64,000 nt of DNA from Terriglobia bacterium (GTDB lineage Bacteria > Acidobacteriota > Terriglobia > Terriglobales > Acidobacteriaceae): NCBI GenBank assembly GCA_020072585.1, contig JAIQGL010000004.1, positions 124,001-188,000 on the forward strand, given 5' to 3'. Of the stretch, positions 1 to 64,000 are shown piece after piece (the stretch's first letter is position 1; each line of letters opens with the position of its first letter). A program made the position numbers and the translations under genes. The notes below the pieces were generated by a model that had not been told where the DNA came from, searched no databases, and worked only from the letters and a program-made list of their open reading frames with translations.

Positions 1-1353
1 CATGGTGCGGATAGCGATGCAGGAATCCAGATTGCCGGCGAAATCGGCATACAGGATTGAGCCGCCGTAAATGCCGCGCCGGATGGGCTCGACCTCTTCA
101 ATGATCTCCATGGCCCGAACTTTAGGTGCGCCAGTCAGCGTACCTGCCGGGAAACATGCCGCAAATGCGTCCACGGGCGTAAGCTCCTGGCGCAACGCTC
201 CTTCCACGGCGGAGACCAGATGCATCACATGGGAGTATCGCTCCACAAACATCAGGTCACGGACTTTGACTGTACCGAATTCGCTCACGCGACCAACATC
301 ATTGCGGCCCAGGTCAACCAGCATTACGTGCTCAGCGCGCTCTTTTTCGTCGTTGCGCAACTCTTCTTCCAGCTTCAGGTCTTCTGCTTCATCTTTGCCG
401 CGCTTGCGCGTGCCTGCGATGGGGCGATACTCCAACTTTTTCCCAGTCACGCGCACCAGCATCTCCGGCGACGAGCCAAGGATGGTCATCTCTTCACTCT
501 GTAGCCCCTGCATGCGGAGAAAATACATGTAGGGCGAAGGGTTCACGCGGCGCAACGCCCGGTAGATATTCAGCGGCTCAACGCCGGGCTCAAGCTCCAG
601 CCGCAGTGAAGGGACGGTCTGAAACACGTCGCCCGCCATGATGTATTCCTTGATCTTCTCCACGGTGCGGATGAACTGCTTCCTGGTGACAGAGACCGCG
701 ACTTTCAGCTTGCCGATTTTTGGTTTTGGCGACCGCAGAAATTTTGCCGGCAGCGGCGCGGTCAGCTTTTTTTCTATCCGGCGGATATCGCGCAGAGCCT
801 GCGCATAGGCCTGCTTGGGAGACTGGCGGCGCACGTCGGCGGTGGCGATGATAAAGATCTCATGCCGGACATGGTCGAACGCCAGCAGCCGGTCAAAGAA
901 CATCAGCGTGCAATCGGGTGTCCGTAGGTCGTCTTTGGCCAGCACTGGAAGTTCTTCCAGTTGGCGAACGGCGTCATGCGCAAAGAACCCGACAGCGCCG
1001 CCGGTAAAGGGCGGCAGTCCGGGAACTTTTGCCGGCGTGTGCTCATGCAACAGGCCGTCCAGGACTTTAAAAGCGCTGCCTTCGGTCTGGGTCTTTTTGC
1101 CGTTTCGCTCCAGGGTGATCTGGCGGCCTCGCGCCCGCAACACCATATAAGGTCGTGCGCCCAGAAAGGTGTACCGGCCAATCTTCTCCCCGCCCTCAAC
1201 CGACTCAAGCAGAAAAGCGTTTGGCTCTTCCGCGGCAAAACTCAGGAAAGCTGAAACCGGCGTACGCAGGTCGGCAGCCACGGTTTTGGCCACTGGAACC
1301 ATGGTTGCATTGCGCGCCAGCCGGGAAAACTCACTGTAATCGGGGAATAACAT
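1..1353 (-). CDS. trpE: Anthranilate synthase component I (TrpE), 3' end outside window
   Basis: Read by translating the minus strand from the ATG at 1353; 451 codons are open up to the window edge, so the C-terminus is missing. TrpE converts chorismate to anthranilate in tryptophan biosynthesis, using ammonia supplied by TrpG. The N-terminal part carries an LLES element (FLLESVEGGEKIGRYTFLG region), the signature of tryptophan feedback binding, which favours TrpE over PabB. The chorismate-binding core shows FPAGTLTGAPK and RNDVGRV-type motifs near the left edge. It diverges from the MBL-fold gene across about 250 bp, which must hold both promoters. A trpG-like partner would be expected to the left, outside the window. 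The family call is firm. Confidence 0.93.
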   Translation of the reverse strand, partial: MLFPDYSEFSRLARNATMVPVAKTVAADLRTPVSAFLSFAAEEPNAFLLESVEGGEKIGRYTFLGARPYMVLRARGRQITLERNGKKTQTEGSAFKVLDGLLHEHTPAKVPGLPPFTGGAVGFFAHDAVRQLEELPVLAKDDLRTPDCTLMFFDRLLAFDHVRHEIFIIATADVRRQSPKQAYAQALRDIRRIEKKLTAPLPAKFLRSPKPKIGKLKVAVSVTRKQFIRTVEKIKEYIMAGDVFQTVPSLRLELEPGVEPLNIYRALRRVNPSPYMYFLRMQGLQSEEMTILGSSPEMLVRVTGKKLEYRPIAGTRKRGKDEAEDLKLEEELRNDEKERAEHVMLVDLGRNDVGRVSEFGTVKVRDLMFVERYSHVMHLVSAVEGALRQELTPVDAFAACFPAGTLTGAPKVRAMEIIEEVEPIRRGIYGGSILYADFAGNLDSCIAIRTM

Positions 1354-1602
1354 GGGGTTTTATCTTAATTGATTCTCATGCTGGATAAACGAACGTACAC
1401 GTACCTCTTATTTCCCAAAAGTACACATTTGATTATGCCCTGGAGCCCTAACCAGTGGTTCTAAAGGCCTAATTGGACTATACTTTCCCGCAAACTTAGT
1501 AAATAAGCAGTTGCTTCTTCGCAAGCTGATGTGCCCCCTTGGAGTCTTGCGGGATTGAACTCAAAGGCGCCTGGACGGAACCGGCGCTGTAGGTGAATTC
1601 GC

Positions 1603-2421
1603 ATGCTAGTCAGATTCTGGGGAGTACGCGGCTCAACGCCCACGCCCCAATCAGAAAACCTGCGCTATGGAGGTAACACCTCCTGTGTTGAGGTCCGCGT
1701 AAACGGGCATATTTACGTGTTTGACTGCGGCACCGGATTTCGTAACCTGGGCAAGCAACTGTCGCAGGAGCAGAACGGCCACCCCATCTCCGCGCACATC
1801 TTTCTCTCCCACTTTCACTGGGACCACATTCAGGGCATCCCGTTTTTTGCGCCGCTTTATGGCGACCGCAAAAATTCGTTTGTCTTTCACTCCTCCAGCC
1901 GCAGCTGCGGATTGCAGCAGGCGCTGGAAGAGCAGATGGCCGATCCGTATTTCCCGGTGAACATGAGTGAGATGGCCGCGCACCGGCAGTTCGCCAACAT
2001 CGACGAAGGCCGCATCGCCTTTGATCATTGCACCGTCCATACCAAGTGGCTCAACCATCCTCAGGGCTGCCTGGGCTTCCGTATGGAATCCCAGGGCAAA
2101 GTCATTGTTTACGCCACGGACAATGAGCCCGGCGATCCCGTCTTTGATAAGAACGTGCGCAAGCTGGCGGAAGGCGCGGACATTCTGATCTATGACGCGC
2201 AATATCTCCCTGAGGAATACGCCGCGCGCAAACAGGGCTGGGGACACAGCCACTGGCGCGAAGCCGTCAACGTGGTGATGGAAAGCGGCGCGAAAGAGCT
2301 GATTCTTTTCCACCATGATCCTGACCATTCTGACGCATGCATTGACGCCGTGGTCAAGCAGGCGCGTGAGCATTATCCCAGGGTGCGTGCGGCGAGCGAG
2401 GGGATGGAGATAACGCTGTAG
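1603..2421 (+). CDS. MBL-fold metallo-hydrolase
   Basis: A 272-residue protein with the metallo-beta-lactamase fold. The metal-binding HxHxDH motif is clear (SHFHWDH, about residue 67-73), with a later DNEPGD aspartate region and a C-terminal HHDPDHSD histidine segment. The N-terminus (LVRFWGVRGSTPTP) is typical of the MBL group that includes PhnP and class II cyclic-nucleotide phosphodiesterase relatives, so a phosphodiester substrate is plausible but not shown. It has no signal peptide, so it is probably cytoplasmic. An AGGTGA Shine-Dalgarno lies 7 bases before the ATG. It is monocistronic and divergent from trpE. A long antisense frame inside it is a GC-bias shadow. Confidence 0.88.
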   Translation: MLVRFWGVRGSTPTPQSENLRYGGNTSCVEVRVNGHIYVFDCGTGFRNLGKQLSQEQNGHPISAHIFLSHFHWDHIQGIPFFAPLYGDRKNSFVFHSSSRSCGLQQALEEQMADPYFPVNMSEMAAHRQFANIDEGRIAFDHCTVHTKWLNHPQGCLGFRMESQGKVIVYATDNEPGDPVFDKNVRKLAEGADILIYDAQYLPEEYAARKQGWGHSHWREAVNVVMESGAKELILFHHDPDHSDACIDAVVKQAREHYPRVRAASEGMEITL

Positions 2422-2424
2422 CTT

Positions 2425-2656
2425 TTCTCCGAAGCCTCGAAGCGCAGCGAGAGGTCCCTATTAGCAACTAGCAAATGGCAATTAGCAAATAGCCAGAGCC
2501 ACGTCAAAAGTCAAATTCTTACCGCTGATGAACGCTGATGATACGGATCAGATTGGTTTGGTGATACTTGATTTCGATCAGCGTTATCCGTGTTTATCCG
2601 TGCTAGGGTTTTGCGTTTCCGATCAGTGTTATCAGCGTTGATCAGCGGTAAGGTTC
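2425..2656. repeat. Dispersed GATCAGCG/TTATCCGTG repeat block
   Basis: Non-coding spacer between the MBL gene and the nuclease-like gene. It opens with a short element reading GAAGCGCAGCGAGAGGTCCC, then low-complexity TAGCAAATGGCAATTAGC text, then repeated variants of CTGATGAACGCTGATGA, GATCAGCGTTATCCGTG and GATCAGTGTTATCAGCG. The same vocabulary recurs at about 4256-4304, 23970-24105, 24285-24535, 25869-25960 and 54098-54180, so it is a genome-dispersed family rather than a local duplication. Confidence 0.75.
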
Positions 2657-2659
2657 CGA

Positions 2660-3808
2660 TCATCCGATGTTCAGCCGCTCCACTATTTTGCTCAGCTCCA
2701 GCACTTGTAGGTTAGGCGGACACCCCTTCCAGTTGTGCCGCCAGCAGACAATCAAATCGCATTTCTCGGGATCATGCCCGTGTTGTTTGAACGCGCGGCT
2801 TTCATATTCAAATTCAATACGCACGCGCTGCCACCGCCCTGGCTGTACTTCCATCCGGGCTTCGCAATCGGGAAAAGCGGATTGCACTGATTCCACAATA
2901 AAACCCAACTGCCAGGCCACCATGCCAAAAAGCAGGATCACTCCCATCTCGTTCACCGGTTCATGTGCCAGTCCCGGCAACTGTGTCCGCGCGCCTAACA
3001 GCGGGCGATCATCCAGCACTCGCCGTGGAAAACACGCGCCAGTGATCCATTGCAAGGCGGAGGGTGCCAGCTCGGCCACAAACACAGCCAGCATCGTCGC
3101 GGTAACACTTTTCTTGCCGATAAGAGGCGGTGGCAGAGGCCGTGCAATTGCTTTAGTCTGCTCATCCTGCCGCGTCTCTCCGCTCTCGTCTGGCTTGCGC
3201 GTATTCACTGCTGCCGCTCCTCTGCCCTGGGCTTCGTAAGCCAACCTCGCAGCTTCTCTCCTCTTCGGCATTCCTTTGCTTGCGCCCCAGGTTGGTATCG
3301 GCCCGTGTTGGATTTTTTCCAGCACATCCGTCCAATCGCCCCTCAGTCCACCCGCAGCCACAAACCTGCAAAACTCTGCTGGAACTGCTGACCATTTTTG
3401 AACACGCCTTGATAAGCAAGCGATCGAATAGCTTCCTTCTTGAAAATATTCTTTTTCTGAAGGCACACCGCCCACCCTGCGCACCACATTCCCCCAGTCC
3501 TCCATCAGGACAGCCATTTCTATTGTCTTTCCACTCGGGTTTGGCATGAGTCCGGCAGCGCTTAACGCAATACGATAAGTCTGAAAACAGCGCGCCACTC
3601 TATGCCTGGTAATGCCGCTCAGCTCGCTGAATTCTCTCTTGCTGGGTGTATGACCCAGTTTGCGCGCTGCCTTTTGCAGCTCGGAAATAATCATTTCTTT
3701 GGTAATTGCTTTTTCGGTGACCGCTTTGTAGATGACTGGTCTTTGGATGACTGGTTTTTTGGCGATACGGCTGTTTTTAACAACTCGGTGGGCGTTGATA
3801 CGTGGCAT
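2660..3808 (-). CDS. HNH-repeat protein with PD-(D/E)XK-like C-terminus (copy 1)
   Basis: A 382-residue protein with no assigned function. Residues about 1-30 contain a pentad repeat (IAKKP, VIQRP, VIYKA, VTEKA, ITKEM). Two 'homing endonuclease associated repeat' (HNH_repeat) modules follow, recognised from the pattern LGHTPSKREF...GITRHRV and its second copy. The C-terminal 120 residues hold FPDCEA, RIEFEYESR and CDLIVCWRHNW, which resemble a PD-(D/E)XK/Vsr-like nuclease core (inference). The start is the ATG at 3808, because AAAGG lies just upstream; the frame stays open to 3871. A paralog at 18373-19329 shares all blocks. Both have the same repeat family on their 5' side. DNA binding and cleavage are likely but unproven. 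Confidence 0.7.
   Translation of the reverse strand: MPRINAHRVVKNSRIAKKPVIQRPVIYKAVTEKAITKEMIISELQKAARKLGHTPSKREFSELSGITRHRVARCFQTYRIALSAAGLMPNPSGKTIEMAVLMEDWGNVVRRVGGVPSEKEYFQEGSYSIACLSRRVQKWSAVPAEFCRFVAAGGLRGDWTDVLEKIQHGPIPTWGASKGMPKRREAARLAYEAQGRGAAAVNTRKPDESGETRQDEQTKAIARPLPPPLIGKKSVTATMLAVFVAELAPSALQWITGACFPRRVLDDRPLLGARTQLPGLAHEPVNEMGVILLFGMVAWQLGFIVESVQSAFPDCEARMEVQPGRWQRVRIEFEYESRAFKQHGHDPEKCDLIVCWRHNWKGCPPNLQVLELSKIVERLNIG
3728..3772. repeat. 15-bp tandem repeat inside the copy-1 nuclease gene
   Basis: Three clear 15-bp units (GATGACTGGTCTTTG-type) start at about 3728, 3743 and 3758, with more degenerate units on both sides. They encode the pentad repeat of the overlapping protein and keep its frame. 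Similar 15-bp arrays occur at 18749-18823 and 26715-26774 in other genes. Confidence 0.7.
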
Positions 3809-3984
3809 GAGCAGACCTTTCGCAAAAAGAGAGCGAGTCCTGAAGACAGACACACTTCTCCCGATTTTCAAATCTCATGATTAAAAAATCACGGTTACAG
3901 GTCGCTTGAAACAGCCCGCAGGGCGATGCGGACTAGTCATTTTATAACACGAACAAAATAGGAATGCAACCACTTTTTTTGTTC

Positions 3985-4300
3985 TCCCACATTAGCCCGT
4001 CATCCTGAAGGGCGTGAGCGAGCCCGCGCAGTCAGGGCCCCATTCGCGCCCGATTTTGGCGTGAATGGGCGGACCGGCGGGCGAGTAGCCCTGAAGGTCA
4101 GTTTTTGGATATCGTTGGCAACACTTGCCCAGCCTCTTTCACATCGTCATCCCGACGTACCGTCAGCGAACACGCGTAGTCATCAGCGTGTGAGCAGGCC
4201 GGAGGGACCTTGTGTTTCAATTGTAAGGATCCGATTGTCTGGCGATATACCATTCCTGATTTTGATCAGTGTTATCAGCGTTGATCAGCGGTAGGGTTTT
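3985..4300. repeat. REP-like and GTCATCCCGACG repeat block upstream of nuclease copy 1
   Basis: This is part of a 700-bp gene-free stretch between the nuclease start and the next gene. It contains GTCATCCTGAAGGGCGTGAG at 3990, then a full unit CGTCATCCCGACG ... CAGCGTGTGAGCAGGCCGGAGGGACCTTGTG from 4145, matching the units of the array at 19428-19965. A GATCAGTGTTATCAGCG copy follows at 4263. No protein-coding signal was found here. Confidence 0.75.
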
Positions 4301-4328
4301 TGATCTGCGGCAAGATATTTCTCACACC

Positions 4329-4391
4329 GCTTCACAATCTAAAGCACTCGCTTCACATTCTTCGTTACCGGCTTCACAATCTTCGTTTCTT
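4329..4391. repeat. 21-bp tandem repeat (GCTTCACAATCT...)
   Basis: Three units beginning GCTTCACA at 4329, 4350 and 4371 are spaced exactly 21 bp apart. They lie between the repeat block and the hairpin leader, and no reading frame over them looks like a protein. Confidence 0.65.
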
Positions 4392-4448
4392 CAAAACTTC
4401 GCTCTTTTTTCGTTGCATCTCTCCACCAAATCGATTACATAAAAAGGC

Positions 4449-4489
4449 GGACGCGCCCGGTGTTCGTGCACCGAACGCGCCCTGACCAA
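4449..4489 (+). promoter_or_regulatory. Conserved hairpin leader, copy A
   Basis: A 41-bp element with arms GCGCCCGGTG and CACCGAACGCGCC around a short loop, ending in CCCTGACCAA. Near-identical elements sit at 23508-23548 and, on the minus strand, at 55249-55291. In each case a small gene starting ATG-GCT follows after roughly 20-30 bases. It could be a structured 5' leader or a promoter/operator element; the sequence alone does not decide which. Confidence 0.6.
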
Positions 4490-4516
4490 TAATCACCTTC
4501 TTTGGAAAGGCGACGC

Positions 4517-4732
4517 ATGGCTGACCTCAAGTTTACCAGCCAGGAGAGGCAAGAGGTCTATCGACTGATTGTCCTGCTGAATGGCTCTCTGCAATTCATA
4601 GTGCTGCAGTTGGAAGAATTGTCCACAAACAAGATTCTTAGCTCCAAATACCTCAAGGAAACCCTCGCTCTCACCAAGAAAATTGAAACCCAGATGGACG
4701 CACTGATGGAACCCAAGCGCAAGAAAACCTGA
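4517..4732 (+). CDS. Small charged helical protein of unknown function
   Basis: A 71-residue protein beginning MADLKFTSQERQEV. It is rich in Leu, Glu and Lys with heptad-like spacing, and probably forms helices or a coiled coil; I recognise no family. The start at 4517 is preferred over 4502 because GGAAAGG lies 6 bases upstream and the other two leader-linked genes also begin ATG-GCT. It follows hairpin leader copy A and ends at a strong terminator, forming a compact one-gene cassette. The lysine-rich tail (PKRKKT) would suit nucleic-acid or protein contacts, but that is speculation. Confidence 0.65.
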   Translation: MADLKFTSQERQEVYRLIVLLNGSLQFIVLQLEELSTNKILSSKYLKETLALTKKIETQMDALMEPKRKKT

Positions 4733-4755
4733 CCCCACTCACACGCAAAAACAAG

Positions 4756-4777
4756 ACCCGCCGAAGGCGGGTTTTTT
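4756..4777 (+). terminator. Rho-independent terminator after the small gene
   Basis: A perfect 7-bp stem ACCCGCC/GGCGGGT with a GAA loop, followed by TTTTTT. Confidence 0.85.
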
Positions 4778-4786
4778 CGTTTATCG

Positions 4787-5050
4787 CTCCGCTGGCGCTA
4801 CGCGATGGCCCTGCGGCAGCAAGGAATTGTTCTTTCCCATCGTCGGACGGCATGAGTAAACTCATGCCCTGTTACGCAACGTCACCCAAAAGAGCATTCA
4901 TTGCGCCATGCGTTTTGAAACCGATTTTTTTACACGGTTGAACCGTTCGAAACGGCCAGACGTTACGGCAATAGCATTCGCTACTTCCCCATTCGCAACC
5001 AATCTACTCAAGGGCCACCACACGTAACAGGGTATGAGTTTACTCGTACC
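4787..5050. repeat. Left REP pair (BIME) flanking the RAYT gene
   Basis: Within the gene-free stretch 4783-5061. It holds a GC-rich element CGCTCCGCTGGCGCTACGCG at 4787, a perfect palindrome at 4849-4868 (GGCATGAGT-AA-ACTCATGCC) followed by CCTGTTACG, and an inverted partner with CACGTAACAGGGTATGAG and hairpin 5031-5050. The same set recurs on the other side of the transposase gene at 5579-5880, as expected for REP elements mobilised by a RAYT. Confidence 0.8.
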
Positions 5051-5061
5051 GTCCGCCGCCC

Positions 5062-5550
5062 CTATTTCCCGGCTTTAGCCGCTGCGGCCTTCTGCTTCTT
5101 CAAATACGTTGAACAATACGGATACTCTTCAGCTGACCGCGCCAGCCCTGCCTTCACCGGATTCTCGTCAATATAATTTTGATGCTGGATGAAACTGGCC
5201 TCAGTCAGCACCTGCACTTCAGAAAAGCCCTTCTGCCATATCTCCCAGGGGTATCCAAGTTCCTTCTTCGCACGAAAAGAAAAATTCCCTTTCATCATTT
5301 GCACTGCCTTCTCAATGCTCATCTCCGGCCCAAGGCTGAGCAGGACATGAACATGGTTCGGCATCACCACAAAGTCGTGGACCTTGAACTTCTTCGCTCG
5401 CATATAGGAACGTAGAACGTCGATGAAGAGATGGGCCATCCGCTCCGTCTGCAAAACAGCCACGCCACGGCTGGTTCTGGACGTTACAAAGAATGTGCGG
5501 ATGCTGTTGCGGGCAGAATCAAGACTTGCATTGCGTGATGGTCGTGCCAT
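5062..5550 (-). CDS. REP-associated tyrosine transposase (RAYT, Y1/IS200-like)
   Basis: A 162-residue protein of the Y1 transposase (HUH) superfamily. The metal-binding HUH motif is visible as PNHVHVLL at about residue 63-70. The catalytic tyrosine lies in NYIDENPVKAGL at about residue 126-137, a hallmark of the TnpA_REP group, so all catalytic residues are present. RAYTs nick single-stranded REP hairpins and are usually single-copy 'domesticated' relatives of IS200 transposases. The gene is bracketed by two inverted REP pairs (4787-5050 and 5579-5880), giving a complete REP-RAYT unit. A TATAAT sits only about 15 bases before the ATG, so the message may be nearly leaderless. Family assignment is confident; current activity is unknown. 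Confidence 0.9.
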   Translation of the reverse strand: MARPSRNASLDSARNSIRTFFVTSRTSRGVAVLQTERMAHLFIDVLRSYMRAKKFKVHDFVVMPNHVHVLLSLGPEMSIEKAVQMMKGNFSFRAKKELGYPWEIWQKGFSEVQVLTEASFIQHQNYIDENPVKAGLARSAEEYPYCSTYLKKQKAAAAKAGK

Positions 5551-5578
5551 GGCAGGGCGAAATTATAACTGCAGATTT

Positions 5579-5880
5579 ATCGCTCCGCTGGCGCTGCGCG
5601 ATGGGCCTGCGGCGCAAGGAAATTGTTCTTTTCCATCGTTGGGCGGCACGAGTAAACTCATGCCCTGTTACGTAACGTCGCCCCAAAGAGCATAATTGCG
5701 CCAACCCTTGAAAAAACCGATTTTCCTTTTGGAGGCAATGCGACTGCCCTCATTTCCGTCAATCCCACAACGCGCTCAAGGGCCACCACACGTAACAGGG
5801 TACGACTTCAGTCGTGCCGTAAAGAACAAAGAAATCCTTCCTCGCTGCCGCAGGCCCGCGCGCAGCGCAGCGGAGCGAAC
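5579..5880. repeat. Right REP pair (BIME) flanking the RAYT gene
   Basis: This is the counterpart of the left pair. Elements are CGCTCCGCTGGCGCTGCGCG at 5580, hairpin 5645-5664, an inverted hairpin at 5799-5818 (GGTACGACT-TC-AGTCGTGCC), and the inverted GC-rich end GCAGCGCAGCGGAGCG at about 5864-5879. CCTGTTACG and CGTAACAGG form the inverted junction. It fills the spacer between the RAYT and Mrr genes; nothing coding is seen there. Confidence 0.8.
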
Positions 5881-5905
5881 ATGCTAATTGGTTCAGTACA
5901 TGCAT

Positions 5906-6790
5906 TCATTCCAAGCCCTCAAGGTAATAGACAGGCTTCAACGGCAGAAGCCGCTTGTCGGGTTCCGTTAGTTTTCCGTAATGCTGTACCCAAAGATCAA
6001 ACAGCTTCTCCATATCAAGAAGTGTTATCTTCCGCTTTTCTTGTGTGCGTGCTTCGGATTCAGCAGCTGATGTAAAACCTCCAGTACAAACGAAAATCCC
6101 TACGTCTTGATCGCCTAGCACTGCCAGAAATGACCGCAAACCGCCGACATCCACTGAACTTGCCTGGCGCTTCACTTGGACCTTAATTCTGGGATTGGTA
6201 GCACCCAAAGGATCGGTGTGCGCAAGAATGTCGATGCCTTTGTCCGGACCGGGCGGCGCCTCCCATGAAACGTGATAGCCCATGGCCTTGAGCAATGCCG
6301 CAACTAGTGATTGAAAAACATACGGCTGGATATTATTGAGGTAGTTAGCAATCTCCTCCCATGCGCGCTCTTCTGCTTCATCCAAGGCTGCTGTAGCACT
6401 GGCAGCTACGGTCTCTTCGTCTTCGCCAGCATCTTCTGGTTGCCCAGCCTTCCATTGCCTATAAAGTTCGCTGGCTCTCCTCGCTAATTCCTCTGGGTCA
6501 GTAAAATTTTTGCAGGCGGCTTTACCGTCTTCGGTAAGTGTCCAACGTCCTTTGTTCTTGATCATCCAGCCAGCTTTGACTGGTGCAATTGTTGCAAACC
6601 GCGCCGTCTTTTCAAAGCGCCTTATGCCTGGATGTTTCGGATAGTCACTCTTCTCGAATTCGCTAAGCGTGAGTGTGTGCTCCAATTTAGCAAGCACGTC
6701 CTTCGCTCGCATACCTTCTGGATGTTGCAAAAGGACTTCGAATACCGCTCTTATGATCTCTCCAACTCTTTTGCGAGTTATCTCTGCCAT
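5906..6790 (-). CDS. mrr: Mrr-type restriction endonuclease
   Basis: A 294-residue Mrr-family protein. Residues 1-95 form a winged-helix Mrr N-terminal domain, followed by an acidic linker. The C-terminal catalytic domain contains GPDKGIDIL and IKVQVKRQ, the D...QxK arrangement of Mrr-type PD-(D/E)XK nucleases. E. coli Mrr cuts modified DNA; the specificity of this one is unknown. AGGAAG lies just before the ATG. It is downstream of, and 19 bp from, the DUF695-RraB gene on the same strand, so the two are probably co-transcribed. Its neighbour on the other side is the RAYT unit, consistent with an accessory region. It is full length with no lesion seen. Confidence 0.88.
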   Translation of the reverse strand: MAEITRKRVGEIIRAVFEVLLQHPEGMRAKDVLAKLEHTLTLSEFEKSDYPKHPGIRRFEKTARFATIAPVKAGWMIKNKGRWTLTEDGKAACKNFTDPEELARRASELYRQWKAGQPEDAGEDEETVAASATAALDEAEERAWEEIANYLNNIQPYVFQSLVAALLKAMGYHVSWEAPPGPDKGIDILAHTDPLGATNPRIKVQVKRQASSVDVGGLRSFLAVLGDQDVGIFVCTGGFTSAAESEARTQEKRKITLLDMEKLFDLWVQHYGKLTEPDKRLLPLKPVYYLEGLE

Positions 6791-6809
6791 GCTCTTCCTG
6801 TTCTCTCTT

Positions 6810-7568
6810 TCAGCTTTTTACCATTACCTGAGCTTCCCATCCGTCATACTCGGCTCCGAACTGTTTGGCCAATCGAAAAAGTTCCAGCACGGCTTCGTCA
6901 ATCTTGGCCGGCGTCACACTCTGGTCGCGTGTAATCTGAAGGCTGTATGGGCACTCCCGCGTTAAATCTTCGGATTCGTCCTCGATTGTGTAACCCAACG
7001 GCAGGACTTTTTCACCAAAGACCTTACGGTCATTGTTGGTTTTGAAGTAGATCCAATGATGAACATCGCGTACTGATTCAAGAGTGTCGCCTCGCCGCAT
7101 CAAAATCTCGAGAACATCCATATTCTTGATGCGCTCCATGCTTTCCTCTGATGGGTAGAGTACAGTGCGGTATTGATTCCAGTCCGGTTCATGCTGCGTT
7201 CCGAAATCAAATTTATATTTTTTGAAATTGCTCATCACAGAGCGAACGCTTGTATCGAACCCGCGCGCGCTCGAACCATAAAAATAGAATTCTCGATGAC
7301 CATCTGTCGTAATTCGTCCTGCCTCCACTGTTTGACATATTGATGCGAGACGTTTTGACAGCTCATCTTCTATTGAGCTAATCGTCTCGAACTCAATTTG
7401 GTCGGAGAGCCCGTCTGCCCTGGGATGCTGCAGGTACACCCACACCCAAAGCAGCCATGGTTTACTTTCAATCGGTACTTCTTCGTTCAGGCCAAGGTTA
7501 AGCGCGATAGACGCGAGCTTATCGTTCACGTTGCAAAAATAATTCTTCCAGTTTTCTTTCATATTCAC
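6810..7568 (-). CDS. DUF695 / RraB-like two-domain protein
   Basis: A 252-residue protein with two recognisable parts. The N-terminal half matches DUF695 (WLLWVWVYLQHP, TDGHREFYFYGS). The C-terminal half, from about residue 140, matches the RraB (RNase E inhibitor B) fold (MRRGDTLESVRDVHHWIYF, then AEYDGWEAQV at the end). E. coli RraB binds RNase E; whether this homolog does so in a non-proteobacterium is unknown. It is the first gene of an apparent two-gene operon with mrr. The start could be M1 or M3; the ORF start is kept because no strong Shine-Dalgarno decides between them. Confidence 0.8.
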   Translation of the reverse strand: MNMKENWKNYFCNVNDKLASIALNLGLNEEVPIESKPWLLWVWVYLQHPRADGLSDQIEFETISSIEDELSKRLASICQTVEAGRITTDGHREFYFYGSSARGFDTSVRSVMSNFKKYKFDFGTQHEPDWNQYRTVLYPSEESMERIKNMDVLEILMRRGDTLESVRDVHHWIYFKTNNDRKVFGEKVLPLGYTIEDESEDLTRECPYSLQITRDQSVTPAKIDEAVLELFRLAKQFGAEYDGWEAQVMVKS

Positions 7569-7623
7569 TGTCGAGCGCCTGATTTTTATAGATATTTTCT
7601 CTCTGTGACGAACCTTGCGGGTA

Positions 7624-8562
7624 CTACTTCCCCATCAACCCATTGATCTCCGCATACGGCACAGCGCCTTCCGTCAGGGCCGTGTACGTTCCTGACGTTT
7701 TGGCTTCGTCGGCGATGCGGCGGAGCAGGCCCATCGCCGCCCGATGAGGACCGGAGCCGTAGCTCACGCGCTTGACGCCCAGCTTGGCCAACTCAGGGAT
7801 CGACGGAACGCCGGGGCCGGCCAGAATATTCAATGGGCCATCCGGATGCTGGGCTTCCTGATGAACGCCGCGCAGAGAGTCGACGACGGTCTGGATATGC
7901 TCCGGCTTGCGCAGGCCGGGAACAAAGATGCAGTCAGCGCCGGCCTGCCCGTTAACTTTTTGAAGATAGGCCTTGCCCCGTTCGAGCGTATTGCGCAGAG
8001 CTTCTTCAGGCTGGACGCCGGCTTGCCAGTAGGCGTCCACGCGGGCGTTGATGACGAGATGGATTCCCTCACGCTGAGCGGCGCGGCGCGCGGCCTGGAT
8101 ACGCTCAACCTGTTCCGCCACCGGATAGAGCGGCCCAAAATGTTCCTGTCCGGGCAGGGCATCTTCAAGGTTCACGCCCACGGCCCCGGCAGCGATGATC
8201 TGCGTGATGGAGGTCTCAAGGCCCTTGAGGTCTGCGGCAAAGCCGGCTTCAATATCGGCCGTAACGGGCACCTGGACGGCGCGGGCAATATGCCCGACCA
8301 TCAACAGCATCTCCGGCCAGGGAAGATGCTGGCCATCGGCATAACCCAGGGCGTTGGCGACTGCGGCGCTGCTGGTGGCGATGGCCGGCAGTCCGCAATG
8401 GGCGACCATGGCGGCGCTGGCGGCGTCCCAGGCGTTGATGAGAATAAGAGGGCTGTTGCCGTGGTGAAGCTCCAGCAGGAGAGAGGCTTTTTGCGCTTGC
8501 GTGATGGTTTGCTTTTGCGCGGATGTCATTTTTTGCGGGAGGGTCATGGCAGGTCCAAGCAT
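7624..8562 (-). CDS. Isocitrate lyase / PEP-mutase family enzyme
   Basis: A 312-residue TIM-barrel protein of the ICL/PEPM superfamily, which makes or breaks C-C or P-C bonds next to a carboxylate with Mg2+. Visible blocks are NAWDAASA near the N-terminus, TADIEAGF in place of the usual DADTGYG, VNLEDAL, and NARVDAYW. The enzyme-specific lyase loop (KKCGH-type) is not evident, so neither isocitrate lyase nor methylisocitrate lyase can be assigned. An oxaloacetate- or 2-methylisocitrate-like substrate is possible. M6 at 8547 is an alternative start. It is flanked by the DUF695 gene and a degenerate receiver, all on the minus strand, with no evident functional link. Confidence 0.82.
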   Translation of the reverse strand: MLGPAMTLPQKMTSAQKQTITQAQKASLLLELHHGNSPLILINAWDAASAAMVAHCGLPAIATSSAAVANALGYADGQHLPWPEMLLMVGHIARAVQVPVTADIEAGFAADLKGLETSITQIIAAGAVGVNLEDALPGQEHFGPLYPVAEQVERIQAARRAAQREGIHLVINARVDAYWQAGVQPEEALRNTLERGKAYLQKVNGQAGADCIFVPGLRKPEHIQTVVDSLRGVHQEAQHPDGPLNILAGPGVPSIPELAKLGVKRVSYGSGPHRAAMGLLRRIADEAKTSGTYTALTEGAVPYAEINGLMGK

Positions 8563-8582
8563 AACAGCCCGGCCCAGAGGCG

Positions 8583-8945
8583 TCAGGCCAGACGCGAGCG
8601 GCTCGGCGCGCCCAGCAGGTGGTTGACCGCGCGCACCACTTCTTCAGCACTGGCGGTGGTTTGCATGAGCGCGTCAGCCAGCTCAGTGTTCCTGACACTG
8701 GAGAAATAAATCAGAATGATTTTGGTGGAAGGATTTGCCTGCTTGAGCGCTTGGGCCACCTGATTGCGCTCTGCTTCAGGAACGCTGAAGCCCAGGATGG
8801 CAACATCAAAAACCTCTTGCGCAATGGCCGCTGTGGCGGTCGCCAGTGACTGCGCTACTGTGACTTCATAACCCGAGGCCCGCAACATCTGCTCCCGTTC
8901 CCGCAGCAATTCGGCTATGTAGCCAACCAGAAGCACTCGTGCCAT
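8583..8945 (-). CDS. Degenerate receiver-like protein (no phospho-acceptor Asp)
   Basis: A 120-residue single domain with the alternating beta/alpha pattern of CheY-like receivers (ARVLLVGY at the start, FDVAILGFSVPE at strand 3, IILIYFSS at strand 4). The residues that define an active receiver are replaced: the N-terminal acidic pair reads VGY, and the strand-3 aspartate is a glycine (VAILGF). It therefore cannot be phosphorylated in the usual way. GGGAAG precedes the ATG. The protein at 39693-40079 has the same replacements (VAIVGY), so this is a small family of pseudo-receivers in this genome. The partner is unknown. Confidence 0.72.
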   Translation of the reverse strand: MARVLLVGYIAELLREREQMLRASGYEVTVAQSLATATAAIAQEVFDVAILGFSVPEAERNQVAQALKQANPSTKIILIYFSSVRNTELADALMQTTASAEEVVRAVNHLLGAPSRSRLA

Positions 8946-9365
8946 AGTTCTTCCCTATGATGTCTCGGCGCCAGTCCTATACGGAGGCAATGCGCGAAAA
9001 ACAGCATTTCAGAAAGCAGCGTTTCGCGCAAAGATTCCGTTTGTACGTGCTGCAAATTCGCGCTCGGCCATTTCCAACCGGAACAGCAATGGCGCAACTC
9101 CGCTTCATTTTGTCAGCGCTGGACAAAGAATCGACCAAACCGGAGGGGTCTTCCACGCGACGTGGGACGCCAGTCCGGGCTTCTGCCTGAAAGGGGGCGA
9201 TCAGGACAACGGTATAATTGACTACCGGGGAAACCAGGACCATTGGATCCGGAAAGATCGAATCGAGAGATATATTACTACAGTTATGGATGCCGAATTC
9301 CCAAGGTGTGCTTACAATACAAGGACGCCCTATACTTTTCTGTTTGAAATTCCCTTGGAGCAAAG
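8946..9365. other. Intergenic region, gdhA upstream region
   Basis: 420 bp between the divergent pseudo-receiver and gdhA. Small frames here lack protein-like composition. A TATACT-like -10 stands about 30 bases before the gdhA ATG, with only a weak -35, and TTGGAG serves as its ribosome binding site. No repeat family or RNA gene was recognised. Confidence 0.4.
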
Positions 9366-10631
9366 ATGAAAACCGTATCACTGGAACAGGAGCTGAATCC
9401 CTGGGAAGCCCAGGCAGCTCGCTTTGATTTTGCCGCGCAAAAACTCAACCTGGATGAAGGCCTGTGGAAGATCCTGCGCTATCCGCAGCGTGAAATCATC
9501 GTGCATATCCCCGTTGCCATGGACAACGGAACACTGGAAGTCTTTACCGGCTTCCGGGTACAGCACTCCATTGCCCGCGGGCCAGCCAAAGGCGGGGTCC
9601 GCTACTCGCCCGATGTCACCCTGGACGAAGTGCGCGCCCTCGCCAGTTGGATGACCTGGAAATGCGCCGTGGTCAATATTCCTTTTGGCGGAGCCAAGGG
9701 TGGCATCATCGTCGACCCGAAAAAGCTGAGTCTCTCTGAGCTGGAAAAAATGACTCGCCGCTATACCGCTGAGCTGATTGAATTCCTGGGTCCGGAAAAA
9801 GATGTTCCCGCTCCCGACATGGGCACCAATGAACAGACCATGGCCTGGATGATGGACACCTATTCCATGCACATGCGGCAAACTGTGACGGCCGTGGTCA
9901 CGGGCAAGCCAATCAACATCGGCGGATCAAGAGGCCGGCGTGAAGCCACCGGACGCGGCGTGATGATCAACTGTGACGAAGCTCTCAGAAAATTTGAGAT
10001 GAGCCGCGAATCCACCCGCGTGATCATTCAGGGCTTCGGCAATGTCGGCTCCAACGCGGCCAAGCTAATGGCCGATGGCGGCTACAAAATCGTCGGCATT
10101 GCGGAATACGATGGCGGCCTTTTCAACAAAAATGGAATCAACATTGACAATCTGCTGGAACATCGTGACCGCAACAAAACGATCGTCGGGTTCCCCGGAG
10201 CTGACGCCGCTGACCCCAGGGAATTGCTGCTGGCCGATTGTGAAATTCTGATTCCCGCGGCCACTGAGAACGTCATCACCAGCCAGAACGCGGCGGGCAT
10301 CAAGGCCAGGATCATCTGTGAAGGCGCAAACGGTCCCACCACCGCCGCAGCGGATGAAATCCTGGCCGACAAGAAAGTCTTCATCATTCCTGACATTCTC
10401 GCCAACGCCGGTGGCGTTACTGCTTCTTACTTTGAGTGGGTGCAGGACCGCCAGGGTTATTTCTGGAAGGAATCCGCTGTCAATGAACAACTGGAGTTCA
10501 TCCTGCGTGAGGCCTTTGAGGATGTGGTGCACTTCTCAGACACGCACGGCGTAAACAACCGGATCGCGGCTTACATGCTGGCCATCAGCCGTGTGGCCCA
10601 CACCATCAAGCTGCGCGGCATTTACGCCTAA
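9366..10631 (+). CDS. gdhA: Glutamate dehydrogenase (Glu/Leu/Phe/Val family)
   Basis: A 421-residue enzyme that interconverts 2-oxoglutarate plus ammonium and glutamate with NAD(P)H. The N-terminal domain shows GPAKGGVRY and the substrate/catalytic lysine region [11 protein letters not shown]. The C-terminal Rossmann domain contains [10 protein letters not shown]. Length and motif order fit the hexameric small-subunit GDH class, common in Acidobacteria and Archaea. TTGGAG lies about 6 bases before the ATG. It is monocistronic and ends in a strong terminator at 10660. The glutamine synthetase at 59534 is its functional counterpart in nitrogen assimilation but is not linked. Cofactor preference cannot be read safely. 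Confidence 0.95.
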
Positions 10632-10659
10632 CCAGTAGCATTCTGCTTAGCGCCAGACA

Positions 10660-10691
10660 CCGCCTGCCCCCGCGGCAGGCGGTTTGCTTTT
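10660..10691 (+). terminator. Rho-independent terminator after gdhA
   Basis: A 9-bp perfect stem CCGCCTGCC/GGCAGGCGG with a 5-base loop, followed by TTTGCTTTT. Confidence 0.88.
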
Positions 10692-10759
10692 GCCCCCGCG
10701 TCCGATACCCGATGTCCGATTCGTTCGAATCGACGTACTTCCGTCTCTTCTGTCAAAGA

Positions 10760-11013
10760 ACTGATTTCAGCATTTGCACCCGCGACGCCAATAACGCAAT
10801 CTCAACTATGGTTTTCTTTATATGGCAAAGGGCGTGGCTGCTTTCCTCGTCGGATGGGTTGCCGCCCTGTTCTTCAAGAAGTTTTGTAACTGGAACGCCG
10901 TGTTCTACTGCGCGACGGGAATGGCCTTCCTCTCCGCGATGTTGATCCTGATATTGCGTACCCTTGCCGCTTCCTGCGCTAAGCCATCAGCAAGAGCCAT
11001 CAATGATTTGTAG
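10760..11013 (+). pseudogene. C-terminal remnant of an OFA-type MFS transporter
   Basis: The frame starting at 10822 reads MAKGVAAFLVGW...FCNWNAVFYCATGMAF with a terminal hydrophobic segment, the pattern of the last two membrane helices of oxalate/formate-antiporter-like MFS proteins. Upstream codons continue the homology as LNYGFLY. The expected preceding piece (DANNAI) is in another frame, with a stop at 10792, so at least one frameshift separates them. Everything N-terminal is gone. I call it a decayed gene rather than a 63-residue protein. The family assignment is from memory of the motif. Confidence 0.5.
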
Positions 11014-11053
11014 CAAAAGTAGGATGAGTTAAATTAACAAGTAAGTTATCAAG

Positions 11054-11080
11054 GCCGCGGCGATAGCTGCGGCTTTTTTG
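11054..11080 (+). terminator. Rho-independent terminator
   Basis: An 8-bp stem GCCGCGGC/GCTGCGGC with one G-T pair and a GATA loop, followed by TTTTTTGTTTTT. It lies just after the MFS remnant and may be its original terminator. The next 265 bp (11086-11350) are AT-rich, with no gene recognised. Confidence 0.8.
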
Positions 11081-11350
11081 TTTTTGCGCTCTAACCAAAT
11101 AATTTATTGCTATTTTTACCAAATTAATACTTGCCAAAGACTGTCTTGATTAGTTTATATATTTTCAAACCACACCCCCTATGATGTCTTTTGATCTTCT
11201 GCGCACCAGAAGACTGCAATAATCATGCAACAAAGGAAATGTTGGCTTGTCCAAGCAAGCAATTATATGGTCGCAAAGCCTGCGGTTATTAAATTGCCAG
11301 TCCATAGGGCAAGCGGCCACTTTAGATCTATCCAAAGTTAGGAGCGAGTC

Positions 11351-11644
11351 ATGCTGCCGCTTAGAAGCTTTCTTACCCACATGATCACGCAGAGCTATGA
11401 CACGATCGGCCGCATGGTCTCCATCGCCAACAGCGAGACTACATATCTGAGCGGCCTCAGCTATAACACCGCGGGTGAGACACTGGGTTTGACCATGGGC
11501 AACGGCGTGCTGGGCTCGTTTACGTGCAATGACCATCTGCAGCTCCAGACCTTGCGCTACTCCAAAACCGGTATCACGCCAGACCCGCTGAACCTGGCCT
11601 ATGATGTTTTCCGAGTACCGAGACAAGTGTCTTTGGCTATTTAG
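11351..11644 (+). pseudogene. RHS/YD-repeat protein fragment
   Basis: A 97-codon frame containing SYDTIGRMVSIAN, LSYNTAGETLGLTMGNG and LNLAYDV, typical RHS (YD) repeat phrases of very large secreted or toxin-carrying proteins. Only about two repeats survive, with no signal peptide or core, so this is a fragment of a gene that would normally exceed 1,000 codons. It is followed by a glycine-rich frame that may be the detached tail of the same protein. The region has lower GC than its surroundings, suggesting acquisition and decay. Confidence 0.6.
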
Positions 11645-11693
11645 GAATAGGTAACGGAGGTGGTGCAAGAGAAGTAGCAGGCCACCAGAATAC

Positions 11694-12245
11694 GTGCATT
11701 TTTTTGCTGCACTCGCTCCAGAGGCTCGCACGGGTTTGGAGAGCGCGCGAATTATCGCTCGTCTGGGCCTAGGCGCCCTCGACATTCAGGGCGCCTCCGT
11801 AAACAGTGTTGCGGTGGGGATCGGTGGTGGTGCAGGGGCAGGACTTGCTATAAGCCCTGTTGTCTCAATCGGCGGAGGTTTTACCGGGTCGACCCTCGTG
11901 GGCGCTGATAACACCGGTGGTTCTGGTCTCTTGATCAGTTTTGGATCAAATGTTCCCGCAATACTTGAGACTAAACCTACCTGGGGTGACGGCGTCGCTG
12001 CTAATATTGGTTTTTCTATCCTTGCGTCCCCTAAGACTCTCGATGGACTCACGGGAGAAAGCTTTGGCGGTAGCGGCAGTTTCGGTCCGGTTGGAGCGGA
12101 CATCAACACCAACGGTATCCAAGCTACAATTGGCCTTGGCTTCGGAGCACGATACGGCCTGGGGTTCAGTTTTGGACCGTCAGTTCTCCTACCATTTTGC
12201 GAGATGAAGAGCAGGCGGCCAAATTTTTTGAGTCACATGATTTAG
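11694..12245 (+). CDS. Glycine-rich hypothetical protein, possible RHS tail fragment
   Basis: A 183-residue frame with a GTG start, low complexity and rich in Gly, Ser, Val and Ala (AVGIGGGAGAGLAISP, GFGARYGLGFSFGP). Alternating small and hydrophobic residues suggest beta-strand repeats, as in C-terminal regions of RHS or wall-associated proteins. There is no signal peptide and no clear ribosome binding site, and the last 15 residues (CEMKSRRPNFLSHMI) look unrelated, as if read through a junction. It is probably part of the same broken RHS locus rather than an independent gene. Confidence 0.35.
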   Translation: MHFFAALAPEARTGLESARIIARLGLGALDIQGASVNSVAVGIGGGAGAGLAISPVVSIGGGFTGSTLVGADNTGGSGLLISFGSNVPAILETKPTWGDGVAANIGFSILASPKTLDGLTGESFGGSGSFGPVGADINTNGIQATIGLGFGARYGLGFSFGPSVLLPFCEMKSRRPNFLSHMI

Positions 12246-12451
12246 AGGGTTTGGGGTTTGAGGCTTCGGCGGGGCGCTATGAAAGCCGAGGGGGCACTAC
12301 CATCCATATGTCGGAAACGCAGAACCTCAATCCGCGCCGTGTAGGTCATGATATTGTCGCTCTGGCAAGAAAGCTGGTCAAAATCGTCTACGATACTCTG
12401 AAAAACCAGTGGGTCTTCGAAGATTTTCCCAGCTTTACCCTGGCTGCCTAA
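12197..12451 (+). pseudogene. Chimeric remnant: antitoxin-like head, transposase-like tail
   Basis: An 84-codon frame. The first half (AAKFFESHDLEGL) recalls the WxTHD region of CopG-type antitoxins. The second half (RVGHDIVALARKLVKIVYDT, NQWVFEDFP) recalls the C-terminal tail of IS110-like transposases. Neither is complete and the two do not belong together, so I read this as a junction of two decayed genes. Both assignments are weak. Confidence 0.3.
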
Positions 12452-12586
12452 AACCAGCCAAAACAACTTTTGAGTGGACATTATTCATGGGAGACACTGT
12501 TGAGTTTCCGTGCGGATTTTTCCTGGTGGCTTCGAGTCGAGGAGGCAAGTAGGCCCCCCTCGCTACGCTCGGGGTCTTAAAAGCAG

Positions 12587-13459
12587 TTACTTTTTTTTCG
12601 GTACGATCTTCAACTCATCCGCGGCCAGAATTTTTCTGATCTGATTGCGGGCGTGAATGGACCAGGGGCCAATGGTATCGAGCCGGGAATAAGCCTCCCA
12701 GTGATGCAGGGCTTTGCGGGGCTGGCGGGCTTTTTCAAGAGCGAGCGCAAGATTGTAATGCGCGTCAGCGTAGGTGGGGGCCAGCGAGATGGCGGATTGA
12801 TAAGCTTTGATGGCGTCGGGCAGACGTCCGGTTTCGTCGAGCACGTTGCCCAGATCAAAATAAGCCAGCGCGTAACGGGGATCCACTTCAATCGCTTTGC
12901 GGTAGAAGCGCTCCGCCTGCGGGTAATCATGGCGATTATAAAAAAGCGTGCCTAAATTGATATAAGCGGCGGCGTGCAGCGGATCAAGCTCAACGCACTT
13001 TTTGTAGCTATCAATCGCTTCCGTCTGGGTGCCGGGATCTTCTTCGAGAGCCACACCGCGGGCGAAAAATTCAACTGCCGTTTCCGCGGCGCGCATGGCA
13101 TGGATTTTGTGTGACTCCACCACCTCGCGCTGGTTGAAGTCCATTACGAACTGGCCGGCCAGCGGCTCCATCGCCGAACCCTGATGGCGGAACACGACGC
13201 GAGACTGGCTGGCGAAGGTGCCCATTTCCATTAACGGGTTTTCCATGCCGGCAACCTGGCGCATGGCGCGCAGCGATTCCAGGATCACGGCGGAGCGCAC
13301 CCGTTTGGCACGCAGGTCACGCAGCTTCTTGATTTGCAGGAGGTCAAAAAAGGAATAGGAGTGCGCCGCGGGCAGCAAACCGGCTTTTTCCCAGCCCGCC
13401 AACTGCCGCGCTGTAATGCGAAGGATCCGCAGAACGTCTGATCGATCGTATCTTTCCAC
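12587..13459 (-). CDS. MerR-type HTH regulator fused to TPR repeats
   Basis: A 290-residue protein. Residues 1-75 form a MerR-like winged helix (VLRILRITARQLAGWEKAG, then YSFFDLLQIKKLRDLR). Residues about 150-265 contain at least three TPR units (AAAYINLGTLFYNRHDYPQA, ALAYFDLGNVLDETGRLPDA, ADAHYNLALALEKARQPRKA). It probably binds DNA and a protein partner in the cytoplasm. The start is GTG with AAAGG about 6 bases upstream. The tail is basic (VPKKK). It stands alone between the decayed locus and tRNA-Thr. This fusion is familiar in Acidobacteria; its targets are unknown. Confidence 0.85.
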   Translation of the reverse strand: MERYDRSDVLRILRITARQLAGWEKAGLLPAAHSYSFFDLLQIKKLRDLRAKRVRSAVILESLRAMRQVAGMENPLMEMGTFASQSRVVFRHQGSAMEPLAGQFVMDFNQREVVESHKIHAMRAAETAVEFFARGVALEEDPGTQTEAIDSYKKCVELDPLHAAAYINLGTLFYNRHDYPQAERFYRKAIEVDPRYALAYFDLGNVLDETGRLPDAIKAYQSAISLAPTYADAHYNLALALEKARQPRKALHHWEAYSRLDTIGPWSIHARNQIRKILAADELKIVPKKK

Positions 13460-13722
13460 TGTGGCCTTTGGAAGTACGCGCCTTTTCTTACAGAGCTACA
13501 GAACATTATGCGAAACACCGGGCACAAAAAGCAAGCGCAAAGACCTGCAAAGTGTGGAAAAGTCACCCCTTAAGTCACTCCCTTCCAAACCGCCGGTGCT
13601 TTGTTTTTTCCACTCGACTTCTGTCTTGCGCCTGTGGCAGTGGGCTCGGCGTGCCATAGGTGCAGGACTCACGTAAGGAAAGGAAGACACTAAGGCGGGG
13701 TGGAGCAAAGCGACATAAATAC

Positions 13723-13798
13723 TGGAGCCGACGATCGGACTTGAACCGATGACCTGTCGATTACGAATCGACTGCTCTACCAACTGAGCTACGTCGGC
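13723..13798 (-). tRNA. tRNA-Thr (CGU)
   Basis: The minus strand folds as a cloverleaf of 76 nt with encoded CCA: acceptor GCCGACG/CGTCGGC, D arm GCTC...GAGC, anticodon stem GTCGA/TCGAC around loop TTCGTAA (anticodon CGU), and T arm ATCGG TTCAAGT CCGAT. Confidence 0.96.
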
Positions 13799-13879
13799 CA
13801 GTGAAAGGCTGCCTTTCTATTCTAAGAGAGAGTCATCAGAGCCGTAAAGAGCGTGGCCTGTTTTTACGCGAATCCGGGG

Positions 13880-15748
13880 CTACTCCAAGTCCAGACTCAG
13901 TAAGTCTCCCTGGTTCTCTCCGCTTTTACGATAGCTCACTGTGACGCCATGGTTTTTCAGGGAGCAGGGATTTCCACCCATGGCTTTTACATCGCCCTTG
14001 ATCATGAGAGTTTGGTTTGGCGGCAAATTCAGTCTCCAGTTCTTGCCGCCGGAAGCCACTACGAACACCGGCCGGGAGGAGCATTCCACGGATACAAGTG
14101 TTCCTTTCATGGAAAGAACAGGTCCGGCTCCGCCGGCTGAGGCGGATTTGGCGGGCGAAGTTTCAGCCGGTTCGTTTTTTCCGGAAGTCTCACTTAACCC
14201 AAGCGCGCCGCTTGAGCCATTGCCTTCGCGGACCATTGCATCACGCCCCTGCATGGCGGACTTAAAGTTTTCTATGACCTGAATCTGCTGGCCTGCCCAT
14301 GCCGCAGTCTGGGAATCAGAGCTGTGCTGTAGTTGCTGCAAGACGGGGATGGCGCGGTCAAAATCCTGCGTACGCATGTAAGCGTTGACAAGATTGGCCA
14401 CGAACCCGGTGTTTCTGGGGCTCAGGGCAATGGCTTTATTCAGCGCCTCGATGGCTTTTTCTTTCTCGCCCCTGGCGGAAAGAGTAATGCCGAGCAGGTT
14501 ATAAGCCTCAGCGTAGTCCGGTTCCAGAGCAATTGCGGTAGCCAACTCTTTCCTGATGGTCTCAGTATCCTCCGGAACTCCGCCACCCATGCCGTTGCGG
14601 CTCATCATCATGGCCAGAAGGTAATGCACTTGTGGATCTTTCACGTCCTGAGCCACCGCATGCTTAAAGTATTCGCCCGCCTTGTCCCAATCTCTGGTTT
14701 GCATTGCCTCATAGCCCAGGTCGCGATTGGCGGTGACATTTTCCGGCTGCAGCGCCAGGACCTGCTGCAACTCCGTGATCCCCCGGGCGCGATAGTCGCG
14801 CGAATGGTAATCCAGATCGGCCATGACCGATTTCACATCAATATCGTTCAAGGGACGCGAAGTGAACTGTATGGCGTCAGCTCCTGTGGGCGCAGGCGCG
14901 TGAAGGGACGTGGTCTCGCCCCTGCTGAAATAATCTTCCACAGCTTTCTGCAGGGCTTCCGGTTCCATGCCAAAGCTGCGCCGGATGGCTTCCGGCACCG
15001 GGACATGCTGGTCCTGTGTCATACGGATATAGGCCGAAGTCTGCTTCATCAGGCCTTTGCTCCAGATGAAATGAACCGTCAGCCATGATTGTGCGTAGAA
15101 GGTCGACCGTTGGTCACCCCGGTTGTAGACCTGCGAGTCATGGCCCACGCTCAACAGGTCGACCAGTCTTAGCCAGTGGCCTTGCCGCAGAATTTCCACA
15201 TTCTCCTGTTTCACCAGCCCAAGGACCACTTCTTTTTTGTCGATCTTGAGCGTGGAGCAATACTCGGCAAAGCCTTCGTCAAACCACAGCGGCGAAGGCG
15301 GGAAATTACTGTTGATCAGCAGGTGAGCGTATTCGTGGAAGACCGTTCCCCAGCTGCTGTCCTGGGAAAGGTCCAGCGCAATGTACTGCCGGTCCTGGCT
15401 GGCCCCCGGCGAGCCGTGGCCTCCGTTGCCCAGAAAGAAGCCGGCGAGCTCGACGGGCTTACCTCCGTATAGAGGTGAAAACTGGCGCAACTCTTTACTG
15501 TTACGAAAGGCAACAATCTCGAGCGGCGCCGTATTAACGCTGACCTTGGCGAAAATCGCGCCAAAGCCGGCGCGCATTTGCTCGAATTTGGTGGCGACTT
15601 CACGCGCGCGCTTGTCACCGCCGTCTGTGGCGACGGAAAAATGGGGTGAAGTAACTTCGACCCATTGCTGGTCAGCGCCAACAGCGGAAAAGGCACAGGC
15701 GAAAAGAGACACAAGAAAGAAACTTCGCCGGATCATAGGCACATTCAT
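13880..15748 (-). CDS. Secreted gluzincin-like metalloprotease with TPR domain
   Basis: A 622-residue protein with an N-terminal signal peptide (RRSFFLVSLFACAFSAVGA). The N-terminal half is a peptidase-MA-like domain: the zinc motif HEYAH at about residue 139, followed by WFDEGFAEY about 20 residues later supplying the third ligand. Residues about 310-500 form TPR repeats (NRDLGYEAMQTRDWDKAGEY, EAYNLLGITLSARGEKEKAI). The last 80 residues form a small beta-rich domain. It is predicted to act in the periplasm or be exported. The active-site residues are intact, so proteolysis is likely, though the substrate is unknown. It lies just upstream of tRNA-Thr on the same strand. Confidence 0.85.
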   Translation of the reverse strand: MNVPMIRRSFFLVSLFACAFSAVGADQQWVEVTSPHFSVATDGGDKRAREVATKFEQMRAGFGAIFAKVSVNTAPLEIVAFRNSKELRQFSPLYGGKPVELAGFFLGNGGHGSPGASQDRQYIALDLSQDSSWGTVFHEYAHLLINSNFPPSPLWFDEGFAEYCSTLKIDKKEVVLGLVKQENVEILRQGHWLRLVDLLSVGHDSQVYNRGDQRSTFYAQSWLTVHFIWSKGLMKQTSAYIRMTQDQHVPVPEAIRRSFGMEPEALQKAVEDYFSRGETTSLHAPAPTGADAIQFTSRPLNDIDVKSVMADLDYHSRDYRARGITELQQVLALQPENVTANRDLGYEAMQTRDWDKAGEYFKHAVAQDVKDPQVHYLLAMMMSRNGMGGGVPEDTETIRKELATAIALEPDYAEAYNLLGITLSARGEKEKAIEALNKAIALSPRNTGFVANLVNAYMRTQDFDRAIPVLQQLQHSSDSQTAAWAGQQIQVIENFKSAMQGRDAMVREGNGSSGALGLSETSGKNEPAETSPAKSASAGGAGPVLSMKGTLVSVECSSRPVFVVASGGKNWRLNLPPNQTLMIKGDVKAMGGNPCSLKNHGVTVSYRKSGENQGDLLSLDLE

Positions 15749-15896
15749 AGGGAAACCAAGGTTGGGGGATGGCTAGGAGAGTACCCCGATCTTATCCCCG
15801 TTTGCAACCTATCAACAGCCGATCGAGTCGAAATGCTCAAGCGCCGCACGAATGCGCCCGCAGGCGGTCGCTGCCGGCAATTTCGTAGACGGCTTT

Positions 15897-18050
15897 CTAA
15901 TTTCCTTTCGCCGTCTCCGTTTTTGTATGCGCCGCGCCCATGCCAAGCTGCCATAAGAGGTAGCTCAGTTCGTCAGTAGTGTTTTCAATTTGCTTGCCTG
16001 TAGGTGTGCCGCCGGAATGCCCTGCGGTAGTGTCATAGTGCAGCAGAACCGGACGGTCAGAGCCGGTGGTAGCAGCCTGCATGAGCGCCGTCATCTTGCG
16101 GGCATGGAGAGGCGCCACGCGCGTATCAGAGTCACCGCTGATAAAGAGCACGGAAGGATATTTGGTCCCGGCCTTTACGTGGTGGTAGGGCGAGTAAGCG
16201 TAAATGTACTTAAATTGGTCTGCATTATCAGAAGACCCGTACTCTGGAACCCAATATTTTGCCACGAGAAAGTTCTGGTAGCGGACCATATCCAGGAGCG
16301 GATAGCTGCAGATGACGGCGGCAAACAGGTCAGGTCGCTGTGTAAGCGCCGCGCCTACCAGCAGTCCGCCGTTGCTGCCGCCACGGATAGCCAATCGCGC
16401 CGGCGTGGTGTACTTGTTGTGAATGAGCCACTCAGCCGCAGCGATGAAGTCATCAAACACGTTTTGTTTTTTCTCCATCATGCCGGCATGGTGCCATGCT
16501 TCGCCAAACTCGCCGCCACCACGCAGATTGGCCACGGCAAAAACGCCGCCATTCGCCATCCATGCCGCGGCAAATGAGCTGTAGCCGGGTGACTGGATGA
16601 GGTTGAACCCGCCGTAGCCGGTAAGCAGTGTTGGGTTGTTTCCATCCAGCTTTAGGTTCTTGGCATGGGCCAGGAACATGGGAATTTTTGTTCCGTCTTT
16701 TGAGGTGTACCAGACCTGTTTTACTTCGTATTTAGCGGTGTCAATCGGCACTTTCAGCTCTGCCCAGACGCTCTGCTTGCCGGTGGCAACGTCATAGCGA
16801 TAAATCGTGGGAGGAACATGGAAGGACGTAAACGAAAAGAAAGCTTCACTGGAATCCCAACGTCCACTCAGGCCGGAAACCGAACCAAGAGCAGGCAAAG
16901 GGAGCTCACGCAGAAGTTTGCCTGAGGGCTCCACCAGCTTAACGTGTGGAATTACATTCTGCGTATAGCGTACCGCCAGTTTGCCGCCCACAAGTGAGAC
17001 GCCATCCAAAACGGCATCGCTTTCCGGCACCACCTCGCGCCATTTTTCGATTGCCGGATTTTTCAGATCAACTTCCATCACGCGCCACTTAGGCGCCTTC
17101 CAGTTGGTGCGGACATACATATGGTCACCGGCAATCTGGCCATTGAAGCTTGAAAGCACGTCTTTCACGATCGTGACGATGGGGCCTTGATTCGCCAGGT
17201 CCTGCACGTAGAGTTCCGAGTGGTCTCCAGACGATCCATGCTGCACCCCGATCTGCAAATAGTGATTATCGCGGGTGACGCCGCAGCCGATGATGATTTC
17301 CGGGCCATAGCCCTTGCCAAAGATCTCCGTGTCAGTGGCGCTATCAGTGCCGATCTTGTGGAAGTAGACGCGCGGGCCTGCCTTGGTATCGCGCGTCAGG
17401 TACACGCCGCTCTTGTCATTCAGAATGGAAAAGCCGGAGTAACGCGCTTTGGGAAAAACGTCGGCCAGGTCCTTGTGCGCGTCCACGTCAAAGAGATGCG
17501 GGGTCACTTCATCGGCGCCGCCTTCACGTACGGCATACGCCATGAGAGCTCCGTCCAGGGTAAGGCTTAACAGGTTCACCGTCACGGTGTGCTTGGGGCT
17601 CAGGGGCAGCGGATCAATCAACAGCTCATCCTTGCCTTGCAGCCCCTTACGCATAAAGAGAGAAGACTGGTCCTGATCTGCCTGGCGCTTGCTGAAGAAG
17701 TAGCGGTTGTTCGCGACCATCGGCGCACCCATGGAATCAATTTTCATCAGCGCGCTTACCTGCTGCCGGATGGCTTCCCGTCCGGGCAGCTTTGCCAGCA
17801 TTCCATCAGAGTAGGCGTTCTGCGCGTCAATCCATGCGCGTGTCTCCGGGCTGTTCTGGTCTTCCAGCCAGCGGTAGGGGTCCACGATCTCCGTGCCTTG
17901 CACCATCTCCTTTACTTCATTCACGGTGGTTTTGGGCGGTGCGGCCACCGCGGAAGCGCCATCGTGCGGGTTCTTCAAGGCAACAGAGCCGGCAGACAGA
18001 GCTAGAAGAAAAGAAAGCAGCAACAGGAAGGAGATTTGTTTGCGCGTCAT
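15897..18050 (-). CDS. Prolyl oligopeptidase family serine peptidase (S9A)
   Basis: A 717-residue exported peptidase that cleaves short peptides after proline. A signal peptide follows the ATG at 18050 (MTRKQISFLLLLSFLLALSA); the frame is open 13 codons further, but GAGG lies about 10 bases before 18050, which I prefer. The N-terminal beta-propeller domain includes the family hallmark VDPYRWLED. The C-terminal alpha/beta-hydrolase carries the nucleophile motif GGSNGG, the acid in SGDSDTRVAP, and the histidine in AGHSGG, so the triad is complete. Length fits the family. It is on the same strand as the metalloprotease, 148 bp upstream of it, possibly co-expressed. Confidence 0.93.
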   Translation of the reverse strand: MTRKQISFLLLLSFLLALSAGSVALKNPHDGASAVAAPPKTTVNEVKEMVQGTEIVDPYRWLEDQNSPETRAWIDAQNAYSDGMLAKLPGREAIRQQVSALMKIDSMGAPMVANNRYFFSKRQADQDQSSLFMRKGLQGKDELLIDPLPLSPKHTVTVNLLSLTLDGALMAYAVREGGADEVTPHLFDVDAHKDLADVFPKARYSGFSILNDKSGVYLTRDTKAGPRVYFHKIGTDSATDTEIFGKGYGPEIIIGCGVTRDNHYLQIGVQHGSSGDHSELYVQDLANQGPIVTIVKDVLSSFNGQIAGDHMYVRTNWKAPKWRVMEVDLKNPAIEKWREVVPESDAVLDGVSLVGGKLAVRYTQNVIPHVKLVEPSGKLLRELPLPALGSVSGLSGRWDSSEAFFSFTSFHVPPTIYRYDVATGKQSVWAELKVPIDTAKYEVKQVWYTSKDGTKIPMFLAHAKNLKLDGNNPTLLTGYGGFNLIQSPGYSSFAAAWMANGGVFAVANLRGGGEFGEAWHHAGMMEKKQNVFDDFIAAAEWLIHNKYTTPARLAIRGGSNGGLLVGAALTQRPDLFAAVICSYPLLDMVRYQNFLVAKYWVPEYGSSDNADQFKYIYAYSPYHHVKAGTKYPSVLFISGDSDTRVAPLHARKMTALMQAATTGSDRPVLLHYDTTAGHSGGTPTGKQIENTTDELSYLLWQLGMGAAHTKTETAKGN

Positions 18051-18372
18051 GGATTCATGGACCTCATCGACAAGAATTTTGATGGACAAGTCTTACCTGG
18101 AAATCCGTTGCGGGCACTGCTCGCGATTCTATGCTGCTGGCAAATCCGCGGTCAATCATGCGAATGCTGTAGATCGCCCCAGCTTTTAGATCGTTCATCC
18201 CAGGGGAACGTCAACAACACAAGGATGTCAATTTGAAAATGAAGAGGCTATTTTGGAACTACTAGTTTGGGTAGTGGAAGGAGCGAACACAGCTCGATGA
18301 TTTCTTAGCGATAATTTCCGGGCTGCTCGGAAAATCACGCCAGTCATGACGACAGCTATTTATGTAGCAGGA
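18051..18372. other. Spacer between peptidase and nuclease copy 2
   Basis: About 320 bp. On the plus strand a 35-codon frame at 18082-18189 contains EIRCGHCSRFYAAGK, one CxxC knuckle resembling the start of a Com-like zinc-ribbon protein, but the second knuckle is absent. I treat it as a possible remnant only. Nothing else is recognised. Confidence 0.3.
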
Positions 18373-19329
18373 TTATGCAACCAGGCGGCACAGTTCAATA
18401 ACCTCAAGGTCGCGGGGACATTCCTTCCAGTTGTGCCGCCAGCAGACGATCACGTCGCAGCCCTTGTGGCTGTGGCGATGTTTGCGAAAATTCCGGCTCT
18501 CATATTCAAACTCAATGCGCACACGCTGCCACTTGCCCGGCCGCACCTCGCGCATCGCCTCGCAATCAGGAAAGCCCGGCTGGAAGGAAACAACACGGAA
18601 GCCCAGCGCGTGTGCGAACATGCCAAAAAAGAAAACCACGCCCAGCTCGTTCACCGGCTCATGAGCCAGGCCATCAACGTCAATAGGCGGCCCCGCTACC
18701 GGCCGGTCGCGGAAACAGTTTCTAGACGGCAAGAGCTTTTCATGTTTGTTGGAAAATTGCGTATTGGAAAACGGTTTGTTGGAAAATGGTGTATTGGAAA
18801 ACGCTGTGTTGGAAAACCGCGCCATGGCAGACGTCGAATGCTCCGTCAGGCCGGCGTCAGTCAATCTTTTGCTGTTCGGCTTTCTGCTGCCTCTTGCCTT
18901 GCCGTCCTCTTTTGCTCTTATCAGCTCCAGCACGTCTCTCCATTCCGCTTCAGTACCTGTCTGCCCTGCCAGTTCCTCGAATGCGGCAGGCACGGCCTGC
19001 CATGAGCCATAGCGTTTGATGAAAGGGATCACCGAGTATTTTCCCGAGCGCGCGTACCAGCCTGAGCCCGGAAGCCTTCCCAGTTTTCGGGTCAACTCTG
19101 CCCAGTCCAGCAGTAGATCTGCGGTGCGGATGCGGTGCCCGCTGCCTCTCGGCTCAAGTCCGGCTGCCCGGATCGCCCTGCCCATGTCGCGAAACAACCA
19201 CTTCACCTGGCCGGGGGAAATCCCCTTGCTCTGCTTGAGCTCTGTTCGTGAAGGTGGGCGCTTGAGCTTCTGCGCACACGCCTGGATCGCTGCAATCACC
19301 TTTTCTCGCGTCATCTTTTCTCGCCTCAT
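18373..19329 (-). CDS. HNH-repeat protein with PD-(D/E)XK-like C-terminus (copy 2)
   Basis: A 318-residue paralog of the protein at 2660-3808. It starts at the ATG at 19329, where GAGAGG lies 5 bases upstream; the longer frame to 19470 runs into repeats and is rejected. It has two HNH_repeat modules (LKRPPSRTELKQSKGIS; LGRLPGSGWYARSGKYSV), then a pentad stretch FSNTA-FSNTP-FSNKP-FSNTQ encoded by a 15-bp array. The C-terminal block contains FPDCEA, RIEFEYESR and CDVIVCWRHNW, nearly identical to copy 1. The conserved acidic residues and the E-x-E strand suggest a nuclease core (inference). The 142-bp repeat array starts 99 bp upstream. It is not inserted in any recognisable gene. Confidence 0.7.
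   Translation of the reverse strand: MRREKMTREKVIAAIQACAQKLKRPPSRTELKQSKGISPGQVKWLFRDMGRAIRAAGLEPRGSGHRIRTADLLLDWAELTRKLGRLPGSGWYARSGKYSVIPFIKRYGSWQAVPAAFEELAGQTGTEAEWRDVLELIRAKEDGKARGSRKPNSKRLTDAGLTEHSTSAMARFSNTAFSNTPFSNKPFSNTQFSNKHEKLLPSRNCFRDRPVAGPPIDVDGLAHEPVNELGVVFFFGMFAHALGFRVVSFQPGFPDCEAMREVRPGKWQRVRIEFEYESRNFRKHRHSHKGCDVIVCWRHNWKECPRDLEVIELCRLVA
18749..18823. repeat. 15-bp tandem repeat inside nuclease copy 2
   Basis: Five consecutive 15-bp units begin TTGGAAAA at 18749, 18764, 18779, 18794 and 18809. They encode the FSN pentads of the overlapping protein. The variable seven bases of each unit differ, so the array is not a recent slippage product. Confidence 0.85.
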
Positions 19330-19427
19330 AAAGACCTCTCTGGAATGGGAATTTTTTGGAAGTGAATTTTTGGGTAGTGAGTGAGTTTGAAATAACCGTG
19401 TGAAATCCCGCTGTCTCAATTCAAAAT

Positions 19428-19965
19428 CGTCATCCCGACGTGCCGTAAAGCGAACACGCGCCTTCAACACGGGGCCCCCGGCGCGTGTTTTGCGCGCGAT
19501 GGGGTGATCATCAGCGTGTGAGCAGGCCGGAGGGACCTTGTGTTTGCTCTTTGAATCGTAAGCGTAGTGAGTCAGTTCGATATCGGCAGCAAAACTGACC
19601 GGCTTCTTTCACATCGTCATCCCGACGAGCCGTAAAGCGAACACGCGCTGTCATCAGCGTGTGAGCAGGCCGGAGGGACCTTGTGTCTGTTTTTTGAATC
19701 GTAAGCGTAGTGTTGTCAGTTCGATGTCGGCAGCAAAACGGACCGGCTTCTTCACATCGTCATCCCGACGAGCCGTAAAGCGAACACGCGCTGTCTTCAG
19801 CGTGTGAGCAGGCCGGAGGGACCTTGTGTTTGCTCTTTGAATCGTAAGCGTAATGAGTCAGTTCGATGTCGGCAGCAAACTGACCGGCTTCTTTCACATC
19901 GTCATCCCGACGAGCCGTAAAGCGAACACGCGCTGGGACTCGTTTACGGAACCTCGGGATGACGA
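19428..19965. repeat. 142-bp tandem repeat array
   Basis: Four units begin CGTCATCCCGACG at 19428, 19615, 19758 and 19900 (spacing 187, 143, 142). Each unit carries CGAACACGCG, CAGCGTGTGAGCAGGCC and GGAGGGACCTTGTG, then a spacer ending ACCGGCTTCTTTCACAT. Unit 1 has an extra GC-rich insert and unit 4 is truncated. The array closes with an inverted end, CCTCGGGATGACGA at about 19951, complementary to the unit start. One related unit stands at 4145, upstream of the paralogous nuclease gene. No coding signal was found. Confidence 0.88.
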
Positions 19966-20022
19966 CTTTGACGTGGGGCAGTGAGATTTCACAACGAAAA
20001 AGACAGGGCCAAAAACACGAAA

Positions 20023-20240
20023 GCCCCGGCAGGTCAGTAACTTAGACCTCGGGGCAGTAGGTACACACTTCAAGTGCGCGGGTCGAAGAGGCGGGCAATG
20101 AAACTTTACCGGGCCTGTTCGTGGTTGCCGGACCCAGCCTGAAGCATTGTAGTGACTGGCGGCTCCCTCTGGCGCGCGGGCACTCCGCGGCTGATCGGGT
20201 TACTACAGAGCGAAGTATAGACGAAATGAGAGCGAGCAGT
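20023..20240 (+). other. Possible structured RNA or cis element
   Basis: A gene-free stretch between the repeat array and the next gene. It begins with a stable hairpin 20023-20055: GCCCCG/CGGGGC outer stem, a two-base bulge, AGGTC/GACCT inner stem and a 9-base loop, with no T-run after it. GC-rich segments with more potential pairing follow. It matches no RNA family I can name. Confidence 0.3.
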
Positions 20241-20341
20241 CAATAGGCAAAAGTGGTTTTCTATTTATGTGCTATTGCGAACAACGCTGCGCGAACTGAT
20301 GGGGAAGATTCTGCAGCTTGGGGTAATATCAATAAACATTC

Positions 20342-21133
20342 ATGCGGCGACTTTCAGTTCCCTTCATATTTTGGTGGGTGGGTAGACTCGCTGGCAAGTT
20401 GGAAGCAAGACTCACAAAATGTGCTCTCAATTTGCAAGATCAAGGCGGGCAGATCTTCTATATCTCCCTAGTTCAGCTTGCGATCAAAGCACTGGCGTCC
20501 TATCGCTCCGCCTTATTGCTGCGTCGAGCAAAGCTTTACGAAGAGGCAGAAGCATCGCAGCGGATCTTTATGGAGTCCTGGGTATATTTGATGGATTTTA
20601 CCTGGAACCCGAATATGGCGGCGCTTGAATGGTGGAAGAATCCGACGCGGCCACTCAATGAGAAAAAGTTTCAGGTGAAACAGAGAGTTGAGGAACAGTT
20701 TGCAACAAAATTAAAGCTGGGTTCTCGTCAAAAGCTTTCTCTCGTTAAACTCTTTGATCATTTGAGCAACACAGCGGTTCATCCCACCAGAGAGTCGGTA
20801 GAAAGCGCGTGGAAGAGTGCCGCGGAGCGTTCCCATTTGAGTTACGGAGGATCCGACGCGGAGCGCATTCAGAATTTGCGACTCATATGCCAAACCATGG
20901 ACAACTTCAGAATTATTATGCATTTGGCTTGGTTTATAAAGTTCCTCCGTACATACTTGTTCGCCTTGGAACCTCTCAAGGGATATTTCCCTAAACGAAG
21001 TCTGTTTGAACGCTGGCTTGAAGGATGGAGCGAGAGAGCACCCGAGATTTTACAAACGCTTTTCAATCAAATCGAAATGCAATACTCCCACAACAAAAGG
21101 CAAGAAAGAGCCGGAAAAACCTCGGAAGTGTGA
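20342..21133 (+). CDS. Hypothetical helical protein
   Basis: A 263-residue predominantly helical protein rich in Leu, Arg and Trp. The stretch ALLLRRAKLYEEAEAS followed by a later LSNTAVHP is reminiscent of DUF5677/HEPN-like proteins, in which a histidine sits in a similar 'HP' turn, but the match is too weak to name. An in-frame stop at 20333 fixes the 5' limit. No good Shine-Dalgarno precedes the ATG, so a later start is possible. GC and codon use look lower and less biased than in nearby housekeeping genes. It is the first of three same-strand genes, with the CDP-alcohol transferase about 115 bp downstream. Confidence 0.6.
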   Translation: MRRLSVPFIFWWVGRLAGKLEARLTKCALNLQDQGGQIFYISLVQLAIKALASYRSALLLRRAKLYEEAEASQRIFMESWVYLMDFTWNPNMAALEWWKNPTRPLNEKKFQVKQRVEEQFATKLKLGSRQKLSLVKLFDHLSNTAVHPTRESVESAWKSAAERSHLSYGGSDAERIQNLRLICQTMDNFRIIMHLAWFIKFLRTYLFALEPLKGYFPKRSLFERWLEGWSERAPEILQTLFNQIEMQYSHNKRQERAGKTSEV

Positions 21134-21248
21134 GCAGGATTTCACAGTAGGCCCGAGCAGAACGGTCCTACGTGAAGCACCAGAGAATAACGAATCGAGA
21201 CCGACGCGGAAAACTAATAAGTACCCAATAACAGCAAGGAGTGATTCG

Positions 21249-21827
21249 ATGCGTGCACAGATACCGAATGCTCTATCGGTATCGCGAGTTTTCTTTGGCT
21301 TGGTCATTGTGCTTCTCTCGCGACATCTTGGGGTTCACGCCTATGTCGCGACCGTGTCGATCTTGATTGTGGCAATGGGCAGCGATGCGCTAGACGGATA
21401 TTTCGCCCGACGCTGGGAACTGACGAGTGAAATCGGATACGTTCTTGACGCTGTGGGAGATCGCGCCCTTCACCTGGCAATGCTACTTGTTCTTCTCGTC
21501 CGATACAGGGTTCATCCCGTGTTTGTCTGGCTGCTGGTCTTTCGTGATGTCGGAATATATGCTGTTCGCATCCTCAGTAAGGATTGGCTGCAACGGTCAC
21601 GTGAGCTTCGTTGGATTTCACTCTTTCACGCTACAAATATACGTCTTTGGTTCGGTCTATTCGTTCTGCGTGAGGGATTCAAGGTATATACCCATTCAGA
21701 TCTGCTCGGCACCCCGACGTTCGATGTGATCCAGCTAACAATTCTTTGGTTCACGATCACACTCTCCTACTATGGGCTGTTCCGGAGCTTTGGCTGGCTT
21801 ACCAACCGTGATCATAGGGCGGGTTAG
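21249..21827 (+). CDS. CDP-alcohol phosphatidyltransferase family protein
   Basis: A 192-residue integral membrane protein with about five hydrophobic segments. The family signature D-x2-DG-x2-AR-x8-G-x3-D-x3-D is present as SDALDGYFARR...GYVLDAVGD (residues about 42-70), so the catalytic aspartates are intact. It should transfer a phosphoalcohol from CDP onto an acceptor; neither is predictable. The start at 21249 is chosen because AAGGAG lies 7 bases before it and the longer frame from 21006 has no family match. A second family member, pgsA, is at 42767. This copy lies among accessory genes and may not serve bulk lipid synthesis. Confidence 0.82.
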   Translation: MRAQIPNALSVSRVFFGLVIVLLSRHLGVHAYVATVSILIVAMGSDALDGYFARRWELTSEIGYVLDAVGDRALHLAMLLVLLVRYRVHPVFVWLLVFRDVGIYAVRILSKDWLQRSRELRWISLFHATNIRLWFGLFVLREGFKVYTHSDLLGTPTFDVIQLTILWFTITLSYYGLFRSFGWLTNRDHRAG

Positions 21828-21890
21828 GACGATTCCAAGAGCACACCAATCACTCTAGCCTAGCTGTAAACTAAGAACAAGGATTACCAG

Positions 21891-22793
21891 ATGGCAATTT
21901 CTTTGTTGCGTCAGCTTCCGAAAAAGATACAAGATTGGGCTACTTTAGCGGCTGCTCAGGATCTGTTTCGCTGGGCCGAAGAAAAAGAGGAATGGGTTTT
22001 TCGCGGTGTTTCTGATGGAGGTGGAAACGAGCTAAGGACCACGCTGGAAGTCGTTGCCTCAGAATTCGATGTGACAGGCGACAAGATTCCTGATCTCGAG
22101 GTTAAGTTGATCCTTGAGTTCATGCGGCGTTACCACCTCTATGGACTTGAGCCACCTCCGCAGAAGGGGGACACTCTGGACTGGTTGGCGCTAATGCGCC
22201 ATCACGGTGCTCCTAGCCGCTTCCTTGACTTCACATTTTCGTTCCTCGTGGCCGCTTACTTTGCCCTCGAAAGGAAGCCAACCGCAACTCCTGTCATCTG
22301 GGCAATAAACAAGAGCTGGCTGACGAGGGAAATCGACAAAATGATGGACAATTTGGGTGAACCGATTGCGTTCCAGTTCAAGCGGTATGAGAGATTTCGA
22401 GACGGTAATGCATTCCGGGAAGTGTTTTTCAAGGCCCGACCATGCCTAGTAGGTACTACGAGCCCGTTTAGACTTAACGAACGCCTTACCATTCAGCAGG
22501 GCTTGTTTTTGTGTCCGGGTGATGTAACAAAAACATTCGATGAAAACTTAAGGGCAATGCCTAACCAGAACAAAAACGTTCTGAAGATCCCCATTGTTGC
22601 CAACGCACGCCCTACATTGCTCGCTGCCCTGCATAGAGCTAATCTCACACGGGCGACCTTGTTCCCTGGGCTAGATGGGTTTGCCATGTCCTTGTGGACA
22701 AGGGCGCTATTTCTGAAACGCTTACAAAGCATGGAGGACAGTCGTTCCCGTAGCAGCGTAAATCTCGACATCGACGCTTTAGGGGAATGGTAG
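21891..22793 (+). CDS. FRG domain-containing protein
   Basis: A 300-residue protein with the FRG domain, named for the Phe-Arg-Gly seen here in EEWVFRGVSD (about residue 35-44). The second conserved block, ALMRHHGAPSRFLDFTF, is also clear at about residue 102-118. FRG proteins are common in accessory and phage-related regions; their biochemistry is not established. No transmembrane segment or signal peptide is seen. It begins 63 bp after the CDP-alcohol transferase on the same strand. The domain call is firm, the function unknown. Confidence 0.82.
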   Translation: MAISLLRQLPKKIQDWATLAAAQDLFRWAEEKEEWVFRGVSDGGGNELRTTLEVVASEFDVTGDKIPDLEVKLILEFMRRYHLYGLEPPPQKGDTLDWLALMRHHGAPSRFLDFTFSFLVAAYFALERKPTATPVIWAINKSWLTREIDKMMDNLGEPIAFQFKRYERFRDGNAFREVFFKARPCLVGTTSPFRLNERLTIQQGLFLCPGDVTKTFDENLRAMPNQNKNVLKIPIVANARPTLLAALHRANLTRATLFPGLDGFAMSLWTRALFLKRLQSMEDSRSRSSVNLDIDALGEW

Positions 22794-22933
22794 GGAACAC
22801 AGATGCTTTGCACGGCCAATTCGTAGGTGCCGGACTCTTCTCTCTTTGGTCTTCACAGAGAATGGGATTCCATAGCACTGTTGCGTACTGCCTCGCTTAA
22901 CGAGCAAGCTGTCTGCTACCACGTTTATTTCAC

Positions 22934-23100
22934 GGCACGAGCTTCAGCCGTGCCGTAGATCGATAAACAAATCCCCTTGCGCCGCAGGCCCCCGCGCAGC
23001 GTAGCGGAGCGCGCATAAAAATTGTGTGTCGCACCTACGGCGCTCGCCCGTGAAATTAAAGCTTACCCAGGGCTTCCGCGCCTGGGCTAAACTCTTTCGC
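22934..23100. repeat. Orphan REP-type elements
   Basis: In the 380-bp gap after the FRG gene. A hairpin GGCACGAGC-TTC-AGCCGTGCC lies at 22934-22954, followed by GCCGCAGGCCCCCGCGCAGC and GTAGCGGAGCG, matching one arm of the RAYT-flanking REP pairs. A second hairpin type (CCCAGGGCTTCCGCGCCTGGG) follows at about 23069. There is no transposase gene nearby. Confidence 0.7.
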
Positions 23101-23177
23101 TCCCCCGGAGCTGGATCAGTCGAAACTTCCCGCAGTGCTATTTTTCGCTTGACTTTCACTCAATCTATCTGCATCAT

Positions 23178-23462
23178 ATGATGTATATGGCATTGTATTC
23201 ATCTCGACAGGCGGCGAAGAAGCTGGGTATTGATATCGGCACGCTGAGCCGCTACGTTTCCGCCGGGAAGGTACCGGCGCCAGCAACCTCGACAGCCGGG
23301 GGAATGCATGTCAGCCTCTGGACCGAAGCCGAAATCGAACATGTCCGTCAACTCCTGCCCAAGATCGCCAACGGCAGGAAAACCCGCTATTCCAAACTCC
23401 GTGAAAAACAAACGGCACAGCCCAAAAAGGCCGTGCCTCGCAAAACCAGAAAAAAGAAATGA
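23178..23462 (+). CDS. Excisionase/MerR-like small HTH protein
   Basis: A 94-residue basic protein. Residues about 8-60 form a MerR/excisionase-type helix-turn-helix (SRQAAKKLGIDIGTLSRYV, then GKVPAP and a WTEAEI wing). It is followed by LPKIANGRKTRY and a Lys/Arg-rich tail (KKAVPRKTRKKK). It probably binds DNA. The protein at 55297-55617 is a paralog sharing the HTH layout and the identical LPKIANGRKTRY block. Both lie directly upstream of a hairpin leader and a small ATG-GCT gene. The start could also be M4 of this frame. No integrase is present nearby, so a role in excision is not supported. Confidence 0.75.
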   Translation: MMYMALYSSRQAAKKLGIDIGTLSRYVSAGKVPAPATSTAGGMHVSLWTEAEIEHVRQLLPKIANGRKTRYSKLREKQTAQPKKAVPRKTRKKK

Positions 23463-23507
23463 CCACAGCCAATTGCTATTTGCCAATTGCCATTTGCTGA
23501 ATCTAAC

Positions 23508-23548
23508 GGACGCGCCCGGTGTTAGAGCACCGAACGCGCCCTAACCAA
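23508..23548 (+). promoter_or_regulatory. Conserved hairpin leader, copy B
   Basis: Almost the same 41 bp as 4449-4489: GGACGCGCCCGGTGTT, a 3-base loop region, then GCACCGAACGCGCCC and TAACCAA. It sits 46 bp after the HTH gene and 23 bp before the next ATG. Confidence 0.6.
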
Positions 23549-23571
23549 CACTGCCCACATAGGAGGCAACG

Positions 23572-23919
23572 ATGGCTGTTTCTAAAGCTACAAGCTCCCA
23601 TCCACCGGCGCAACCCAAAGCCAAACCCCAGCGCCCAGGCCCTAACCATCAACTGAAAGCTGAGCTCTTTGAGTCGCTCCGTCATCTCAACCGCGGATAC
23701 GGTGTTGCCCTGTCCTCTTTACACCGCCTTGAAGCCAAAGACCGCCGGCACAAGCCCCGCGTTTTTCCCGCCGGCTTCCTCGCCAGCTACCGCAACCGTA
23801 CGGAAGCTCTCCGCGCTCAGGCCAACCTGGACCTCCTTCGCTGCCTCGCGGGACGCGAAGAGCAGGAAGCCGAGCGCTTTGGCCTGCTGGCAAACCCGAA
23901 GCACAAACCCCGCTCCTGA
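23572..23919 (+). CDS. Small basic protein of unknown function
   Basis: A 115-residue protein with a disordered Pro/Lys/Gln-rich N-terminus (AVSKATSSHPPAQPKAKPQ) and a helical, Arg-rich remainder (LKAELFESLRHLNRGYG; DLLRCLAGREEQEAERFG). No family is recognised. TAGGAGG stands 6 bases before the ATG, a very strong ribosome binding site shared with the 55.2-kb locus. It follows hairpin leader copy B and ends at a terminator-like hairpin, so it repeats the cassette layout of 4449-4777. The composition suggests nucleic-acid binding, which is inference. Confidence 0.65.
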   Translation: MAVSKATSSHPPAQPKAKPQRPGPNHQLKAELFESLRHLNRGYGVALSSLHRLEAKDRRHKPRVFPAGFLASYRNRTEALRAQANLDLLRCLAGREEQEAERFGLLANPKHKPRS

Positions 23920-23929
23920 TTGCCATAGA

Positions 23930-23960
23930 AAAGGCGCATCCTGTACGGGTGCGCCTTTAG
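23930..23960 (+). terminator. Terminator-like hairpin
   Basis: A stem AAAGGCGCA/TGCGCCTTT, 9 bp perfect and extendable inward, directly after the small gene. The T-run is short (TTTAG), so efficiency is uncertain. Confidence 0.6.
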
Positions 23961-24017
23961 AAAAATCCAACCGCTGATCCCGCTGATTTCACTGATCAAC
24001 ACGGATAATCTATTTGT

Positions 24018-24364
24018 TTTTCCGATCACGCGCGATGAAGGCGATCCCGCGCGATCATCCGAATTCTAATCAGTGTTATCCGTATTCATCCGTGGTAAGG
24101 TTTTCTCTGGTCTTCCGTGGAAAAAAAGATCTTCTGGATGCTCTTCATCGTCCTGAGCCTCATCATGGACGTAGCTCTGCCGCTCTGGTGGAGTCTTGCC
24201 TTGACGTTGCCTCTGTTGGTGCTCTGCTGGTGGGTGGCTTACAGGAGCGGATGGTTCAATTGAGACATTCGCATCGGAAACAAAGACTCACCACTGATCC
24301 ACACTGATGACACTGATCAGGAAGCGGATGATCGCGCGTGATCGCCGTCATCGCACGTGATCGG
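24018..24364. repeat. Dispersed GATC-rich and CACTGATCA repeats upstream of serS
   Basis: Copies of a near-palindrome reading GATCGCGCG-GATCGCC-GTCATCGCGCG-GATCGG occur at about 24018-24062 (inverted) and 24328-24364, with variants of ACTGATCAACACGGATAA around them. Another copy is at 25877-25917, so the elements flank serS. A small membrane-protein frame lies between the first two copies. From 24380 to 24570 there is more repeat-like text (CCTCCGTGCCTCCGTGTCTCC) and no gene. Confidence 0.7.
24117..24263 (+). CDS. Small hydrophobic membrane protein
   Basis: A 48-codon frame starting with GTG (alternative ATG at 24165). It reads VEKKIFWMLFIVLSLIMD and then PLWWSLALTLPLLVLCWWV, giving two membrane segments joined by a short turn, and ends YRSGWFN. 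This clean, Trp-rich two-helix composition is unlike random frames in this GC-rich DNA. The function is unknown. No strong Shine-Dalgarno is visible, which lowers confidence. Confidence 0.5.
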   Translation: MEKKIFWMLFIVLSLIMDVALPLWWSLALTLPLLVLCWWVAYRSGWFN

Positions 24365-24572
24365 AAAACAAAAGCTTGAAACTCTAAAAGTTCTTCAGCG
24401 CAAAGGGATCTCTCCCCTTCGTCAAACTCAGGGTCGAGATTTCAGAAAAGACCTATCAGTGTCATCAGTGAAAATCAGTGGTGAGGGTTTTCTAAAGCTC
24501 TCCTCCGTGCCTCCGTGTCTCCGTGGTGGATTTTCCCTCTGCGTCCTCCGTGGTAAATGTTTGGTAAAGTAG

Positions 24573-25868
24573 ATGGATTCTATGCTCGATTTAGCCTACG
24601 TCCGAGAGAACCTGACACAGATTGAAGAGATGCTGCGCCGCCGCGGCATGGACCCCCAGAGCGTCCTAAGCGGCTTCCGCCAGATGGATGAAAAGCGCCG
24701 CGCGCTGATCACGCAGTCAGAGACGCTGAAGGCGCAGCGGAACCGCGCGTCAGAGGAAATTGCCAGGCTCAAAAAAGCCGGGCAGGACGCCACCGCGCAG
24801 ATGGAGCAGACCAAAGCTTTGCGCGCCGAGAGCGACGATCTGGAAAAACAGGCGAGCGAGATTGACCAGGAGCTGCGCACCATGCTGGCCGGAATCCCCA
24901 ACGTGCCGCATGAGTCGGTGCCGGTGGGGCGCTCCGCCGACGACAACAAGCAAGTCCGCGTGTGGGGCAAGCCGCCCGAGTTCAGCTTTACTCCCAGGCC
25001 GCACTGGGAGCTGGGCGAGCAGCTGGGCATACTGGACATGGAGCGTGCCGTGAAGCTGACGGGCGCGCGCTTTGCCGTCTATTGGGATATGGGCGCCAAA
25101 CTGGAGCGGGCGCTGGCCAACTTCATGCTCGACCTGCATACCAGCGAGCATGGCTACACGGAGGTACTGACGCCGTACATGGTGAATTCGGCGTCAATGT
25201 ACGGCACGGGGAACCTGCCCAAGTTCGCCGCCGACCTGTTCAAGATCAATGATCACGATCTGTGGCTGATTCCCACGGCGGAGGTGCCGGTGACGAACCT
25301 CTATCGCGACGAGACGATTGACGCGGCGCGGCTGCCGCTTTCCGTCACAGCCTACACGCCGTGCTTCCGCAGCGAGGCCGGGTCGTATGGCAAAGACGTG
25401 CGCGGGATCATCCGGCAGCACCAGTTCCAGAAAGTCGAGCTGGTCAAGTTCGCGCGTCCGGAGCAGAGTTACGAGCAGCACGAGCAGCTCACGCGCAATG
25501 CCGAGACGGTGCTCGAAAAACTCGGTCTGCATTACCGCACCATGCTGCTGTGCACCGGCGACATGGGACAGGTCTCTGCCAAGACCTATGACATTGAGGT
25601 CTGGCTGCCGGGTCAGCAGCTCTACCGCGAGATTTCTTCCTGCTCAAACTTTGAGGCCTATCAGGCGCGGCGGGCGAACATACGCTTCCGTCCGGAGGGA
25701 AGCAAGAAGAGCGAGTATGTGCACACGCTGAACGGCAGCGGACTGGCGATCGGCAGGACGTGGCTGGCGATTATGGAAAACTACCAGCAGGCCGACGGCA
25801 GTGTGGTGGTCCCCGAGGCGCTGAGGAAGTATGTGGGCGTGGAGCGGATCACGGCGAAGAAGTTCTGA
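24573..25868 (+). CDS. serS: Seryl-tRNA synthetase
   Basis: A 431-residue class II aminoacyl-tRNA synthetase that charges tRNA-Ser in the cytoplasm. Residues about 1-110 form the antiparallel coiled-coil arm that contacts the tRNA long arm. The catalytic domain shows motif 2 ([14 protein letters not shown]) and motif 3 ([17 protein letters not shown]), plus the serine-pocket TAEVPVTN block. It is full length. The start may be M1 or M4 (24582), as bacterial SerRS usually begins near MLDL. It is monocistronic, with GATC-rich repeats on both sides. Confidence 0.96.
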
Positions 25869-25962
25869 CGGAATCGGGTGATCGCGCGGGATCGCCGTCA
25901 TCGCGCGGGATCGGAAAAACAAAACCTCACCGCTGATGAACGCGGATAACACTGATCAGGAA
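25869..25962. repeat. GATC-rich repeat downstream of serS
   Basis: Contains GTGATCGCGCGGGATCGCC and GTCATCGCGCGGGATCGG followed by CCGCTGATGAACGCGGATAA. It is the same family as upstream of serS. Confidence 0.7.
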
Positions 25963-26098
25963 AATCAAAAGTTCCCTGATTTTCGCAGCTTCGAAAAATT
26001 TGGCAATCCCGGCAATTTTGGCAATTCCTTGATTCTGGGCGCGATGACGTCTGCCTAAAGGCCCGCGATTCACAAGCGAATCGCTAGACGCTGATACT

Positions 26099-26134
26099 GA
26101 TAGTGGTCAGTTTTTCAAAAACTGACCCACTATC
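26099..26134. other. Strong isolated hairpin
   Basis: GATAGTGG-TCAGTTTTT pairs with AAAAACTGA-CCCACTATC: 17 base pairs with a single bulged C and almost no loop. It lies 50 bp before the next gene in a 310-bp spacer. It could be a cruciform-forming operator or the end of a small mobile element. The T/A tract is inside the stem, so it is not a normal terminator. Confidence 0.6.
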
Positions 26135-26182
26135 TGCAATTCCTTGAACGGGGCCGTCCGGCTTCGATACACTTAAGACATC

Positions 26183-26545
26183 ATGTCTCACATTGGGCGC
26201 ACGCTGAAGGGCTATTTGTTCTGGACCTACACGCGGGGAAGTTTCCATTACGACGTAATGGTGACGCTGATCCTGGCGTTTATCTTTATTGCGCCGCATT
26301 TCATTGACTTCAAGGACAAACCGGGAGGGCGCCAGCCGCATCCTACTGACATTATTGCCAGCGCAGATGGAAAGAGCTACCAGGTGGACGCCCAAATGGT
26401 GGACGCCCAGGACGAAGGCATGGTGCGCGCCAATTTTCAGCGCGTGCTCAGGCCGATTGCCGGCGCAGTGACCGTGGACCGCGTGGAGCAGGTGCGGGAC
26501 GGCGCCGGACATGTGGTGGCGTATCGCGCGTGGGTGCGGAGATAA
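26183..26545 (+). CDS. Single-pass membrane protein of unknown function
   Basis: A 120-residue protein with a short cytoplasmic N-terminus, one transmembrane segment at about residues 25-43 (VMVTLILAFIFIAPHFI), and a soluble C-terminal domain of about 75 residues with alternating beta-type sequence (VTVDRVEQVRD, HVVAYRAWVRR). No family is recognised. The topology suggests a periplasm-facing domain. It is upstream of the LolA-like gene on the same strand with about 140 bp between them, so a role in envelope biogenesis is possible but only by proximity. Confidence 0.65.
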   Translation: MSHIGRTLKGYLFWTYTRGSFHYDVMVTLILAFIFIAPHFIDFKDKPGGRQPHPTDIIASADGKSYQVDAQMVDAQDEGMVRANFQRVLRPIAGAVTVDRVEQVRDGAGHVVAYRAWVRR

Positions 26546-26687
26546 AGCCAGACCAAGATCCTCCTGGACTCCAAGATCTGCCTGGATTCAAAGAGCGGCC
26601 TGCCGAGCATGGGCAACGCTTGATCTTGATCACGCACTGCTGGGCGGAGATGCAATGCGCACGGTTTGCGAGCGAGAAGGAAATTGA

Positions 26688-27539
26688 ATGTCGATGAAGC
26701 GCAAGTCATTTTTATCTAAATCCAGGCTCTCTAAATCTGGGTTCTCTAAACCTAGGTTGTCGAAATTCGCGTACGGCAAATCGACGTTGACGAGGTTGGC
26801 TCTGGCAATCCTATGTGTGGCTCTGGCTCCGGCGCCGGGATTTGCCAAGAATAAGAAGGCGCAGAAAGCCGCTGAAGCCGCACCAGCAAAGGCAGGCGAA
26901 GGAAAGACCCCTTCTTCCAAGGGGGAGAGTGATCTCAATGCGGTGCTGGCGAAGATGAACCAGACAGCGGCGAGCTTCAAGACAGCGCAGGGAGATTTTG
27001 AGTTTGAAACCTATCAGAAAATAGTGGATGAAAAAGACCACCAGCAGGGACGCATTTATTTTCGGCGCAGTGGTAAAAGCGTGGATGCGGCGTTCAATAT
27101 CGTCGGGCGGGCGCCGAAGCAGGTGGTTTATAAAGACGGAAAAATCCGCATTTATGACCAGGGCATCAATCAGATTACAGAGAAAGAAGTAGGCAAGAAC
27201 CAGGCAGATGTGGATGCGTTTTTGAGCCTGGGCTTTGGCGCGCGCGGCGATGATCTGCTACGGGACTACGATGTGAGCATGACCGGATGGGAAACAGTGG
27301 ACGGGGTAAAGACGGCCAAGCTGGAATTGATCCCCAAAAACGAGAAATGGCGGCAGACGTATAACAAGATCGTGCTGTGGATTGATCCGGAGCAGGATGT
27401 GCTGCTGCGGCAGCAGTTTTTTGAGCCGGCAGGGGACTATCGGCTGGCGCACTATACCAACATGAAGCGGAACGGAAACCTCTCAGACGACGTCTTTCGT
27501 CTGAAAACGATTGGCCACCCCACTACGGTAAGGCCGTAA
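26688..27539 (+). CDS. LolA-like outer-membrane lipoprotein carrier family protein
   Basis: A 283-residue exported protein. After a long basic N-region built from a pentad repeat (LSKSR-LSKSG-FSKPR-LSKFA), a signal segment (LTRLALAILCVALAPAPGFA) is followed by a Lys/Ala linker. From about residue 85 the LolA-type half-barrel is recognisable (FETYQKIVDEKDHQQGRIYF, VVYKDGKIRIYD, KIVLWIDPEQDVLLRQQFF). LolA-fold proteins carry lipoproteins or related lipids across the periplasm. The N-region before the signal is unusually long because of the 15-bp array. Confidence 0.78.
   Translation: MSMKRKSFLSKSRLSKSGFSKPRLSKFAYGKSTLTRLALAILCVALAPAPGFAKNKKAQKAAEAAPAKAGEGKTPSSKGESDLNAVLAKMNQTAASFKTAQGDFEFETYQKIVDEKDHQQGRIYFRRSGKSVDAAFNIVGRAPKQVVYKDGKIRIYDQGINQITEKEVGKNQADVDAFLSLGFGARGDDLLRDYDVSMTGWETVDGVKTAKLELIPKNEKWRQTYNKIVLWIDPEQDVLLRQQFFEPAGDYRLAHYTNMKRNGNLSDDVFRLKTIGHPTTVRP
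26715..26774. repeat. 15-bp tandem repeat in the LolA-like gene
   Basis: Units beginning TCTAAA or TCGAAA at 26715, 26730, 26745 and 26760 encode the LSK pentads before the signal peptide. An 18-bp repeat (AGATCCTCCTGGACTCCA-type) lies just upstream at about 26558-26595. Confidence 0.75.
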
Positions 27540-27708
27540 TAAGAAAAAGTTAATAGCGTGAGCAGGGGTCGGCGGGGTAAAATCAACGCAAAGACGGGCC
27601 CAGGACGAGCAACTTGGAAAGGCCCGTAAAGTCTTGCAATCGTCAGCCAACCCTACAGCCCGCGGGACGGGTGGCAGCATCTAAAATATCTGGATTGAGG
27701 TGTCTTTG

Positions 27709-27963
27709 ATGGCTAAGGTTCTTACGCTACCGATCAAGCCAGAAATGCCCGATCCGGGGCGTCGTAAGGGAACACCACGTAAAACCGATCCACGCTATGT
27801 GGAAGGGCAGCGGCTATTGGTGGAAGCCATGAAGTATCTGATCCAGCAAGACCCCCAGGGAAACAAAGACGCTGTGATGATTATTTCAGAACACTTCAGG
27901 ACCCGGTTTAGGATGTCAGACCGGCCTGTCGATCTACCAGCTTTCCCACCTGAATCTAAGTAA
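27709..27963 (+). CDS. Small hypothetical protein
   Basis: An 84-residue soluble protein starting MAKVLTLPIKPEMPDPG. It has a basic Pro/Gly-rich N-terminus and a helical middle (VEGQRLLVEAMKYLIQQ). GAGG lies 8 bases before the ATG at 27709, so this start is preferred over the GTG at 27700. No family is recognised. It sits alone between the LolA-like gene and the large TonB-dependent receptor. Confidence 0.65.
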   Translation: MAKVLTLPIKPEMPDPGRRKGTPRKTDPRYVEGQRLLVEAMKYLIQQDPQGNKDAVMIISEHFRTRFRMSDRPVDLPAFPPESK

Positions 27964-28172
27964 AGTCCTTTATCTTCCAAAATCTGAATATCTGGTGGGA
28001 TAAAATCCATTATTTCAGATTTAGTTTGCCCTTTTCTCTCGTAAAGCACTGATATCAAAGGCTGAACAACGGGGAACGATAGTTGCAATATGGTATTAAA
28101 GCAACATTCGTGTCTCGTGCGTGACGAGCCTATGTTGTGTGCTCTCAAACTGAAAACAATGGAGATGCAAGG

Positions 28173-31100
28173 ATGAATCGTAAACTGCGCGACAAATTAA
28201 TTCTGGTCGCCACATGCTTGACGTTGCTTTGGTGCATCCCGTCTTTTGGTCAGGTGCTGAAGGGTTCAATCTCCGGCACAGCGGTCGATCAGCAAGGCGC
28301 GGTCGTTTCGGGCGCTCAAGTTAAGGCGACAAATATTGGAACAGCAGGTGTATTGACCACGACCACGGATAATTCCGGCTCGTTCCGTTTTAACCTGATT
28401 CCAGCCGGCGAATATAAAATTGAAATCTCAGCTCAGCACTTCAAAACTGCTGTGCAAAGCAATGTGGTCGTCACTGCCGGACGCGACAGCGGCTTGGGTA
28501 CGGTCAAGCTGACGGTTGGCGAAACCAGCACTACGGTAGAAGTTACGGCTGACGCGCCCCTGATTGAAACCACACAGGCGCAGGTCACCAACACCTTCTC
28601 TGGCGTCCAGCTCTCATCGTTCGCCGGCGTCCAGGAAAACCAGGGTTTGGATAACCTGGCATTGTTCGTACCTGGCGTTAGCTCGGTGCGCGACAACTCG
28701 TTCTCAAACACGAACGGCGGCGTAGGTTTCAGCTCCAACGGTCTGCGTGGCCGCAACAATGACCAGCAGATTGACGGTCAGAACAATAACGACAACAGCG
28801 TTGGCGGCCCTGGCTTGTTCGTCAGCGATGCCGAATTCGTTTCCCAGTATGTTCTCGTCACCAACCAGTTCGGCCCCGAATATGGCCGCAACTCCGGTTC
28901 CGTCGTCAACGTGGTTACCAAGTCCGGCAGCAATGCCTGGCATGGCAGCATTTACGGCGCTGAGAACAACTCGATTCTGAATTCTCTTTCCAACTTCCAG
29001 AAAAATTCTGATATTTGCGACACCAACTGCTTAACGAAGCCACCGCGCTCGAATAATGAGTTCACCGGCTTCACTATCGGCGGCCCCTGGATCAAGAACA
29101 AGCTGTTCTTCTTCGGCGGATTTGACGATCAGATCATCTCCCAGAGCAACATCTTCTCGTCGGGCAACCTGACTCCGACTCCAGCTGGACTGGCGGCGCT
29201 GGCTGCCTGCTTCCCCACCGGCATACAGAATGATGCTGTTCTGGCGATCACCAAATTCGGTCCGTATGGCGTTTCCGGCGGCAATCCTCAGGTCAACGGA
29301 ACTCCTGTGGCTGGAATCGTTGGAGCTTGCCCGGCAGCTACGTTTGCCGGTGTCACTCGCACTGTCTCGCAGCCCGTTCACAATTTCAACTGGGTGATCA
29401 AACAGGACTTGCAGCTTGGCAGCGATAGCATCACAGCCCGCTACATCTTCAACCGTGGCAACAGCTTCAACATCGGTGACAATGGTGCTGCCGGCTACTT
29501 CTTCAACGTTCCGGCGCTTAGCCAGGCCGTAATGGCCAGCTGGACGCATAACCTCAGCGCCCACATGGTCAATGAAGCCCGCATCTCCTTCGGTCGCTTG
29601 AACGTTGAGTTCGGTGGCAACAGCTTTGGCACGGAGCCCACGGCTGGCCAACTGGACCAGGCACTCACCAATGTGGCCTTCTCCGTCGGCGGACTCCTGG
29701 GTTATGGTCCTGCAACCAACCTGCCCCAGGCACGTATCGTTAACACCTGGCAGGCGCAGGACAACTGGAACTTGGTGTGGGGTAAGCATCAGTTAAAGGC
29801 CGGTGTGAACTGGACCTATCAGCGCTCGCCCAACATCTTCCTGCCCACCATTAACGGCGCGTACCGGTTTAGCAGCTGGAGTTCTTATTTCAACAACACT
29901 CCCAACCGCGTTCGCGTTGCCCTGGGGCCGTCATCACTCGATTTCCGCGAGTATGACACCTTCCTCTATGGCGGCGATGATTGGAAGATCAGCCAGAACC
30001 TCACGATTCAGCTTGGCTTGACCTGGTCCTATTACGGTCAGCCGGCGAATATTTTCAATGACATCACCACCAAGCGTGAGAGCAACGCCGCAACCGCATT
30101 CTGGAACCCGGCTCTGCCTCTCAGCGTTCGCACTCTGCCTACCATACCTGCTCCGAAAGACAGCCTCGGGCCGGCAGTGGGCTTTGTGTACTCGCCGCAG
30201 TGGGGTGGTTTCCTGACCGGACACGGCAAGACGACGTTCCGTGGCGGATACCGCATGTTGTATGATCCACCGTTCTACAACATCTACCTGAACGTCGCCA
30301 CCTCGGCGCCTGAAGTGTTCCTGAACTCGGTACCTTCGCCAGGAACGCATCCGTTGCCGGCAAATCCGACTGGCCCCAATGTCCGTGCCGCTCTGGCTTC
30401 TTCGCTGACGCCTGGCGTTTTTGATCCTCGCACCTTCGCCCAGACAAACATCACCCCGGACTTTGGCCCTGACAAAATCCATACCTGGACCTTCGGTCTC
30501 GAGCGCGAGCTCTCCAAGAACTCCGTCATCGAAGCACGGTATGTCGGAAACCATGCCACGAACCTCTTCCAGACCGTCAACGCCAATCCTCTGATTGGAC
30601 CGCTGCAGGCTGACTTCCCGAACCTGGTTCCCGCGGGCCTGACTCCCTGCGCCGCCTCCAATTTGGTCGGCCCAGGCGCGGCTGTTGCTGTTGGCCGCGT
30701 TAGCTGCGATGAAGGTATCCTGCGGCAGCGCACCAACACCGGATACTCCAACTACCATGCATTGCAGACGGAGTTCCGCGCCAACAACCTGTTCAAACAG
30801 CTGACCATCCGCACCGCTTACACCTTCAGCAAGACGCTGGACAACGTGAGCGAAATCTTCTCAACCTTCGGCGGTGGCAACACAACTTTCACCTCGCAGA
30901 ACCCCGCGAACCTCAAAGGGCCGGGCGAGTATTCACGCTCTGGTCTTGACTACCCGCATCAATTGTCACTGATCGTCACTGAACAGCTGCCTTTCATGAA
31001 GGAACAGCACGGCGCCATCGGTCACATCCTGGGCGGCTGGGCTCTGTCCGCGAATTACATCATCGCTTCCGGCCAGAACTACACGCCGGCACAGCTGTTT

Positions 31101-31700
31101 GCTGCGTCGGCCCTGAACCCTGACTATTACGATGCCGGGTTCTTCGGCAACTTTAACAGCGGCGTTGAAGCCATTCGCCCGTTCATCGGCAACCTGAACG
31201 CTCCGGCAACAGCGGTCGGTATTTATGCCGGCGATGCTTGCAACCTGTTTAACGCCAGCGCTACCGGTGGAGCTTGCGCCGCGTCCGTCTCGCCGACTCA
31301 GTTGTTGAGCGCTACGGCAATGGGACCGAACTGCATCGGCTCGCTCGTGGATTGCGCCGTTGTTCCTGTAACTAAGGACCAGGTGCGCTTCATCGTCAAC
31401 TCCAACACGTCACAAGGCATATTTGGCACACCGTTCGGCAATGCGCCGCGCAACCCGGTACGGGATGAAATCTCGAACATCGCCAACTTCTCAATTATCA
31501 AGAACATCAAATTGGGCGAGAAAGCGAACTTCGAGTTCCATACCACCTTCCTGAACGTGATGAACCATCCGAACTTTGGTAGCGTTGATCCGTTCATTGA
31601 AGATGCCGGTCTCCATGGCGCCTTCAACGGCTTTGGCGATGTAACTCAGACCAACAGCACGCCAAGGACGATCTTCTTTACCGGCAAGATCACCTTCTAA
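28173..31700 (+). CDS. TonB-dependent receptor with carboxypeptidase-regulatory domain (Oar-like)
   Basis: A 1,175-residue outer-membrane protein of the Oar-like group expanded in Acidobacteria. A signal peptide (ILVATCLTLLWCIPSFG) is followed by an N-terminal CarboxypepD_reg-like domain (GSISGTAVDQQGAVVSGAQV), then a plug (DNLALFVPGVSSVRDN, GRNNDQQIDGQNNNDNS) and a long beta-barrel ending in an aromatic C-terminal strand (FFTGKITF). It probably imports a carbohydrate or peptide substrate with TonB/ExbBD energy. The start at 28173 has GGAG just upstream; the frame is open to 28137. It is monocistronic, closed by a UUCG-loop terminator. The substrate is unknown. Confidence 0.92.
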   Translation: MNRKLRDKLILVATCLTLLWCIPSFGQVLKGSISGTAVDQQGAVVSGAQVKATNIGTAGVLTTTTDNSGSFRFNLIPAGEYKIEISAQHFKTAVQSNVVVTAGRDSGLGTVKLTVGETSTTVEVTADAPLIETTQAQVTNTFSGVQLSSFAGVQENQGLDNLALFVPGVSSVRDNSFSNTNGGVGFSSNGLRGRNNDQQIDGQNNNDNSVGGPGLFVSDAEFVSQYVLVTNQFGPEYGRNSGSVVNVVTKSGSNAWHGSIYGAENNSILNSLSNFQKNSDICDTNCLTKPPRSNNEFTGFTIGGPWIKNKLFFFGGFDDQIISQSNIFSSGNLTPTPAGLAALAACFPTGIQNDAVLAITKFGPYGVSGGNPQVNGTPVAGIVGACPAATFAGVTRTVSQPVHNFNWVIKQDLQLGSDSITARYIFNRGNSFNIGDNGAAGYFFNVPALSQAVMASWTHNLSAHMVNEARISFGRLNVEFGGNSFGTEPTAGQLDQALTNVAFSVGGLLGYGPATNLPQARIVNTWQAQDNWNLVWGKHQLKAGVNWTYQRSPNIFLPTINGAYRFSSWSSYFNNTPNRVRVALGPSSLDFREYDTFLYGGDDWKISQNLTIQLGLTWSYYGQPANIFNDITTKRESNAATAFWNPALPLSVRTLPTIPAPKDSLGPAVGFVYSPQWGGFLTGHGKTTFRGGYRMLYDPPFYNIYLNVATSAPEVFLNSVPSPGTHPLPANPTGPNVRAALASSLTPGVFDPRTFAQTNITPDFGPDKIHTWTFGLERELSKNSVIEARYVGNHATNLFQTVNANPLIGPLQADFPNLVPAGLTPCAASNLVGPGAAVAVGRVSCDEGILRQRTNTGYSNYHALQTEFRANNLFKQLTIRTAYTFSKTLDNVSEIFSTFGGGNTTFTSQNPANLKGPGEYSRSGLDYPHQLSLIVTEQLPFMKEQHGAIGHILGGWALSANYIIASGQNYTPAQLFAASALNPDYYDAGFFGNFNSGVEAIRPFIGNLNAPATAVGIYAGDACNLFNASATGGACAASVSPTQLLSATAMGPNCIGSLVDCAVVPVTKDQVRFIVNSNTSQGIFGTPFGNAPRNPVRDEISNIANFSIIKNIKLGEKANFEFHTTFLNVMNHPNFGSVDPFIEDAGLHGAFNGFGDVTQTNSTPRTIFFTGKITF

Positions 31701-31723
31701 ACACTTGCCGTTACAAACCTTCG

Positions 31724-31752
31724 GCCCGCCAGTTCGCTGGCGGGCTTTTTTA
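31724..31752 (+). terminator. Rho-independent terminator with UUCG tetraloop
   Basis: A perfect 9-bp stem GCCCGCCAG/CTGGCGGGC closed by TTCG and followed by TTTTTT, 24 bp after the receptor stop codon. Confidence 0.93.
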
Positions 31753-31801
31753 TTTCTTCCCCGGGGTTCCAGGTCTTGCCTTTTAGTAAAATCAATACAG
31801 G

Positions 31802-32989
31802 ATGAGCAGCAACGGCAATAACGCTCCGGTCAAACTTCCGATCTATCTCGATAACCACGCCACCACTCCGCTCGACCCGCTCGTTCTGGAAGCCATGCTT
31901 CCATTCCTCAGGGACAAGTTCGGCAACGCGGCCAGCAACAGTCATTCATTCGGCTGGGCCGCGGCTGCGGCCGTGGAGATGGCGCGCCGCCAGATCGCCA
32001 CCGCCATCGGCGCCTCAGCCCAGGAGATTGTCTTTACCTCCGGCGCCACGGAGAGCGATAACCTCGCCATCAAGGGCGTAGCGGAAGCCTGTAGTGACAA
32101 GGGCAACCACATTATTACCGCTGTAAGCGAACATAAAGCTGTACTCGATAGCTGCAAGCGCCTGGAAAAAAGCGGCTGCCTGGTGACATGGCTTCCTGTA
32201 AAGAGTGACGGTCTGATCGACCTTGACCAGCTCAAAACTGCATTCACGGACCGCACAATCCTGGTCAGCATCATGGCGGCCAACAATGAGACCGGCGTGC
32301 TCCAGCCAATCGAGGAAATCGGCCGGCTCTGCCGTGAACGTGGCGTGCTCTTTCATTCTGATGCCGTGCAGGCCCTGGGCAAGGTGCCGCTCGATGTCAC
32401 CCGCGCCAGCCTGGATCTGGCCTCCCTGACCGCGCACAAGCTTTACGGTCCTAAAGGGTGCGGCGCTCTTTACGTCAGTCAGTCCCCCTCCGTGCGTCTG
32501 GTCCCTATGATCGATGGTGGAGGCCATGAGAATGGCCTCCGTTCCGGCACGCTCAACGTTCCCGGTATTGTCGGCTTCGGCAAGGCCTGCGAGATCGCGC
32601 AAAATGAAATGCCGGAGGAGAGTTGCCGCCTTGCCGGACTGCGTAACCGTCTCCGTGACCGTCTGCTGGCTGGGCTGGATCACGTGGTGGTGAACGGCTG
32701 CATGGAACACCGCCTGCCTGGAAACCTGAATATGAGTTTTCTGCAAGTGGAAGGCGAAACCCTGTTGACCGGATTAAATGACGTGGCTCTGTCCAGCGGT
32801 TCAGCCTGCTCTTCAGGGAAAACCCACGCATCGCACGTGCTGAAGGCCCTTGGCCTGAGTGATGAGGCTGCGGGAAGCGCTATCCGTTTCGGCATCGGCC
32901 GTTTCAACACTGAAGCGGAGATTGATTACGTTGCCGGGCGCGTGATTGAGCTGGTCAAGAATCTGCGTGAAGTTTCTGCTCTTTCCTAA
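31802..32989 (+). CDS. Cysteine desulfurase (IscS/NifS family)
   Basis: A 395-residue PLP enzyme that removes sulfur from cysteine as a persulfide for Fe-S cluster and thiocofactor synthesis. Seen are YLDNHATTP at the N-terminus, TSGATESDN, the PLP lysine in TAHKLYGPKG, and the persulfide cysteine in SSGSACSSG. The long loop around that cysteine suggests class I (IscS-like). No iscU, iscR or thiI neighbours are in the window, so the specific partner is unknown. It starts at ATG 31802, 50 bp after the receptor terminator, so it is transcribed on its own. Confidence 0.93.
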   Translation: MSSNGNNAPVKLPIYLDNHATTPLDPLVLEAMLPFLRDKFGNAASNSHSFGWAAAAAVEMARRQIATAIGASAQEIVFTSGATESDNLAIKGVAEACSDKGNHIITAVSEHKAVLDSCKRLEKSGCLVTWLPVKSDGLIDLDQLKTAFTDRTILVSIMAANNETGVLQPIEEIGRLCRERGVLFHSDAVQALGKVPLDVTRASLDLASLTAHKLYGPKGCGALYVSQSPSVRLVPMIDGGGHENGLRSGTLNVPGIVGFGKACEIAQNEMPEESCRLAGLRNRLRDRLLAGLDHVVVNGCMEHRLPGNLNMSFLQVEGETLLTGLNDVALSSGSACSSGKTHASHVLKALGLSDEAAGSAIRFGIGRFNTEAEIDYVAGRVIELVKNLREVSALS

Positions 32990-33133
32990 AGTCCCGAAGC
33001 GCAGCGAGGGACCCCTATAGAGACAAGAAATTCGAGGGGACGGCTTTGCGTAACGTTGCGGCTACTTTTTATTCGCGGCTACTTAAGACTCTCGTAGCCA
33101 GAGGGATCTCTCGCTTCGCGCGAGACTTAGGAA

Positions 33134-34159
33134 CTACGACTCCACCGGCTGCGGCTCTTCCACCTTTGCCTCTCGCAGAAATTTCGCTGCTTCCTCAGGC
33201 GGCGTGGGATTGACATAAAACCCGGTCCCCCACTCAAAACCCGCGGTCTTGGTCAGCTTGGGGATGATCTCCAGGTGCCAGTGGTAAAAGTCATTCGTAT
33301 TTTCCTGGATGGGCGAGCTGTGGACCACCAGGTTGTAAGCCGGATTATCGAGCACCCTGACCGCTTTGCTCAGGAGGGTCCGCAGCATGCGCGCCAGATT
33401 CTCATACAGGGTTGATGGCGAGTTCTCAAAGGCTGACTCATGCCGCTTCGGAAGGATCCATGTTTCAAAAGGAAAGCGCGGCGCATACGGACACAACGTG
33501 ACAAAATCCTGGTTCTCGGCGGCAATGCGCACCTGCGCTTCCGTCTCCTGGCGCATAATATCGCAAAAAATGCAGCGCTCTTTGTTGGTGAAATACCGCT
33601 TGGCCCCCTCCAGTTCTTCCACAACCTGCTTAGGCAGGATAGGCAGGGCGATAATCTGCGAATGCGGGTGCTCCAGTGACGCTCCTGCCGCCTCGCCATG
33701 GTTCTTGAACACCAGGATGTACTTAAACCTACGGTCCTGCTTCAGGTCCAGAATGCGGTCGCGGAAGGCCCACAGCATGTCTTCCACGCGCTTCACCGGC
33801 ATGGTGGCCAGCGTCTCGCCGTGGTCGGGTGTTTCGATCACCACTTCATGGGCGCCCACGCCGTTCATCTTGTCAAACATGCCGTCGGCCTGGCGGTCCA
33901 GGTCGCCCTCAATGCCCAGCGCGGGAAACTTGTTGGGCACCACGCGCAGGTTCCAGCCCGCCGTGTCCCGCCTTGCGTTTTCTCCCGGGCGGTAGGCCAG
34001 TATTTCCGGCGGTGTTGTGCTTTCATTGCCGGGACAGAAGGGGCAGAAGCCGCCTTTAATAACCGCGGACTCGCGGAAAAAGTCTCCGGGGCGTCTGGAA
34101 CGATCAGTGGAAATGATGACCCAGCGTCCGGTGACGGGGTCTTTTCTCAGCTCAGGCAC
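33134..34159 (-). CDS. galT: Galactose-1-phosphate uridylyltransferase
   Basis: A 341-residue enzyme of the Leloir pathway exchanging UDP between glucose-1-P and galactose-1-P. The HIT-type active site is LEHPHSQIIA (nucleophilic His of HPH). Zinc-type ligands are suggested by CPFCPGNE and CIFCDI, and FYHWHLEIIP supplies the second His cluster. The frame is open to 34246, but the family consensus begins at VPELRKDPVTG, so the GTG at 34159 is the likely start. That leaves 80 bp to cysS instead of an overlap. Downstream spacer 32990-33133 carries short repeat elements. Confidence 0.9.
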   Translation of the reverse strand: MPELRKDPVTGRWVIISTDRSRRPGDFFRESAVIKGGFCPFCPGNESTTPPEILAYRPGENARRDTAGWNLRVVPNKFPALGIEGDLDRQADGMFDKMNGVGAHEVVIETPDHGETLATMPVKRVEDMLWAFRDRILDLKQDRRFKYILVFKNHGEAAGASLEHPHSQIIALPILPKQVVEELEGAKRYFTNKERCIFCDIMRQETEAQVRIAAENQDFVTLCPYAPRFPFETWILPKRHESAFENSPSTLYENLARMLRTLLSKAVRVLDNPAYNLVVHSSPIQENTNDFYHWHLEIIPKLTKTAGFEWGTGFYVNPTPPEEAAKFLREAKVEEPQPVES

Positions 34160-34239
34160 AATTACTATCTTACAACTCCAGGAGGCTCTTATGCCTTGCT
34201 TGGCGCCATCCGCTTCCCGCTCTTTGTTACAATCACGGT

Positions 34240-35709
34240 TTGCCATTGCGCCTTTACAACACGCTTTCCGGCAAGGTGGAAGAGTTTACGCCCGCCGTCG
34301 ACAACACTGTCCGCATGTATGCCTGCGGCCCCACGGTGTATGACTACGGTCATATCGGCAACTTCCGTACCTTTGTCGCTGTGGACATCCTGCGGCGCTT
34401 CCTGCTCCAGAGCGGTCACAAACTTCAGCACGTAATGAATATTACGGATGTGGATGACAAGATCATCCGCAACGCCGCCCGGGACAAAAAAACGGTGCAG
34501 GAATACACGCGCAAATATGAAGACGCGTTTCTTGAGGACATGGGTTCGTTGAACCTGGAGCGTCCGGAGCAGCTGGTGCGCGCCACGGAGCATATTCAGC
34601 AGATGGCGGAGTTCATTGCCGCGCTGGAAAAAAAGGGGATCGCCTACCGCACGGAAGATGGATCGTATTACTTCCGCATCGCAAAGTTCCCCGAGTACGG
34701 CAAGCTCTCCAAAAAAGACTTCGCCGGCATGGAAGTGGGCGCGCGCGTGGACGTGGATGAATATGAGAAGGACAACGCCCGCGACTTTGCCCTGTGGAAA
34801 GCGCCCAAGGAAGGCGAGGCTTTCTGGGAGAGCCCCATTGGGCCGGGGCGTCCGGGGTGGCATATCGAATGCTCCGTGATGGCCATGAAATATCTGGGAG
34901 AGAGTCTTGACCTGCACGCCGGTGGTGAAGACCTGACCTTTCCGCACCATGAAAATGAAATTGCGCAGTCAGAGTCGCTGACCGGGAAGACCTTTGCCCG
35001 CCATTGGATGCACGTCCGCTTCCTGCTGGTTGAGGGCGAGAAGATGTCAAAGAGCCTGGGCAATTTTTATACGTTGCGTGACCTGCTGGTAAAAGGCCAC
35101 AAGGCCTCTTCCATTCGCTTCCTTCTGACATCCGTTCCTTACCGCAAGCAGCTCAACTTCACCTTTGCCGGGCTGGAGCAGGGCGCAAAGTCCGTGGATC
35201 GCCTGCGCACCTTTGATGCCCGCATGCGAATGACCCAGCTTCCTGCCGGGACCAATCCCATGGCGCAGGAAGCAGCGGCAAAAGCTAAGCAGGAGATGCG
35301 CGCCGGGCTGGAAGACGATCTGAACACCGCGCGCGCCTCGGCGGCGATCTTTGACATGGTACGCGAGGCCAACACTCTGGCCGACCGCGGCGAACTGCGC
35401 GAGGGGGATAAAGCCTCTTTGTTGGAGGCATTGCAGCAGTTCGACGAGATCTTTGCCGTCATCAAGGATGATGACGCGGAAAAGATGAAATCCGCCATGG
35501 AATGGGCCCGGGCCCACGGCATTGCCACGGCGCCAGGCACTGCCGGCAGCGGCATCTCTGACGAAGAAGTGAACCAGTTGATCGAAGAACGTAACGCGGC
35601 AAAAAAAGCCCGCGACTTCGCCCGCTCTGACGCTATCCGCAAACAGCTCGCCGATGCCGGTATCTTGGTGGAAGATACAAAAGACGGGATCCGGTGGAAG
35701 CGGAAGTGA
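34240..35709 (+). CDS. cysS: Cysteinyl-tRNA synthetase
   Basis: A 489-residue class I synthetase charging tRNA-Cys. The zinc-binding cysteine and ATP motif appear in MYACGPTVYDYGHIGN, and the KMSKS loop in KMSKSLGNF. Zinc ligands include the WHIECSVM cysteine and GGEDLTFPHHENE histidines. The C-terminal anticodon domain is complete. The start is an unusual TTG at 34240 (or TTG 34246), fixed because the conserved LRLYNTL begins at once and no ATG is available upstream in frame. A TACAAT -10-like box lies just before it. It diverges from galT with an 80-bp shared promoter region. Confidence 0.95.
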   Translation: MPLRLYNTLSGKVEEFTPAVDNTVRMYACGPTVYDYGHIGNFRTFVAVDILRRFLLQSGHKLQHVMNITDVDDKIIRNAARDKKTVQEYTRKYEDAFLEDMGSLNLERPEQLVRATEHIQQMAEFIAALEKKGIAYRTEDGSYYFRIAKFPEYGKLSKKDFAGMEVGARVDVDEYEKDNARDFALWKAPKEGEAFWESPIGPGRPGWHIECSVMAMKYLGESLDLHAGGEDLTFPHHENEIAQSESLTGKTFARHWMHVRFLLVEGEKMSKSLGNFYTLRDLLVKGHKASSIRFLLTSVPYRKQLNFTFAGLEQGAKSVDRLRTFDARMRMTQLPAGTNPMAQEAAAKAKQEMRAGLEDDLNTARASAAIFDMVREANTLADRGELREGDKASLLEALQQFDEIFAVIKDDDAEKMKSAMEWARAHGIATAPGTAGSGISDEEVNQLIEERNAAKKARDFARSDAIRKQLADAGILVEDTKDGIRWKRK

Positions 35710-35711
35710 GT

Positions 35712-35830
35712 AGATTTGGTAATTAGGTAAATCGATATTTGGGTAAATGAAAATGCGCTTGTAACTGCAACCACTTGCCTTCGCAGCTTTTCAATTACCC
35801 ATTTACCAAATTACCCAATTACCAATTTCA
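35712..35830. repeat. Imperfect inverted repeat between convergent genes
   Basis: Left arm TTGGTAATTAGGTAAAT and right arm ATTTACCAAATTACCCAATTACCAA are approximately complementary, with AT-rich text between. It lies between cysS and the convergent EamA gene and could act as a bidirectional terminator. Confidence 0.55.
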
Positions 35831-35832
35831 CT

Positions 35833-36807
35833 TTAGTCTCCCGCCACATTCACGGTCTTCGGACAAGTCTCTTCGCTCACCGATATATCAACTGGCGCAT
35901 GTCTCAGCTTTGACGTGTTCACCAGCGCCACGGACGCGATAATAATCACTGTCCCCACCAGCATGAATGCGTCGACTTGTTCGCGCAGAATAATCCAACC
36001 CAGAAACACCGCGACAATCGGATTCACGTACGCATACGTCGCTACCTTGGGAGTGGGCACATGCTCCAGCAGATAGATATAAGCCGTGTATCCGGCCCAT
36101 GAGCCAAAGACGATCAGATAGCCAATGCCGGTAATAGCAGGGATTGTCCAGTGTGTCTTTTGAAACTGGCCTGTTGTCAGCGCAATAACGCCATTGACTA
36201 GACCACCCAGAGTCATCTGCCAAGCGGCGGAGACAAACACATCAACGGTCAGATAAAAACGGTGAGAGAACACGGAACCCAGCGCCCAAAAAAATGACGC
36301 GCCGGCCAGAATGCCCGCCCCAAGGATCTCCAGTCGCCCCATATGGGTACCAGAGGCAATGCGCGGCCAGAGCAGCACCAGCAGTCCGCCGATTCCCAGA
36401 GCCAGTCCAAACAGCCCTTTTGCGGTCATGCGCCCGGCGCGAAACACCCACGCCTCAAGCATCACCACCCAGACCGGAACCAGCGCAACGATCAATGACG
36501 CCAACCCGCTGGCAACGTATTTTTCTCCCCATAGTACGCCTATGTTTCCGGTCGAGAGCATCAGGATGGAGATAGCCAGCAGCCGCCCCAGATCGCTCCT
36601 GCTCAGCCGGATCTTGCGTCCCATGAGCGCGCAGGCTGCCAGCATGACCGGCCCGGCAATCAGATAGCGTACTGATCCGGCCACGTAGGGCGGCATGTCC
36701 CGCACCACCACGCGCATGGCCAGATACGTTGACCCCCAAAGAACGTAGAGCAGGGCAAAAGCCACGATAATCCGGGAGCGTTGCTGTTGCTGGATTCGAG
36801 TCGTCAC
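35833..36807 (-). CDS. EamA/DMT-family permease (exporter)
   Basis: A 324-residue integral membrane protein with about ten transmembrane helices arranged as two EamA repeats. The first repeat begins FALLYVLWGSTYLAMRV, typical of drug/metabolite transporters related to YedA/RhaT. The second repeat contains AYVNPIVAVFLGWIIL, the diagnostic end-helix sequence. It probably exports amino acids or other metabolites; substrate prediction is not possible from sequence. It has a short hydrophilic N-terminus and C-terminus. It stands alone between convergent cysS and the divergent aminotransferase. Confidence 0.88.
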   Translation of the reverse strand: MTTRIQQQQRSRIIVAFALLYVLWGSTYLAMRVVVRDMPPYVAGSVRYLIAGPVMLAACALMGRKIRLSRSDLGRLLAISILMLSTGNIGVLWGEKYVASGLASLIVALVPVWVVMLEAWVFRAGRMTAKGLFGLALGIGGLLVLLWPRIASGTHMGRLEILGAGILAGASFFWALGSVFSHRFYLTVDVFVSAAWQMTLGGLVNGVIALTTGQFQKTHWTIPAITGIGYLIVFGSWAGYTAYIYLLEHVPTPKVATYAYVNPIVAVFLGWIILREQVDAFMLVGTVIIIASVALVNTSKLRHAPVDISVSEETCPKTVNVAGD

Positions 36808-37201
36808 TTGTCTATTATCATCAGACTCTCACACCCTTCCCGTCGATGCGAAATAAGTGGACAGCGCGAAATATGCATGGAAGTGCACCGTTGTAACCGC
36901 CAAACGCACCCTGCTTTCAGGCTATAATGGAAGTGTAAATGACCTCACGCAGCTCATCCTGGTTTGCAGTTAGCACGCCCAAGCGTTCTCTGGCGTGCTG
37001 GGTGGATTTTTTGGTCTGCCCGCGCCGCTATCTGGCGGTGCTGCCCTCGCATGCTCGGGCCAATCTCTTCGCCGGCGACTAATCCTCCTTCCCGTCCTCA
37101 CTCTTTCATCGGCCTGACCTATTTCTTTGGTTAAAACCATTTTTTAGGTAAATCAGGCTGAAGGTATCCACATGCAACCGATTTTGAAAAGAGGATTGAA
37201 C
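36808..37201. other. Regulatory spacer upstream of the aminotransferase
   Basis: 394 bp with a good -10 box (TATAAT, 36923-36928), an ATG 11 bases later opening a 47-codon frame, and inside that frame a perfect 8-bp hairpin AGCACGCC/GGCGTGCT (36972-36999) followed 7 bases later by TTTTTT. This could be a leader with an attenuator-like hairpin, a nearly leaderless small gene, or chance. Confidence 0.4.
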
Positions 37202-38554
37202 ATGGCAACCGAAACCATTACCAATGCCGGCCCTAAAATTCGCACCAAGCTGCCCGGTCCCAAGGCGCAAGCGGTCCTTCAGGGCGACGCAAAATTTATC
37301 TCCCCATCGTATACACGTTCTTATCCGCTCGTGGCCAAGCGCGGCCGCGGTGTGGTGATTGAAGACGTGGACGGCAACGAGTTCCTGGACTTCTCCGCCG
37401 GGATCGCCGTAGTTTCCACCGGACACTGCCACCCCAAAGTGGTTGCGGCCATCCAGAAGCAGGCCGCCGAGCTGATCCACATGTCGGGTACGGACTTCTA
37501 TTACGAAAACATGATTACCCTGGCGGAGCGCCTCGGCAAAGTTGCGCCCATGTCAGGGCCCATCCGCGCCTATTACGGCAACTCCGGCGCAGAGGCCGTG
37601 GAAGCCGCCATCAAGCTGGCACGCTACCACACAAAGAGGCAGGGCATTATCGCCTTCTACGGCGCGTTCCACGGACGCACCATGGGAGCTCTCTCACTCA
37701 CCGCGTCCAAAACGCAGCAGCGCCGTCGCTTCTTCCCGCTGGTGCCGGGCGTGGCCCATGTTCCTTACCCGAATGTCTACCGCAAGCCCGAAGGCATGAC
37801 GGCTGAGGAGCACATTGCCGAGTGTGTGCGCTTTATTGAAGACCGCGTCTTCAAGACGATTATGCCGCCGGAGGAGTGTGCTGCCATCTTCATTGAGCCG
37901 ATTCAGGGTGAAGGCGGATACCTGCCGGCCCCGGCAGAGTTCCTGCGCGAACTGCGCCGCATTTGCGATACTCATGGCATCCTTCTTGTTGCCGATGAAG
38001 TACAGAGCGGCGCGGGACGCAGCGGCAAATGGTGGGCCATCCAGCATGCCGGCGTTGAGCCGGACATTATCACCATCGCCAAAGGTATCGCTTCCGGCAT
38101 GCCTCTCGGCGTAACGCTATCGCGCGCGGAGATCATGGATTGGGTGCCCGGCTCGCATGCTTCCACCTTCGGCGGCAATCCTGTTTGCATTGAAGCCGCA
38201 CTGGCTACCATGGATGTTCTGGAGAGCGAAGCTATCCGCAATGCGGAAGTCGTGGGCAACCATATCATGAAGCGCCTTAGCGGATGGGTAAAGACTCATC
38301 CCATGGTGGGTGACGTACGCGGCCGCGGTTTGATGATTGGCGTGGAGATCGTGAAAGACAAAAAAACCAAAGCCACGGCCCATGACGAACGCGATCGCAT
38401 TGTTGAACTGGCGTTTGAGCGCGGACTTCTGTTCCTCGGCGCCGGTGAAAATTCCATCCGCATCGCGCCACCTCTGGTGGTAACGGCAGAACAGGCTGAT
38501 ATTGCCATGGATGTGCTGGAGGAGTGCATCGGAATCCTGGAAAAGCAGCAGTAA
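37202..38554 (+). CDS. Class III aminotransferase (acetylornithine/GABA-type)
   Basis: A 450-residue PLP aminotransferase of the ornithine/GABA subgroup, which moves an omega-amino group to 2-oxoglutarate or a related acceptor. Visible are FLDFSAGIAVVSTGHCHP, the PLP phosphate site GNSGAEAVEAAIK, AFHGRTMGALS, the aspartate in LLVADEVQSG, and the Schiff-base lysine in ITIAKGIASG. The start at 37202 follows GAGGATTGAAC; the frame is open to 37172. Similar Acidobacterial proteins are usually called acetylornithine aminotransferase family; no arg genes are nearby, so GABA or another amine is equally possible. Confidence 0.9.
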   Translation: MATETITNAGPKIRTKLPGPKAQAVLQGDAKFISPSYTRSYPLVAKRGRGVVIEDVDGNEFLDFSAGIAVVSTGHCHPKVVAAIQKQAAELIHMSGTDFYYENMITLAERLGKVAPMSGPIRAYYGNSGAEAVEAAIKLARYHTKRQGIIAFYGAFHGRTMGALSLTASKTQQRRRFFPLVPGVAHVPYPNVYRKPEGMTAEEHIAECVRFIEDRVFKTIMPPEECAAIFIEPIQGEGGYLPAPAEFLRELRRICDTHGILLVADEVQSGAGRSGKWWAIQHAGVEPDIITIAKGIASGMPLGVTLSRAEIMDWVPGSHASTFGGNPVCIEAALATMDVLESEAIRNAEVVGNHIMKRLSGWVKTHPMVGDVRGRGLMIGVEIVKDKKTKATAHDERDRIVELAFERGLLFLGAGENSIRIAPPLVVTAEQADIAMDVLEECIGILEKQQ

Positions 38555-38586
38555 TTCTAAAATCCTGAAGCGTAGCGAGGGGATCA

Positions 38587-38772
38587 CTATAGTCGAGAGA
38601 GTTGAGCGATGCGCTCGGCCTCCGCGGAACTGCCGCTGAAGGAAGCTGTCTCGGCCGGTGGCTCCCACGCTTCCACATCGCAGGAAAGCAGGTAGTAGTC
38701 CGGCGTGGTGATGTCCTTTTCCACCAGCGCTCCCAGTACCCGGGCTTCCGCGGGATTGAGGATAATATTCAC
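38587..38772 (-). pseudogene. Truncated YceH/DUF480 protein
   Basis: A 61-codon frame. The first 28 residues (LNPAEARVLGALVEKDITTPDYY) match the N-terminal winged helix of YceH-family (DUF480) proteins, normally about 200-220 residues. The remainder (ETASFSGSSAEAERIAQLSRL) looks like the C-terminal coiled-coil tail of the same family. About 150 internal residues are missing without loss of frame, which suggests an internal deletion. A residual function is unlikely. Confidence 0.6.
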
Positions 38773-38824
38773 GGTAGTAATTTATCAGGAGATCGGTGCT
38801 GTTCATCGGCGGGATTGCTCTACT

Positions 38825-39552
38825 TCAAAGCGCGGCCAGGCGTCGGATCGCGTCCTCATCGGTAATCGTCCAGACGCTGCCTTGCATGGTGATCCATCGC
38901 TTTTCCCGGAATTCCCGCAAAGTTCTGGAGATTGTTTCCCGCGTCGTTCCCATAGATTGGCCTATTTCCTCGTGAGTCAGGACCACTCGAATTCGTACTT
39001 TGGCGGCATTTTTGTCCTGGTTCGCAAGCGGATGTTCCGCCCAATGAAGAACGAGCCGGGCGAGCCTTTCTGACGCGGAACTGGAAAGGCCAAGGCAGCG
39101 CACGGAGGCATAGGCCTCTTTGCAGTCGCGGCTGAGCTGGCTTGCGACGACCTTGCCCAGCGGCTGGAGGTTTTCAGCAAATGAAGAAAAAGGGGTTTCG
39201 CCAGGAAATCAGCATGACTGGGTTCCAGAGTTTCAACCGTGGATTCATGGGGCGCGCCGGTCAAAACCGCCGTGAGACCAAGAATCACGCCGGGGCCAAT
39301 CACCCGCACAATAGCAATCCTGCCGGAACTTGAAACCATGGATTCTTTGGCCCTGCCGAAACGCAGGAGAAATATCCCCGTTGCAGACTGCCCTTCCAGG
39401 AAGAACGTGCCACCTTTGGGGAAAAAGACAGGATGAGATCCCACTTCCAGCTCGATGCTGTCTCGCTTTGCTGGCCCGTCCGCTCCGTCGCCCTCAATCC
39501 ATTCTTCGTTCGATGAATTCTGACGCAATTGCAGAGCGCTATTGCCTCGCAT
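38825..39552 (-). pseudogene. Crp/Fnr-family regulator interrupted by a frameshift
   Basis: A cyclic-nucleotide-binding-type N-terminal domain (VFFPKGGTFFLEGQ, GIFLLRFGRAKESM) starts at the ATG at 39552, with AAGGAGGT just upstream. The C-terminal Crp winged helix (LTHEEIGQSMGTTRETISRT) lies in a different frame. The switch falls at the homopolymer CCCCTTTTT (about 39189-39197): adding one base joins DFLAK to FSSFAENLQPLGK and restores a protein of about 240 residues. The intact protein would be a transcription factor, possibly redox- or nucleotide-responsive. It may be a true pseudogene, a phase-variable tract or a sequencing error. Confidence 0.8.
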
Positions 39553-39692
39553 GAGACCTCCTTGCGATGTCATGGCACTAAGAAGACATCGTATGCCTTC
39601 GCAAGAGTCCATACCTGTTCAATTTTGAACAGATAATTCCTATAGTTCGTCGTAATCTCCAAATGTTCGACATATGAAGTAGAGGGTGTGCT

Positions 39693-40079
39693 ATGGGCGC
39701 AGCCAGAATTTTGTCCGTCGGCCTGGGTGATTTAGTCAGTTGCAGGAATGCAGCTCTCCGGACTGCCGGCTTCGAAGTAATAGCGGCGGTTTGCCTGGAA
39801 GACTTGGCCCGGGCATGCACTTCTGCCCATTTCGACGTGGCCATTGTAGGCTATGCATTTTCCGTCCAGGAAAAAGCCCGGTTTGTACGCTGTCTGCAGG
39901 GAGTTTTTCGTCTGCCGGTCATTCTCATTACCGGGCGAACCCAATACATGGCCACCATACGCGCAGACTCATATATACATATGGACGCCCCATTGATCGA
40001 CCTGCTTTGCGCGGTAAACCGGCTGGGGGGCGATCACGGCCCGCAGCAACTGTGGTCGGATCGAGACAAAATCGCTTAG
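39693..40079 (+). CDS. Degenerate receiver-like protein (second copy)
   Basis: A 128-residue CheY-like fold. The start ARILSVGLGDL lacks the receiver acidic pair, and strand 3 reads FDVAIVGYAF, with glycine where the phospho-acceptor aspartate should be. It is related to the protein at 8583-8945 (FDVAILGF). A later PVILITGR resembles strand 4 with its threonine. It is divergently arranged with the broken crp gene across 140 bp. A signalling role without phosphorylation, by binding or sequestration, is conceivable; no partner is evident. Confidence 0.68.
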   Translation: MGAARILSVGLGDLVSCRNAALRTAGFEVIAAVCLEDLARACTSAHFDVAIVGYAFSVQEKARFVRCLQGVFRLPVILITGRTQYMATIRADSYIHMDAPLIDLLCAVNRLGGDHGPQQLWSDRDKIA

Positions 40080-40292
40080 CGCACTGCGGCCGATTCGGCA
40101 ACTCCGGCCAGCCCTTGCTTTAAGAACCGCCCATCTTGTATTTCAACAAATTCCCCCTCACCCTTCCTTGCGGCCCGTGTGTCTGGCTCCACATCCTCCT
40201 AAAATGCCCATGTGATGCTTATCACTGTTTAATGAAGGTTTTCCTCATTCTAAAAAGAGTCGATAATAATAAGGGTAACCACGGGAAAACTC

Positions 40293-40545
40293 ATGGCGAC
40301 GACAGTCGATTTAGGCATTCAAGAAAAGGCGGCGCGCACTCCATAACCGGGCCGCAAGGGTCGAACATTGCCGGGCTGCCGGCCTGGTACACCATCCGCG
40401 CCAGCAAGCAGGGCTACATCGCGCGCAAGAGGAAATTGATTTTCTGGTGGCGATGAACGCCGAGACGGCCAAGGAAGACGTGATGTCGCTCGCCCCCGGC
40501 TTGGCCTGCGTTTGCGACGCAGCCGCTCCAAGAATGCCTGCTAGA
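40293..40545 (+). pseudogene. Remnant of 2-oxoacid:ferredoxin oxidoreductase alpha subunit
   Basis: Two frames together match the KorA/PorA gamma-type N-terminal region. One frame gives NIAGLPAWYTIRASKQGYIARK, and after a single shift near 40432 another gives IDFLVAMNAETAKEDVMSLAPG. The first small frame (MATTVDLGIQEKAARTP) stops at 40344. The remaining 400 or more residues of the subunit are absent, and a terminator follows at once. This is a decayed 5' fragment of a CoA-dependent 2-oxoacid oxidoreductase gene. Confidence 0.65.
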
Positions 40546-40573
40546 CAGAAATGTCTTTTGCAGGCATTTTTTT
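40533..40573 (+). terminator. Rho-independent terminator with nested stem
   Basis: Outer stem AATGCCTGC/GCAGGCATT (9 bp) and inner stem AGACA/TGTCT closed by GAAA, followed by a T7 run. Confidence 0.92.
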
Positions 40574-40680
40574 GCGATCGCCTATAGGCAAGGCTTTGCT
40601 CCCGCGGGAATTTTCGATACGATAGTGATCCCTCGCAGGAGCCGGGTTTTCAGAAGAGCTTTGCTCGGGGTTTTCAGAAA

Positions 40681-41124
40681 ATGTCAGGACGTCTTACCCG
40701 CCTCACCCTCCGCGCTCTGGATTCACTCACCGCGCTCCTGCCGCGTAAAGATTCAACCCCACAGCATCTCCACACTGGACGCCGAGGCGAGGAAGCTGCC
40801 TACTTCTATCTGCGCCGGCAGGGCTACGTGATTGTCTCGCGCAACTACCGCAGTCCACGCAGCCGCAGTGAGCTTGATCTGGTTGGGTGGGATGGCGACA
40901 CGCTGTGCTTTATCGAGGTCAAGACCCGTACCACGCGCGGCTTAATGCCCGCGGAAGCAGCGGTTGACGCGGAGAAACAGCGCGATCTCTCCCGCGTCGC
41001 GCGTGAATTCCTGCGCAAGATCAAGGGAGATCCTCCATTTCGTTTTGATATTGTGAGTGTGTACTTTCAGAGCGGAGTCGAGCCGGATATCGAACTATTC
41101 CGGAATGCTTTTTCCATTGCTTAG
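40681..41124 (+). CDS. yraN: YraN family protein (UPF0102, endonuclease-like)
   Basis: A 147-residue protein of the YraN/UPF0102 family, predicted to have a Holliday-junction-resolvase-like nuclease fold. Seen are GRRGEEAAYFYLRRQGY, RNYR, ELDLVGWDG (Glu-x-Asp) and FIEVKTRT (the E-x-K pair), all active-site positions of the family. It has an extra N-terminal stretch of about 30 residues. The cellular role of YraN is unsettled. It is a single gene between a terminator and the convergent kinase gene. Confidence 0.88.
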   Translation: MSGRLTRLTLRALDSLTALLPRKDSTPQHLHTGRRGEEAAYFYLRRQGYVIVSRNYRSPRSRSELDLVGWDGDTLCFIEVKTRTTRGLMPAEAAVDAEKQRDLSRVAREFLRKIKGDPPFRFDIVSVYFQSGVEPDIELFRNAFSIA

Positions 41125-41160
41125 CTGCGGGCCGGGCTCGGCGACAAAAAGCAGGGCCTT

Positions 41161-42582
41161 TTAATCCCAGCGCAGTTCAAGGTTCTTGCTGGCAAAATTC
41201 ACCATGAGCGTTTTCTGGCTGTAAGCGCGGAACAAGCCTGGAATCGCCGTGTCATGGTCATAGATTTGTCCCGCCGCATCCACCTGCACACGCACCGTGT
41301 GCCGTCCGGCAGTCACGGGCAGAGTCAGCGCCAGGCTCTCATGTCCGCTCGATGCGTGCGAAGACTTTCCACGCGGATTTGAAGAATTGTGAAGTTCGTC
41401 ATGGTAGCGCAGATCACCATCCACCCAGATGTAAATCTTGCCCTCGCGAAATGGATACTGCCCCACAATCTGCAACGTTGCCGGCATTGATCGGCTGAAG
41501 CTGGCCACCACAGCAGCTGTGCCAGCCAGCAAAAGAACCGCCGCAACCAGCAGATAGATGAGCATCTTGCCGCGCCGTGGCGGCATTGGCGCGGCTGCCT
41601 GCGGAACAGGCGCTGTGATCGCCGCTGCCACAGGCGCCGATGGACGCGGCGTAAGCGCCACTGTCGCGTTACCCGGTAAAGCAACGGTCCGTTCCGCGCG
41701 CGCCAGCACTTCAGTTCTGGCTGATTGCGCAATTGACCGTGGCGTATTTCCCGCTCGCAAATCCTCAAGATCAGCCGCCAGTTCGCTGCATCGCTGGTAG
41801 CGCATCACCGGGTCCTTGGCCAGCGCCCGGGCAAGAAGATAGTCGAAATTCCCGTTGATTCCCGGCATTATCTGACTCGGAGGCGTGGGATCTTTAGTGG
41901 CGACTTGTATGCAGATCTCCGTAAGCGTGGCGCCGTCAAATGGCTTCACCCCCGTCAGCAGCCAATAGGTAATCACGCCCAGTGAGAAAAGATCAGAGCG
42001 CCCGTCCACCGGCTTGCCGTTGAGTTGCTCCGGTGACATGTAAGCCGGCGTGCCCACCACATGCCCGGGCAGTGTTGTCTCCGCCTGCGAAACCTTGGCA
42101 ATGCCAAAGTCGGCAATCTTGGGCTGCCCGCCTGTCGTAACCATGATGTTCGCGGGCTTGATGTCACGATGAACAATGTCCTGGCTGTGCGCATAATCCA
42201 GCGCTTCCGCAATGTGCTGCACCAGTTCCAGAGCGAGTGCGCGTGGCAATGTGCCGGAAGGCGCTGCGGCAACCAGCCGGTCAAGCGACTGGCCGTCAAC
42301 ACACTCCATCACAATAAAGGGCGTATGTGCGGCTTCATCTTCCCCAACGTCATAGATCGTCACAATTCCAGGATGTGAGAGACGTCCGGCAGCCTGGGCT
42401 TCACGGAAAAAGCGCTGCCGGTAATGCTCCGCTTCGGTTGCGCTGGCGCCGGGAACGGCAATTGTCTTGATGGCAACGGTGCGGTCAATCTTGGGGTCGC
42501 GCGCACGAAATACGGCGCCCATGGCGCCACGGCCAAGCTCGGCCACAATCTCATACCGTCCTAGTTGGTGCGTTGTTTCCAT
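41161..42582 (-). CDS. Membrane-anchored Ser/Thr protein kinase (PknB-like)
   Basis: A 473-residue Hanks-type kinase. Residues 9-270 form the catalytic domain: glycine loop GRGAMGAVF, lysine in VAIKTI, HRDIKPANI, DFGIAK and SPEQ. A proline/alanine-rich linker leads to one transmembrane helix (MLIYLLVAAVLLLAG) at about residue 340, then an extracytoplasmic domain of about 105 residues with beta-sandwich character (TLQIVGQYPFREGKIYIWVD; GRHTVRVQVD). It probably senses something in the periplasm and phosphorylates cytoplasmic proteins. No phosphatase is next to it. All catalytic residues are present. Confidence 0.92.
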   Translation of the reverse strand: METTHQLGRYEIVAELGRGAMGAVFRARDPKIDRTVAIKTIAVPGASATEAEHYRQRFFREAQAAGRLSHPGIVTIYDVGEDEAAHTPFIVMECVDGQSLDRLVAAAPSGTLPRALALELVQHIAEALDYAHSQDIVHRDIKPANIMVTTGGQPKIADFGIAKVSQAETTLPGHVVGTPAYMSPEQLNGKPVDGRSDLFSLGVITYWLLTGVKPFDGATLTEICIQVATKDPTPPSQIMPGINGNFDYLLARALAKDPVMRYQRCSELAADLEDLRAGNTPRSIAQSARTEVLARAERTVALPGNATVALTPRPSAPVAAAITAPVPQAAAPMPPRRGKMLIYLLVAAVLLLAGTAAVVASFSRSMPATLQIVGQYPFREGKIYIWVDGDLRYHDELHNSSNPRGKSSHASSGHESLALTLPVTAGRHTVRVQVDAAGQIYDHDTAIPGLFRAYSQKTLMVNFASKNLELRWD

Positions 42583-42766
42583 CGCGCAAAACCACCGTAA
42601 ATCTCGAAAAACACTGGTTCAGAACAGGAGGGCAGGTGGGCCGATGATAGCACGGGAAATCCGGCCTTCCCGCGCCAATACCCTATCCATAAGTGCATTG
42701 TCCGTTAGCGTTGGGAAGCGCAACGGAATACCACAACTTTAAGCTTTAGCGGGAGATTGCAATCAC

Positions 42767-43354
42767 TCAGGGAGTTTTTTGACCAGTGGATTCAATCTCT
42801 TTGTGGGAGCCGCGCAGATCGAACGCAAGACGCCAGACGTAATGCACGCCGGAAATCGTTGTCAACGCAACCGTAGTCCAGATGCTCCATCGTTTGCCCA
42901 GGCGAGACCAGTCTGAACCGCTGATCTGGTAAATCAGCGCCAGCGGCACGCTGACGATTTGCGCTGCCGTATTTGCTTTGCCGAACCAGCTTGGGCGGAA
43001 GACCTTCATCGTGCCGGTCGCATACAGCAACGTGCAGACAATCAGAATGATGATGTCCCGGCTGAAAACCATGATGGTGACCGGCCAGCGAATCATGTGG
43101 GAAATTGAGAGCATCAGAAACATGGTGCTCAACAGCAGCTTATCGGCAATTGGATCAAGATATTGGCCCAGGGTGGTCTTCTGTTTCAGCACGCGCGCCA
43201 GCAGGCCGTCCAGTCCGTCAGTAATTCCGGCCACCACAAAGATTGCCAGCGCCAGGGCATATTTCTGCTGCTGGATGGCGACCACAACAAACGGAACGAA
43301 AATCAACCGCATCAGGGTCAACAGGTTAGGCGCGGACCGCAACTGGCTGAGCAT
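42767..43354 (-). CDS. pgsA: CDP-diacylglycerol-glycerol-3-phosphate 3-phosphatidyltransferase
   Basis: A 195-residue integral membrane enzyme making phosphatidylglycerol phosphate, the committed step to phosphatidylglycerol and cardiolipin. N-terminal PNLLTLMRL is typical of PgsA. The CDP-alcohol signature is complete (DGLDGLLAR...GQYLDPIADK). About five membrane segments are seen. The ATG overlaps the upstream gene's stop codon (TAATG) and its CAGGAG ribosome binding site lies within that gene, so translation is coupled. The second family member in this window (21249) is more divergent. Confidence 0.9.
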   Translation of the reverse strand: MLSQLRSAPNLLTLMRLIFVPFVVVAIQQQKYALALAIFVVAGITDGLDGLLARVLKQKTTLGQYLDPIADKLLLSTMFLMLSISHMIRWPVTIMVFSRDIIILIVCTLLYATGTMKVFRPSWFGKANTAAQIVSVPLALIYQISGSDWSRLGKRWSIWTTVALTTISGVHYVWRLAFDLRGSHKEIESTGQKTP

Positions 43355-43656
43355 TATTGCGGCTCCTGAAAGAATTTGCTCACCGTAATGCCGGTCTTCG
43401 CGGAAAACTGGTCGCCCAGTGACGGCAGCTCCCCGGTACGCGCGTCCACTTCAATCCGCTGTACCCGGTGCATGGGGAAAAAAACCATGCCGGGCATGGT
43501 GGCCTCCCCGGCCTTCACCAGCTGAGTGAAATCGTCCAGTGACTGCAAATCCACGCCGCGCAAGCTTGCCCCCGCGGGCGTCAAGGCCAGCAGGACGCCC
43601 CAGAATTTCTCTCGCGGATTTTGTAGCGTGACCAGGACAAGCTGCCCGGGGTTCAT
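43354..43656 (-). CDS. Conserved small protein coupled to pgsA
   Basis: A 100-residue soluble beta-rich protein (MNPGQLVLVTLQNPREKFWG...AGASLRGVDLQSLDDF). The start is the ATG at 43656, with GAAGGATCC upstream; the frame is open to 43710. It overlaps pgsA by TAATG. No named family is recognised. The short beta-strand sequence with a hydrophobic core (VFFPMHRVQRIEVD) looks like a small SH3-like or Sm-like barrel, which is inference. The coupling suggests a shared expression unit rather than a shared function. Confidence 0.72.
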   Translation of the reverse strand: MNPGQLVLVTLQNPREKFWGVLLALTPAGASLRGVDLQSLDDFTQLVKAGEATMPGMVFFPMHRVQRIEVDARTGELPSLGDQFSAKTGITVSKFFQEPQ

Positions 43657-43875
43657 TTGGATCCTTCGATTTACGCTAGCGGCTTCAGCGGAAGTGCTTG
43701 GGAATTGCACCTAAGATTATCATGAGGGGGCGGGCCCGGGCATGGATGGTTTGAGGTTGTACGGGATTGCTTCCAGGCTCGGAACCGCCCAGGAGAACAG
43801 CACGCACCCCAAGATGACGGTTATGAAGCCCTTTTCCGATTCCGCGACTCGTTCAGAGACCCCATGTACCCCGAG

Positions 43876-44778
43876 CTAACCGGCGGTCGACACGGAATAC
43901 ATTGCTCCGATCGCCTCAATGCACTGCTCCGCCATTCTGGCCGCGCCGGCGACGTTTGGATGTCCCACCGCTGAAAGAAGGCACTGGTGCTTCTGCAACT
44001 CGCCCGCAGCCGCCTGTTCACAAGCCATCCGCCGTTCCGCTACGGCTTCATCCGGCGCTTTGCTCAGATCGTCCAAATCAAGCTCCCACAACAAGGACTG
44101 TGCGGCAAACGTTGCGTTGTCTTCATCCAGGCCGGAATCCACAAAGATCGCCCGCCTCTCGCCGGCCGCCCGATTCATATGCTCCGTCGCACCACGCAGC
44201 AATCCGGTGGAGAGCTTCCAGAAACGCAGGCAATGTTCGACAATCTCATTGCGGAAAAGGTCCGCGTTAAAGAGTGGAGTGAATTTGACTCCATGCACCA
44301 GAGAGAACAGCGCCTCCACTCCTTGCGCCGCGCTTTGATGGCTTAGCACCGGATAATATCCCAGCACCAGTACCCGCGCATTCGTAAATCTGCTGATGAC
44401 CTTCTGCAACAGCTTCTGTAGGTCCCGTCCGCAATGATTGCGCGTGTGCAGCTCAAGCTCATACTGCGGGATCATTGGATTGAATACCCGCTGCACCTCC
44501 ACGTCATTGATGCCGCCATTCATCAGGACCCATTTCACCACTGCCGGATCACCGGTAAAACCCTGCAATTGCTGGAGGATCGTGGGGAAAAAGCACGGCA
44601 CCTCCCTGGATGGCATGGTGACCGTATAGGAGTCGCGTATACCGATCTTGGCCCCTGAATGCGCCAGCATCTGCACTTCCGCGCCCAGGTGCCGCGCCAC
44701 GATGCTGGCGGTCTTGTTCTTTTCCGCCAGTCCCTGGCCCCAAACCACCGAGTCGCCCATAACGAGAAGTGTGCTCAT
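43876..44778 (-). CDS. SGNH/GDSL-type hydrolase
   Basis: A 300-residue hydrolase. Block I reads LLVMGDSVVWGQGL with the catalytic serine, block III has the oxyanion asparagine in MNGGIND, and block V near the C-terminus is GHPN with the catalytic histidine. The usual aspartate three residues before the histidine is not obvious (SAVGHPN), so this is a variant triad. No signal peptide follows the preferred start M23 at 44778; the frame runs open to 44844. It probably acts on ester bonds in the cytoplasm. It is divergent from tRNA-Val. Confidence 0.8.
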   Translation of the reverse strand: MSTLLVMGDSVVWGQGLAEKNKTASIVARHLGAEVQMLAHSGAKIGIRDSYTVTMPSREVPCFFPTILQQLQGFTGDPAVVKWVLMNGGINDVEVQRVFNPMIPQYELELHTRNHCGRDLQKLLQKVISRFTNARVLVLGYYPVLSHQSAAQGVEALFSLVHGVKFTPLFNADLFRNEIVEHCLRFWKLSTGLLRGATEHMNRAAGERRAIFVDSGLDEDNATFAAQSLLWELDLDDLSKAPDEAVAERRMACEQAAAGELQKHQCLLSAVGHPNVAGAARMAEQCIEAIGAMYSVSTAG

Positions 44779-44915
44779 GCTGCCGCGCCAGTGTATCAAG
44801 GATTTGTGGCAAGACGCAGGCGACATAGCCGATTGGCTCGTCAAGAATCGCTTTGGGTCTGCCCAAAAACCGCGATTGCCGCAGTGATGTTAAAATAACC
44901 ACTGCCATCCTCTTG

Positions 44916-44992
44916 TAGGCCCGTAGCTCAGTTGGTTAGAGCGCTTCCTTGACACGGAAGAGGTCGATGGTTCGAGTCCATTCGGGCCTACC
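44916..44992 (+). tRNA. tRNA-Val (GAC)
   Basis: A 77-nt cloverleaf with encoded CCA: acceptor AGGCCCG/CGGGCCT, D arm GCTC...GAGC, anticodon stem CTTCC/GGAAG around TTGACAC (anticodon GAC), and T arm GATGG TTCGAGT CCATT. Confidence 0.97.
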
Positions 44993-45058
44993 ACTTAACT
45001 CATTGAATCCGCGTGGGTAAGCATCGGCAAGCCCTCCGTGATTTTCGGCAACTCGTCA

Positions 45059-45826
45059 CTACTGGTCAGCATTTTCGCGAAAGTTCCGGCAGTCATACTG
45101 GTTGATAAAATCAAACGAAACTTTTGGAAATCTCGCCTTCAGCTCTTTCATCCTGGCAAAGTTCTTGGTAAGTCTGCAGTTGTTTCCCAGGTCTATGCGC
45201 GTAAGGTTGGGAAGCGCATGCAAGAACTCGGGCAGGTCATCCAGATCATTGCCGGCAAGTTTCAATGTGGTCAGTTGCTTGAGGTTCGAGAGGAACACTG
45301 GCAGTGTTTTAAGGTTGTTCAGTTCAAATCCCAGCTCTTTAAGCTTGGGCAGGTCCTTGACAAACGCCGGGATGTCGTTGAACCCGTTTCGTCCCAGATC
45401 CAGATAAAGAAGGCTGCTCAGCTGCGACATGCTACGGGGAAATTTATGACGTTGGCCCGGCTGAACGCCCGGCTCATTCCCTACTCCACGGGGATCCTGC
45501 GCGCCATAGAGAACAAGCTTTTCCAGCGAGCGCAGGTTTCCAATCGTTTCCGGAAGAAGCGGGTTCATCGAGCATCCGTTGCCATTGTCAATGATCAGCT
45601 CTTTCAAGCCGGTCAGCTTGCCCAGCGAGTCAGGGAGTGCGCGGAGGGGTTCGACGCACGTGATCGACAGGACCTCAAGATCCGGGTAGCCTCCAATATT
45701 CTCCAACAGCTGTGCATTTTGCTCTGATATCTGCAGCGTCTTCCGGGATGCGGGAGCTGTACCTGGAGCAGCGTAAAGACACAGACTTATCGCAAGGATT
45801 ACGAAAGCGACCTTTAGCACAGGCAA
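45059..45826 (-). CDS. Secreted leucine-rich-repeat protein
   Basis: A 255-residue exported protein with a signal peptide (VLKVAFVILAISLCLYAAPG). Residues about 45-240 hold six or seven leucine-rich repeats of the 23-residue type (LPDSLGKLTGLKELIIDN; SSLLYLDLGRNGFNDIPAF; LKQLTTLKLAGNDLDDLPEF). It should form a curved solenoid for protein binding in the periplasm or outside. No enzymatic domain is attached. It stands between tRNA-Val and the ADOP permease. Partner unknown. Confidence 0.82.
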   Translation of the reverse strand: MPVLKVAFVILAISLCLYAAPGTAPASRKTLQISEQNAQLLENIGGYPDLEVLSITCVEPLRALPDSLGKLTGLKELIIDNGNGCSMNPLLPETIGNLRSLEKLVLYGAQDPRGVGNEPGVQPGQRHKFPRSMSQLSSLLYLDLGRNGFNDIPAFVKDLPKLKELGFELNNLKTLPVFLSNLKQLTTLKLAGNDLDDLPEFLHALPNLTRIDLGNNCRLTKNFARMKELKARFPKVSFDFINQYDCRNFRENADQ

Positions 45827-46041
45827 ATGCTAGCACATGGCCTTCTGCCTACAAAGTGTTATGGGCGGCTAGGACGAACGAAGGTCACAGCTTGCCAATG
45901 GTGCAGCTTCTTCTAAACAAAAATCGCGCAAATCCATTTCGGGAATCGAAACGAAAGAGGGGCGTGAATGCTCAAACCTGAATTGCTTTTTGCTCTTTTG
46001 CCCGTGCTTTTTCAACAAGCCGACGGTGCTTTTCAAAGGTT

Positions 46042-48522
46042 CTACTCGTCCCTCATCGCAGCGACCGGGTCCACGCTCATCACACGTCGTGCGGGAATGT
46101 AGCTGGCCGCAAGCGCTATTACAACCAGGAACAGCGCAACCACTGAAAACGTGGGTACATCCATTCCGCTTACCTCATACAGCATGCCGCGCATGAGATG
46201 GCCCAAAACGAACGCGCCAACCAGTCCGCTAACAATCCCCACCAGCACCAGCCCCATGCTGTATTTAAATACCAGTCGAAAAACATCGTCTCTCTGCGCG
46301 CCCAGCATCATGCGGATGCTGATGTCACGGGTACCCTCTGCTACAACATTGGATAGCACACCATAGACGCCAACGCACGCCAGAACAAGAGCCACCAGCG
46401 CAAACGCCGCCAGTATCACGACTGAAAACCTTTGCCGGGCCAGTGAGCGATTAATCCGGTTCTCCATGGTATCAACGTCGTAAACAGCCACATCAGGATC
46501 GGTGGCGCGAACGGCCCGGGCTAGATCGCCGGTCATGCTGAACGGGTCCACGGCTGTCCGGGCAACGATGTAAGCGCTACCGGCAAAAAACTCTGAGTAT
46601 GCGAAATACACAACAGGATGGCTTTCCAAATCCAGGCCATTTTGTTTTGCTGAACCAACCACGCCCACGATTGTGTTCCACAGCAGCAGCGGGCTGGATG
46701 GGCGTATATGTTTGCCAAGCGGGTCCTTGTCCGGCCAATAACGTGAGGCCAGATTATCGTCAATGATTGCGAACCGCGGTTTCGTGGTGTCCCCGTTGTT
46801 GTTCAGCCCGTTGGGAATCATGTCATCAGGAGTAAAGAACCTGCCTTTTTTGAGGGGAATTCCCATCGTCTCAAAGTAACCCGGAGAGGCGATTCGTTCA
46901 TCTACCTGTATTTCCCGTTCGTCCGGCGGCGGTACGTAGCCTTGCAAGTCTACGTCGCCCCACCCAGCCAATGTGGCCATGGGCAGGGATGAGACATATC
47001 CGGCCGATATTAGCCCGGGAATGTTTCGGATGCGTCTATCAAGGTTTTGATAGAACTGCAGCGAAACATTCTGGTCCCTATACTTGAGATCGGTGAGCGA
47101 TATTTTCATTGTTATGAGATGGTCGGGATTGAATCCCGGCGATACGTTCAGGATGCGGGTAAAGCTCCTAACCAGCAGCCCTGAGCCCACCAACAGCATA
47201 AGAGAGAGAGCAATTTCAGAGACAACCAGAAAGCTGCGCAGGCGGTGCCGCCGCGGATCAAAACCACCGGCGCCCTGTGCGTGCCTGCCGCCTTCTTTCA
47301 GGATTGAGTTCAGGTCCAGTTTCAAAACGCGCAGCGCCGGTCCAAGACCAAAAATAATTCCAGTCAGGATGGAAACCATCAGTGTGAAGACGAGCACCCT
47401 GCTGTCTATGGTGATCTCCGCAAGACGGGGGATATTCCCCGGATTCACCGTGCGTATGGTTTGCAGGCTCAGGACTGCCAGTCCCAGGCCTGAGGCGCCG
47501 CCAATCAACCCCATCAGCACGCTCTCCGTCAGAAGTTGCCGCAGCAGCCTTCTGTGTCCTGCTCCCACGGCCGTCCGCAGCCCCATCTCTTTTTGCCGCC
47601 CCATGGCGCGTGAGAGCAGCAGATTAGCAATGTTGGCGCACGCGATCAGAAGAACAAAGCCGACCGCGCCAAAAAGTAAAAACAAAGCCTGGCGAACGTT
47701 GCCCACGACCTGATCAATCAGCGAAATTGCTTTCACTCTGAATGTACGATCGCGCTGATCTCGCTCTTTGATGTGCTGGGAGATGATATCCAGGTCTGAT
47801 TGCGCCGCCTGCAAAGTAATGCCCGGCTTCAGCCGGCCCAGAATATTGTGCGTTTCCGGGATGTAATTGTTCAAAAGGCCGGCGCTCAAAGGTAAAGGTA
47901 AAAAAACCTCGGCTTCCTCGATGCCGCCATTGGTCGGCATGACCTCATGGTTCAGGACGAACGCAGGTTTCAAAACGCCCACTATAGCGTAGGTATCGCC
48001 GTCCACAGTAATGTTCCTTTGCAGGATATTTGGGTCCGACCCAAAGAGCCGCTTCCACGTCCCATAGGTGATCACTGCGGTGGCAGGCTGGCCAGGCTTG
48101 TCTTCTTCCGGGAAGAATATGCGTCCCAGCAAAGGCTCCGCTCCCAGCACACGCAGCAGGGCTGAAGTTGAACGGATGGTTTGAACGCGTTCCGCTTGCT
48201 TCAATCCGGTCAGAGTGGCATTCCTGCCCAGGGCCAGCGCCAGTTCATCGAATGCATGGCTTTGCGTCTGGATATCGTTAAATATCCCAGGAGACGGCCA
48301 GTCCCGCGCTATTCCAAGGCCCGGCGTATTCAGCCACACCATCACAAGCCGGTTCGATTCGGGAAAGCGCAACGGATGCAGAAACAGTGAATTCAGAATG
48401 CTGAACATCGCTGTGTTCGCCCCAATACCAATGGCCAATGAAAGGATGACAACAATTGAAAAAACCGGGGATTTTCGCATCATGCGAAGCGCATAACGGA
48501 GATCTTGAAGCAGCAGATGCAT
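46042..48522 (-). CDS. ADOP-type ABC transporter permease (MacB/FtsX-like)
   Basis: An 826-residue permease of the Acidobacterial 'duplicated orphan permease' type. The N-terminus (DLRYALRMMRKSPVFSIVV) leads to a first transmembrane helix and a MacB-type periplasmic core. An FtsX block of three helices follows (VGFVLLIACANIANLLL), then a second periplasmic core and a second FtsX block ending AASYIPARRVMSVDPVAAMR. There are about eight membrane helices in total. No ATPase gene is adjacent, which fits the 'orphan' label. The function is probably macrolide/lipoprotein-like export or mechanotransmission, and remains unproven. Confidence 0.92.
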   Translation of the reverse strand: MHLLLQDLRYALRMMRKSPVFSIVVILSLAIGIGANTAMFSILNSLFLHPLRFPESNRLVMVWLNTPGLGIARDWPSPGIFNDIQTQSHAFDELALALGRNATLTGLKQAERVQTIRSTSALLRVLGAEPLLGRIFFPEEDKPGQPATAVITYGTWKRLFGSDPNILQRNITVDGDTYAIVGVLKPAFVLNHEVMPTNGGIEEAEVFLPLPLSAGLLNNYIPETHNILGRLKPGITLQAAQSDLDIISQHIKERDQRDRTFRVKAISLIDQVVGNVRQALFLLFGAVGFVLLIACANIANLLLSRAMGRQKEMGLRTAVGAGHRRLLRQLLTESVLMGLIGGASGLGLAVLSLQTIRTVNPGNIPRLAEITIDSRVLVFTLMVSILTGIIFGLGPALRVLKLDLNSILKEGGRHAQGAGGFDPRRHRLRSFLVVSEIALSLMLLVGSGLLVRSFTRILNVSPGFNPDHLITMKISLTDLKYRDQNVSLQFYQNLDRRIRNIPGLISAGYVSSLPMATLAGWGDVDLQGYVPPPDEREIQVDERIASPGYFETMGIPLKKGRFFTPDDMIPNGLNNNGDTTKPRFAIIDDNLASRYWPDKDPLGKHIRPSSPLLLWNTIVGVVGSAKQNGLDLESHPVVYFAYSEFFAGSAYIVARTAVDPFSMTGDLARAVRATDPDVAVYDVDTMENRINRSLARQRFSVVILAAFALVALVLACVGVYGVLSNVVAEGTRDISIRMMLGAQRDDVFRLVFKYSMGLVLVGIVSGLVGAFVLGHLMRGMLYEVSGMDVPTFSVVALFLVVIALAASYIPARRVMSVDPVAAMRDE

Positions 48523-48804
48523 GGGTCGTCCTTATTCTTAGTTGCCGGAGTTCTTATGACCGCTCAGTGGTAATTTGAAGCTTATGAGCGAGGCTGCGGT
48601 AGAAACCGCAGTAGTGGTTGTTTAGAAGGAGCATGTTCTTTGCCTCCAGACCCGACTTTTATAACTTTCAATTGTTGATGTCAAGAACAGCCGTATGAAC
48701 CGGTACTAACTCTAGTAATCTCGTTCCATTTTGGGAATTAAATCTGCCTTGCAGAATGGGGCAGGGGGATTCCCCAAAACCATTCTTTTCTCTCCCTTTG
48801 GATC

Positions 48805-48940
48805 AAATTCAGTTTGCTGCTCGCGGAAAATGCGATCGGCAATTATGTAAAAGTTTGTGCAGAGAGTTCCGGTGCGCGTTGTGCTGGAGCCGGGCGAAAA
48901 CTCTGATCATCGCCTGCGTCCAGGAATGTCTGTTGCGCGC
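48805..48940 (+). pseudogene. C-terminal remnant of an HlyD/EmrA membrane-fusion protein
   Basis: Inside the 470-bp gap after the permease start. One frame reads KFSLLLAENAIGNYVKV, and the next frame continues VQRVPVRVVLEPGENSDHRLRPGMSV. Together these match the conserved C-terminal stretch of EmrA/HlyD adaptors. The frames are joined by removing one T from GTTTGTG at about 48855. No other part of the gene remains. The rest of the gap, 48523-48800, shows no recognisable content. Confidence 0.62.
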
Positions 48941-48993
48941 CAAGAGTCAAACTGCGCTGACAAGACATCCAATGAGTTGAAAAAGGGACTGAA

Positions 48994-49722
48994 ATGCCGA
49001 ACCCTAGCCACACACATATTGTTGATCCGGTCCGAATCGAGTCTTCAACAATGTTGGACAATCCAGTCTGGCATGCGTTATCGCAAAGGCACGTGCGGTT
49101 TTCTGAAGGCGATGGCCGGGCCAAACGCTACCTCCCAGAAGTAACGTCGCTGGCCGGGACAGTAGATTCGTCTGCGGAATCCTATTTAGAGCTGGCTGAA
49201 ATGCTGCGTTCCGGGCAAATGGCCGGCTTGTTTCTTGAAGCGCCTTCTTCTTCTCTGCCCGGCTGCGACATTGTGCGCGGTCTGCCCCTGAACCAGATGG
49301 TGTGGGAAGGCGGGCACGTGGTTGCGAACAACCCGGGAGAGTTACTCGGCAAGAAAGATGCACAGGAGATGCTTGCTCTGGCGGAGTTGACCAAACCAGG
49401 GCCGTTCGCCATTCGTACCATCGAAATGGGAAGGTATATCGGCATTCGAAAATCGGGGAAGTTGGTGGCGATGGCTGGAGAGCGGCTGCGGATACCGGGT
49501 TACACTGAGGTGAGCGCAGTTTGCACGCACCCGGAACATCGCGGCCATGGTTACGCAAGCGATCTTGTTGTGGCAATGGTGGAAACGATCATCCAGAAAG
49601 GCAATATTCCCTTTCTACACGTGGCTGCGGAAAACGCTGCGGCAATACGGGTCTACGAGAAACTCGGCTTCCGTGCACGCCGCATCCTGCATCTTGCCGT
49701 CGTCAAAAGAAAATCGGCGTAG
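48994..49722 (+). CDS. GNAT family N-acetyltransferase
   Basis: A 242-residue protein. The C-terminal 110 residues hold a GNAT fold with acetyl-CoA motif A (VSAVCTHPEHRGHGYASDL) and a typical B region (VYEKLGFRARR). The N-terminal half (about 120 residues) is an extension seen in FR47-like proteins and may carry substrate specificity. AAGGGA lies 5 bases before the ATG. It is followed, with 64 bp between, by the MaoC-like gene on the same strand. The substrate is unknown. Confidence 0.85.
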   Translation: MPNPSHTHIVDPVRIESSTMLDNPVWHALSQRHVRFSEGDGRAKRYLPEVTSLAGTVDSSAESYLELAEMLRSGQMAGLFLEAPSSSLPGCDIVRGLPLNQMVWEGGHVVANNPGELLGKKDAQEMLALAELTKPGPFAIRTIEMGRYIGIRKSGKLVAMAGERLRIPGYTEVSAVCTHPEHRGHGYASDLVVAMVETIIQKGNIPFLHVAAENAAAIRVYEKLGFRARRILHLAVVKRKSA

Positions 49723-49786
49723 CTGCTTTGGAAGCAGCGGGCCTCCGTCTCAATGAGTTTTTAAGCAATCCGCTCTGGAGCAATGC

Positions 49787-50263
49787 GTGACACAACCTAC
49801 CCAAAACGTCCCTGGACTTTACCTTGACGATCTTTATGTCGGTCAAAAGTTCTCGTCTGGCACATATCAGGTGACTGAAGAGAGGATCAAGAGCTTTGCC
49901 CAGGAGTTTGATCCTCAGCCTTTCCACCTTGACGAGGCAGCGGCGAACGCCAGCGTGTTTGCCGGACTGGCAGCAAGCGGCTGGCATACTGCCGCCATTG
50001 CCATGCACCTTCTTGTGACCGGAGGCTTGCCGCTGGGAAATGGCATTATCGGTCTGGGTGGCGAGCTGGTATGGCCCAGGCCAACACGCCCCGGAGACAT
50101 TCTGCGCGTTGAAAGCGAGATCATTGACATTGCCCGTTCTCGATCCAGGCCGGACCAAGCGATGGTGAAGATTCGTAGTACCACGACCAACCAGAAGGGT
50201 GCGCCGGTGTATATTTTTACCGGCAGAGTGCTGGTGTTCAACCGCCCGCAAGCCCCGGCTTGA
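49787..50263 (+). CDS. MaoC-like hydratase/dehydratase
   Basis: A 158-residue hot-dog-fold protein of the MaoC/(R)-specific enoyl-CoA hydratase group. The hydratase motif is visible as FAQEFDPQPFHLDE, including the catalytic Asp and His, and ASGWHTAAIAM follows. It should hydrate trans-2-enoyl-CoA or a related thioester. The start is GTG 49787, with CTGGAG 7 bases upstream; the nearby ATG at 49783 is out of frame. It is probably in one transcription unit with the GNAT gene. No PHA or fatty-acid degradation genes are adjacent. Confidence 0.85.
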   Translation: MTQPTQNVPGLYLDDLYVGQKFSSGTYQVTEERIKSFAQEFDPQPFHLDEAAANASVFAGLAASGWHTAAIAMHLLVTGGLPLGNGIIGLGGELVWPRPTRPGDILRVESEIIDIARSRSRPDQAMVKIRSTTTNQKGAPVYIFTGRVLVFNRPQAPA

Positions 50264-50318
50264 TGCTGGTTTTATCAATCACTGAAGCGACAAAACTGTT
50301 GCGGCACATTGCGCTAGA

Positions 50319-50855
50319 ATGATGGGCGTGCCTTACATAGCCAGCAGCAACACGCAATCAAACCGCCGCCCTGGGGCATTCATTGCCATTTGCATTTTGG
50401 TTGGCGTTATCGCCTGGGCACATCCACAGTCTTCAGCTACAAATCAGAAGGGACCGGCAATGCCTACACGTGCCAGCGGAACGTTTGAAGTAAAGCTAAC
50501 GCCCCAGAAAGATGAGGGCGGAGAGCCATCGCTCGGCCGCATGACCATTGACAAGCAGTTCCATGGTGATTTGGAAGGCACAAGCAAAGGCCAGATGCTG
50601 TCCGCGGGCTCCGCGGAGGGGTCAGGGGGTTACGTGGCGATGGAGAAAGTCAGCGGCACGCTGCACGGACGCACCGGCACCTTTATCCTGCATCACACCG
50701 GCATCATGACTCGTAAGGTGCCGCAGCTCTCAATCAACGTGGTGCCTGATTCCGGTACCGGACAGCTGGCAGGGATTACCGGCAAGATGAATATCATCAT
50801 CGCCAACGGTAAGCATTCGTATGAATTTGAGTACATGTTGCCTGAGGCTCAGTAA
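50319..50855 (+). CDS. DUF3224 family exported protein
   Basis: A 178-residue protein with an N-terminal hydrophobic segment (GAFIAICILVGVIAWA) acting as a signal peptide or anchor. The mature part matches DUF3224, a small beta-barrel family (SGTFEVKLTPQKDEGGE, KQFHGDLEGTSKGQMLS, GTFILHHTGIM). The function of the family is not known. The start may be M1 or M2. It is the last gene before the flavoprotein operon and is separated from it by 140 bp. Confidence 0.82.
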   Translation: MMGVPYIASSNTQSNRRPGAFIAICILVGVIAWAHPQSSATNQKGPAMPTRASGTFEVKLTPQKDEGGEPSLGRMTIDKQFHGDLEGTSKGQMLSAGSAEGSGGYVAMEKVSGTLHGRTGTFILHHTGIMTRKVPQLSINVVPDSGTGQLAGITGKMNIIIANGKHSYEFEYMLPEAQ

Positions 50856-50997
50856 GGACCATCTGTCTCAGGCATGATTGCCGGCAATCGTGCTTGCCTG
50901 CTGTCAATTGTGCGACCCAAATACGCTGCCCGGCATCTAATTGCCTTTTCAACGCGCAAGCCTGAAAGAATAATTCCTGCTCCGGAAGCAGACCGAT

Positions 50998-52665
50998 ATG
51001 GCAAAACCGATTTTGCTGAGTGTTGACGACGACGCTGATGTTCTGCGGGCCATTGAACGCGACCTGCGTTCGCACTATGGCGCATCGTACCGCGTGCTGG
51101 CCAGTGATGCTCCTGACCAGGCGCTTGACCTCTTGAAGCAGCTGAAGGTCCGCAATGACAGCGTGGCCCTGCTCCTGGCTGACCAGCGCATGCCCAAGAT
51201 GGATGGCGTGGGCTTCCTGCGTGAAGCCATGCAGATCTTCCCTGACGCCAAGCGCGCTCTGCTCACCGCCTACGCGGATACAAATGCCGCCATCGGCGCG
51301 ATTAATGAAGCCAACATCAACTATTTTTTTCTGAAGCCATGGGACCCGCCCGAGGAGCACCTGTATCCGCAATTGGACGACCTGCTCGATGACTGGCAGG
51401 CTTCTTATCGCCCAGCGTTCGAAGGCATTCGCGTTCTGGGGACGCGATGGTCGCCGCGTTCGTACGAGCTCCGTGATTTTCTCGCTCGCAATCATGTTCC
51501 TTATCAGTGGATTGACGTGGAGCTTTCCGCCAATGATCCCGAAACCAAGCGTCTGCTGGAAGCCCTGGGTCCAGAGTCTGCCAGCCTTCCTGTCGTGCTC
51601 TTCCCCGATGGAACCAAGTTCCTGGAAAGCGTGCCGGCTGACGTGGCGCAGAAAGTGGGCTTGCGTACGCGGGCGCAAACCAGCTTTTATGACCTGGCGA
51701 TCATCGGCGGAGGTCCCGCCGGGCTTGCGGCTGCTGTTTACGGTGCGTCAGAAGGCCTGCACACCGTGATCGTGGAACGTGAAGCTCCCGGCGGCCAGGC
51801 CGGGATGAGTTCGCGCATTGAAAACTATCTTGGCTTCCCCAACGGTCTCAGCGGCGGCGATCTAGCCCGGCGTGCCGTGGTGCAGGCGCAGCGCTTTGGT
51901 GTAGAGATCCTCTCGCAGGAAGCGGTTGGTGTGCGTACGGAAGGCTCCTACCGCATCATTAAGCTGGCGGATGGGAATGAAATTTCCTGCCACGCCTTGA
52001 TGGTCGCCACCGGAGTGCAGTGGCGCCGTCTTGAAACGCCAGGTGTTGACCGGCTCCAGGGCGCGGGCATTTATTATGGCGGCGGCTCCACGGAAGCTCT
52101 TTCCTGCAAAGGTGAGACCGTCTACGTGGTTGGCGGCGCCAATTCAGCGGGACAGGCGGCCATGAATTTTTCCCGCTATGCGGACCGCGTTGTCATTCTT
52201 GTGCGCGGTAGCTCTCTTGCCGCCACCATGTCGCAATATCTGATTGACCAGATTCAACAGACCCCCAACATACAGCTTTGGACCCACGCGAGCGTTGCTG
52301 AGGCGCACGGCGAAACGCATCTGGAAGAAATTTCTGTTCTCTGCTCAGACACCAATAAGATTGAACGCGTGCCTGCGAACGCCATGTTCATTTTTATCGG
52401 AGCTCTGCCGCGCACGGATTGGCTGGCAGACCTGGTGGAGCGCGATGACCGTGGCTTTATCCTCACCGGGCCTGATCTTACCTGGGACGGCAAGCGCCCT
52501 AAGGGATGGAACCTGGAGCGCGACCCGTTCCTTCTGGAAACAAATATTCCCGGCCTCTTCGCCGTGGGCGATGTGCGTCATGGTTCGGTCAAGCGCGTGG
52601 CGTCCGGCGTGGGTGAAGGTTCCGTGGCGGTGCAGTTCATTCATCAATACCTCAGCAAGGTATAA
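50998..52665 (+). CDS. Receiver domain fused to glutaredoxin-like and thioredoxin-reductase-like flavoprotein
   Basis: A 555-residue three-part protein. Residues 1-125 form a receiver with acidic pair D10-D12, phospho-acceptor D62 (LLADQRMPKMDG), T90 and K113. Residues about 143-220 form a glutaredoxin/thioredoxin-like fold in which the CxxC is replaced by SPRS (152-155). From residue 233 there is an FAD/NAD module (LAIIGGGPAG, VVGGANSAG, GLFAVGDVRHG). Where thioredoxin reductase has CATC, this protein reads YGGGSTEA (360-367). The fold is therefore kept but both dithiols are lost. The partner kinase gene starts 3 bp after its stop codon. Phosphorylation may control flavin chemistry; the electron acceptor is unknown. 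Confidence 0.9.
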   Translation: MAKPILLSVDDDADVLRAIERDLRSHYGASYRVLASDAPDQALDLLKQLKVRNDSVALLLADQRMPKMDGVGFLREAMQIFPDAKRALLTAYADTNAAIGAINEANINYFFLKPWDPPEEHLYPQLDDLLDDWQASYRPAFEGIRVLGTRWSPRSYELRDFLARNHVPYQWIDVELSANDPETKRLLEALGPESASLPVVLFPDGTKFLESVPADVAQKVGLRTRAQTSFYDLAIIGGGPAGLAAAVYGASEGLHTVIVEREAPGGQAGMSSRIENYLGFPNGLSGGDLARRAVVQAQRFGVEILSQEAVGVRTEGSYRIIKLADGNEISCHALMVATGVQWRRLETPGVDRLQGAGIYYGGGSTEALSCKGETVYVVGGANSAGQAAMNFSRYADRVVILVRGSSLAATMSQYLIDQIQQTPNIQLWTHASVAEAHGETHLEEISVLCSDTNKIERVPANAMFIFIGALPRTDWLADLVERDDRGFILTGPDLTWDGKRPKGWNLERDPFLLETNIPGLFAVGDVRHGSVKRVASGVGEGSVAVQFIHQYLSKV

Positions 52666-52667
52666 GC

Positions 52668-54053
52668 ATGGTTGAAAAATCAGAATTGCTTCGTGTCCCG
52701 GTCTTTGCTGATCTGCCGGACGATCAGATCGAATGGTTTATTAGCCAGGCACAGGAGATCTCTCTCAAGGCGGGCGATAGCTACCTGCACCAGGGCGATC
52801 CTGCCGACGCGATGTTCGTGATCCTTGACGGGCAACTGCAAAGCCGTGGCGAGTTCGGCGGAGAAACAATCATTTTTACCAGCAAGACCGGCGATATCGG
52901 CGGCGTGCTGCCTTTTTCCCGGATGAAGTTTTATAGCGTGAGCGGCCGCGCCGTCACTGATAGCCGTCTCCTGCGCTTTCCCGCCGCGCAGTTCCAGCCA
53001 CTCGTGCAGAAGATGCCGGAGCTTACCCAGCGCCTTGTAGGGCTGATGTCAGATCGCATCCGCGAAGTCACGCGCGTTGAACAGCAGCGTGATCGTCTGG
53101 CTGCTCTGGGTAAACTTTCCGCCGGTCTGGCGCACGAACTCAACAATCCTGCCTCCGCGGCCAAGCGCGCCACCAGCCAGCTGCGCAGCACACTCAAACG
53201 AATCAAAGATGCGAGCCATGAACTGGGAGCGCATGAGCTGACCTCGGCGCAGAAATCGGAAATCGAAAAACTGGAGGCTCGAATCATCCAGCAGGACGGC
53301 CCTCCGCCGGACACGCTGGCCATCAGCCTGCTGGAGGAAAAAATCGATTCATGGCTCCGCACGCACGGGCAAGACGACCTGTGGCAGCTGGCCGCGGACC
53401 TGGCGCACAAGAACGTCAACCCGGAGATGCTGGAAAGCTTCTTTCAGAACCTTGATGCCGCTACAGCCCGCGCGGCCCTCATCCGGCTTGCCGCCTCCGT
53501 TGAGATCGCAAACCTGTTGAATGAAATTGAGAGCAGCACGTCGCGCATCTCTGATCTGGTCCGCGCCATCAAGGAATACACCTTCATGGACCAGGCCCCG
53601 GTGCAAAACGTTGACATTGTAAAAAGCCTGGAGACCACGCTGACCATCCTGAACCACAAACTCAAGCGCGGCGTTACCGTCCAGCGCGACTACCAGCGCA
53701 TCCCCTTCCTGGTAAATTCTTTTGGCAGCGAACTGAACCAGGTCTGGACCAACATTATTGACAATGCCATTGACGCGATGGGCGGCAAAGGCGAGCTGCG
53801 CGTCCGCACTTATAAAGAGGACGCGTGCGTGGTGGTTGAGATTGCTGACAATGGTCCGGGAATCTCAGCCAAGGTCTTGCCACATGTCTTTGAACCATTT
53901 TTCACCACGAAAGGCGTGGGCGAGGGGACTGGACTCGGCCTGGATACCGTGCAACGCATCGTGCGAAAACACCGCGGCCATGTTCAGGTGAATTCAAAGC
54001 CCGGCGATACTCGCTTCCAGATATGGCTGCCGCTGTCAGAAGCGGCAATTTAA
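52668..54053 (+). CDS. Histidine kinase with N-terminal cNMP-binding domain
   Basis: A 461-residue soluble sensor kinase. Residues 10-120 form a Crp-type cyclic-nucleotide-binding domain (DSYLHQGDPADAMFVIL). The phosphoacceptor His156 lies in SAGLAHELNNP, with a long helical insert after it (about 160-310). The C-terminal HATPase has the N box (NQVWTNIIDNAIDAM), G1 (DNGPGIS), F (FEPFFTT) and G2 (GEGTGLGL). No membrane segment is seen, so the input is cytoplasmic, possibly a nucleotide. It is translationally linked to the receiver-flavoprotein, its likely substrate. Confidence 0.92.
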   Translation: MVEKSELLRVPVFADLPDDQIEWFISQAQEISLKAGDSYLHQGDPADAMFVILDGQLQSRGEFGGETIIFTSKTGDIGGVLPFSRMKFYSVSGRAVTDSRLLRFPAAQFQPLVQKMPELTQRLVGLMSDRIREVTRVEQQRDRLAALGKLSAGLAHELNNPASAAKRATSQLRSTLKRIKDASHELGAHELTSAQKSEIEKLEARIIQQDGPPPDTLAISLLEEKIDSWLRTHGQDDLWQLAADLAHKNVNPEMLESFFQNLDAATARAALIRLAASVEIANLLNEIESSTSRISDLVRAIKEYTFMDQAPVQNVDIVKSLETTLTILNHKLKRGVTVQRDYQRIPFLVNSFGSELNQVWTNIIDNAIDAMGGKGELRVRTYKEDACVVVEIADNGPGISAKVLPHVFEPFFTTKGVGEGTGLGLDTVQRIVRKHRGHVQVNSKPGDTRFQIWLPLSEAAI

Positions 54054-54059
54054 AACCGG

Positions 54060-54350
54060 GCGGCCCAAAATCGTCCGCGCCTCAAATCGTCGTCCTGCTC
54101 GAGCAGTGTTATCCATGTTTATAAGTGGTCGGATTTCGGTTTTCCGATTACCCGATGTCCCGATCACGGCGATCACCCGATCTCTCTTTCCTCCCCTTCC
54201 CCCTCCCTAGGTCATCCCAGATTGGCGTAGCTTTCAGGGCCTTCATCGCAGATCATCCCAGATTGGCGTGGGTTTGGCGCATTGGGCCTTGATTGGCGTA
54301 GAGTTGGCAAGTCCAGGTTTGGCTGATTGCTCACTATTGAATGCTGATTG
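54060..54350. repeat. Dispersed and ATTGGCGT repeats
   Basis: The 600-bp gene-free stretch after the kinase (54054-54658) begins with CAGTGTTATCCATG and CCGATCACGGCGATCACCCG copies of the dispersed family. Then come at least three copies of CCAGATTGGCGT or TGATTGGCGTAG between 54214 and 54305. From 54350 to 54658 only unconvincing short frames are seen. Confidence 0.6.
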
Positions 54351-54658
54351 CTAAATTTTCAAAGATCTTACGCACATCGGCGTAGCTCATCCTAGCGCGC
54401 TTGGGCATAGCGCATCAATTACGAATTAGGACACGTCTTGACAAACACATGCTGCGGAGCTGTTCGTTTCCGCACACTTATTTTGCTGGTCTCAGGGGCA
54501 AGGTGCCTGTGGTCCCTGCATTCTCATTGTCATTCATGCCACCTCAAGGCGTTCTTACGAAATTGCGTAACCGATCCCCGAAAGGATGAGGCCACGCGAT
54601 ATCGAGCGGGCGGAATCTGCTCCGCTGCTGCCTCGCGTGGCCAGTTCGCAAAGACACA

Positions 54659-55066
54659 TCACGGTTGCGGGTTTCTCAACTCACTGCGGATCGGTGGCCA
54701 CTCTTTGATCGTCTCGGTGTCCCATCGGTTCATTTTGAGCAGATCGGTAAAAAGCACTAGCGCCGGTTCAACGCGAAGCGTGAACTGGGTTCGATCGCGG
54801 AAACGGATGGCGATGGTGTTCTCGTCCGACGAGCTATAGAAACGGATTCTTTGCACCGTCCGGCCTTTCATCTGCGGGAATTCCACAATCCGGTGGTGCG
54901 GTAGCCGGGCTAGTTCCTTCAGGTCAAACTTTTTGCCCGGCTCGGGCTCTGCCAACTCGGCCACCGTGACGACCTTTGGCACATTCAGTTTCCGCCTTGA
55001 CTTTTTGCCTTTGCTGCTGGGCATTATCATGGCTTTGGTCTTGGTCTTGTTTTGAGCAGGCTTCAC
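54659..55066 (-). CDS. Hypothetical basic protein
   Basis: A 135-residue protein with a very basic N-terminus (NKTKTKAMIMPSSKGKKSRRK) and a beta-rich C-terminal half (RTVQRIRFYSSSDENTIAIR, QFTLRVEPALVLFTDLL). No family is recognised. The start is GTG 55066, whose last two bases and the next A form the TGA of the upstream small ORF (GTGA overlap), implying coupled translation. M13 or M15 are alternative starts. It is the second gene behind hairpin leader copy C. Confidence 0.6.
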   Translation of the reverse strand: MKPAQNKTKTKAMIMPSSKGKKSRRKLNVPKVVTVAELAEPEPGKKFDLKELARLPHHRIVEFPQMKGRTVQRIRFYSSSDENTIAIRFRDRTQFTLRVEPALVLFTDLLKMNRWDTETIKEWPPIRSELRNPQP

Positions 55067-55227
55067 GGGCGGCCTGCTTTCTCACCCAGGAACGCAGAGA
55101 CGGTCTTGCGGGGTTGGTTTAGGCTAATTGCCAGCTGCCAATTGCTATTCGCTGGTTCTGCTGACTGCTGAGTGCTTCCAACAAGTTGCACACAAAGGGC
55201 GGGACGTGTAGCTTGAAACACAGCCAT
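55063..55227 (-). CDS. Small leader-linked ORF
   Basis: A 54-codon frame beginning MAVFQATRPALCVQLV. The first bases resemble the start of the 23572 gene (ATGGCTGT...AAGCTACA). ACAGGAGG is positioned 5 bases before the ATG. The middle is encoded by low-complexity repeats (ACTCAGCAGTCAGCAG; GCAATTGGCAGCTGGCAATT), so much of the peptide is repeat-derived. It ends in a GTGA overlap with the next gene. Its main role could be to deliver ribosomes to that gene. Confidence 0.5.
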   Translation of the reverse strand: MAVFQATRPALCVQLVGSTQQSAEPANSNWQLAISLNQPRKTVSAFLGEKAGRP

Positions 55228-55248
55228 ATTGCCTCCTGTTTAGGCGAT

Positions 55249-55291
55249 TTGGTTAGGGCGCGTTCGGTGCTTCAACACCGGGCGCTGCCCG
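55249..55291 (-). promoter_or_regulatory. Conserved hairpin leader, copy C
   Basis: On the minus strand: GCGCCCGGTGTT, loop GAA, GCACCGAACGCGCCC, TAACCAA. It begins 5 bases after the HTH gene's stop codon and ends 21 bases before the small ORF start. It matches the elements at 4449 and 23508. Confidence 0.6.
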
Positions 55292-55296
55292 TTAGG

Positions 55297-55617
55297 TCAA
55301 GGTTTGGACTTCTTCTTTTTGGTTTGTTTTTTCTTTTGGAGCGCAGGCGCCCTCGCCTGCGTTCTTTTGTTTTTGGCTGACTGCTGAGTGCTGACTACTG
55401 ACTGCTTCTTCTGATACCTCGTCTTCCTGCCATTGGCTATCTTCGGCAGGAGGTCGCGAAGGCCTTCAACTTCTTCCTCGGTCCAGACATGCGTTGGTCT
55501 AATGCCGGGAATCATCGACTCAGGCGCGGGAACTTTGCCAATTTCTATGTAATGCGCCAGTGTCGTATGGGCGATTCCAAGCATCTTGGCCGCTTGACGA
55601 GTAGAGTAACGATTCAT
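55297..55617 (-). CDS. Excisionase/MerR-like small HTH protein (paralog)
   Basis: A 106-residue protein paralogous to 23178-23462. The helix-turn-helix is STRQAAKMLGIAHTTLAHYI, followed by GKVPAPE, the WTEEEVEGLRD wing, and the same LPKIANGRKTRY block. The tail is highly basic (KKKQTKKKKSKP) and includes SVVSTQQSA, encoded by the same CAGTCAGTAGTCAGC low-complexity repeat found in the neighbouring small ORF. It probably binds DNA. It lies immediately upstream of hairpin leader copy C, so its mRNA may include that element. Confidence 0.75.
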   Translation of the reverse strand: MNRYSTRQAAKMLGIAHTTLAHYIEIGKVPAPESMIPGIRPTHVWTEEEVEGLRDLLPKIANGRKTRYQKKQSVVSTQQSAKNKRTQARAPALQKKKQTKKKKSKP

Positions 55618-55876
55618 TATTGAACATTTGTAAGATATAGATCGATTACTGTCAAGGACAATTTTGCACTGACTTCATTTTGCGCATTTTTTTAGTCTGT
55701 CATCCTGAGCGGAGCGCATTGAGTCCGTTTCCTCTGCGTAACTTGCTCGGCGCGCAGTCGAAGGACCCCGAGGATATTTCATCCGCGATGCTGCAACAGG
55801 GAGTTCTAACGATACTCTGAGACGAGCGCTTATTGGCGCTAAAGAGCTTCAGCCGGTGATGCGCAAAGAGAAAAAA
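55618..55876. repeat. REP-like GTCATCCTGAGCGGAGCG element
   Basis: The spacer contains GTCATCCTGAGCGGAGCG at about 55699 and GTCGAAGGACCCCGAGG at about 55757, a layout common to bacterial interspersed elements of the 'TCATCCTGAG...GAAGGACC' kind. No gene is seen. Confidence 0.55.
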
Positions 55877-56470
55877 TTAGGGGCGTTTTGCCATGTCACT
55901 CCCAATCTCCTTGTACCTGAAGCACTCTATCCAGTGGTCATTCACCATGCCGACGGCCTGCATGAATGCATAACAGATCGTTGGGCCCACGAACTTGAAT
56001 CCGCGCTTGAGCAGATCGCGGCTCATTGCGTCTGACTCGGCCGTGTGCGCAGGAACATCTTTGGGCGATCTCCGTTTGCCGTTCATCGGACCGCCACCCA
56101 CAAATTGCCAGACATATTGATCGAAGCTGCCAAACTCTTCTTGAACTTCCAGAAAAGCGTGCGCGTTCTGGACGGCCGCCGCAACCTTCAGCCGGTTGCG
56201 GACGATGCCCGGATCGGCCAGCAGCTGCTTCAGCTTTTGCGCGTCATACTTTGCCACGCGCCTGGGATCAAATCCGCTGAAGGCCTTCCGGTACGCTGCG
56301 CGCTTGTTCAGAATGGTGGACCAGCTCAGCCCGGCCTGCGCCCCTTCCAGGATCAGAAATTCGTACAGCACACGGTCGTCATGTTGCGGTGAACCCCACT
56401 CTTCGTCGTGGTAGGCAATCATCAGGGGCGTGCTCGACTCGGCCCAGGAGCAGCGCTTTTTATTGTCCAA
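55877..56470 (-). CDS. tag: DNA-3-methyladenine glycosylase I
   Basis: A 197-residue base-excision repair enzyme removing 3-methyladenine from DNA. The family zinc-site cysteine and pocket are seen as KRCSWAE and YHDEEWG, plus the helix-hairpin-helix region EGAQAGLSWSTILNKR and C-terminal GMVNDHWIECFRY. The likely start is TTG 56470, with GAAGGA 6 bases upstream; the frame is open to 56494 (also TTG). It lies 43 bp downstream of the molybdopterin gene on the same strand and may be read from its promoter. Confidence 0.93.
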   Translation of the reverse strand: MDNKKRCSWAESSTPLMIAYHDEEWGSPQHDDRVLYEFLILEGAQAGLSWSTILNKRAAYRKAFSGFDPRRVAKYDAQKLKQLLADPGIVRNRLKVAAAVQNAHAFLEVQEEFGSFDQYVWQFVGGGPMNGKRRSPKDVPAHTAESDAMSRDLLKRGFKFVGPTICYAFMQAVGMVNDHWIECFRYKEIGSDMAKRP

Positions 56471-56513
56471 GAGCGTTCCTTCTATAGCGCGCAATTTTTT
56501 ACGCGGTAAATTT

Positions 56514-58766
56514 CTAACGTGTTTGTCCGGCGAAAACCGGCTTGCTCACCGCTTGCATCTGCACTTCCACGCCGCTCAGCACGGCGTTGCCGGAGAGCGG
56601 ATCACGGCGGTTCTCGTCCATGAGCGCATTGAGGTTTGCCCCAGGATTCAGTGCGGCCACTTCAAGCCGCGAGCCCGGCTGATCGTGGCCCCATCCGTGC
56701 GGCAGGCTGATTACGCCGGGCATCATTTCGTCTGTGATCTCCACATTCACTTCGATCATGTTATTTCCGTGCGCGATGCGTGCCCGGCTTCCGTCTTCCA
56801 AGCCGAGTCGCAGAGCGTCTGCGGGATTCACCAGCGCGGTGCACTGGGCAGCGCCCTTGGCCAGGATAGGCAGGTTGCTCATCCAGCTATTGCCACAATG
56901 AGTCTGGCGGCGGCCCACAATCACAAGACCGGGCGCGGTGCGCGCAAGATCGGCAGCGGGACGCATGAGATCGTCAATCAGCATCTGCGGCGCCAGCTCG
57001 ATCTTTCCTGAGGGCGTGCGCAGCACTTCCGGCACACGTGGTCCCAGCGGTCCCAGATCGACTCCCGTTTCTGCTGCTGCAACTTTATCCAGGTTGAGTC
57101 CTTCCGGGCTCGCGCCAAACTGATCACCATACGGCCCGGTACGCAGCCCCAGATCCAGCAGCCGCTCCATGCCGCGCCGGTGTGATACGGCTTTGAACAG
57201 CTCATCCGCCCTGGCCCCGGCGGTACGGCGAAGATCTTCCGCCAGCAACTCGTCGTCAATCTGGTTGATGTCTGCTGCCGCGCCTTTACCCTGCACAATG
57301 CCGATCAGCCGCAACAATATCTGCCATTCCTCAGGCTGGCCTGCGGCGCACGGCATTACCGGCGCGCTATAACGCGCATGGTTGCGGTAGGAAAGCTGAG
57401 AAAAAGCAACGTCATAGTGCGAGTCTTCCAGCGGTGAAGTGCCGGGTAAAATCACGTCAGCATGGCGGGTGGTTTCGTTCAGATAAACGTCAACGCTCAC
57501 CATAAAGTCCAGCTTGTCCAGGGCCGCACCCAGCCGTGCGCCGTTGGGCGATGAAAGCGCTGGATTGCTTGAGACCGAAATCAACGCCTTGATCTGGCCA
57601 TCTCCCGGCGTTTCAATTTCTTCCGCCAGGCAGCTGGCGGGAAACTCGCCCAGCACCTCCGGTGCGCCGGAAACACGGCTCTTGCGGCGGCCGGTAACAA
57701 TACCCTTACCGACGCCCGGTTTTCCCATGGTGTTGGCCTGGAAAGCAGCGGCCTTCGGAAACATTGCGCCGCCGGGTTCGTCGAAGTGTCCGGTGAGAAT
57801 GTTCAGGACATCGATCAGCCAGCTGCACAGCGTGCCGTATTCCTGCGTGCAGGTTCCAATGCGCCCGTACACCGTGGCGCGTTCCGCGGCGGCCAGCGAG
57901 CGCGCCAGCGTGCGGATGGTCTCCGCTGGAATCCCGCAGCGGGCTGAAGTTCTCTCCGGCGCAAATGCGGCGACGGCTTGTTGCAGTGCCTCCACGCCAA
58001 CAACATGCGGCGCCAGCCGGTTCAGGCGGACCAGTTTTTCCGCGAACAGCGTGTGCACCATACCGAGCAGCAAGAACACATCGCCGCCGGGACGTATAAA
58101 GATGTGCTGGTCGGCTGTCTTGGCCGTTTCGGTGCGTCGCGGATCCACCACGATCAGCCGCCCGCCACGCGCGCGCAGCGCTTTTGCTTTGTCGCGAAAG
58201 TTGGGCACGGTCCACAGGCTGCCATTGGAAACCATGGGATTCGCGCCCAGCATCAGCAGGAAATTTGCCCGCTCAATGTCTGGCACGGGGATGGACAGAA
58301 AATCGCCGAACATCAACCCGGAAGAAAGATGCTTGGGCATCTGGTCCAGCGTAGAGGCGGAAAATACGTTCTTTGAGCCCAACGCACGGCCCAGGCGCGG
58401 CGTATAGAGCATGAGTCCGGCTTTATGGACTACCGGGTTTCCAAACGTGAGTGCAACCGCGTCAGGTCCATGTTTTGCGATGATCGGGGGCAAACGCCGT
58501 TCAATCTCAGCGAAAGCCTCGTCCCAGCTGGCTTCCACAAAGCGCCCTTCGCGCTTGATCAACGGCTGGCGCAAGCGGTCCGGGTCCTCATGCAGATCTT
58601 TCAGCGCAACGCCTTTGGGACAGAGATATCCGCCGCTGAATACATCCGCCGCATGTCCGCGGATGCGCTTGACCCGGCCTTCAGTCACGGTAATTTCCAG
58701 TCCGCAACAGGCTTCACAGAAAGGGCAAATACGATGGTGGACGGTTTCCTGCTTCTGTTCGATCAT
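56514..58766 (-). CDS. Molybdopterin-dependent oxidoreductase (FdhF/Nar-like)
   Basis: A 750-residue enzyme of the DMSO-reductase family. The N-terminal 4Fe-4S motif is CPFCEACCG...YLCPKG. The following domains bind bis-MGD (LMLGANPMVSNGS, VVDPRRTETAKTADQHIFIRPG, HADVILPGTSPLE), and the C-terminal domain has SLPHGWGHDQPGS. No Tat signal is present, so it is cytoplasmic. The substrate cannot be read: neither a selenocysteine codon nor a CxHxC formate-dehydrogenase motif was identified at the expected place. No electron-transfer subunit or moa gene is adjacent. Expression partners are unknown. Confidence 0.9.
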   Translation of the reverse strand: MIEQKQETVHHRICPFCEACCGLEITVTEGRVKRIRGHAADVFSGGYLCPKGVALKDLHEDPDRLRQPLIKREGRFVEASWDEAFAEIERRLPPIIAKHGPDAVALTFGNPVVHKAGLMLYTPRLGRALGSKNVFSASTLDQMPKHLSSGLMFGDFLSIPVPDIERANFLLMLGANPMVSNGSLWTVPNFRDKAKALRARGGRLIVVDPRRTETAKTADQHIFIRPGGDVFLLLGMVHTLFAEKLVRLNRLAPHVVGVEALQQAVAAFAPERTSARCGIPAETIRTLARSLAAAERATVYGRIGTCTQEYGTLCSWLIDVLNILTGHFDEPGGAMFPKAAAFQANTMGKPGVGKGIVTGRRKSRVSGAPEVLGEFPASCLAEEIETPGDGQIKALISVSSNPALSSPNGARLGAALDKLDFMVSVDVYLNETTRHADVILPGTSPLEDSHYDVAFSQLSYRNHARYSAPVMPCAAGQPEEWQILLRLIGIVQGKGAAADINQIDDELLAEDLRRTAGARADELFKAVSHRRGMERLLDLGLRTGPYGDQFGASPEGLNLDKVAAAETGVDLGPLGPRVPEVLRTPSGKIELAPQMLIDDLMRPAADLARTAPGLVIVGRRQTHCGNSWMSNLPILAKGAAQCTALVNPADALRLGLEDGSRARIAHGNNMIEVNVEITDEMMPGVISLPHGWGHDQPGSRLEVAALNPGANLNALMDENRRDPLSGNAVLSGVEVQMQAVSKPVFAGQTR

Positions 58767-58926
58767 CCAGGCCCTCCTAAGACGGCGGGATCAATATGTC
58801 CAAGGTAAAGACTTTGGGACCTGTTGTAAACAGTTTCAAGATGTGTGCAGGAACGGATAGAACCTAGCGCCTCTTGACAGCGCGATTTATCATTTTGTCA
58901 TTCCCCAAAAAGCTCAGGAGAAGAAC

Positions 58927-59403
58927 ATGAAAATCAAATTTTGCTGCGCCCTGTTCCTGGCGGCAGCATTCGTTCGTGGTTTGCCGGCGCCCGCGCAGGA
59001 CGCTCTAAAAGTAGCGCCAGACCACTATAAAATCCTGCTGGAAAACGAACATGTAAGGGTCATCGAAAACACGCTGGCGCCGGGCGAAAAGGACGCTATG
59101 CATACGCATCCCTCCGGCTGGTACTACGTAACCAAGCCGGGAACCATGAAAGTGGTCCATGCTGACGGCAAGATGGAAACCTGGGAAGCCAAGGCCGGCG
59201 AAGCGGGCTGGTTAAAAACCGAGGGGCCGCACACTTCAGAAAACATTGGCAAAACTACCATGAGTTTTGTGCTGGTTGAGGTGAAAAGCGCAGCCAAAAA
59301 CAGCATCCCCAAAGCACCAAAGGCCAAACCAGCAAAGGCAGGCCGCCAGATCAATCCAGGTCCCGCGCGTGTGGCGGCGGCTGGCTCGGGCGGCACGCTA
59401 TAA
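58927..59403 (+). CDS. Exported cupin-domain protein
   Basis: A 158-residue protein with a signal peptide (CCALFLAAAFVRGLPAPAQ) and one cupin barrel. The metal-binding motif is DAMHTHPSGWYYV (two His) followed by a Glu/Asp-rich second motif region (AGWLKTEGPHTSENIG). The C-terminal 35 residues are Lys/Ala/Pro-rich and probably disordered. AGGAGA precedes the ATG. It diverges from the molybdopterin gene. Enzymatic or sensory role unknown. Confidence 0.82.
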   Translation: MKIKFCCALFLAAAFVRGLPAPAQDALKVAPDHYKILLENEHVRVIENTLAPGEKDAMHTHPSGWYYVTKPGTMKVVHADGKMETWEAKAGEAGWLKTEGPHTSENIGKTTMSFVLVEVKSAAKNSIPKAPKAKPAKAGRQINPGPARVAAAGSGGTL

Positions 59404-59533
59404 ATCGATTTGATGGCTGCTATCAGGTCTTTTAATTGGCCGCGGACGCGGTAGCGCGATATCCTAGAGGTTGATTGCCCGCACGGACCCACATTAGTCC
59501 CTAAAATCAAGAATTCCGGCTTGAAGGAGCTTC

Positions 59534-60964
59534 ATGGTAAACGAACTGCGCAATTTTCTCGCTCTCTCGTACGATGAACTGGAAGAAATGAACCTGCAAG
59601 CGAAGGAGCAGCGCCGCAATCGCGTTGCCATGCATAAGGTCCAGGAAGACCGGCTGAAATATCTGACCGATGAAAAACGCATCAAGGCCGTTACTGTCCT
59701 GTTCAGCGACCTTGAAGGCCGCTTGCACATGCTGGACTATGACAAGAAATTTTTAATCAAAAGCTGGGACAATCTCACTTTTGACGGCTCGTCCATTCGC
59801 GGATTCACGGCCCAGCGCGAAAGCGATCTTCGTCTCGGCCTGGATTGGAGCTCTTTCTACTGGGCGCCGGCAGACGTGTTTGGCTCAGGAAAAGTCCTGG
59901 TCTTTGGCGAGGTGATTGACAAGGGCGGCACGCCCTACAGCGCCGATATTCGCGGCAATCTCAAAATGTTCGCCGAGCAGATGTACAAGAAGGAAGGCTA
60001 TACGCTCAACGCGGCCAATGAGATCGAGGGCTTCCTCTTCCAGGGATCTGACGCCGAACGCCGCTACCATGAAACCGGCAAATTCGAATATGTGAACACC
60101 GGCGGGTATTATCATTCGCTCCCCGGCGACCTGCTGCGCACGTTTATTGACACCACGGCGGAAGTCCAGCGCGCCATGGGCTTTCAGAATGAGAAAGACC
60201 ATCCTGAGGTGGCGCCATCACAATTTGAAATCAATTACAGCTATGGCGAAGTGGTGGCGGCCGCAGACCAGATCCAGCTCTACAAGCTGATTTGCCGCCA
60301 GGTGGCAACCCGGATGGGGCTGACCGCTTGTTTTCTGCCCAAACCTGTTGTGGGTGTAAACGGCAACGGCATGCATACCAACGTCTCTATCAGCAAAGGC
60401 GGAAAGAACCTTTTCTGGGACCCCAAAGGCGAGGAGAAACTCAGCCAGCTCGGGTGGTCGTTTGTTGATCGCATCCTCACGCATGGCAATGATATTTGCC
60501 TCATGCTCAACGCCAGCGTGAACGCCTATCGCCGTCTTGATCCTCATTTTGAAGCGCCAAATCAGATCAAAGCCTCGGCGGTGGACCGCGGTTCCATGGT
60601 CCGCATCCCAATCGGCAATGAGAAGAGCATGCGTGTTGAGGTGCGCTCCGTGGCCCCTGACGCGAACCCTTACATGGTGATGCTGGGTGTTTTCAAAACC
60701 GGCATTGCGGGCACTACCTCCAGAATCAAAAACCTGCGCCAGGCGGAACGTTACCTGCCCGATAACATCTACACGGCGCTGGAAAACTTCCGCAAGGCGG
60801 AGTGGACCACCAAACTTCTGGGTGAAGACGTGAAGGCGCGCTACGCTGATCTGAAGCAGGCGTCCGCGGACCGTTGCCCGCGTTTGCTGGGAACGTTCGT
60901 CAAGGCCCCTGAAGTCCAGTACCACCACGATGTCTACAATCAGTTCCTGTGGAACATGTTCTAG
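59534..60964 (+). CDS. Glutamine synthetase, type I-like
   Basis: A 476-residue enzyme ligating ammonium to glutamate with ATP. Seen are the latch/beta-grasp region (LTFDGSSIRGF), active-site GNGMHTNVSI, NEIEGFLF and RIPIGNEKSMRVEVRS. The N-terminal 50 residues form an unusual charged helical extension. The adenylylation-loop tyrosine motif NLYDLPPE is not present; RYLPDNIYTAL stands in that area, so control by adenylylation is doubtful. AAGGAG precedes the ATG. It ends at a terminator shared with the convergent rhodanese gene. It pairs functionally with gdhA. Confidence 0.92.
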   Translation: MVNELRNFLALSYDELEEMNLQAKEQRRNRVAMHKVQEDRLKYLTDEKRIKAVTVLFSDLEGRLHMLDYDKKFLIKSWDNLTFDGSSIRGFTAQRESDLRLGLDWSSFYWAPADVFGSGKVLVFGEVIDKGGTPYSADIRGNLKMFAEQMYKKEGYTLNAANEIEGFLFQGSDAERRYHETGKFEYVNTGGYYHSLPGDLLRTFIDTTAEVQRAMGFQNEKDHPEVAPSQFEINYSYGEVVAAADQIQLYKLICRQVATRMGLTACFLPKPVVGVNGNGMHTNVSISKGGKNLFWDPKGEEKLSQLGWSFVDRILTHGNDICLMLNASVNAYRRLDPHFEAPNQIKASAVDRGSMVRIPIGNEKSMRVEVRSVAPDANPYMVMLGVFKTGIAGTTSRIKNLRQAERYLPDNIYTALENFRKAEWTTKLLGEDVKARYADLKQASADRCPRLLGTFVKAPEVQYHHDVYNQFLWNMF

Positions 60965-60985
60965 ACCGTATCTCTGCAAACAGCG

Positions 60986-61020
60986 AAAATGCCCTGGTCT
61001 GCAAGACAAGGGCATTTTCT
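60986..61020. terminator. Bidirectional terminator between glutamine synthetase and rhodanese
   Basis: A 10-bp perfect stem AAAATGCCCT/AGGGCATTTT with A-run before and T-run after, usable from both convergent genes. Confidence 0.88.
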
Positions 61021-61031
61021 ATTGCCGTGCT

Positions 61032-61949
61032 TTATTTAGAAGGAGAGGTTTCAGCCGGCAAATTTTTCTGGCTCCATTCATAAAAGGAAGCGTCATACAT
61101 TCTGGGCTCGTACCCCAGATATTTGGCTACGAAATAATCGAAAGAAGACTGCATCCCCGTCCGGCAGTAAGTAACCAGTGGCTGGTCTGCCCTGGCATTC
61201 AGATGTAAGTACATACGCCGCAACTCTGCTTCCGGCCGCAATACCGGATCTTCACTGCTCACCAGCATGTCCATCCAGAACAGGCTTTTTGCTCCAGGAA
61301 TATGTCCGGCTTTCGCCACATCTTCTGAAAGTTGCTCACCAGTGAATTCTTTGACCGGACGGGCATCCACCAGAGTGATGGTCCCCGGTTTCTTCGCAAC
61401 CAGGTTACGCACCATCGCTGTATCGATGAGGATTTCTGCCCGGGGCGCGATCCTGAGTGACGCGGCCTTGACGGCTGGCGTCTCCGTGGAGAGCGGCCGG
61501 TGTTCAGCCGTCCACTTTTCTATGCCGCCATCCAGCAACGAGGCGCGGCCCGCTACGCCAAGATAATCCAGCGTGAAATAAGCCCGGGCAGCAAACAGGT
61601 TGGAACGCTCGCCATACAACACCACGCGTGAGTCATTGCTTATGCCCGCCGCGGAAAACGCCTGCTGGAGCGTCCCCACTGGCGGGAGCTCGCTGGGGAC
61701 GCCATCACGTGTCACCGCGATTTCACTCAACTTGATCTGACGCGCGCCGGGAATATGTCCCCTGGAATAAAACTCCGGCGTGGAATCAATGCAGAGCACC
61801 ACCAGGTCCGGGTCTTTCAGATGATCGGCCAGCCACTCGGTCGTTACCAGCATTTCCGGCCGCAGTTTGGGCGCTGAACTGGTCTCCGCATGGGTCTGCG
61901 AAACAACGATCATGCCCAACGCCGCCAGCGCGATTACTCGAAAAAACAT
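61032..61949 (-). CDS. Exported two-domain sulfurtransferase (rhodanese), copy 2
   Basis: A 305-residue protein with a signal peptide (FFRVIALAALGMIVVSQTHA) and two rhodanese domains. The first is inactive in the usual position (VVLYGERSNLFAA, no Cys). The second has the active cysteine in VTYCRTGMQSS at about residue 266. It transfers a sulfane sulfur to a thiol acceptor in the periplasm. It lies 10 bp after its paralog on the same strand, so they form an operon. The tail residues SYEWSQ-type match other bacterial exported thiosulfate sulfurtransferases. Confidence 0.88.
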   Translation of the reverse strand: MFFRVIALAALGMIVVSQTHAETSSAPKLRPEMLVTTEWLADHLKDPDLVVLCIDSTPEFYSRGHIPGARQIKLSEIAVTRDGVPSELPPVGTLQQAFSAAGISNDSRVVLYGERSNLFAARAYFTLDYLGVAGRASLLDGGIEKWTAEHRPLSTETPAVKAASLRIAPRAEILIDTAMVRNLVAKKPGTITLVDARPVKEFTGEQLSEDVAKAGHIPGAKSLFWMDMLVSSEDPVLRPEAELRRMYLHLNARADQPLVTYCRTGMQSSFDYFVAKYLGYEPRMYDASFYEWSQKNLPAETSPSK

Positions 61950-61959
61950 TATGAACTCC

Positions 61960-62856
61960 TTAGCGCAGTGACTTGCCTTCCACCACCGGCAACATATTCA
62001 CGTGACTCCATTGGTGAATGGAGCCATCAAACATAGCGGCATCATATCCCAGATATTTAGCGACGAAATACATATGCGATGCTTGCAGGCCGATCTCACA
62101 GTAAGTAACCAACTTCTGCCCCGGCATGATGCCTCTTGCCGCGAAGAGCTCTTTCAATTTGTCCGGAGGGAGAAAGACCGGCTTATTTTTGGCATCCACC
62201 AGGGTCTCCTGCCAGTAAATATGCGTAGCGCCCGCAATGTGGCCATCGGTATACCGTTTGTCCGGGCGTGAATCTACCAGCGCGGCGGACTTTGCCGGTT
62301 GTTCGGAAATCTTCTTCACTTCTTCCATCAGTGCCCGCGCTTCAGGATGAACATGTGGAGTGAAGTCACCCTGTGCGATTTTCGGCTCGTCTTTTGATAG
62401 CGGCCTCTTTTCCAGCTTCCACTCGTCAATGCCTCCATCCAAAAGAGCTGCATGGTTGCCGTGGCCAAGGTAGTCCAGCGTGTAGTAAGCGCGGCCAGCC
62501 ATGGGATACCAAGCCGTGGTGTAAATCACCACGCGCGAATCATCGTTTACTCCCACTTTTTCAAAAGCTGCTTTGAGTTTTTCAGGGGAGGGCAGCTCGG
62601 CATCCTCGCCTTCAATGAAATCTGACAGCACCAGAAAGCGAGCGCCCGGAATGTGACCGTCCTCATATTCAGAGCGCTTATCACCCACGTGCAAAACAAC
62701 CACTTTAGGGTCATTGAGGTGTTCAGACAGCCATTGCGCGGAGACAATCATCTCCGGATGGACCTGTCCCTGGCCGGGGGCTGCGTAAGCCGTGGAAGCC
62801 AGGGCAACAAGAAGAATGGCGGTTATGCAGAATGAAACAGATCGTCTGTTCGACAT
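61960..62856 (-). CDS. Exported two-domain sulfurtransferase (rhodanese), copy 1
   Basis: A 298-residue paralog of the downstream gene. The start is the ATG at 62856 (MSNRRSVSFCITAILLV), giving a clean signal peptide; the open frame to 62991 is not used. GGAGG lies 12 bases upstream. The N-terminal rhodanese domain has no active cysteine (VVIYTTAWYPMAG). The C-terminal domain has VTYCEIGLQAS. Active-site loops of the two copies differ (CRTGMQ versus CEIGLQ), so they may use different acceptors. It heads a two-gene operon. Confidence 0.88.
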   Translation of the reverse strand: MSNRRSVSFCITAILLVALASTAYAAPGQGQVHPEMIVSAQWLSEHLNDPKVVVLHVGDKRSEYEDGHIPGARFLVLSDFIEGEDAELPSPEKLKAAFEKVGVNDDSRVVIYTTAWYPMAGRAYYTLDYLGHGNHAALLDGGIDEWKLEKRPLSKDEPKIAQGDFTPHVHPEARALMEEVKKISEQPAKSAALVDSRPDKRYTDGHIAGATHIYWQETLVDAKNKPVFLPPDKLKELFAARGIMPGQKLVTYCEIGLQASHMYFVAKYLGYDAAMFDGSIHQWSHVNMLPVVEGKSLR

Positions 62857-63018
62857 TTGAAATGGGTGCCTCCACACACAAGTCTCCTTGGGGCCATGCC
62901 TCACGGTATAGGACAAATGAAAGGTTGAGGGGCATAATATACACGGCTGGACGGCACTCAACGGCTTGCCGTTAGCCACGGCGCATGCCATTTTGCGCCA
63001 TCCTTAAGAGGCCACACC

Positions 63019-63747
63019 ATGAAAAGATGCGTCGTTACGATCTTCCTGAGTACAGGGCTGCTTTGCACATGGGCGTTCGCCCAATCGCCGCTCGATGATC
63101 TGCGCAAGAGGGCGGAAGCAGCATTGGGCAAGCGCGGTCCAGCCGATGATCGGATCGCCGCCGGGTTGAAGGAAGCGCTCACCGTGAGCACGCGCAAGGC
63201 AGTCGCCTCCACGGGCCGCGTCGATGGCTTTCTGAAAAATGCTGCCATCAAGATCCTGCTGCCGGAAAAGCTGCGCAGCGTGGGCAAAGGCATGCGCCTG
63301 GTCGGCATGGGCCAGCAGGTAGATGCTCTGGAAATAGGGATGAATCGCGCTGCCGAACAAGCCGCGCCCGAGGCCCGGCAAATTTTTGTCAACGCTGTAA
63401 CAAAAATGTCGATCGCGGATGCCCGCCAGATCCTTTCCGGCGGTGACACGGCTGCAACCGAATACTTCAAAGCCAAAAGCACGGACGAGCTGACGGCAGC
63501 TTTCGCACCCATTGTGCACAAGTCGATGGAAAACGTCGGCGTGATCCGCCAATATAATCAGTTGATGCAGAACCCCATGGCCGGACGCCTGGCGGAAAGC
63601 AAGGATTTCAGCCTGGATAAATACGTGGTCGGCAAAACCATGGACGGACTGTTTTACGTGATCGGCGAGGAAGAAAAAAAGATCCGTAAGGACCCCGCGG
63701 CGCAAACCACGGCACTTCTGCGGGAGATATTTGGGAAAAAGCAGTAG
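63019..63747 (+). CDS. DUF4197 family exported protein
   Basis: A 242-residue protein with a signal peptide (CVVTIFLSTGLLCTWAFA). The mature part matches DUF4197: IAAGLKEALTVSTRKAVAS near the start, NRAAEQAAPEARQIFVNAV, and KYVVGKTMDGLFYVIGEEEK near the end. It is almost entirely helical. The function of the family is not known. It diverges from the rhodanese operon and is followed by the secreted TPR gene at 63857. Confidence 0.85.
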   Translation: MKRCVVTIFLSTGLLCTWAFAQSPLDDLRKRAEAALGKRGPADDRIAAGLKEALTVSTRKAVASTGRVDGFLKNAAIKILLPEKLRSVGKGMRLVGMGQQVDALEIGMNRAAEQAAPEARQIFVNAVTKMSIADARQILSGGDTAATEYFKAKSTDELTAAFAPIVHKSMENVGVIRQYNQLMQNPMAGRLAESKDFSLDKYVVGKTMDGLFYVIGEEEKKIRKDPAAQTTALLREIFGKKQ

Positions 63748-63856
63748 TTTAGGGTTTTGTAATACTTTGGCCGCTGCTGCCGGCTCCGTTGTAAAATTCT
63801 TTAAAACCCAGAGTTCTTAAAGGTCCGACACCTGCAACTCGGGTGAGGAGAATACG

Positions 63857-64000
63857 ATGAAACTCTTGGCATATGTCCTGGTAGCCTTTGCGCTTTGCGG
63901 ACCAATCAAAGCGCAGCAGCACGGCTCACACAATCCACCAGCCGCTAAAAAAGCCACGCTTATGACCGGGCTGGGAGATTTACATCATCCTGTTTCCACT
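63857..64000 (+). CDS. Secreted TPR-type protein, N-terminus only
   Basis: Forty-eight codons run off the right edge. GAGGAG stands 6 bases before the ATG. A signal peptide (LLAYVLVAFALCGPIKA) is followed by a His/Lys-rich segment and GLGDLHHPVST. That phrase resembles the start of a known group of exported TPR proteins (LGxLHHPVST), so TPR repeats are expected just outside the window. The family call is from memory and only moderately sure. Confidence 0.6.
   Translation, partial: MKLLAYVLVAFALCGPIKAQQHGSHNPPAAKKATLMTGLGDLHHPVST

Follow-up and report, generated by a model that had tools for sequence, protein, structure and literature searches.

A family of predicted nucleases with HNH_repeat modules, its candidate leader RNA and a neighbouring CGTC-type repeat in a Terriglobia bacterium

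Two paralogous predicted nucleases

The window, by which we mean the whole 64,000-nucleotide stretch of DNA analysed here, carries two minus-strand open reading frames, W1 and W2, where an earlier sequence-only reading had placed them (Table 1). The encoded proteins are 38% identical across 346 aligned positions, and both match the Pfam family HNH_repeat (PF18780) beyond its curated cut-off (E = 8e-14 for W1 and 6.5e-16 for W2). The two modules that the reading assigned to each protein hold for W2, in which two stretches pass, whereas only one passes in W1. The layout of W1 is one of HNH_repeat module(s) at the N-terminus, a long linker and a C-terminal PD-(D/E)XK-like core. The FPDCEA, RIEFEYES and CDxIVCWRHNW motifs picked out by the same reading are found in both proteins and, as it had also stated, neither gene is seen to interrupt a recognisable gene in the ORF list of the window. 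Domain searches of the two proteins recognised no named nuclease domain, HNH included, Pfam gave no match to the Y1 tyrosine transposase domain (Y1_Tnp) in either, and PADLOC returned a single weak match, to W2 (E 0.009).

Table 1. Positions of the features discussed, numbered from the first letter of the window.
Feature	Position	Strand	Basis
W1, predicted nuclease, 382 aa	2660..3808	-	ORF list, Pfam, paralog alignment
HNH_repeat (PF18780) in W1, residues 35-87	3548..3706	-	Pfam
PD-(D/E)XK-like core of W1 (FPD...EFE), limits approximate	2693..3001	-	alignment to modelled W2 core
W2, paralog of W1, 318 aa; start 19329 or 19314	18373..19329	-	ORF list, Pfam, alignment
First HNH_repeat of W2; second one follows	19153..19311	-	Pfam, model
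PD-(D/E)XK-like core of W2, limits approximate	18391..18693	-	paralog alignment, structure models, Foldseek
15-bp minisatellite coding for FSNT/FSNK linker of W2	18744..18833	-	repeat comparison
CGTC-type repeat, single copy, 337 bp upstream of W1	4145..4214	+	sequence, pattern search
CGTC-type repeat array upstream of W2	19426..19965	+	three units, one partial, inverted copy
True RAYT	5062-5550		Pfam

The genome to which the window belongs (G000) encodes 23 full-length paralogs and three fragments, and all 23 full-length proteins match HNH_repeat (PF18780, E up to 0.01). The likeness to other proteins of that Pfam family extends to the two four-helix units of the predicted W2 structure; the family described here differs in that a single genome holds 23 copies, none of them seen in an intron.

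Four residues of the core, P249, D250, E268 and E270 in W2 numbering, are invariant in all 23 aligned paralogs and likewise across a 54-row core alignment; they form a PD motif (residues 249-250) and an ExE motif (268-270), the last residue being E and not K. The core was modelled at a pLDDT of 94.9 with the predicted element order alpha-beta-beta-beta-alpha-beta, and a Foldseek search of the PDB with this model was led by Bax1, Cap4, EcoRV and FokI, which we take to be PD-(D/E)XK enzymes, at weak E-values (best 0.02). The agreement of predicted fold and leading matches favours the PD-(D/E)XK-like core suggested by the sequence-only reading, and the structure modelling that it had proposed as a check predicts a core of nuclease type. 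The whole-protein model had its best PDB matches among unrelated proteins, for example DsrC (E 0.19 or worse), Pfam PDDEXK_13 matched one of the 54 core members (E 0.006), and the family had no significant sequence match among solved structures, those of PD-(D/E)XK nucleases included. The family would share with Bax1, the Cap4 nuclease domain and EcoRV the core order, with PD and ExE on consecutive strands, but it has E-x-E in place of E-x-K, a variant known from BamHI, and adds invariant HxH and CW..W motifs. We predict a PD-(D/E)XK nuclease fold for the cores of W1 and W2, and members of the family are predicted to cleave DNA.

A dispersed CGTC-type repeat

The sequence-only reading had noted the same repeat upstream of both genes, and the repeat does lie at the distances given for it (99 bp from the start of W2). 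The single unit near W1 stands as described, whereas the four units reported near W2 comprise three units, of which the first has an extra insert, and a fourth, partial one closed by an inverted copy (19943-19965). A 33-base pattern of the 5' part of the repeat, allowing up to three mismatches, had 4 matches in 6.9 Mb against 0 for the reversed control, and this pattern misses the unit near W1, which is one base shorter; a 27-base 3' pattern had 15 matches against 0 for controls. The repeat is thus more than chance.

From this arrangement the same reading had proposed that the nuclease recognises or spreads the repeat, as a RAYT does with its REPs. In G000, the 500 bp upstream of the start contain the repeat for 5 of the 23 full-length paralogs, where about 0.4-0.5 would be expected on the assumption that intergenic DNA makes up 12-15% of the genome, and CGTC-tagged REPs reportedly have no transposase dedicated to them (PMC3733652). 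Nevertheless, 18 of the 23 paralogs are without the repeat, and of the repeat loci in G000, at least 33 in number, 28 fall outside the 500 bp upstream of any paralog, one of them lying 1.2 kb away on the other side of L032. This total is a lower bound from the scoring of 40 of 43 candidates; a local comparison reveals additional weak copies in L042, L044 and L047, and those in L042 and L044 fall in loci of family fragments and so add to the association. Moreover, only 2 of 38 loci around paralogs in three sister species contain the repeat, and its position relative to leader and gene differs among L022, L033 and L041, as expected of independent insertions. With most homologs lacking the repeat, the RAYT-like partnership is not supported, and we consider it very improbable. 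The other outcome that would count against it, repeat copies equally common near unrelated genes, is seen only in part: most copies are sited elsewhere, yet the paralogs still appear mildly enriched for the repeat. Like RAYT/TnpA-REP systems, W1 and W2 adjoin palindromic repeats, but they belong to a different enzyme class and their linkage to the repeat is not exclusive.

The repeat near W1 and W2 is best explained as a dispersed CGTC-type REP and not as a dedicated partner; this is one element of a reading to which, taken whole, we give an even chance. In common with CGTC-tagged REPs, as far as PMC3733652 describes them in that part, it starts with CGTC, is dispersed, has palindromic arms and forms an inverted pair in the array, and it differs in its longer interior. 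Acidobacteria are not among the CGTC-bearing phyla named in the same part of the account (PMC3733652).

A structured leader RNA shared with prophage and viral contigs

In G000, a promoter-like sequence and a conserved structured RNA precede 16 of the 23 paralogs on the same strand. To model this RNA (R1), 11 of the 25 leaders collected were used; the model then picked up the more divergent ones, which had been set aside. At E values up to 0.1, R1 has 19 matches in G000, of which 16 sit 0.1-3 kb upstream of a same-strand paralog, as do 8 of 8 matches in G004 and 9 of 13 in G006. No match was found in G003 or G005, despite paralogs in both, and the leader is absent upstream of W1 and W2 themselves. 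The RNA covaries: a plain MAFFT alignment has 12 double-change cells against 5.4 in shuffles and the model-fitted alignment 71 against 17.6, scores that are inflated by related sequences, and further pair types in the plain alignment (15 against 13.2 shuffled; 91 of 500) do not rise above shuffles. For L033, the one leader whose folding energy was tested, the value is not exceptional (z -1.56).

Outside the genus, the best E of R1 among 64 loci was 0.07 and, under stricter filters, 2 of 120 genomes of the taxonomic family match, both from this genus. Two genomes of the same order gave three weak matches (E 0.04-0.09), which were taken as chance. The P1 pattern alone is weak in G000 (25 matches against 9 for the control), and P1-like sites in L210-L227 were not accepted as leaders (best R1 score 19.5 bits). 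To the eye, L213 resembles a promoter followed by P1 ahead of a 109-aa ORF, but R1 scores only 15 bits there. Planctomycete paralogs have a common upstream stretch of their own, unlike R1.

IscB omega RNA and HEARO are further structured RNAs that lie ahead of a nuclease gene. The leader described here shares this placement, but it reaches no Rfam family at the gathering score (only sub-threshold matches), no RuvC or HNH domain was recognised in the nucleases, and no guide-like segment was seen. We regard it as a candidate new class of structured RNA.

A strict promoter pattern is passed by 18 of 50 leaders, against 0.4 expected from shuffles, and the best explanation, again as part of the evenly balanced whole, is that most siblings of W1 and W2 in G000 start from a sigma-70-like promoter, with the transcript presumably beginning at the leader. 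An intrinsic terminator of one type, a GCCACC...GGTGGC-T6 hairpin, begins 36-81 nt ahead of the start codon in 15 of the 23 genes of G000 (full-length genes, fragments left out); of the 16 genes with a leader, 13 have a terminator shortly ahead of the start codon. Terminators are rarer and far less regular in sister species than in G000, with 4 of 16 full-length genes in G004, 5 of 14 in G006 and 2 of 5 in G003, several of other types, in a scan made without a shuffle control.

A prophage (L204/L206) of two genus members has the same RNA in its head and packaging region, as do 14 viral contigs, in one of which the gene order was checked. The viral set derives from 97 stretches matching a short-gap pattern, 13 of which have six pairs, together with L229, recognised by eye and by R1; a long-gap pattern gave 42 stretches, none with more than four contiguous P1 pairs, and these were taken as chance. 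The 15 phage or prophage rows all fail the strict promoter pattern, although by eye they have TTGAC and a TATAAGAT-like box, and in the preferred reading the RNA there stands behind a promoter similar to that of the nuclease genes. Inspection by eye of the prophage stretch showed no terminator downstream of the RNA. HK022 putRNA (PMC9378689) is likewise a structured RNA near a phage promoter, and the phage form here also starts with adjacent hairpins; a 134-aa ORF is divergent from this phage leader. However, put serves early genes, whereas the present RNA adjoins head and packaging genes, and the likeness is one of placement, antitermination here being a proposal.

A compact, covarying RNA that lies behind a promoter-like sequence and is followed by a terminator could also be a ligand-sensing riboswitch, with the terminator as expression platform and the nucleases in a housekeeping role such as repair. 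The other convincing places for the RNA, however, are these prophage and viral regions and not metabolic genes, and R1, run on genus members that lack the nucleases (G001, G002 and G007), gave no match. We consider a riboswitch unlikely.

Maintenance of the family and a possible role in phage conflict

Close pairs of paralogs between sister species are under purifying selection, dN/dS being 0.06-0.36 in the 15 pairs computed. Flanks and the family tree, from which fragments were left out, identify positional orthologs (L026/L167, L041/L172/L193, L025/L173/L191 and L031/L188, the flank of the last matching on one side only). Some shared neighbourhoods hold different, oppositely oriented paralogs in each species (L029 as against L171/L192), which looks like turnover or movement. 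Such movement would fit free-standing homing endonucleases, each cutting its own empty allele, with paralogs diverged to different sites. Pfam names HNH_repeat a homing-endonuclease-associated repeat, relatives of the family are dispersed among MAGs of many phyla, and a core-only relative (L164) lies on the opposite strand between other unannotated ORFs of a viral contig. Nevertheless, orthologs that stay in place under purifying selection are unlike a short-lived homing cycle, no interrupted gene was recognised in the window, and no self-splicing intron surrounds the gene in any of the loci compared with Rfam (39 of 80 loci of relatives, one viral locus, 8 loci of G000, 9 shorter cuts and the window). 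Comparison of shared neighbourhoods between species yielded no clean empty site. Homing is possible in our view, but doubtful. In L141, a piece of a group II intron lies about 1.5 kb from the gene.

W1 and W2 are best explained as belonging to a family of free-standing predicted nucleases that is specific to the lineage, maintained, and expanded in this genus. In the reading that we prefer and hold to be evenly poised, the family has diversified, cleaves DNA and is under the control of a phage-type leader RNA, with phage-host conflict as its probable setting. The two helical HNH_repeat modules would probably read DNA, and the C-terminal PD-(D/E)XK-type core would cut that of invading or competing elements. 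Transcription from the sigma-70-like promoter would pass through the structured RNA to the terminator that, in most G000 copies, shortly precedes the start codon; the leader would most likely act in cis, so that RNA polymerase continues into the gene only in some state, by antitermination or attenuation. A more specific version, slightly less probable even than the riboswitch, is that the host genes carry a copy of the phage promoter and leader as a trap, silenced by the terminator, until an infecting or induced phage supplies the factor that drives its head genes via the RNA and thereby switches on as many as 16 nucleases at once.

The idea that CGTC-type palindromes, which have no known mobilising enzyme, had found one here was tested and mostly removed. 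Either way, the leader may define a new class of structured RNA. If its link to the nucleases holds, a 23-member predicted nuclease family, mostly fronted by a prophage-type RNA, would represent a new regulatory link between host and phage.

A predicted nuclease family expanded in one genus

The sequence-only reading had described two related proteins, here W1 and W2, each with a repeat upstream, and the two ORFs, which are on the minus strand, and the repeats were found at the positions claimed. As also claimed, W1 and W2 match Pfam HNH_repeat and have a common C-terminal core. With W2 as query, the genome that contains the window (G000; 6.9 Mb, 74 contigs) yielded 46 matching pieces, corresponding to 23 full-length genes, W1 and W2 included, and three fragments. 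These paralogs are 39-46% identical to W2, HNH_repeat is matched in 23 of 23, and P249, D250, E268 and E270 are invariant across them; in the core alignment (54 rows), P50, D51, E69 and E71 are invariant.

In the model of whole W2, the N-terminal part is helical and confidently predicted, with two four-helix units; a disordered linker follows, and then the core, likewise confident. Modelled alone, the core reached a pLDDT of 94.9 and a pTM of 0.87. The proposed nuclease-like nature of this core is favored by its leading Foldseek matches in the PDB (Bax1, Cap4, EcoRV and FokI), but their E-values are weak, from 0.02 up. Since none of these falls below 0.001 and the best PDB matches of the whole model are unrelated proteins (e.g., DsrC; E of 0.19 or worse), the predicted fold is likely rather than proven. 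Two BFVD matches of the whole model had E below 0.001, neither informatively named.

The family was matched in six of 61 genomes (G000 and 60 relatives), namely G000 and five of the eight other genus members, the match in G008 being partial only, and in none of the 52 genomes outside the genus. An even draw of 247 genomes from the phylum also gave six matching genomes, G000 among them, the others having one match each, restricted to the core part. Scanning named species genomes yielded 119 coding stretches, of which 80 loci were retained. Judged by record titles, their genomes belong to Acidobacteria, Planctomycetota, Nitrospirae, Chloroflexi, proteobacteria and others; almost all are MAGs, and some carry two or three loci. 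Copy numbers of about 20 and more, a large expansion, occurred in this genus only (G000, G004 and G006), and the core is also encoded in two viral contigs. Planctomycete relatives (L123, L127 and L147; L111 and L125) have a conserved upstream region of 200-300 nt unlike the leader RNA described below.

Flank comparison showed several paralogs to be positionally conserved in G004, G006 or G003, and the tree agrees with the flanks for L026/L167, L041/L172/L193, L025/L173/L191 and L031/L188, the last with flank agreement on one side only. Across 15 close pairs dN/dS was 0.06-0.36, and different paralogs in some common neighborhoods (L029 vs L171/L192) show turnover. Hence these genes are neither products of recent transposition nor junk in decay. 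The flanks of one G000 copy, L021, match two different G004 copies (L170 and L178), which suggests recombination between paralogs.

A leader RNA common to nuclease genes and phage

A conserved block, located by two short motifs, lies upstream of 13 of the 23 G000 paralogs. It has a hairpin, P1, whose loop GAGCGGC(G/A) is almost invariant, a second hairpin that varies, in many cases one more of sequence GGGNAACCC, and then GGCC(T/A)GCAACC and a longer stem. A covariance model, R1, built on 11 of 25 collected leaders, gave 19, 8 and 13 sites at E up to 0.1 in G000, G004 and G006, none in G001, G002, G003 and G005, and three weak sites in two of three genomes from another family of the order. Of the 40 sites in G000, G004 and G006, 33 (16, 8 and 9, including cut or broken paralogs at G006 contig C287 and G004 contig C4) precede a paralog on the same strand. 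Three others fall in a prophage, and four stand directly at a contig end, where any following gene would be out of view. G003 and G005 carry paralogs with no R1 site, which speaks against strict linkage of leader and nuclease. R1 has no match within the window, W1 and W2 being leaderless. In the plain alignment, double changes occurred in 12 cells vs 5.4 in shuffles, with further pair types not unusual in number; the model-fitted alignment gave 71 vs 17.6. Rfam gave nothing at gathering score and only chance-level matches below it.

Promoter-like sequence lies just upstream of the leader, with a strict -35/-10 pattern in 18 of 50 leaders (0.4 expected); none of the 15 phage or prophage rows passes this pattern, and TTGAC with a TATAAGAT-like box is seen in them by eye. 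The orthologs L031 and L188 (87% protein identity) have leaders of clearly different sub-types, and leaders may thus be exchanged between copies. In G002, a genus member without this nuclease family, promoter-like sequence and a P1-like hairpin precede a 109-aa ORF of unassigned function (L213, 3994-4110).

In 15 of the 23 G000 genes, a GCCACCC..GGGTGGC hairpin with a T run begins 36-81 nt ahead of the gene start, and this terminator type is present in 13 of 16 leader-bearing ones. As raw counts without shuffle control, the terminator scan flagged 17 of 23 G000 genes in all, two having different hairpins, and 4/16, 5/14 and 2/5 full-length genes in G004, G006 and G003. Because few were flagged in these sister genomes, the attenuation reading rests mainly on G000.

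Two orphan R1 sites occur in G000 (contig C21, L204) and one in G006 (C222, L206), inside a prophage that carries portal and terminase genes and, at L204, a head protease match; small unknown ORFs separate the RNA from these genes. Among 139 viral stretches (97 + 42) collected by a P1-to-GGCC pattern, 14 have the promoter-like sequence and RNA in nearly alike surroundings, and L246, the only viral contig with gene order listed, resembles the prophage. The phage form has an additional hairpin ahead of P1. Thus, the RNA is common to phage head/packaging regions and nuclease genes.

Repeats and other elements near the paralogs

Neither the repeat unit ahead of W1 nor the array ahead of W2 is a chance pattern; both are real. 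An 80-base unit matched at least 49 pieces of G000 at E up to 10, in a scan that scored 40 of its 43 candidates. Loci number at least 33 with E up to 0.08, five of them no more than 500 bp upstream of a paralog, and at least 30 with E up to 0.002, four so placed; uniform placement predicts about 0.4-0.5 (intergenic share assumed to be 12-15%). This points to some enrichment in G000, but the paralogs there seem to lie in repeat-rich gaps. In the sister species 2 of 38 loci have the repeat. Folded as single-stranded DNA, the unit does better than most of its shuffled versions (z -1.94). Its CGTC start and palindromic arms resemble the CGTC-tagged REP super-family, reported to lack a dedicated transposase (PMC3733652).

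In L021, a leader RNA is separated from its nuclease gene by a second RAYT (59% identical to the window's). Two of three copies of a hairpin-like repeat in the window shortly precede a small ORF, and Acido-Lenti-1 RNA occurs near several paralogs and two relatives from other lineages.

Positions of repeats and other elements in the window and extracted loci (L)
Feature	Location	Remark
CGTC-type repeat, ≤500 bp upstream of paralog	W1, W2, L022, L033, L041	E up to 0.08
True RAYT (Y1_Tnp)	window 5062-5550 (-)	flanked by own repeats
RAYT's own repeats	window 4780-4897, 5576-5693, 5007-5052, 5775-5820	differ from CGTC-type repeat
Second RAYT	L021 7713-8162	
Conserved 37-42 bp hairpin-like repeat (CGCGCCCGGTG..GCACCGAACGCGCCC..ACCAA)	window 4448-4489, 23507-23548, 55249-55285 (inverted)	
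Acido-Lenti-1 RNA (RF01687)	L029 7128-7173, L036 7153-7196, L112 2647-2692, L135 1537-1676	
Acido-Lenti-1 RNA (RF01687)	L010 7-57	just under gathering score

Proposed control of the nucleases

Titles and abstract openings of the literature on HNH_repeat and related homing enzymes, on antitermination RNAs and antitermination in defense, and on Acidobacteria structured RNAs and RAYT/REP elements held nothing resembling the family or the RNA. Antitermination through the nuclease leader would be akin to that at HK022 put (PMC9378689). W1 and W2 have no leader, but most G000 members of their predicted nuclease family use one of phage type. Under the parsimonious mechanism, with function inferred from architecture, transcription would proceed through the structured leader by antitermination or attenuation, so that the leader would gate expression of a nuclease whose target would likely be phage or mobile DNA.
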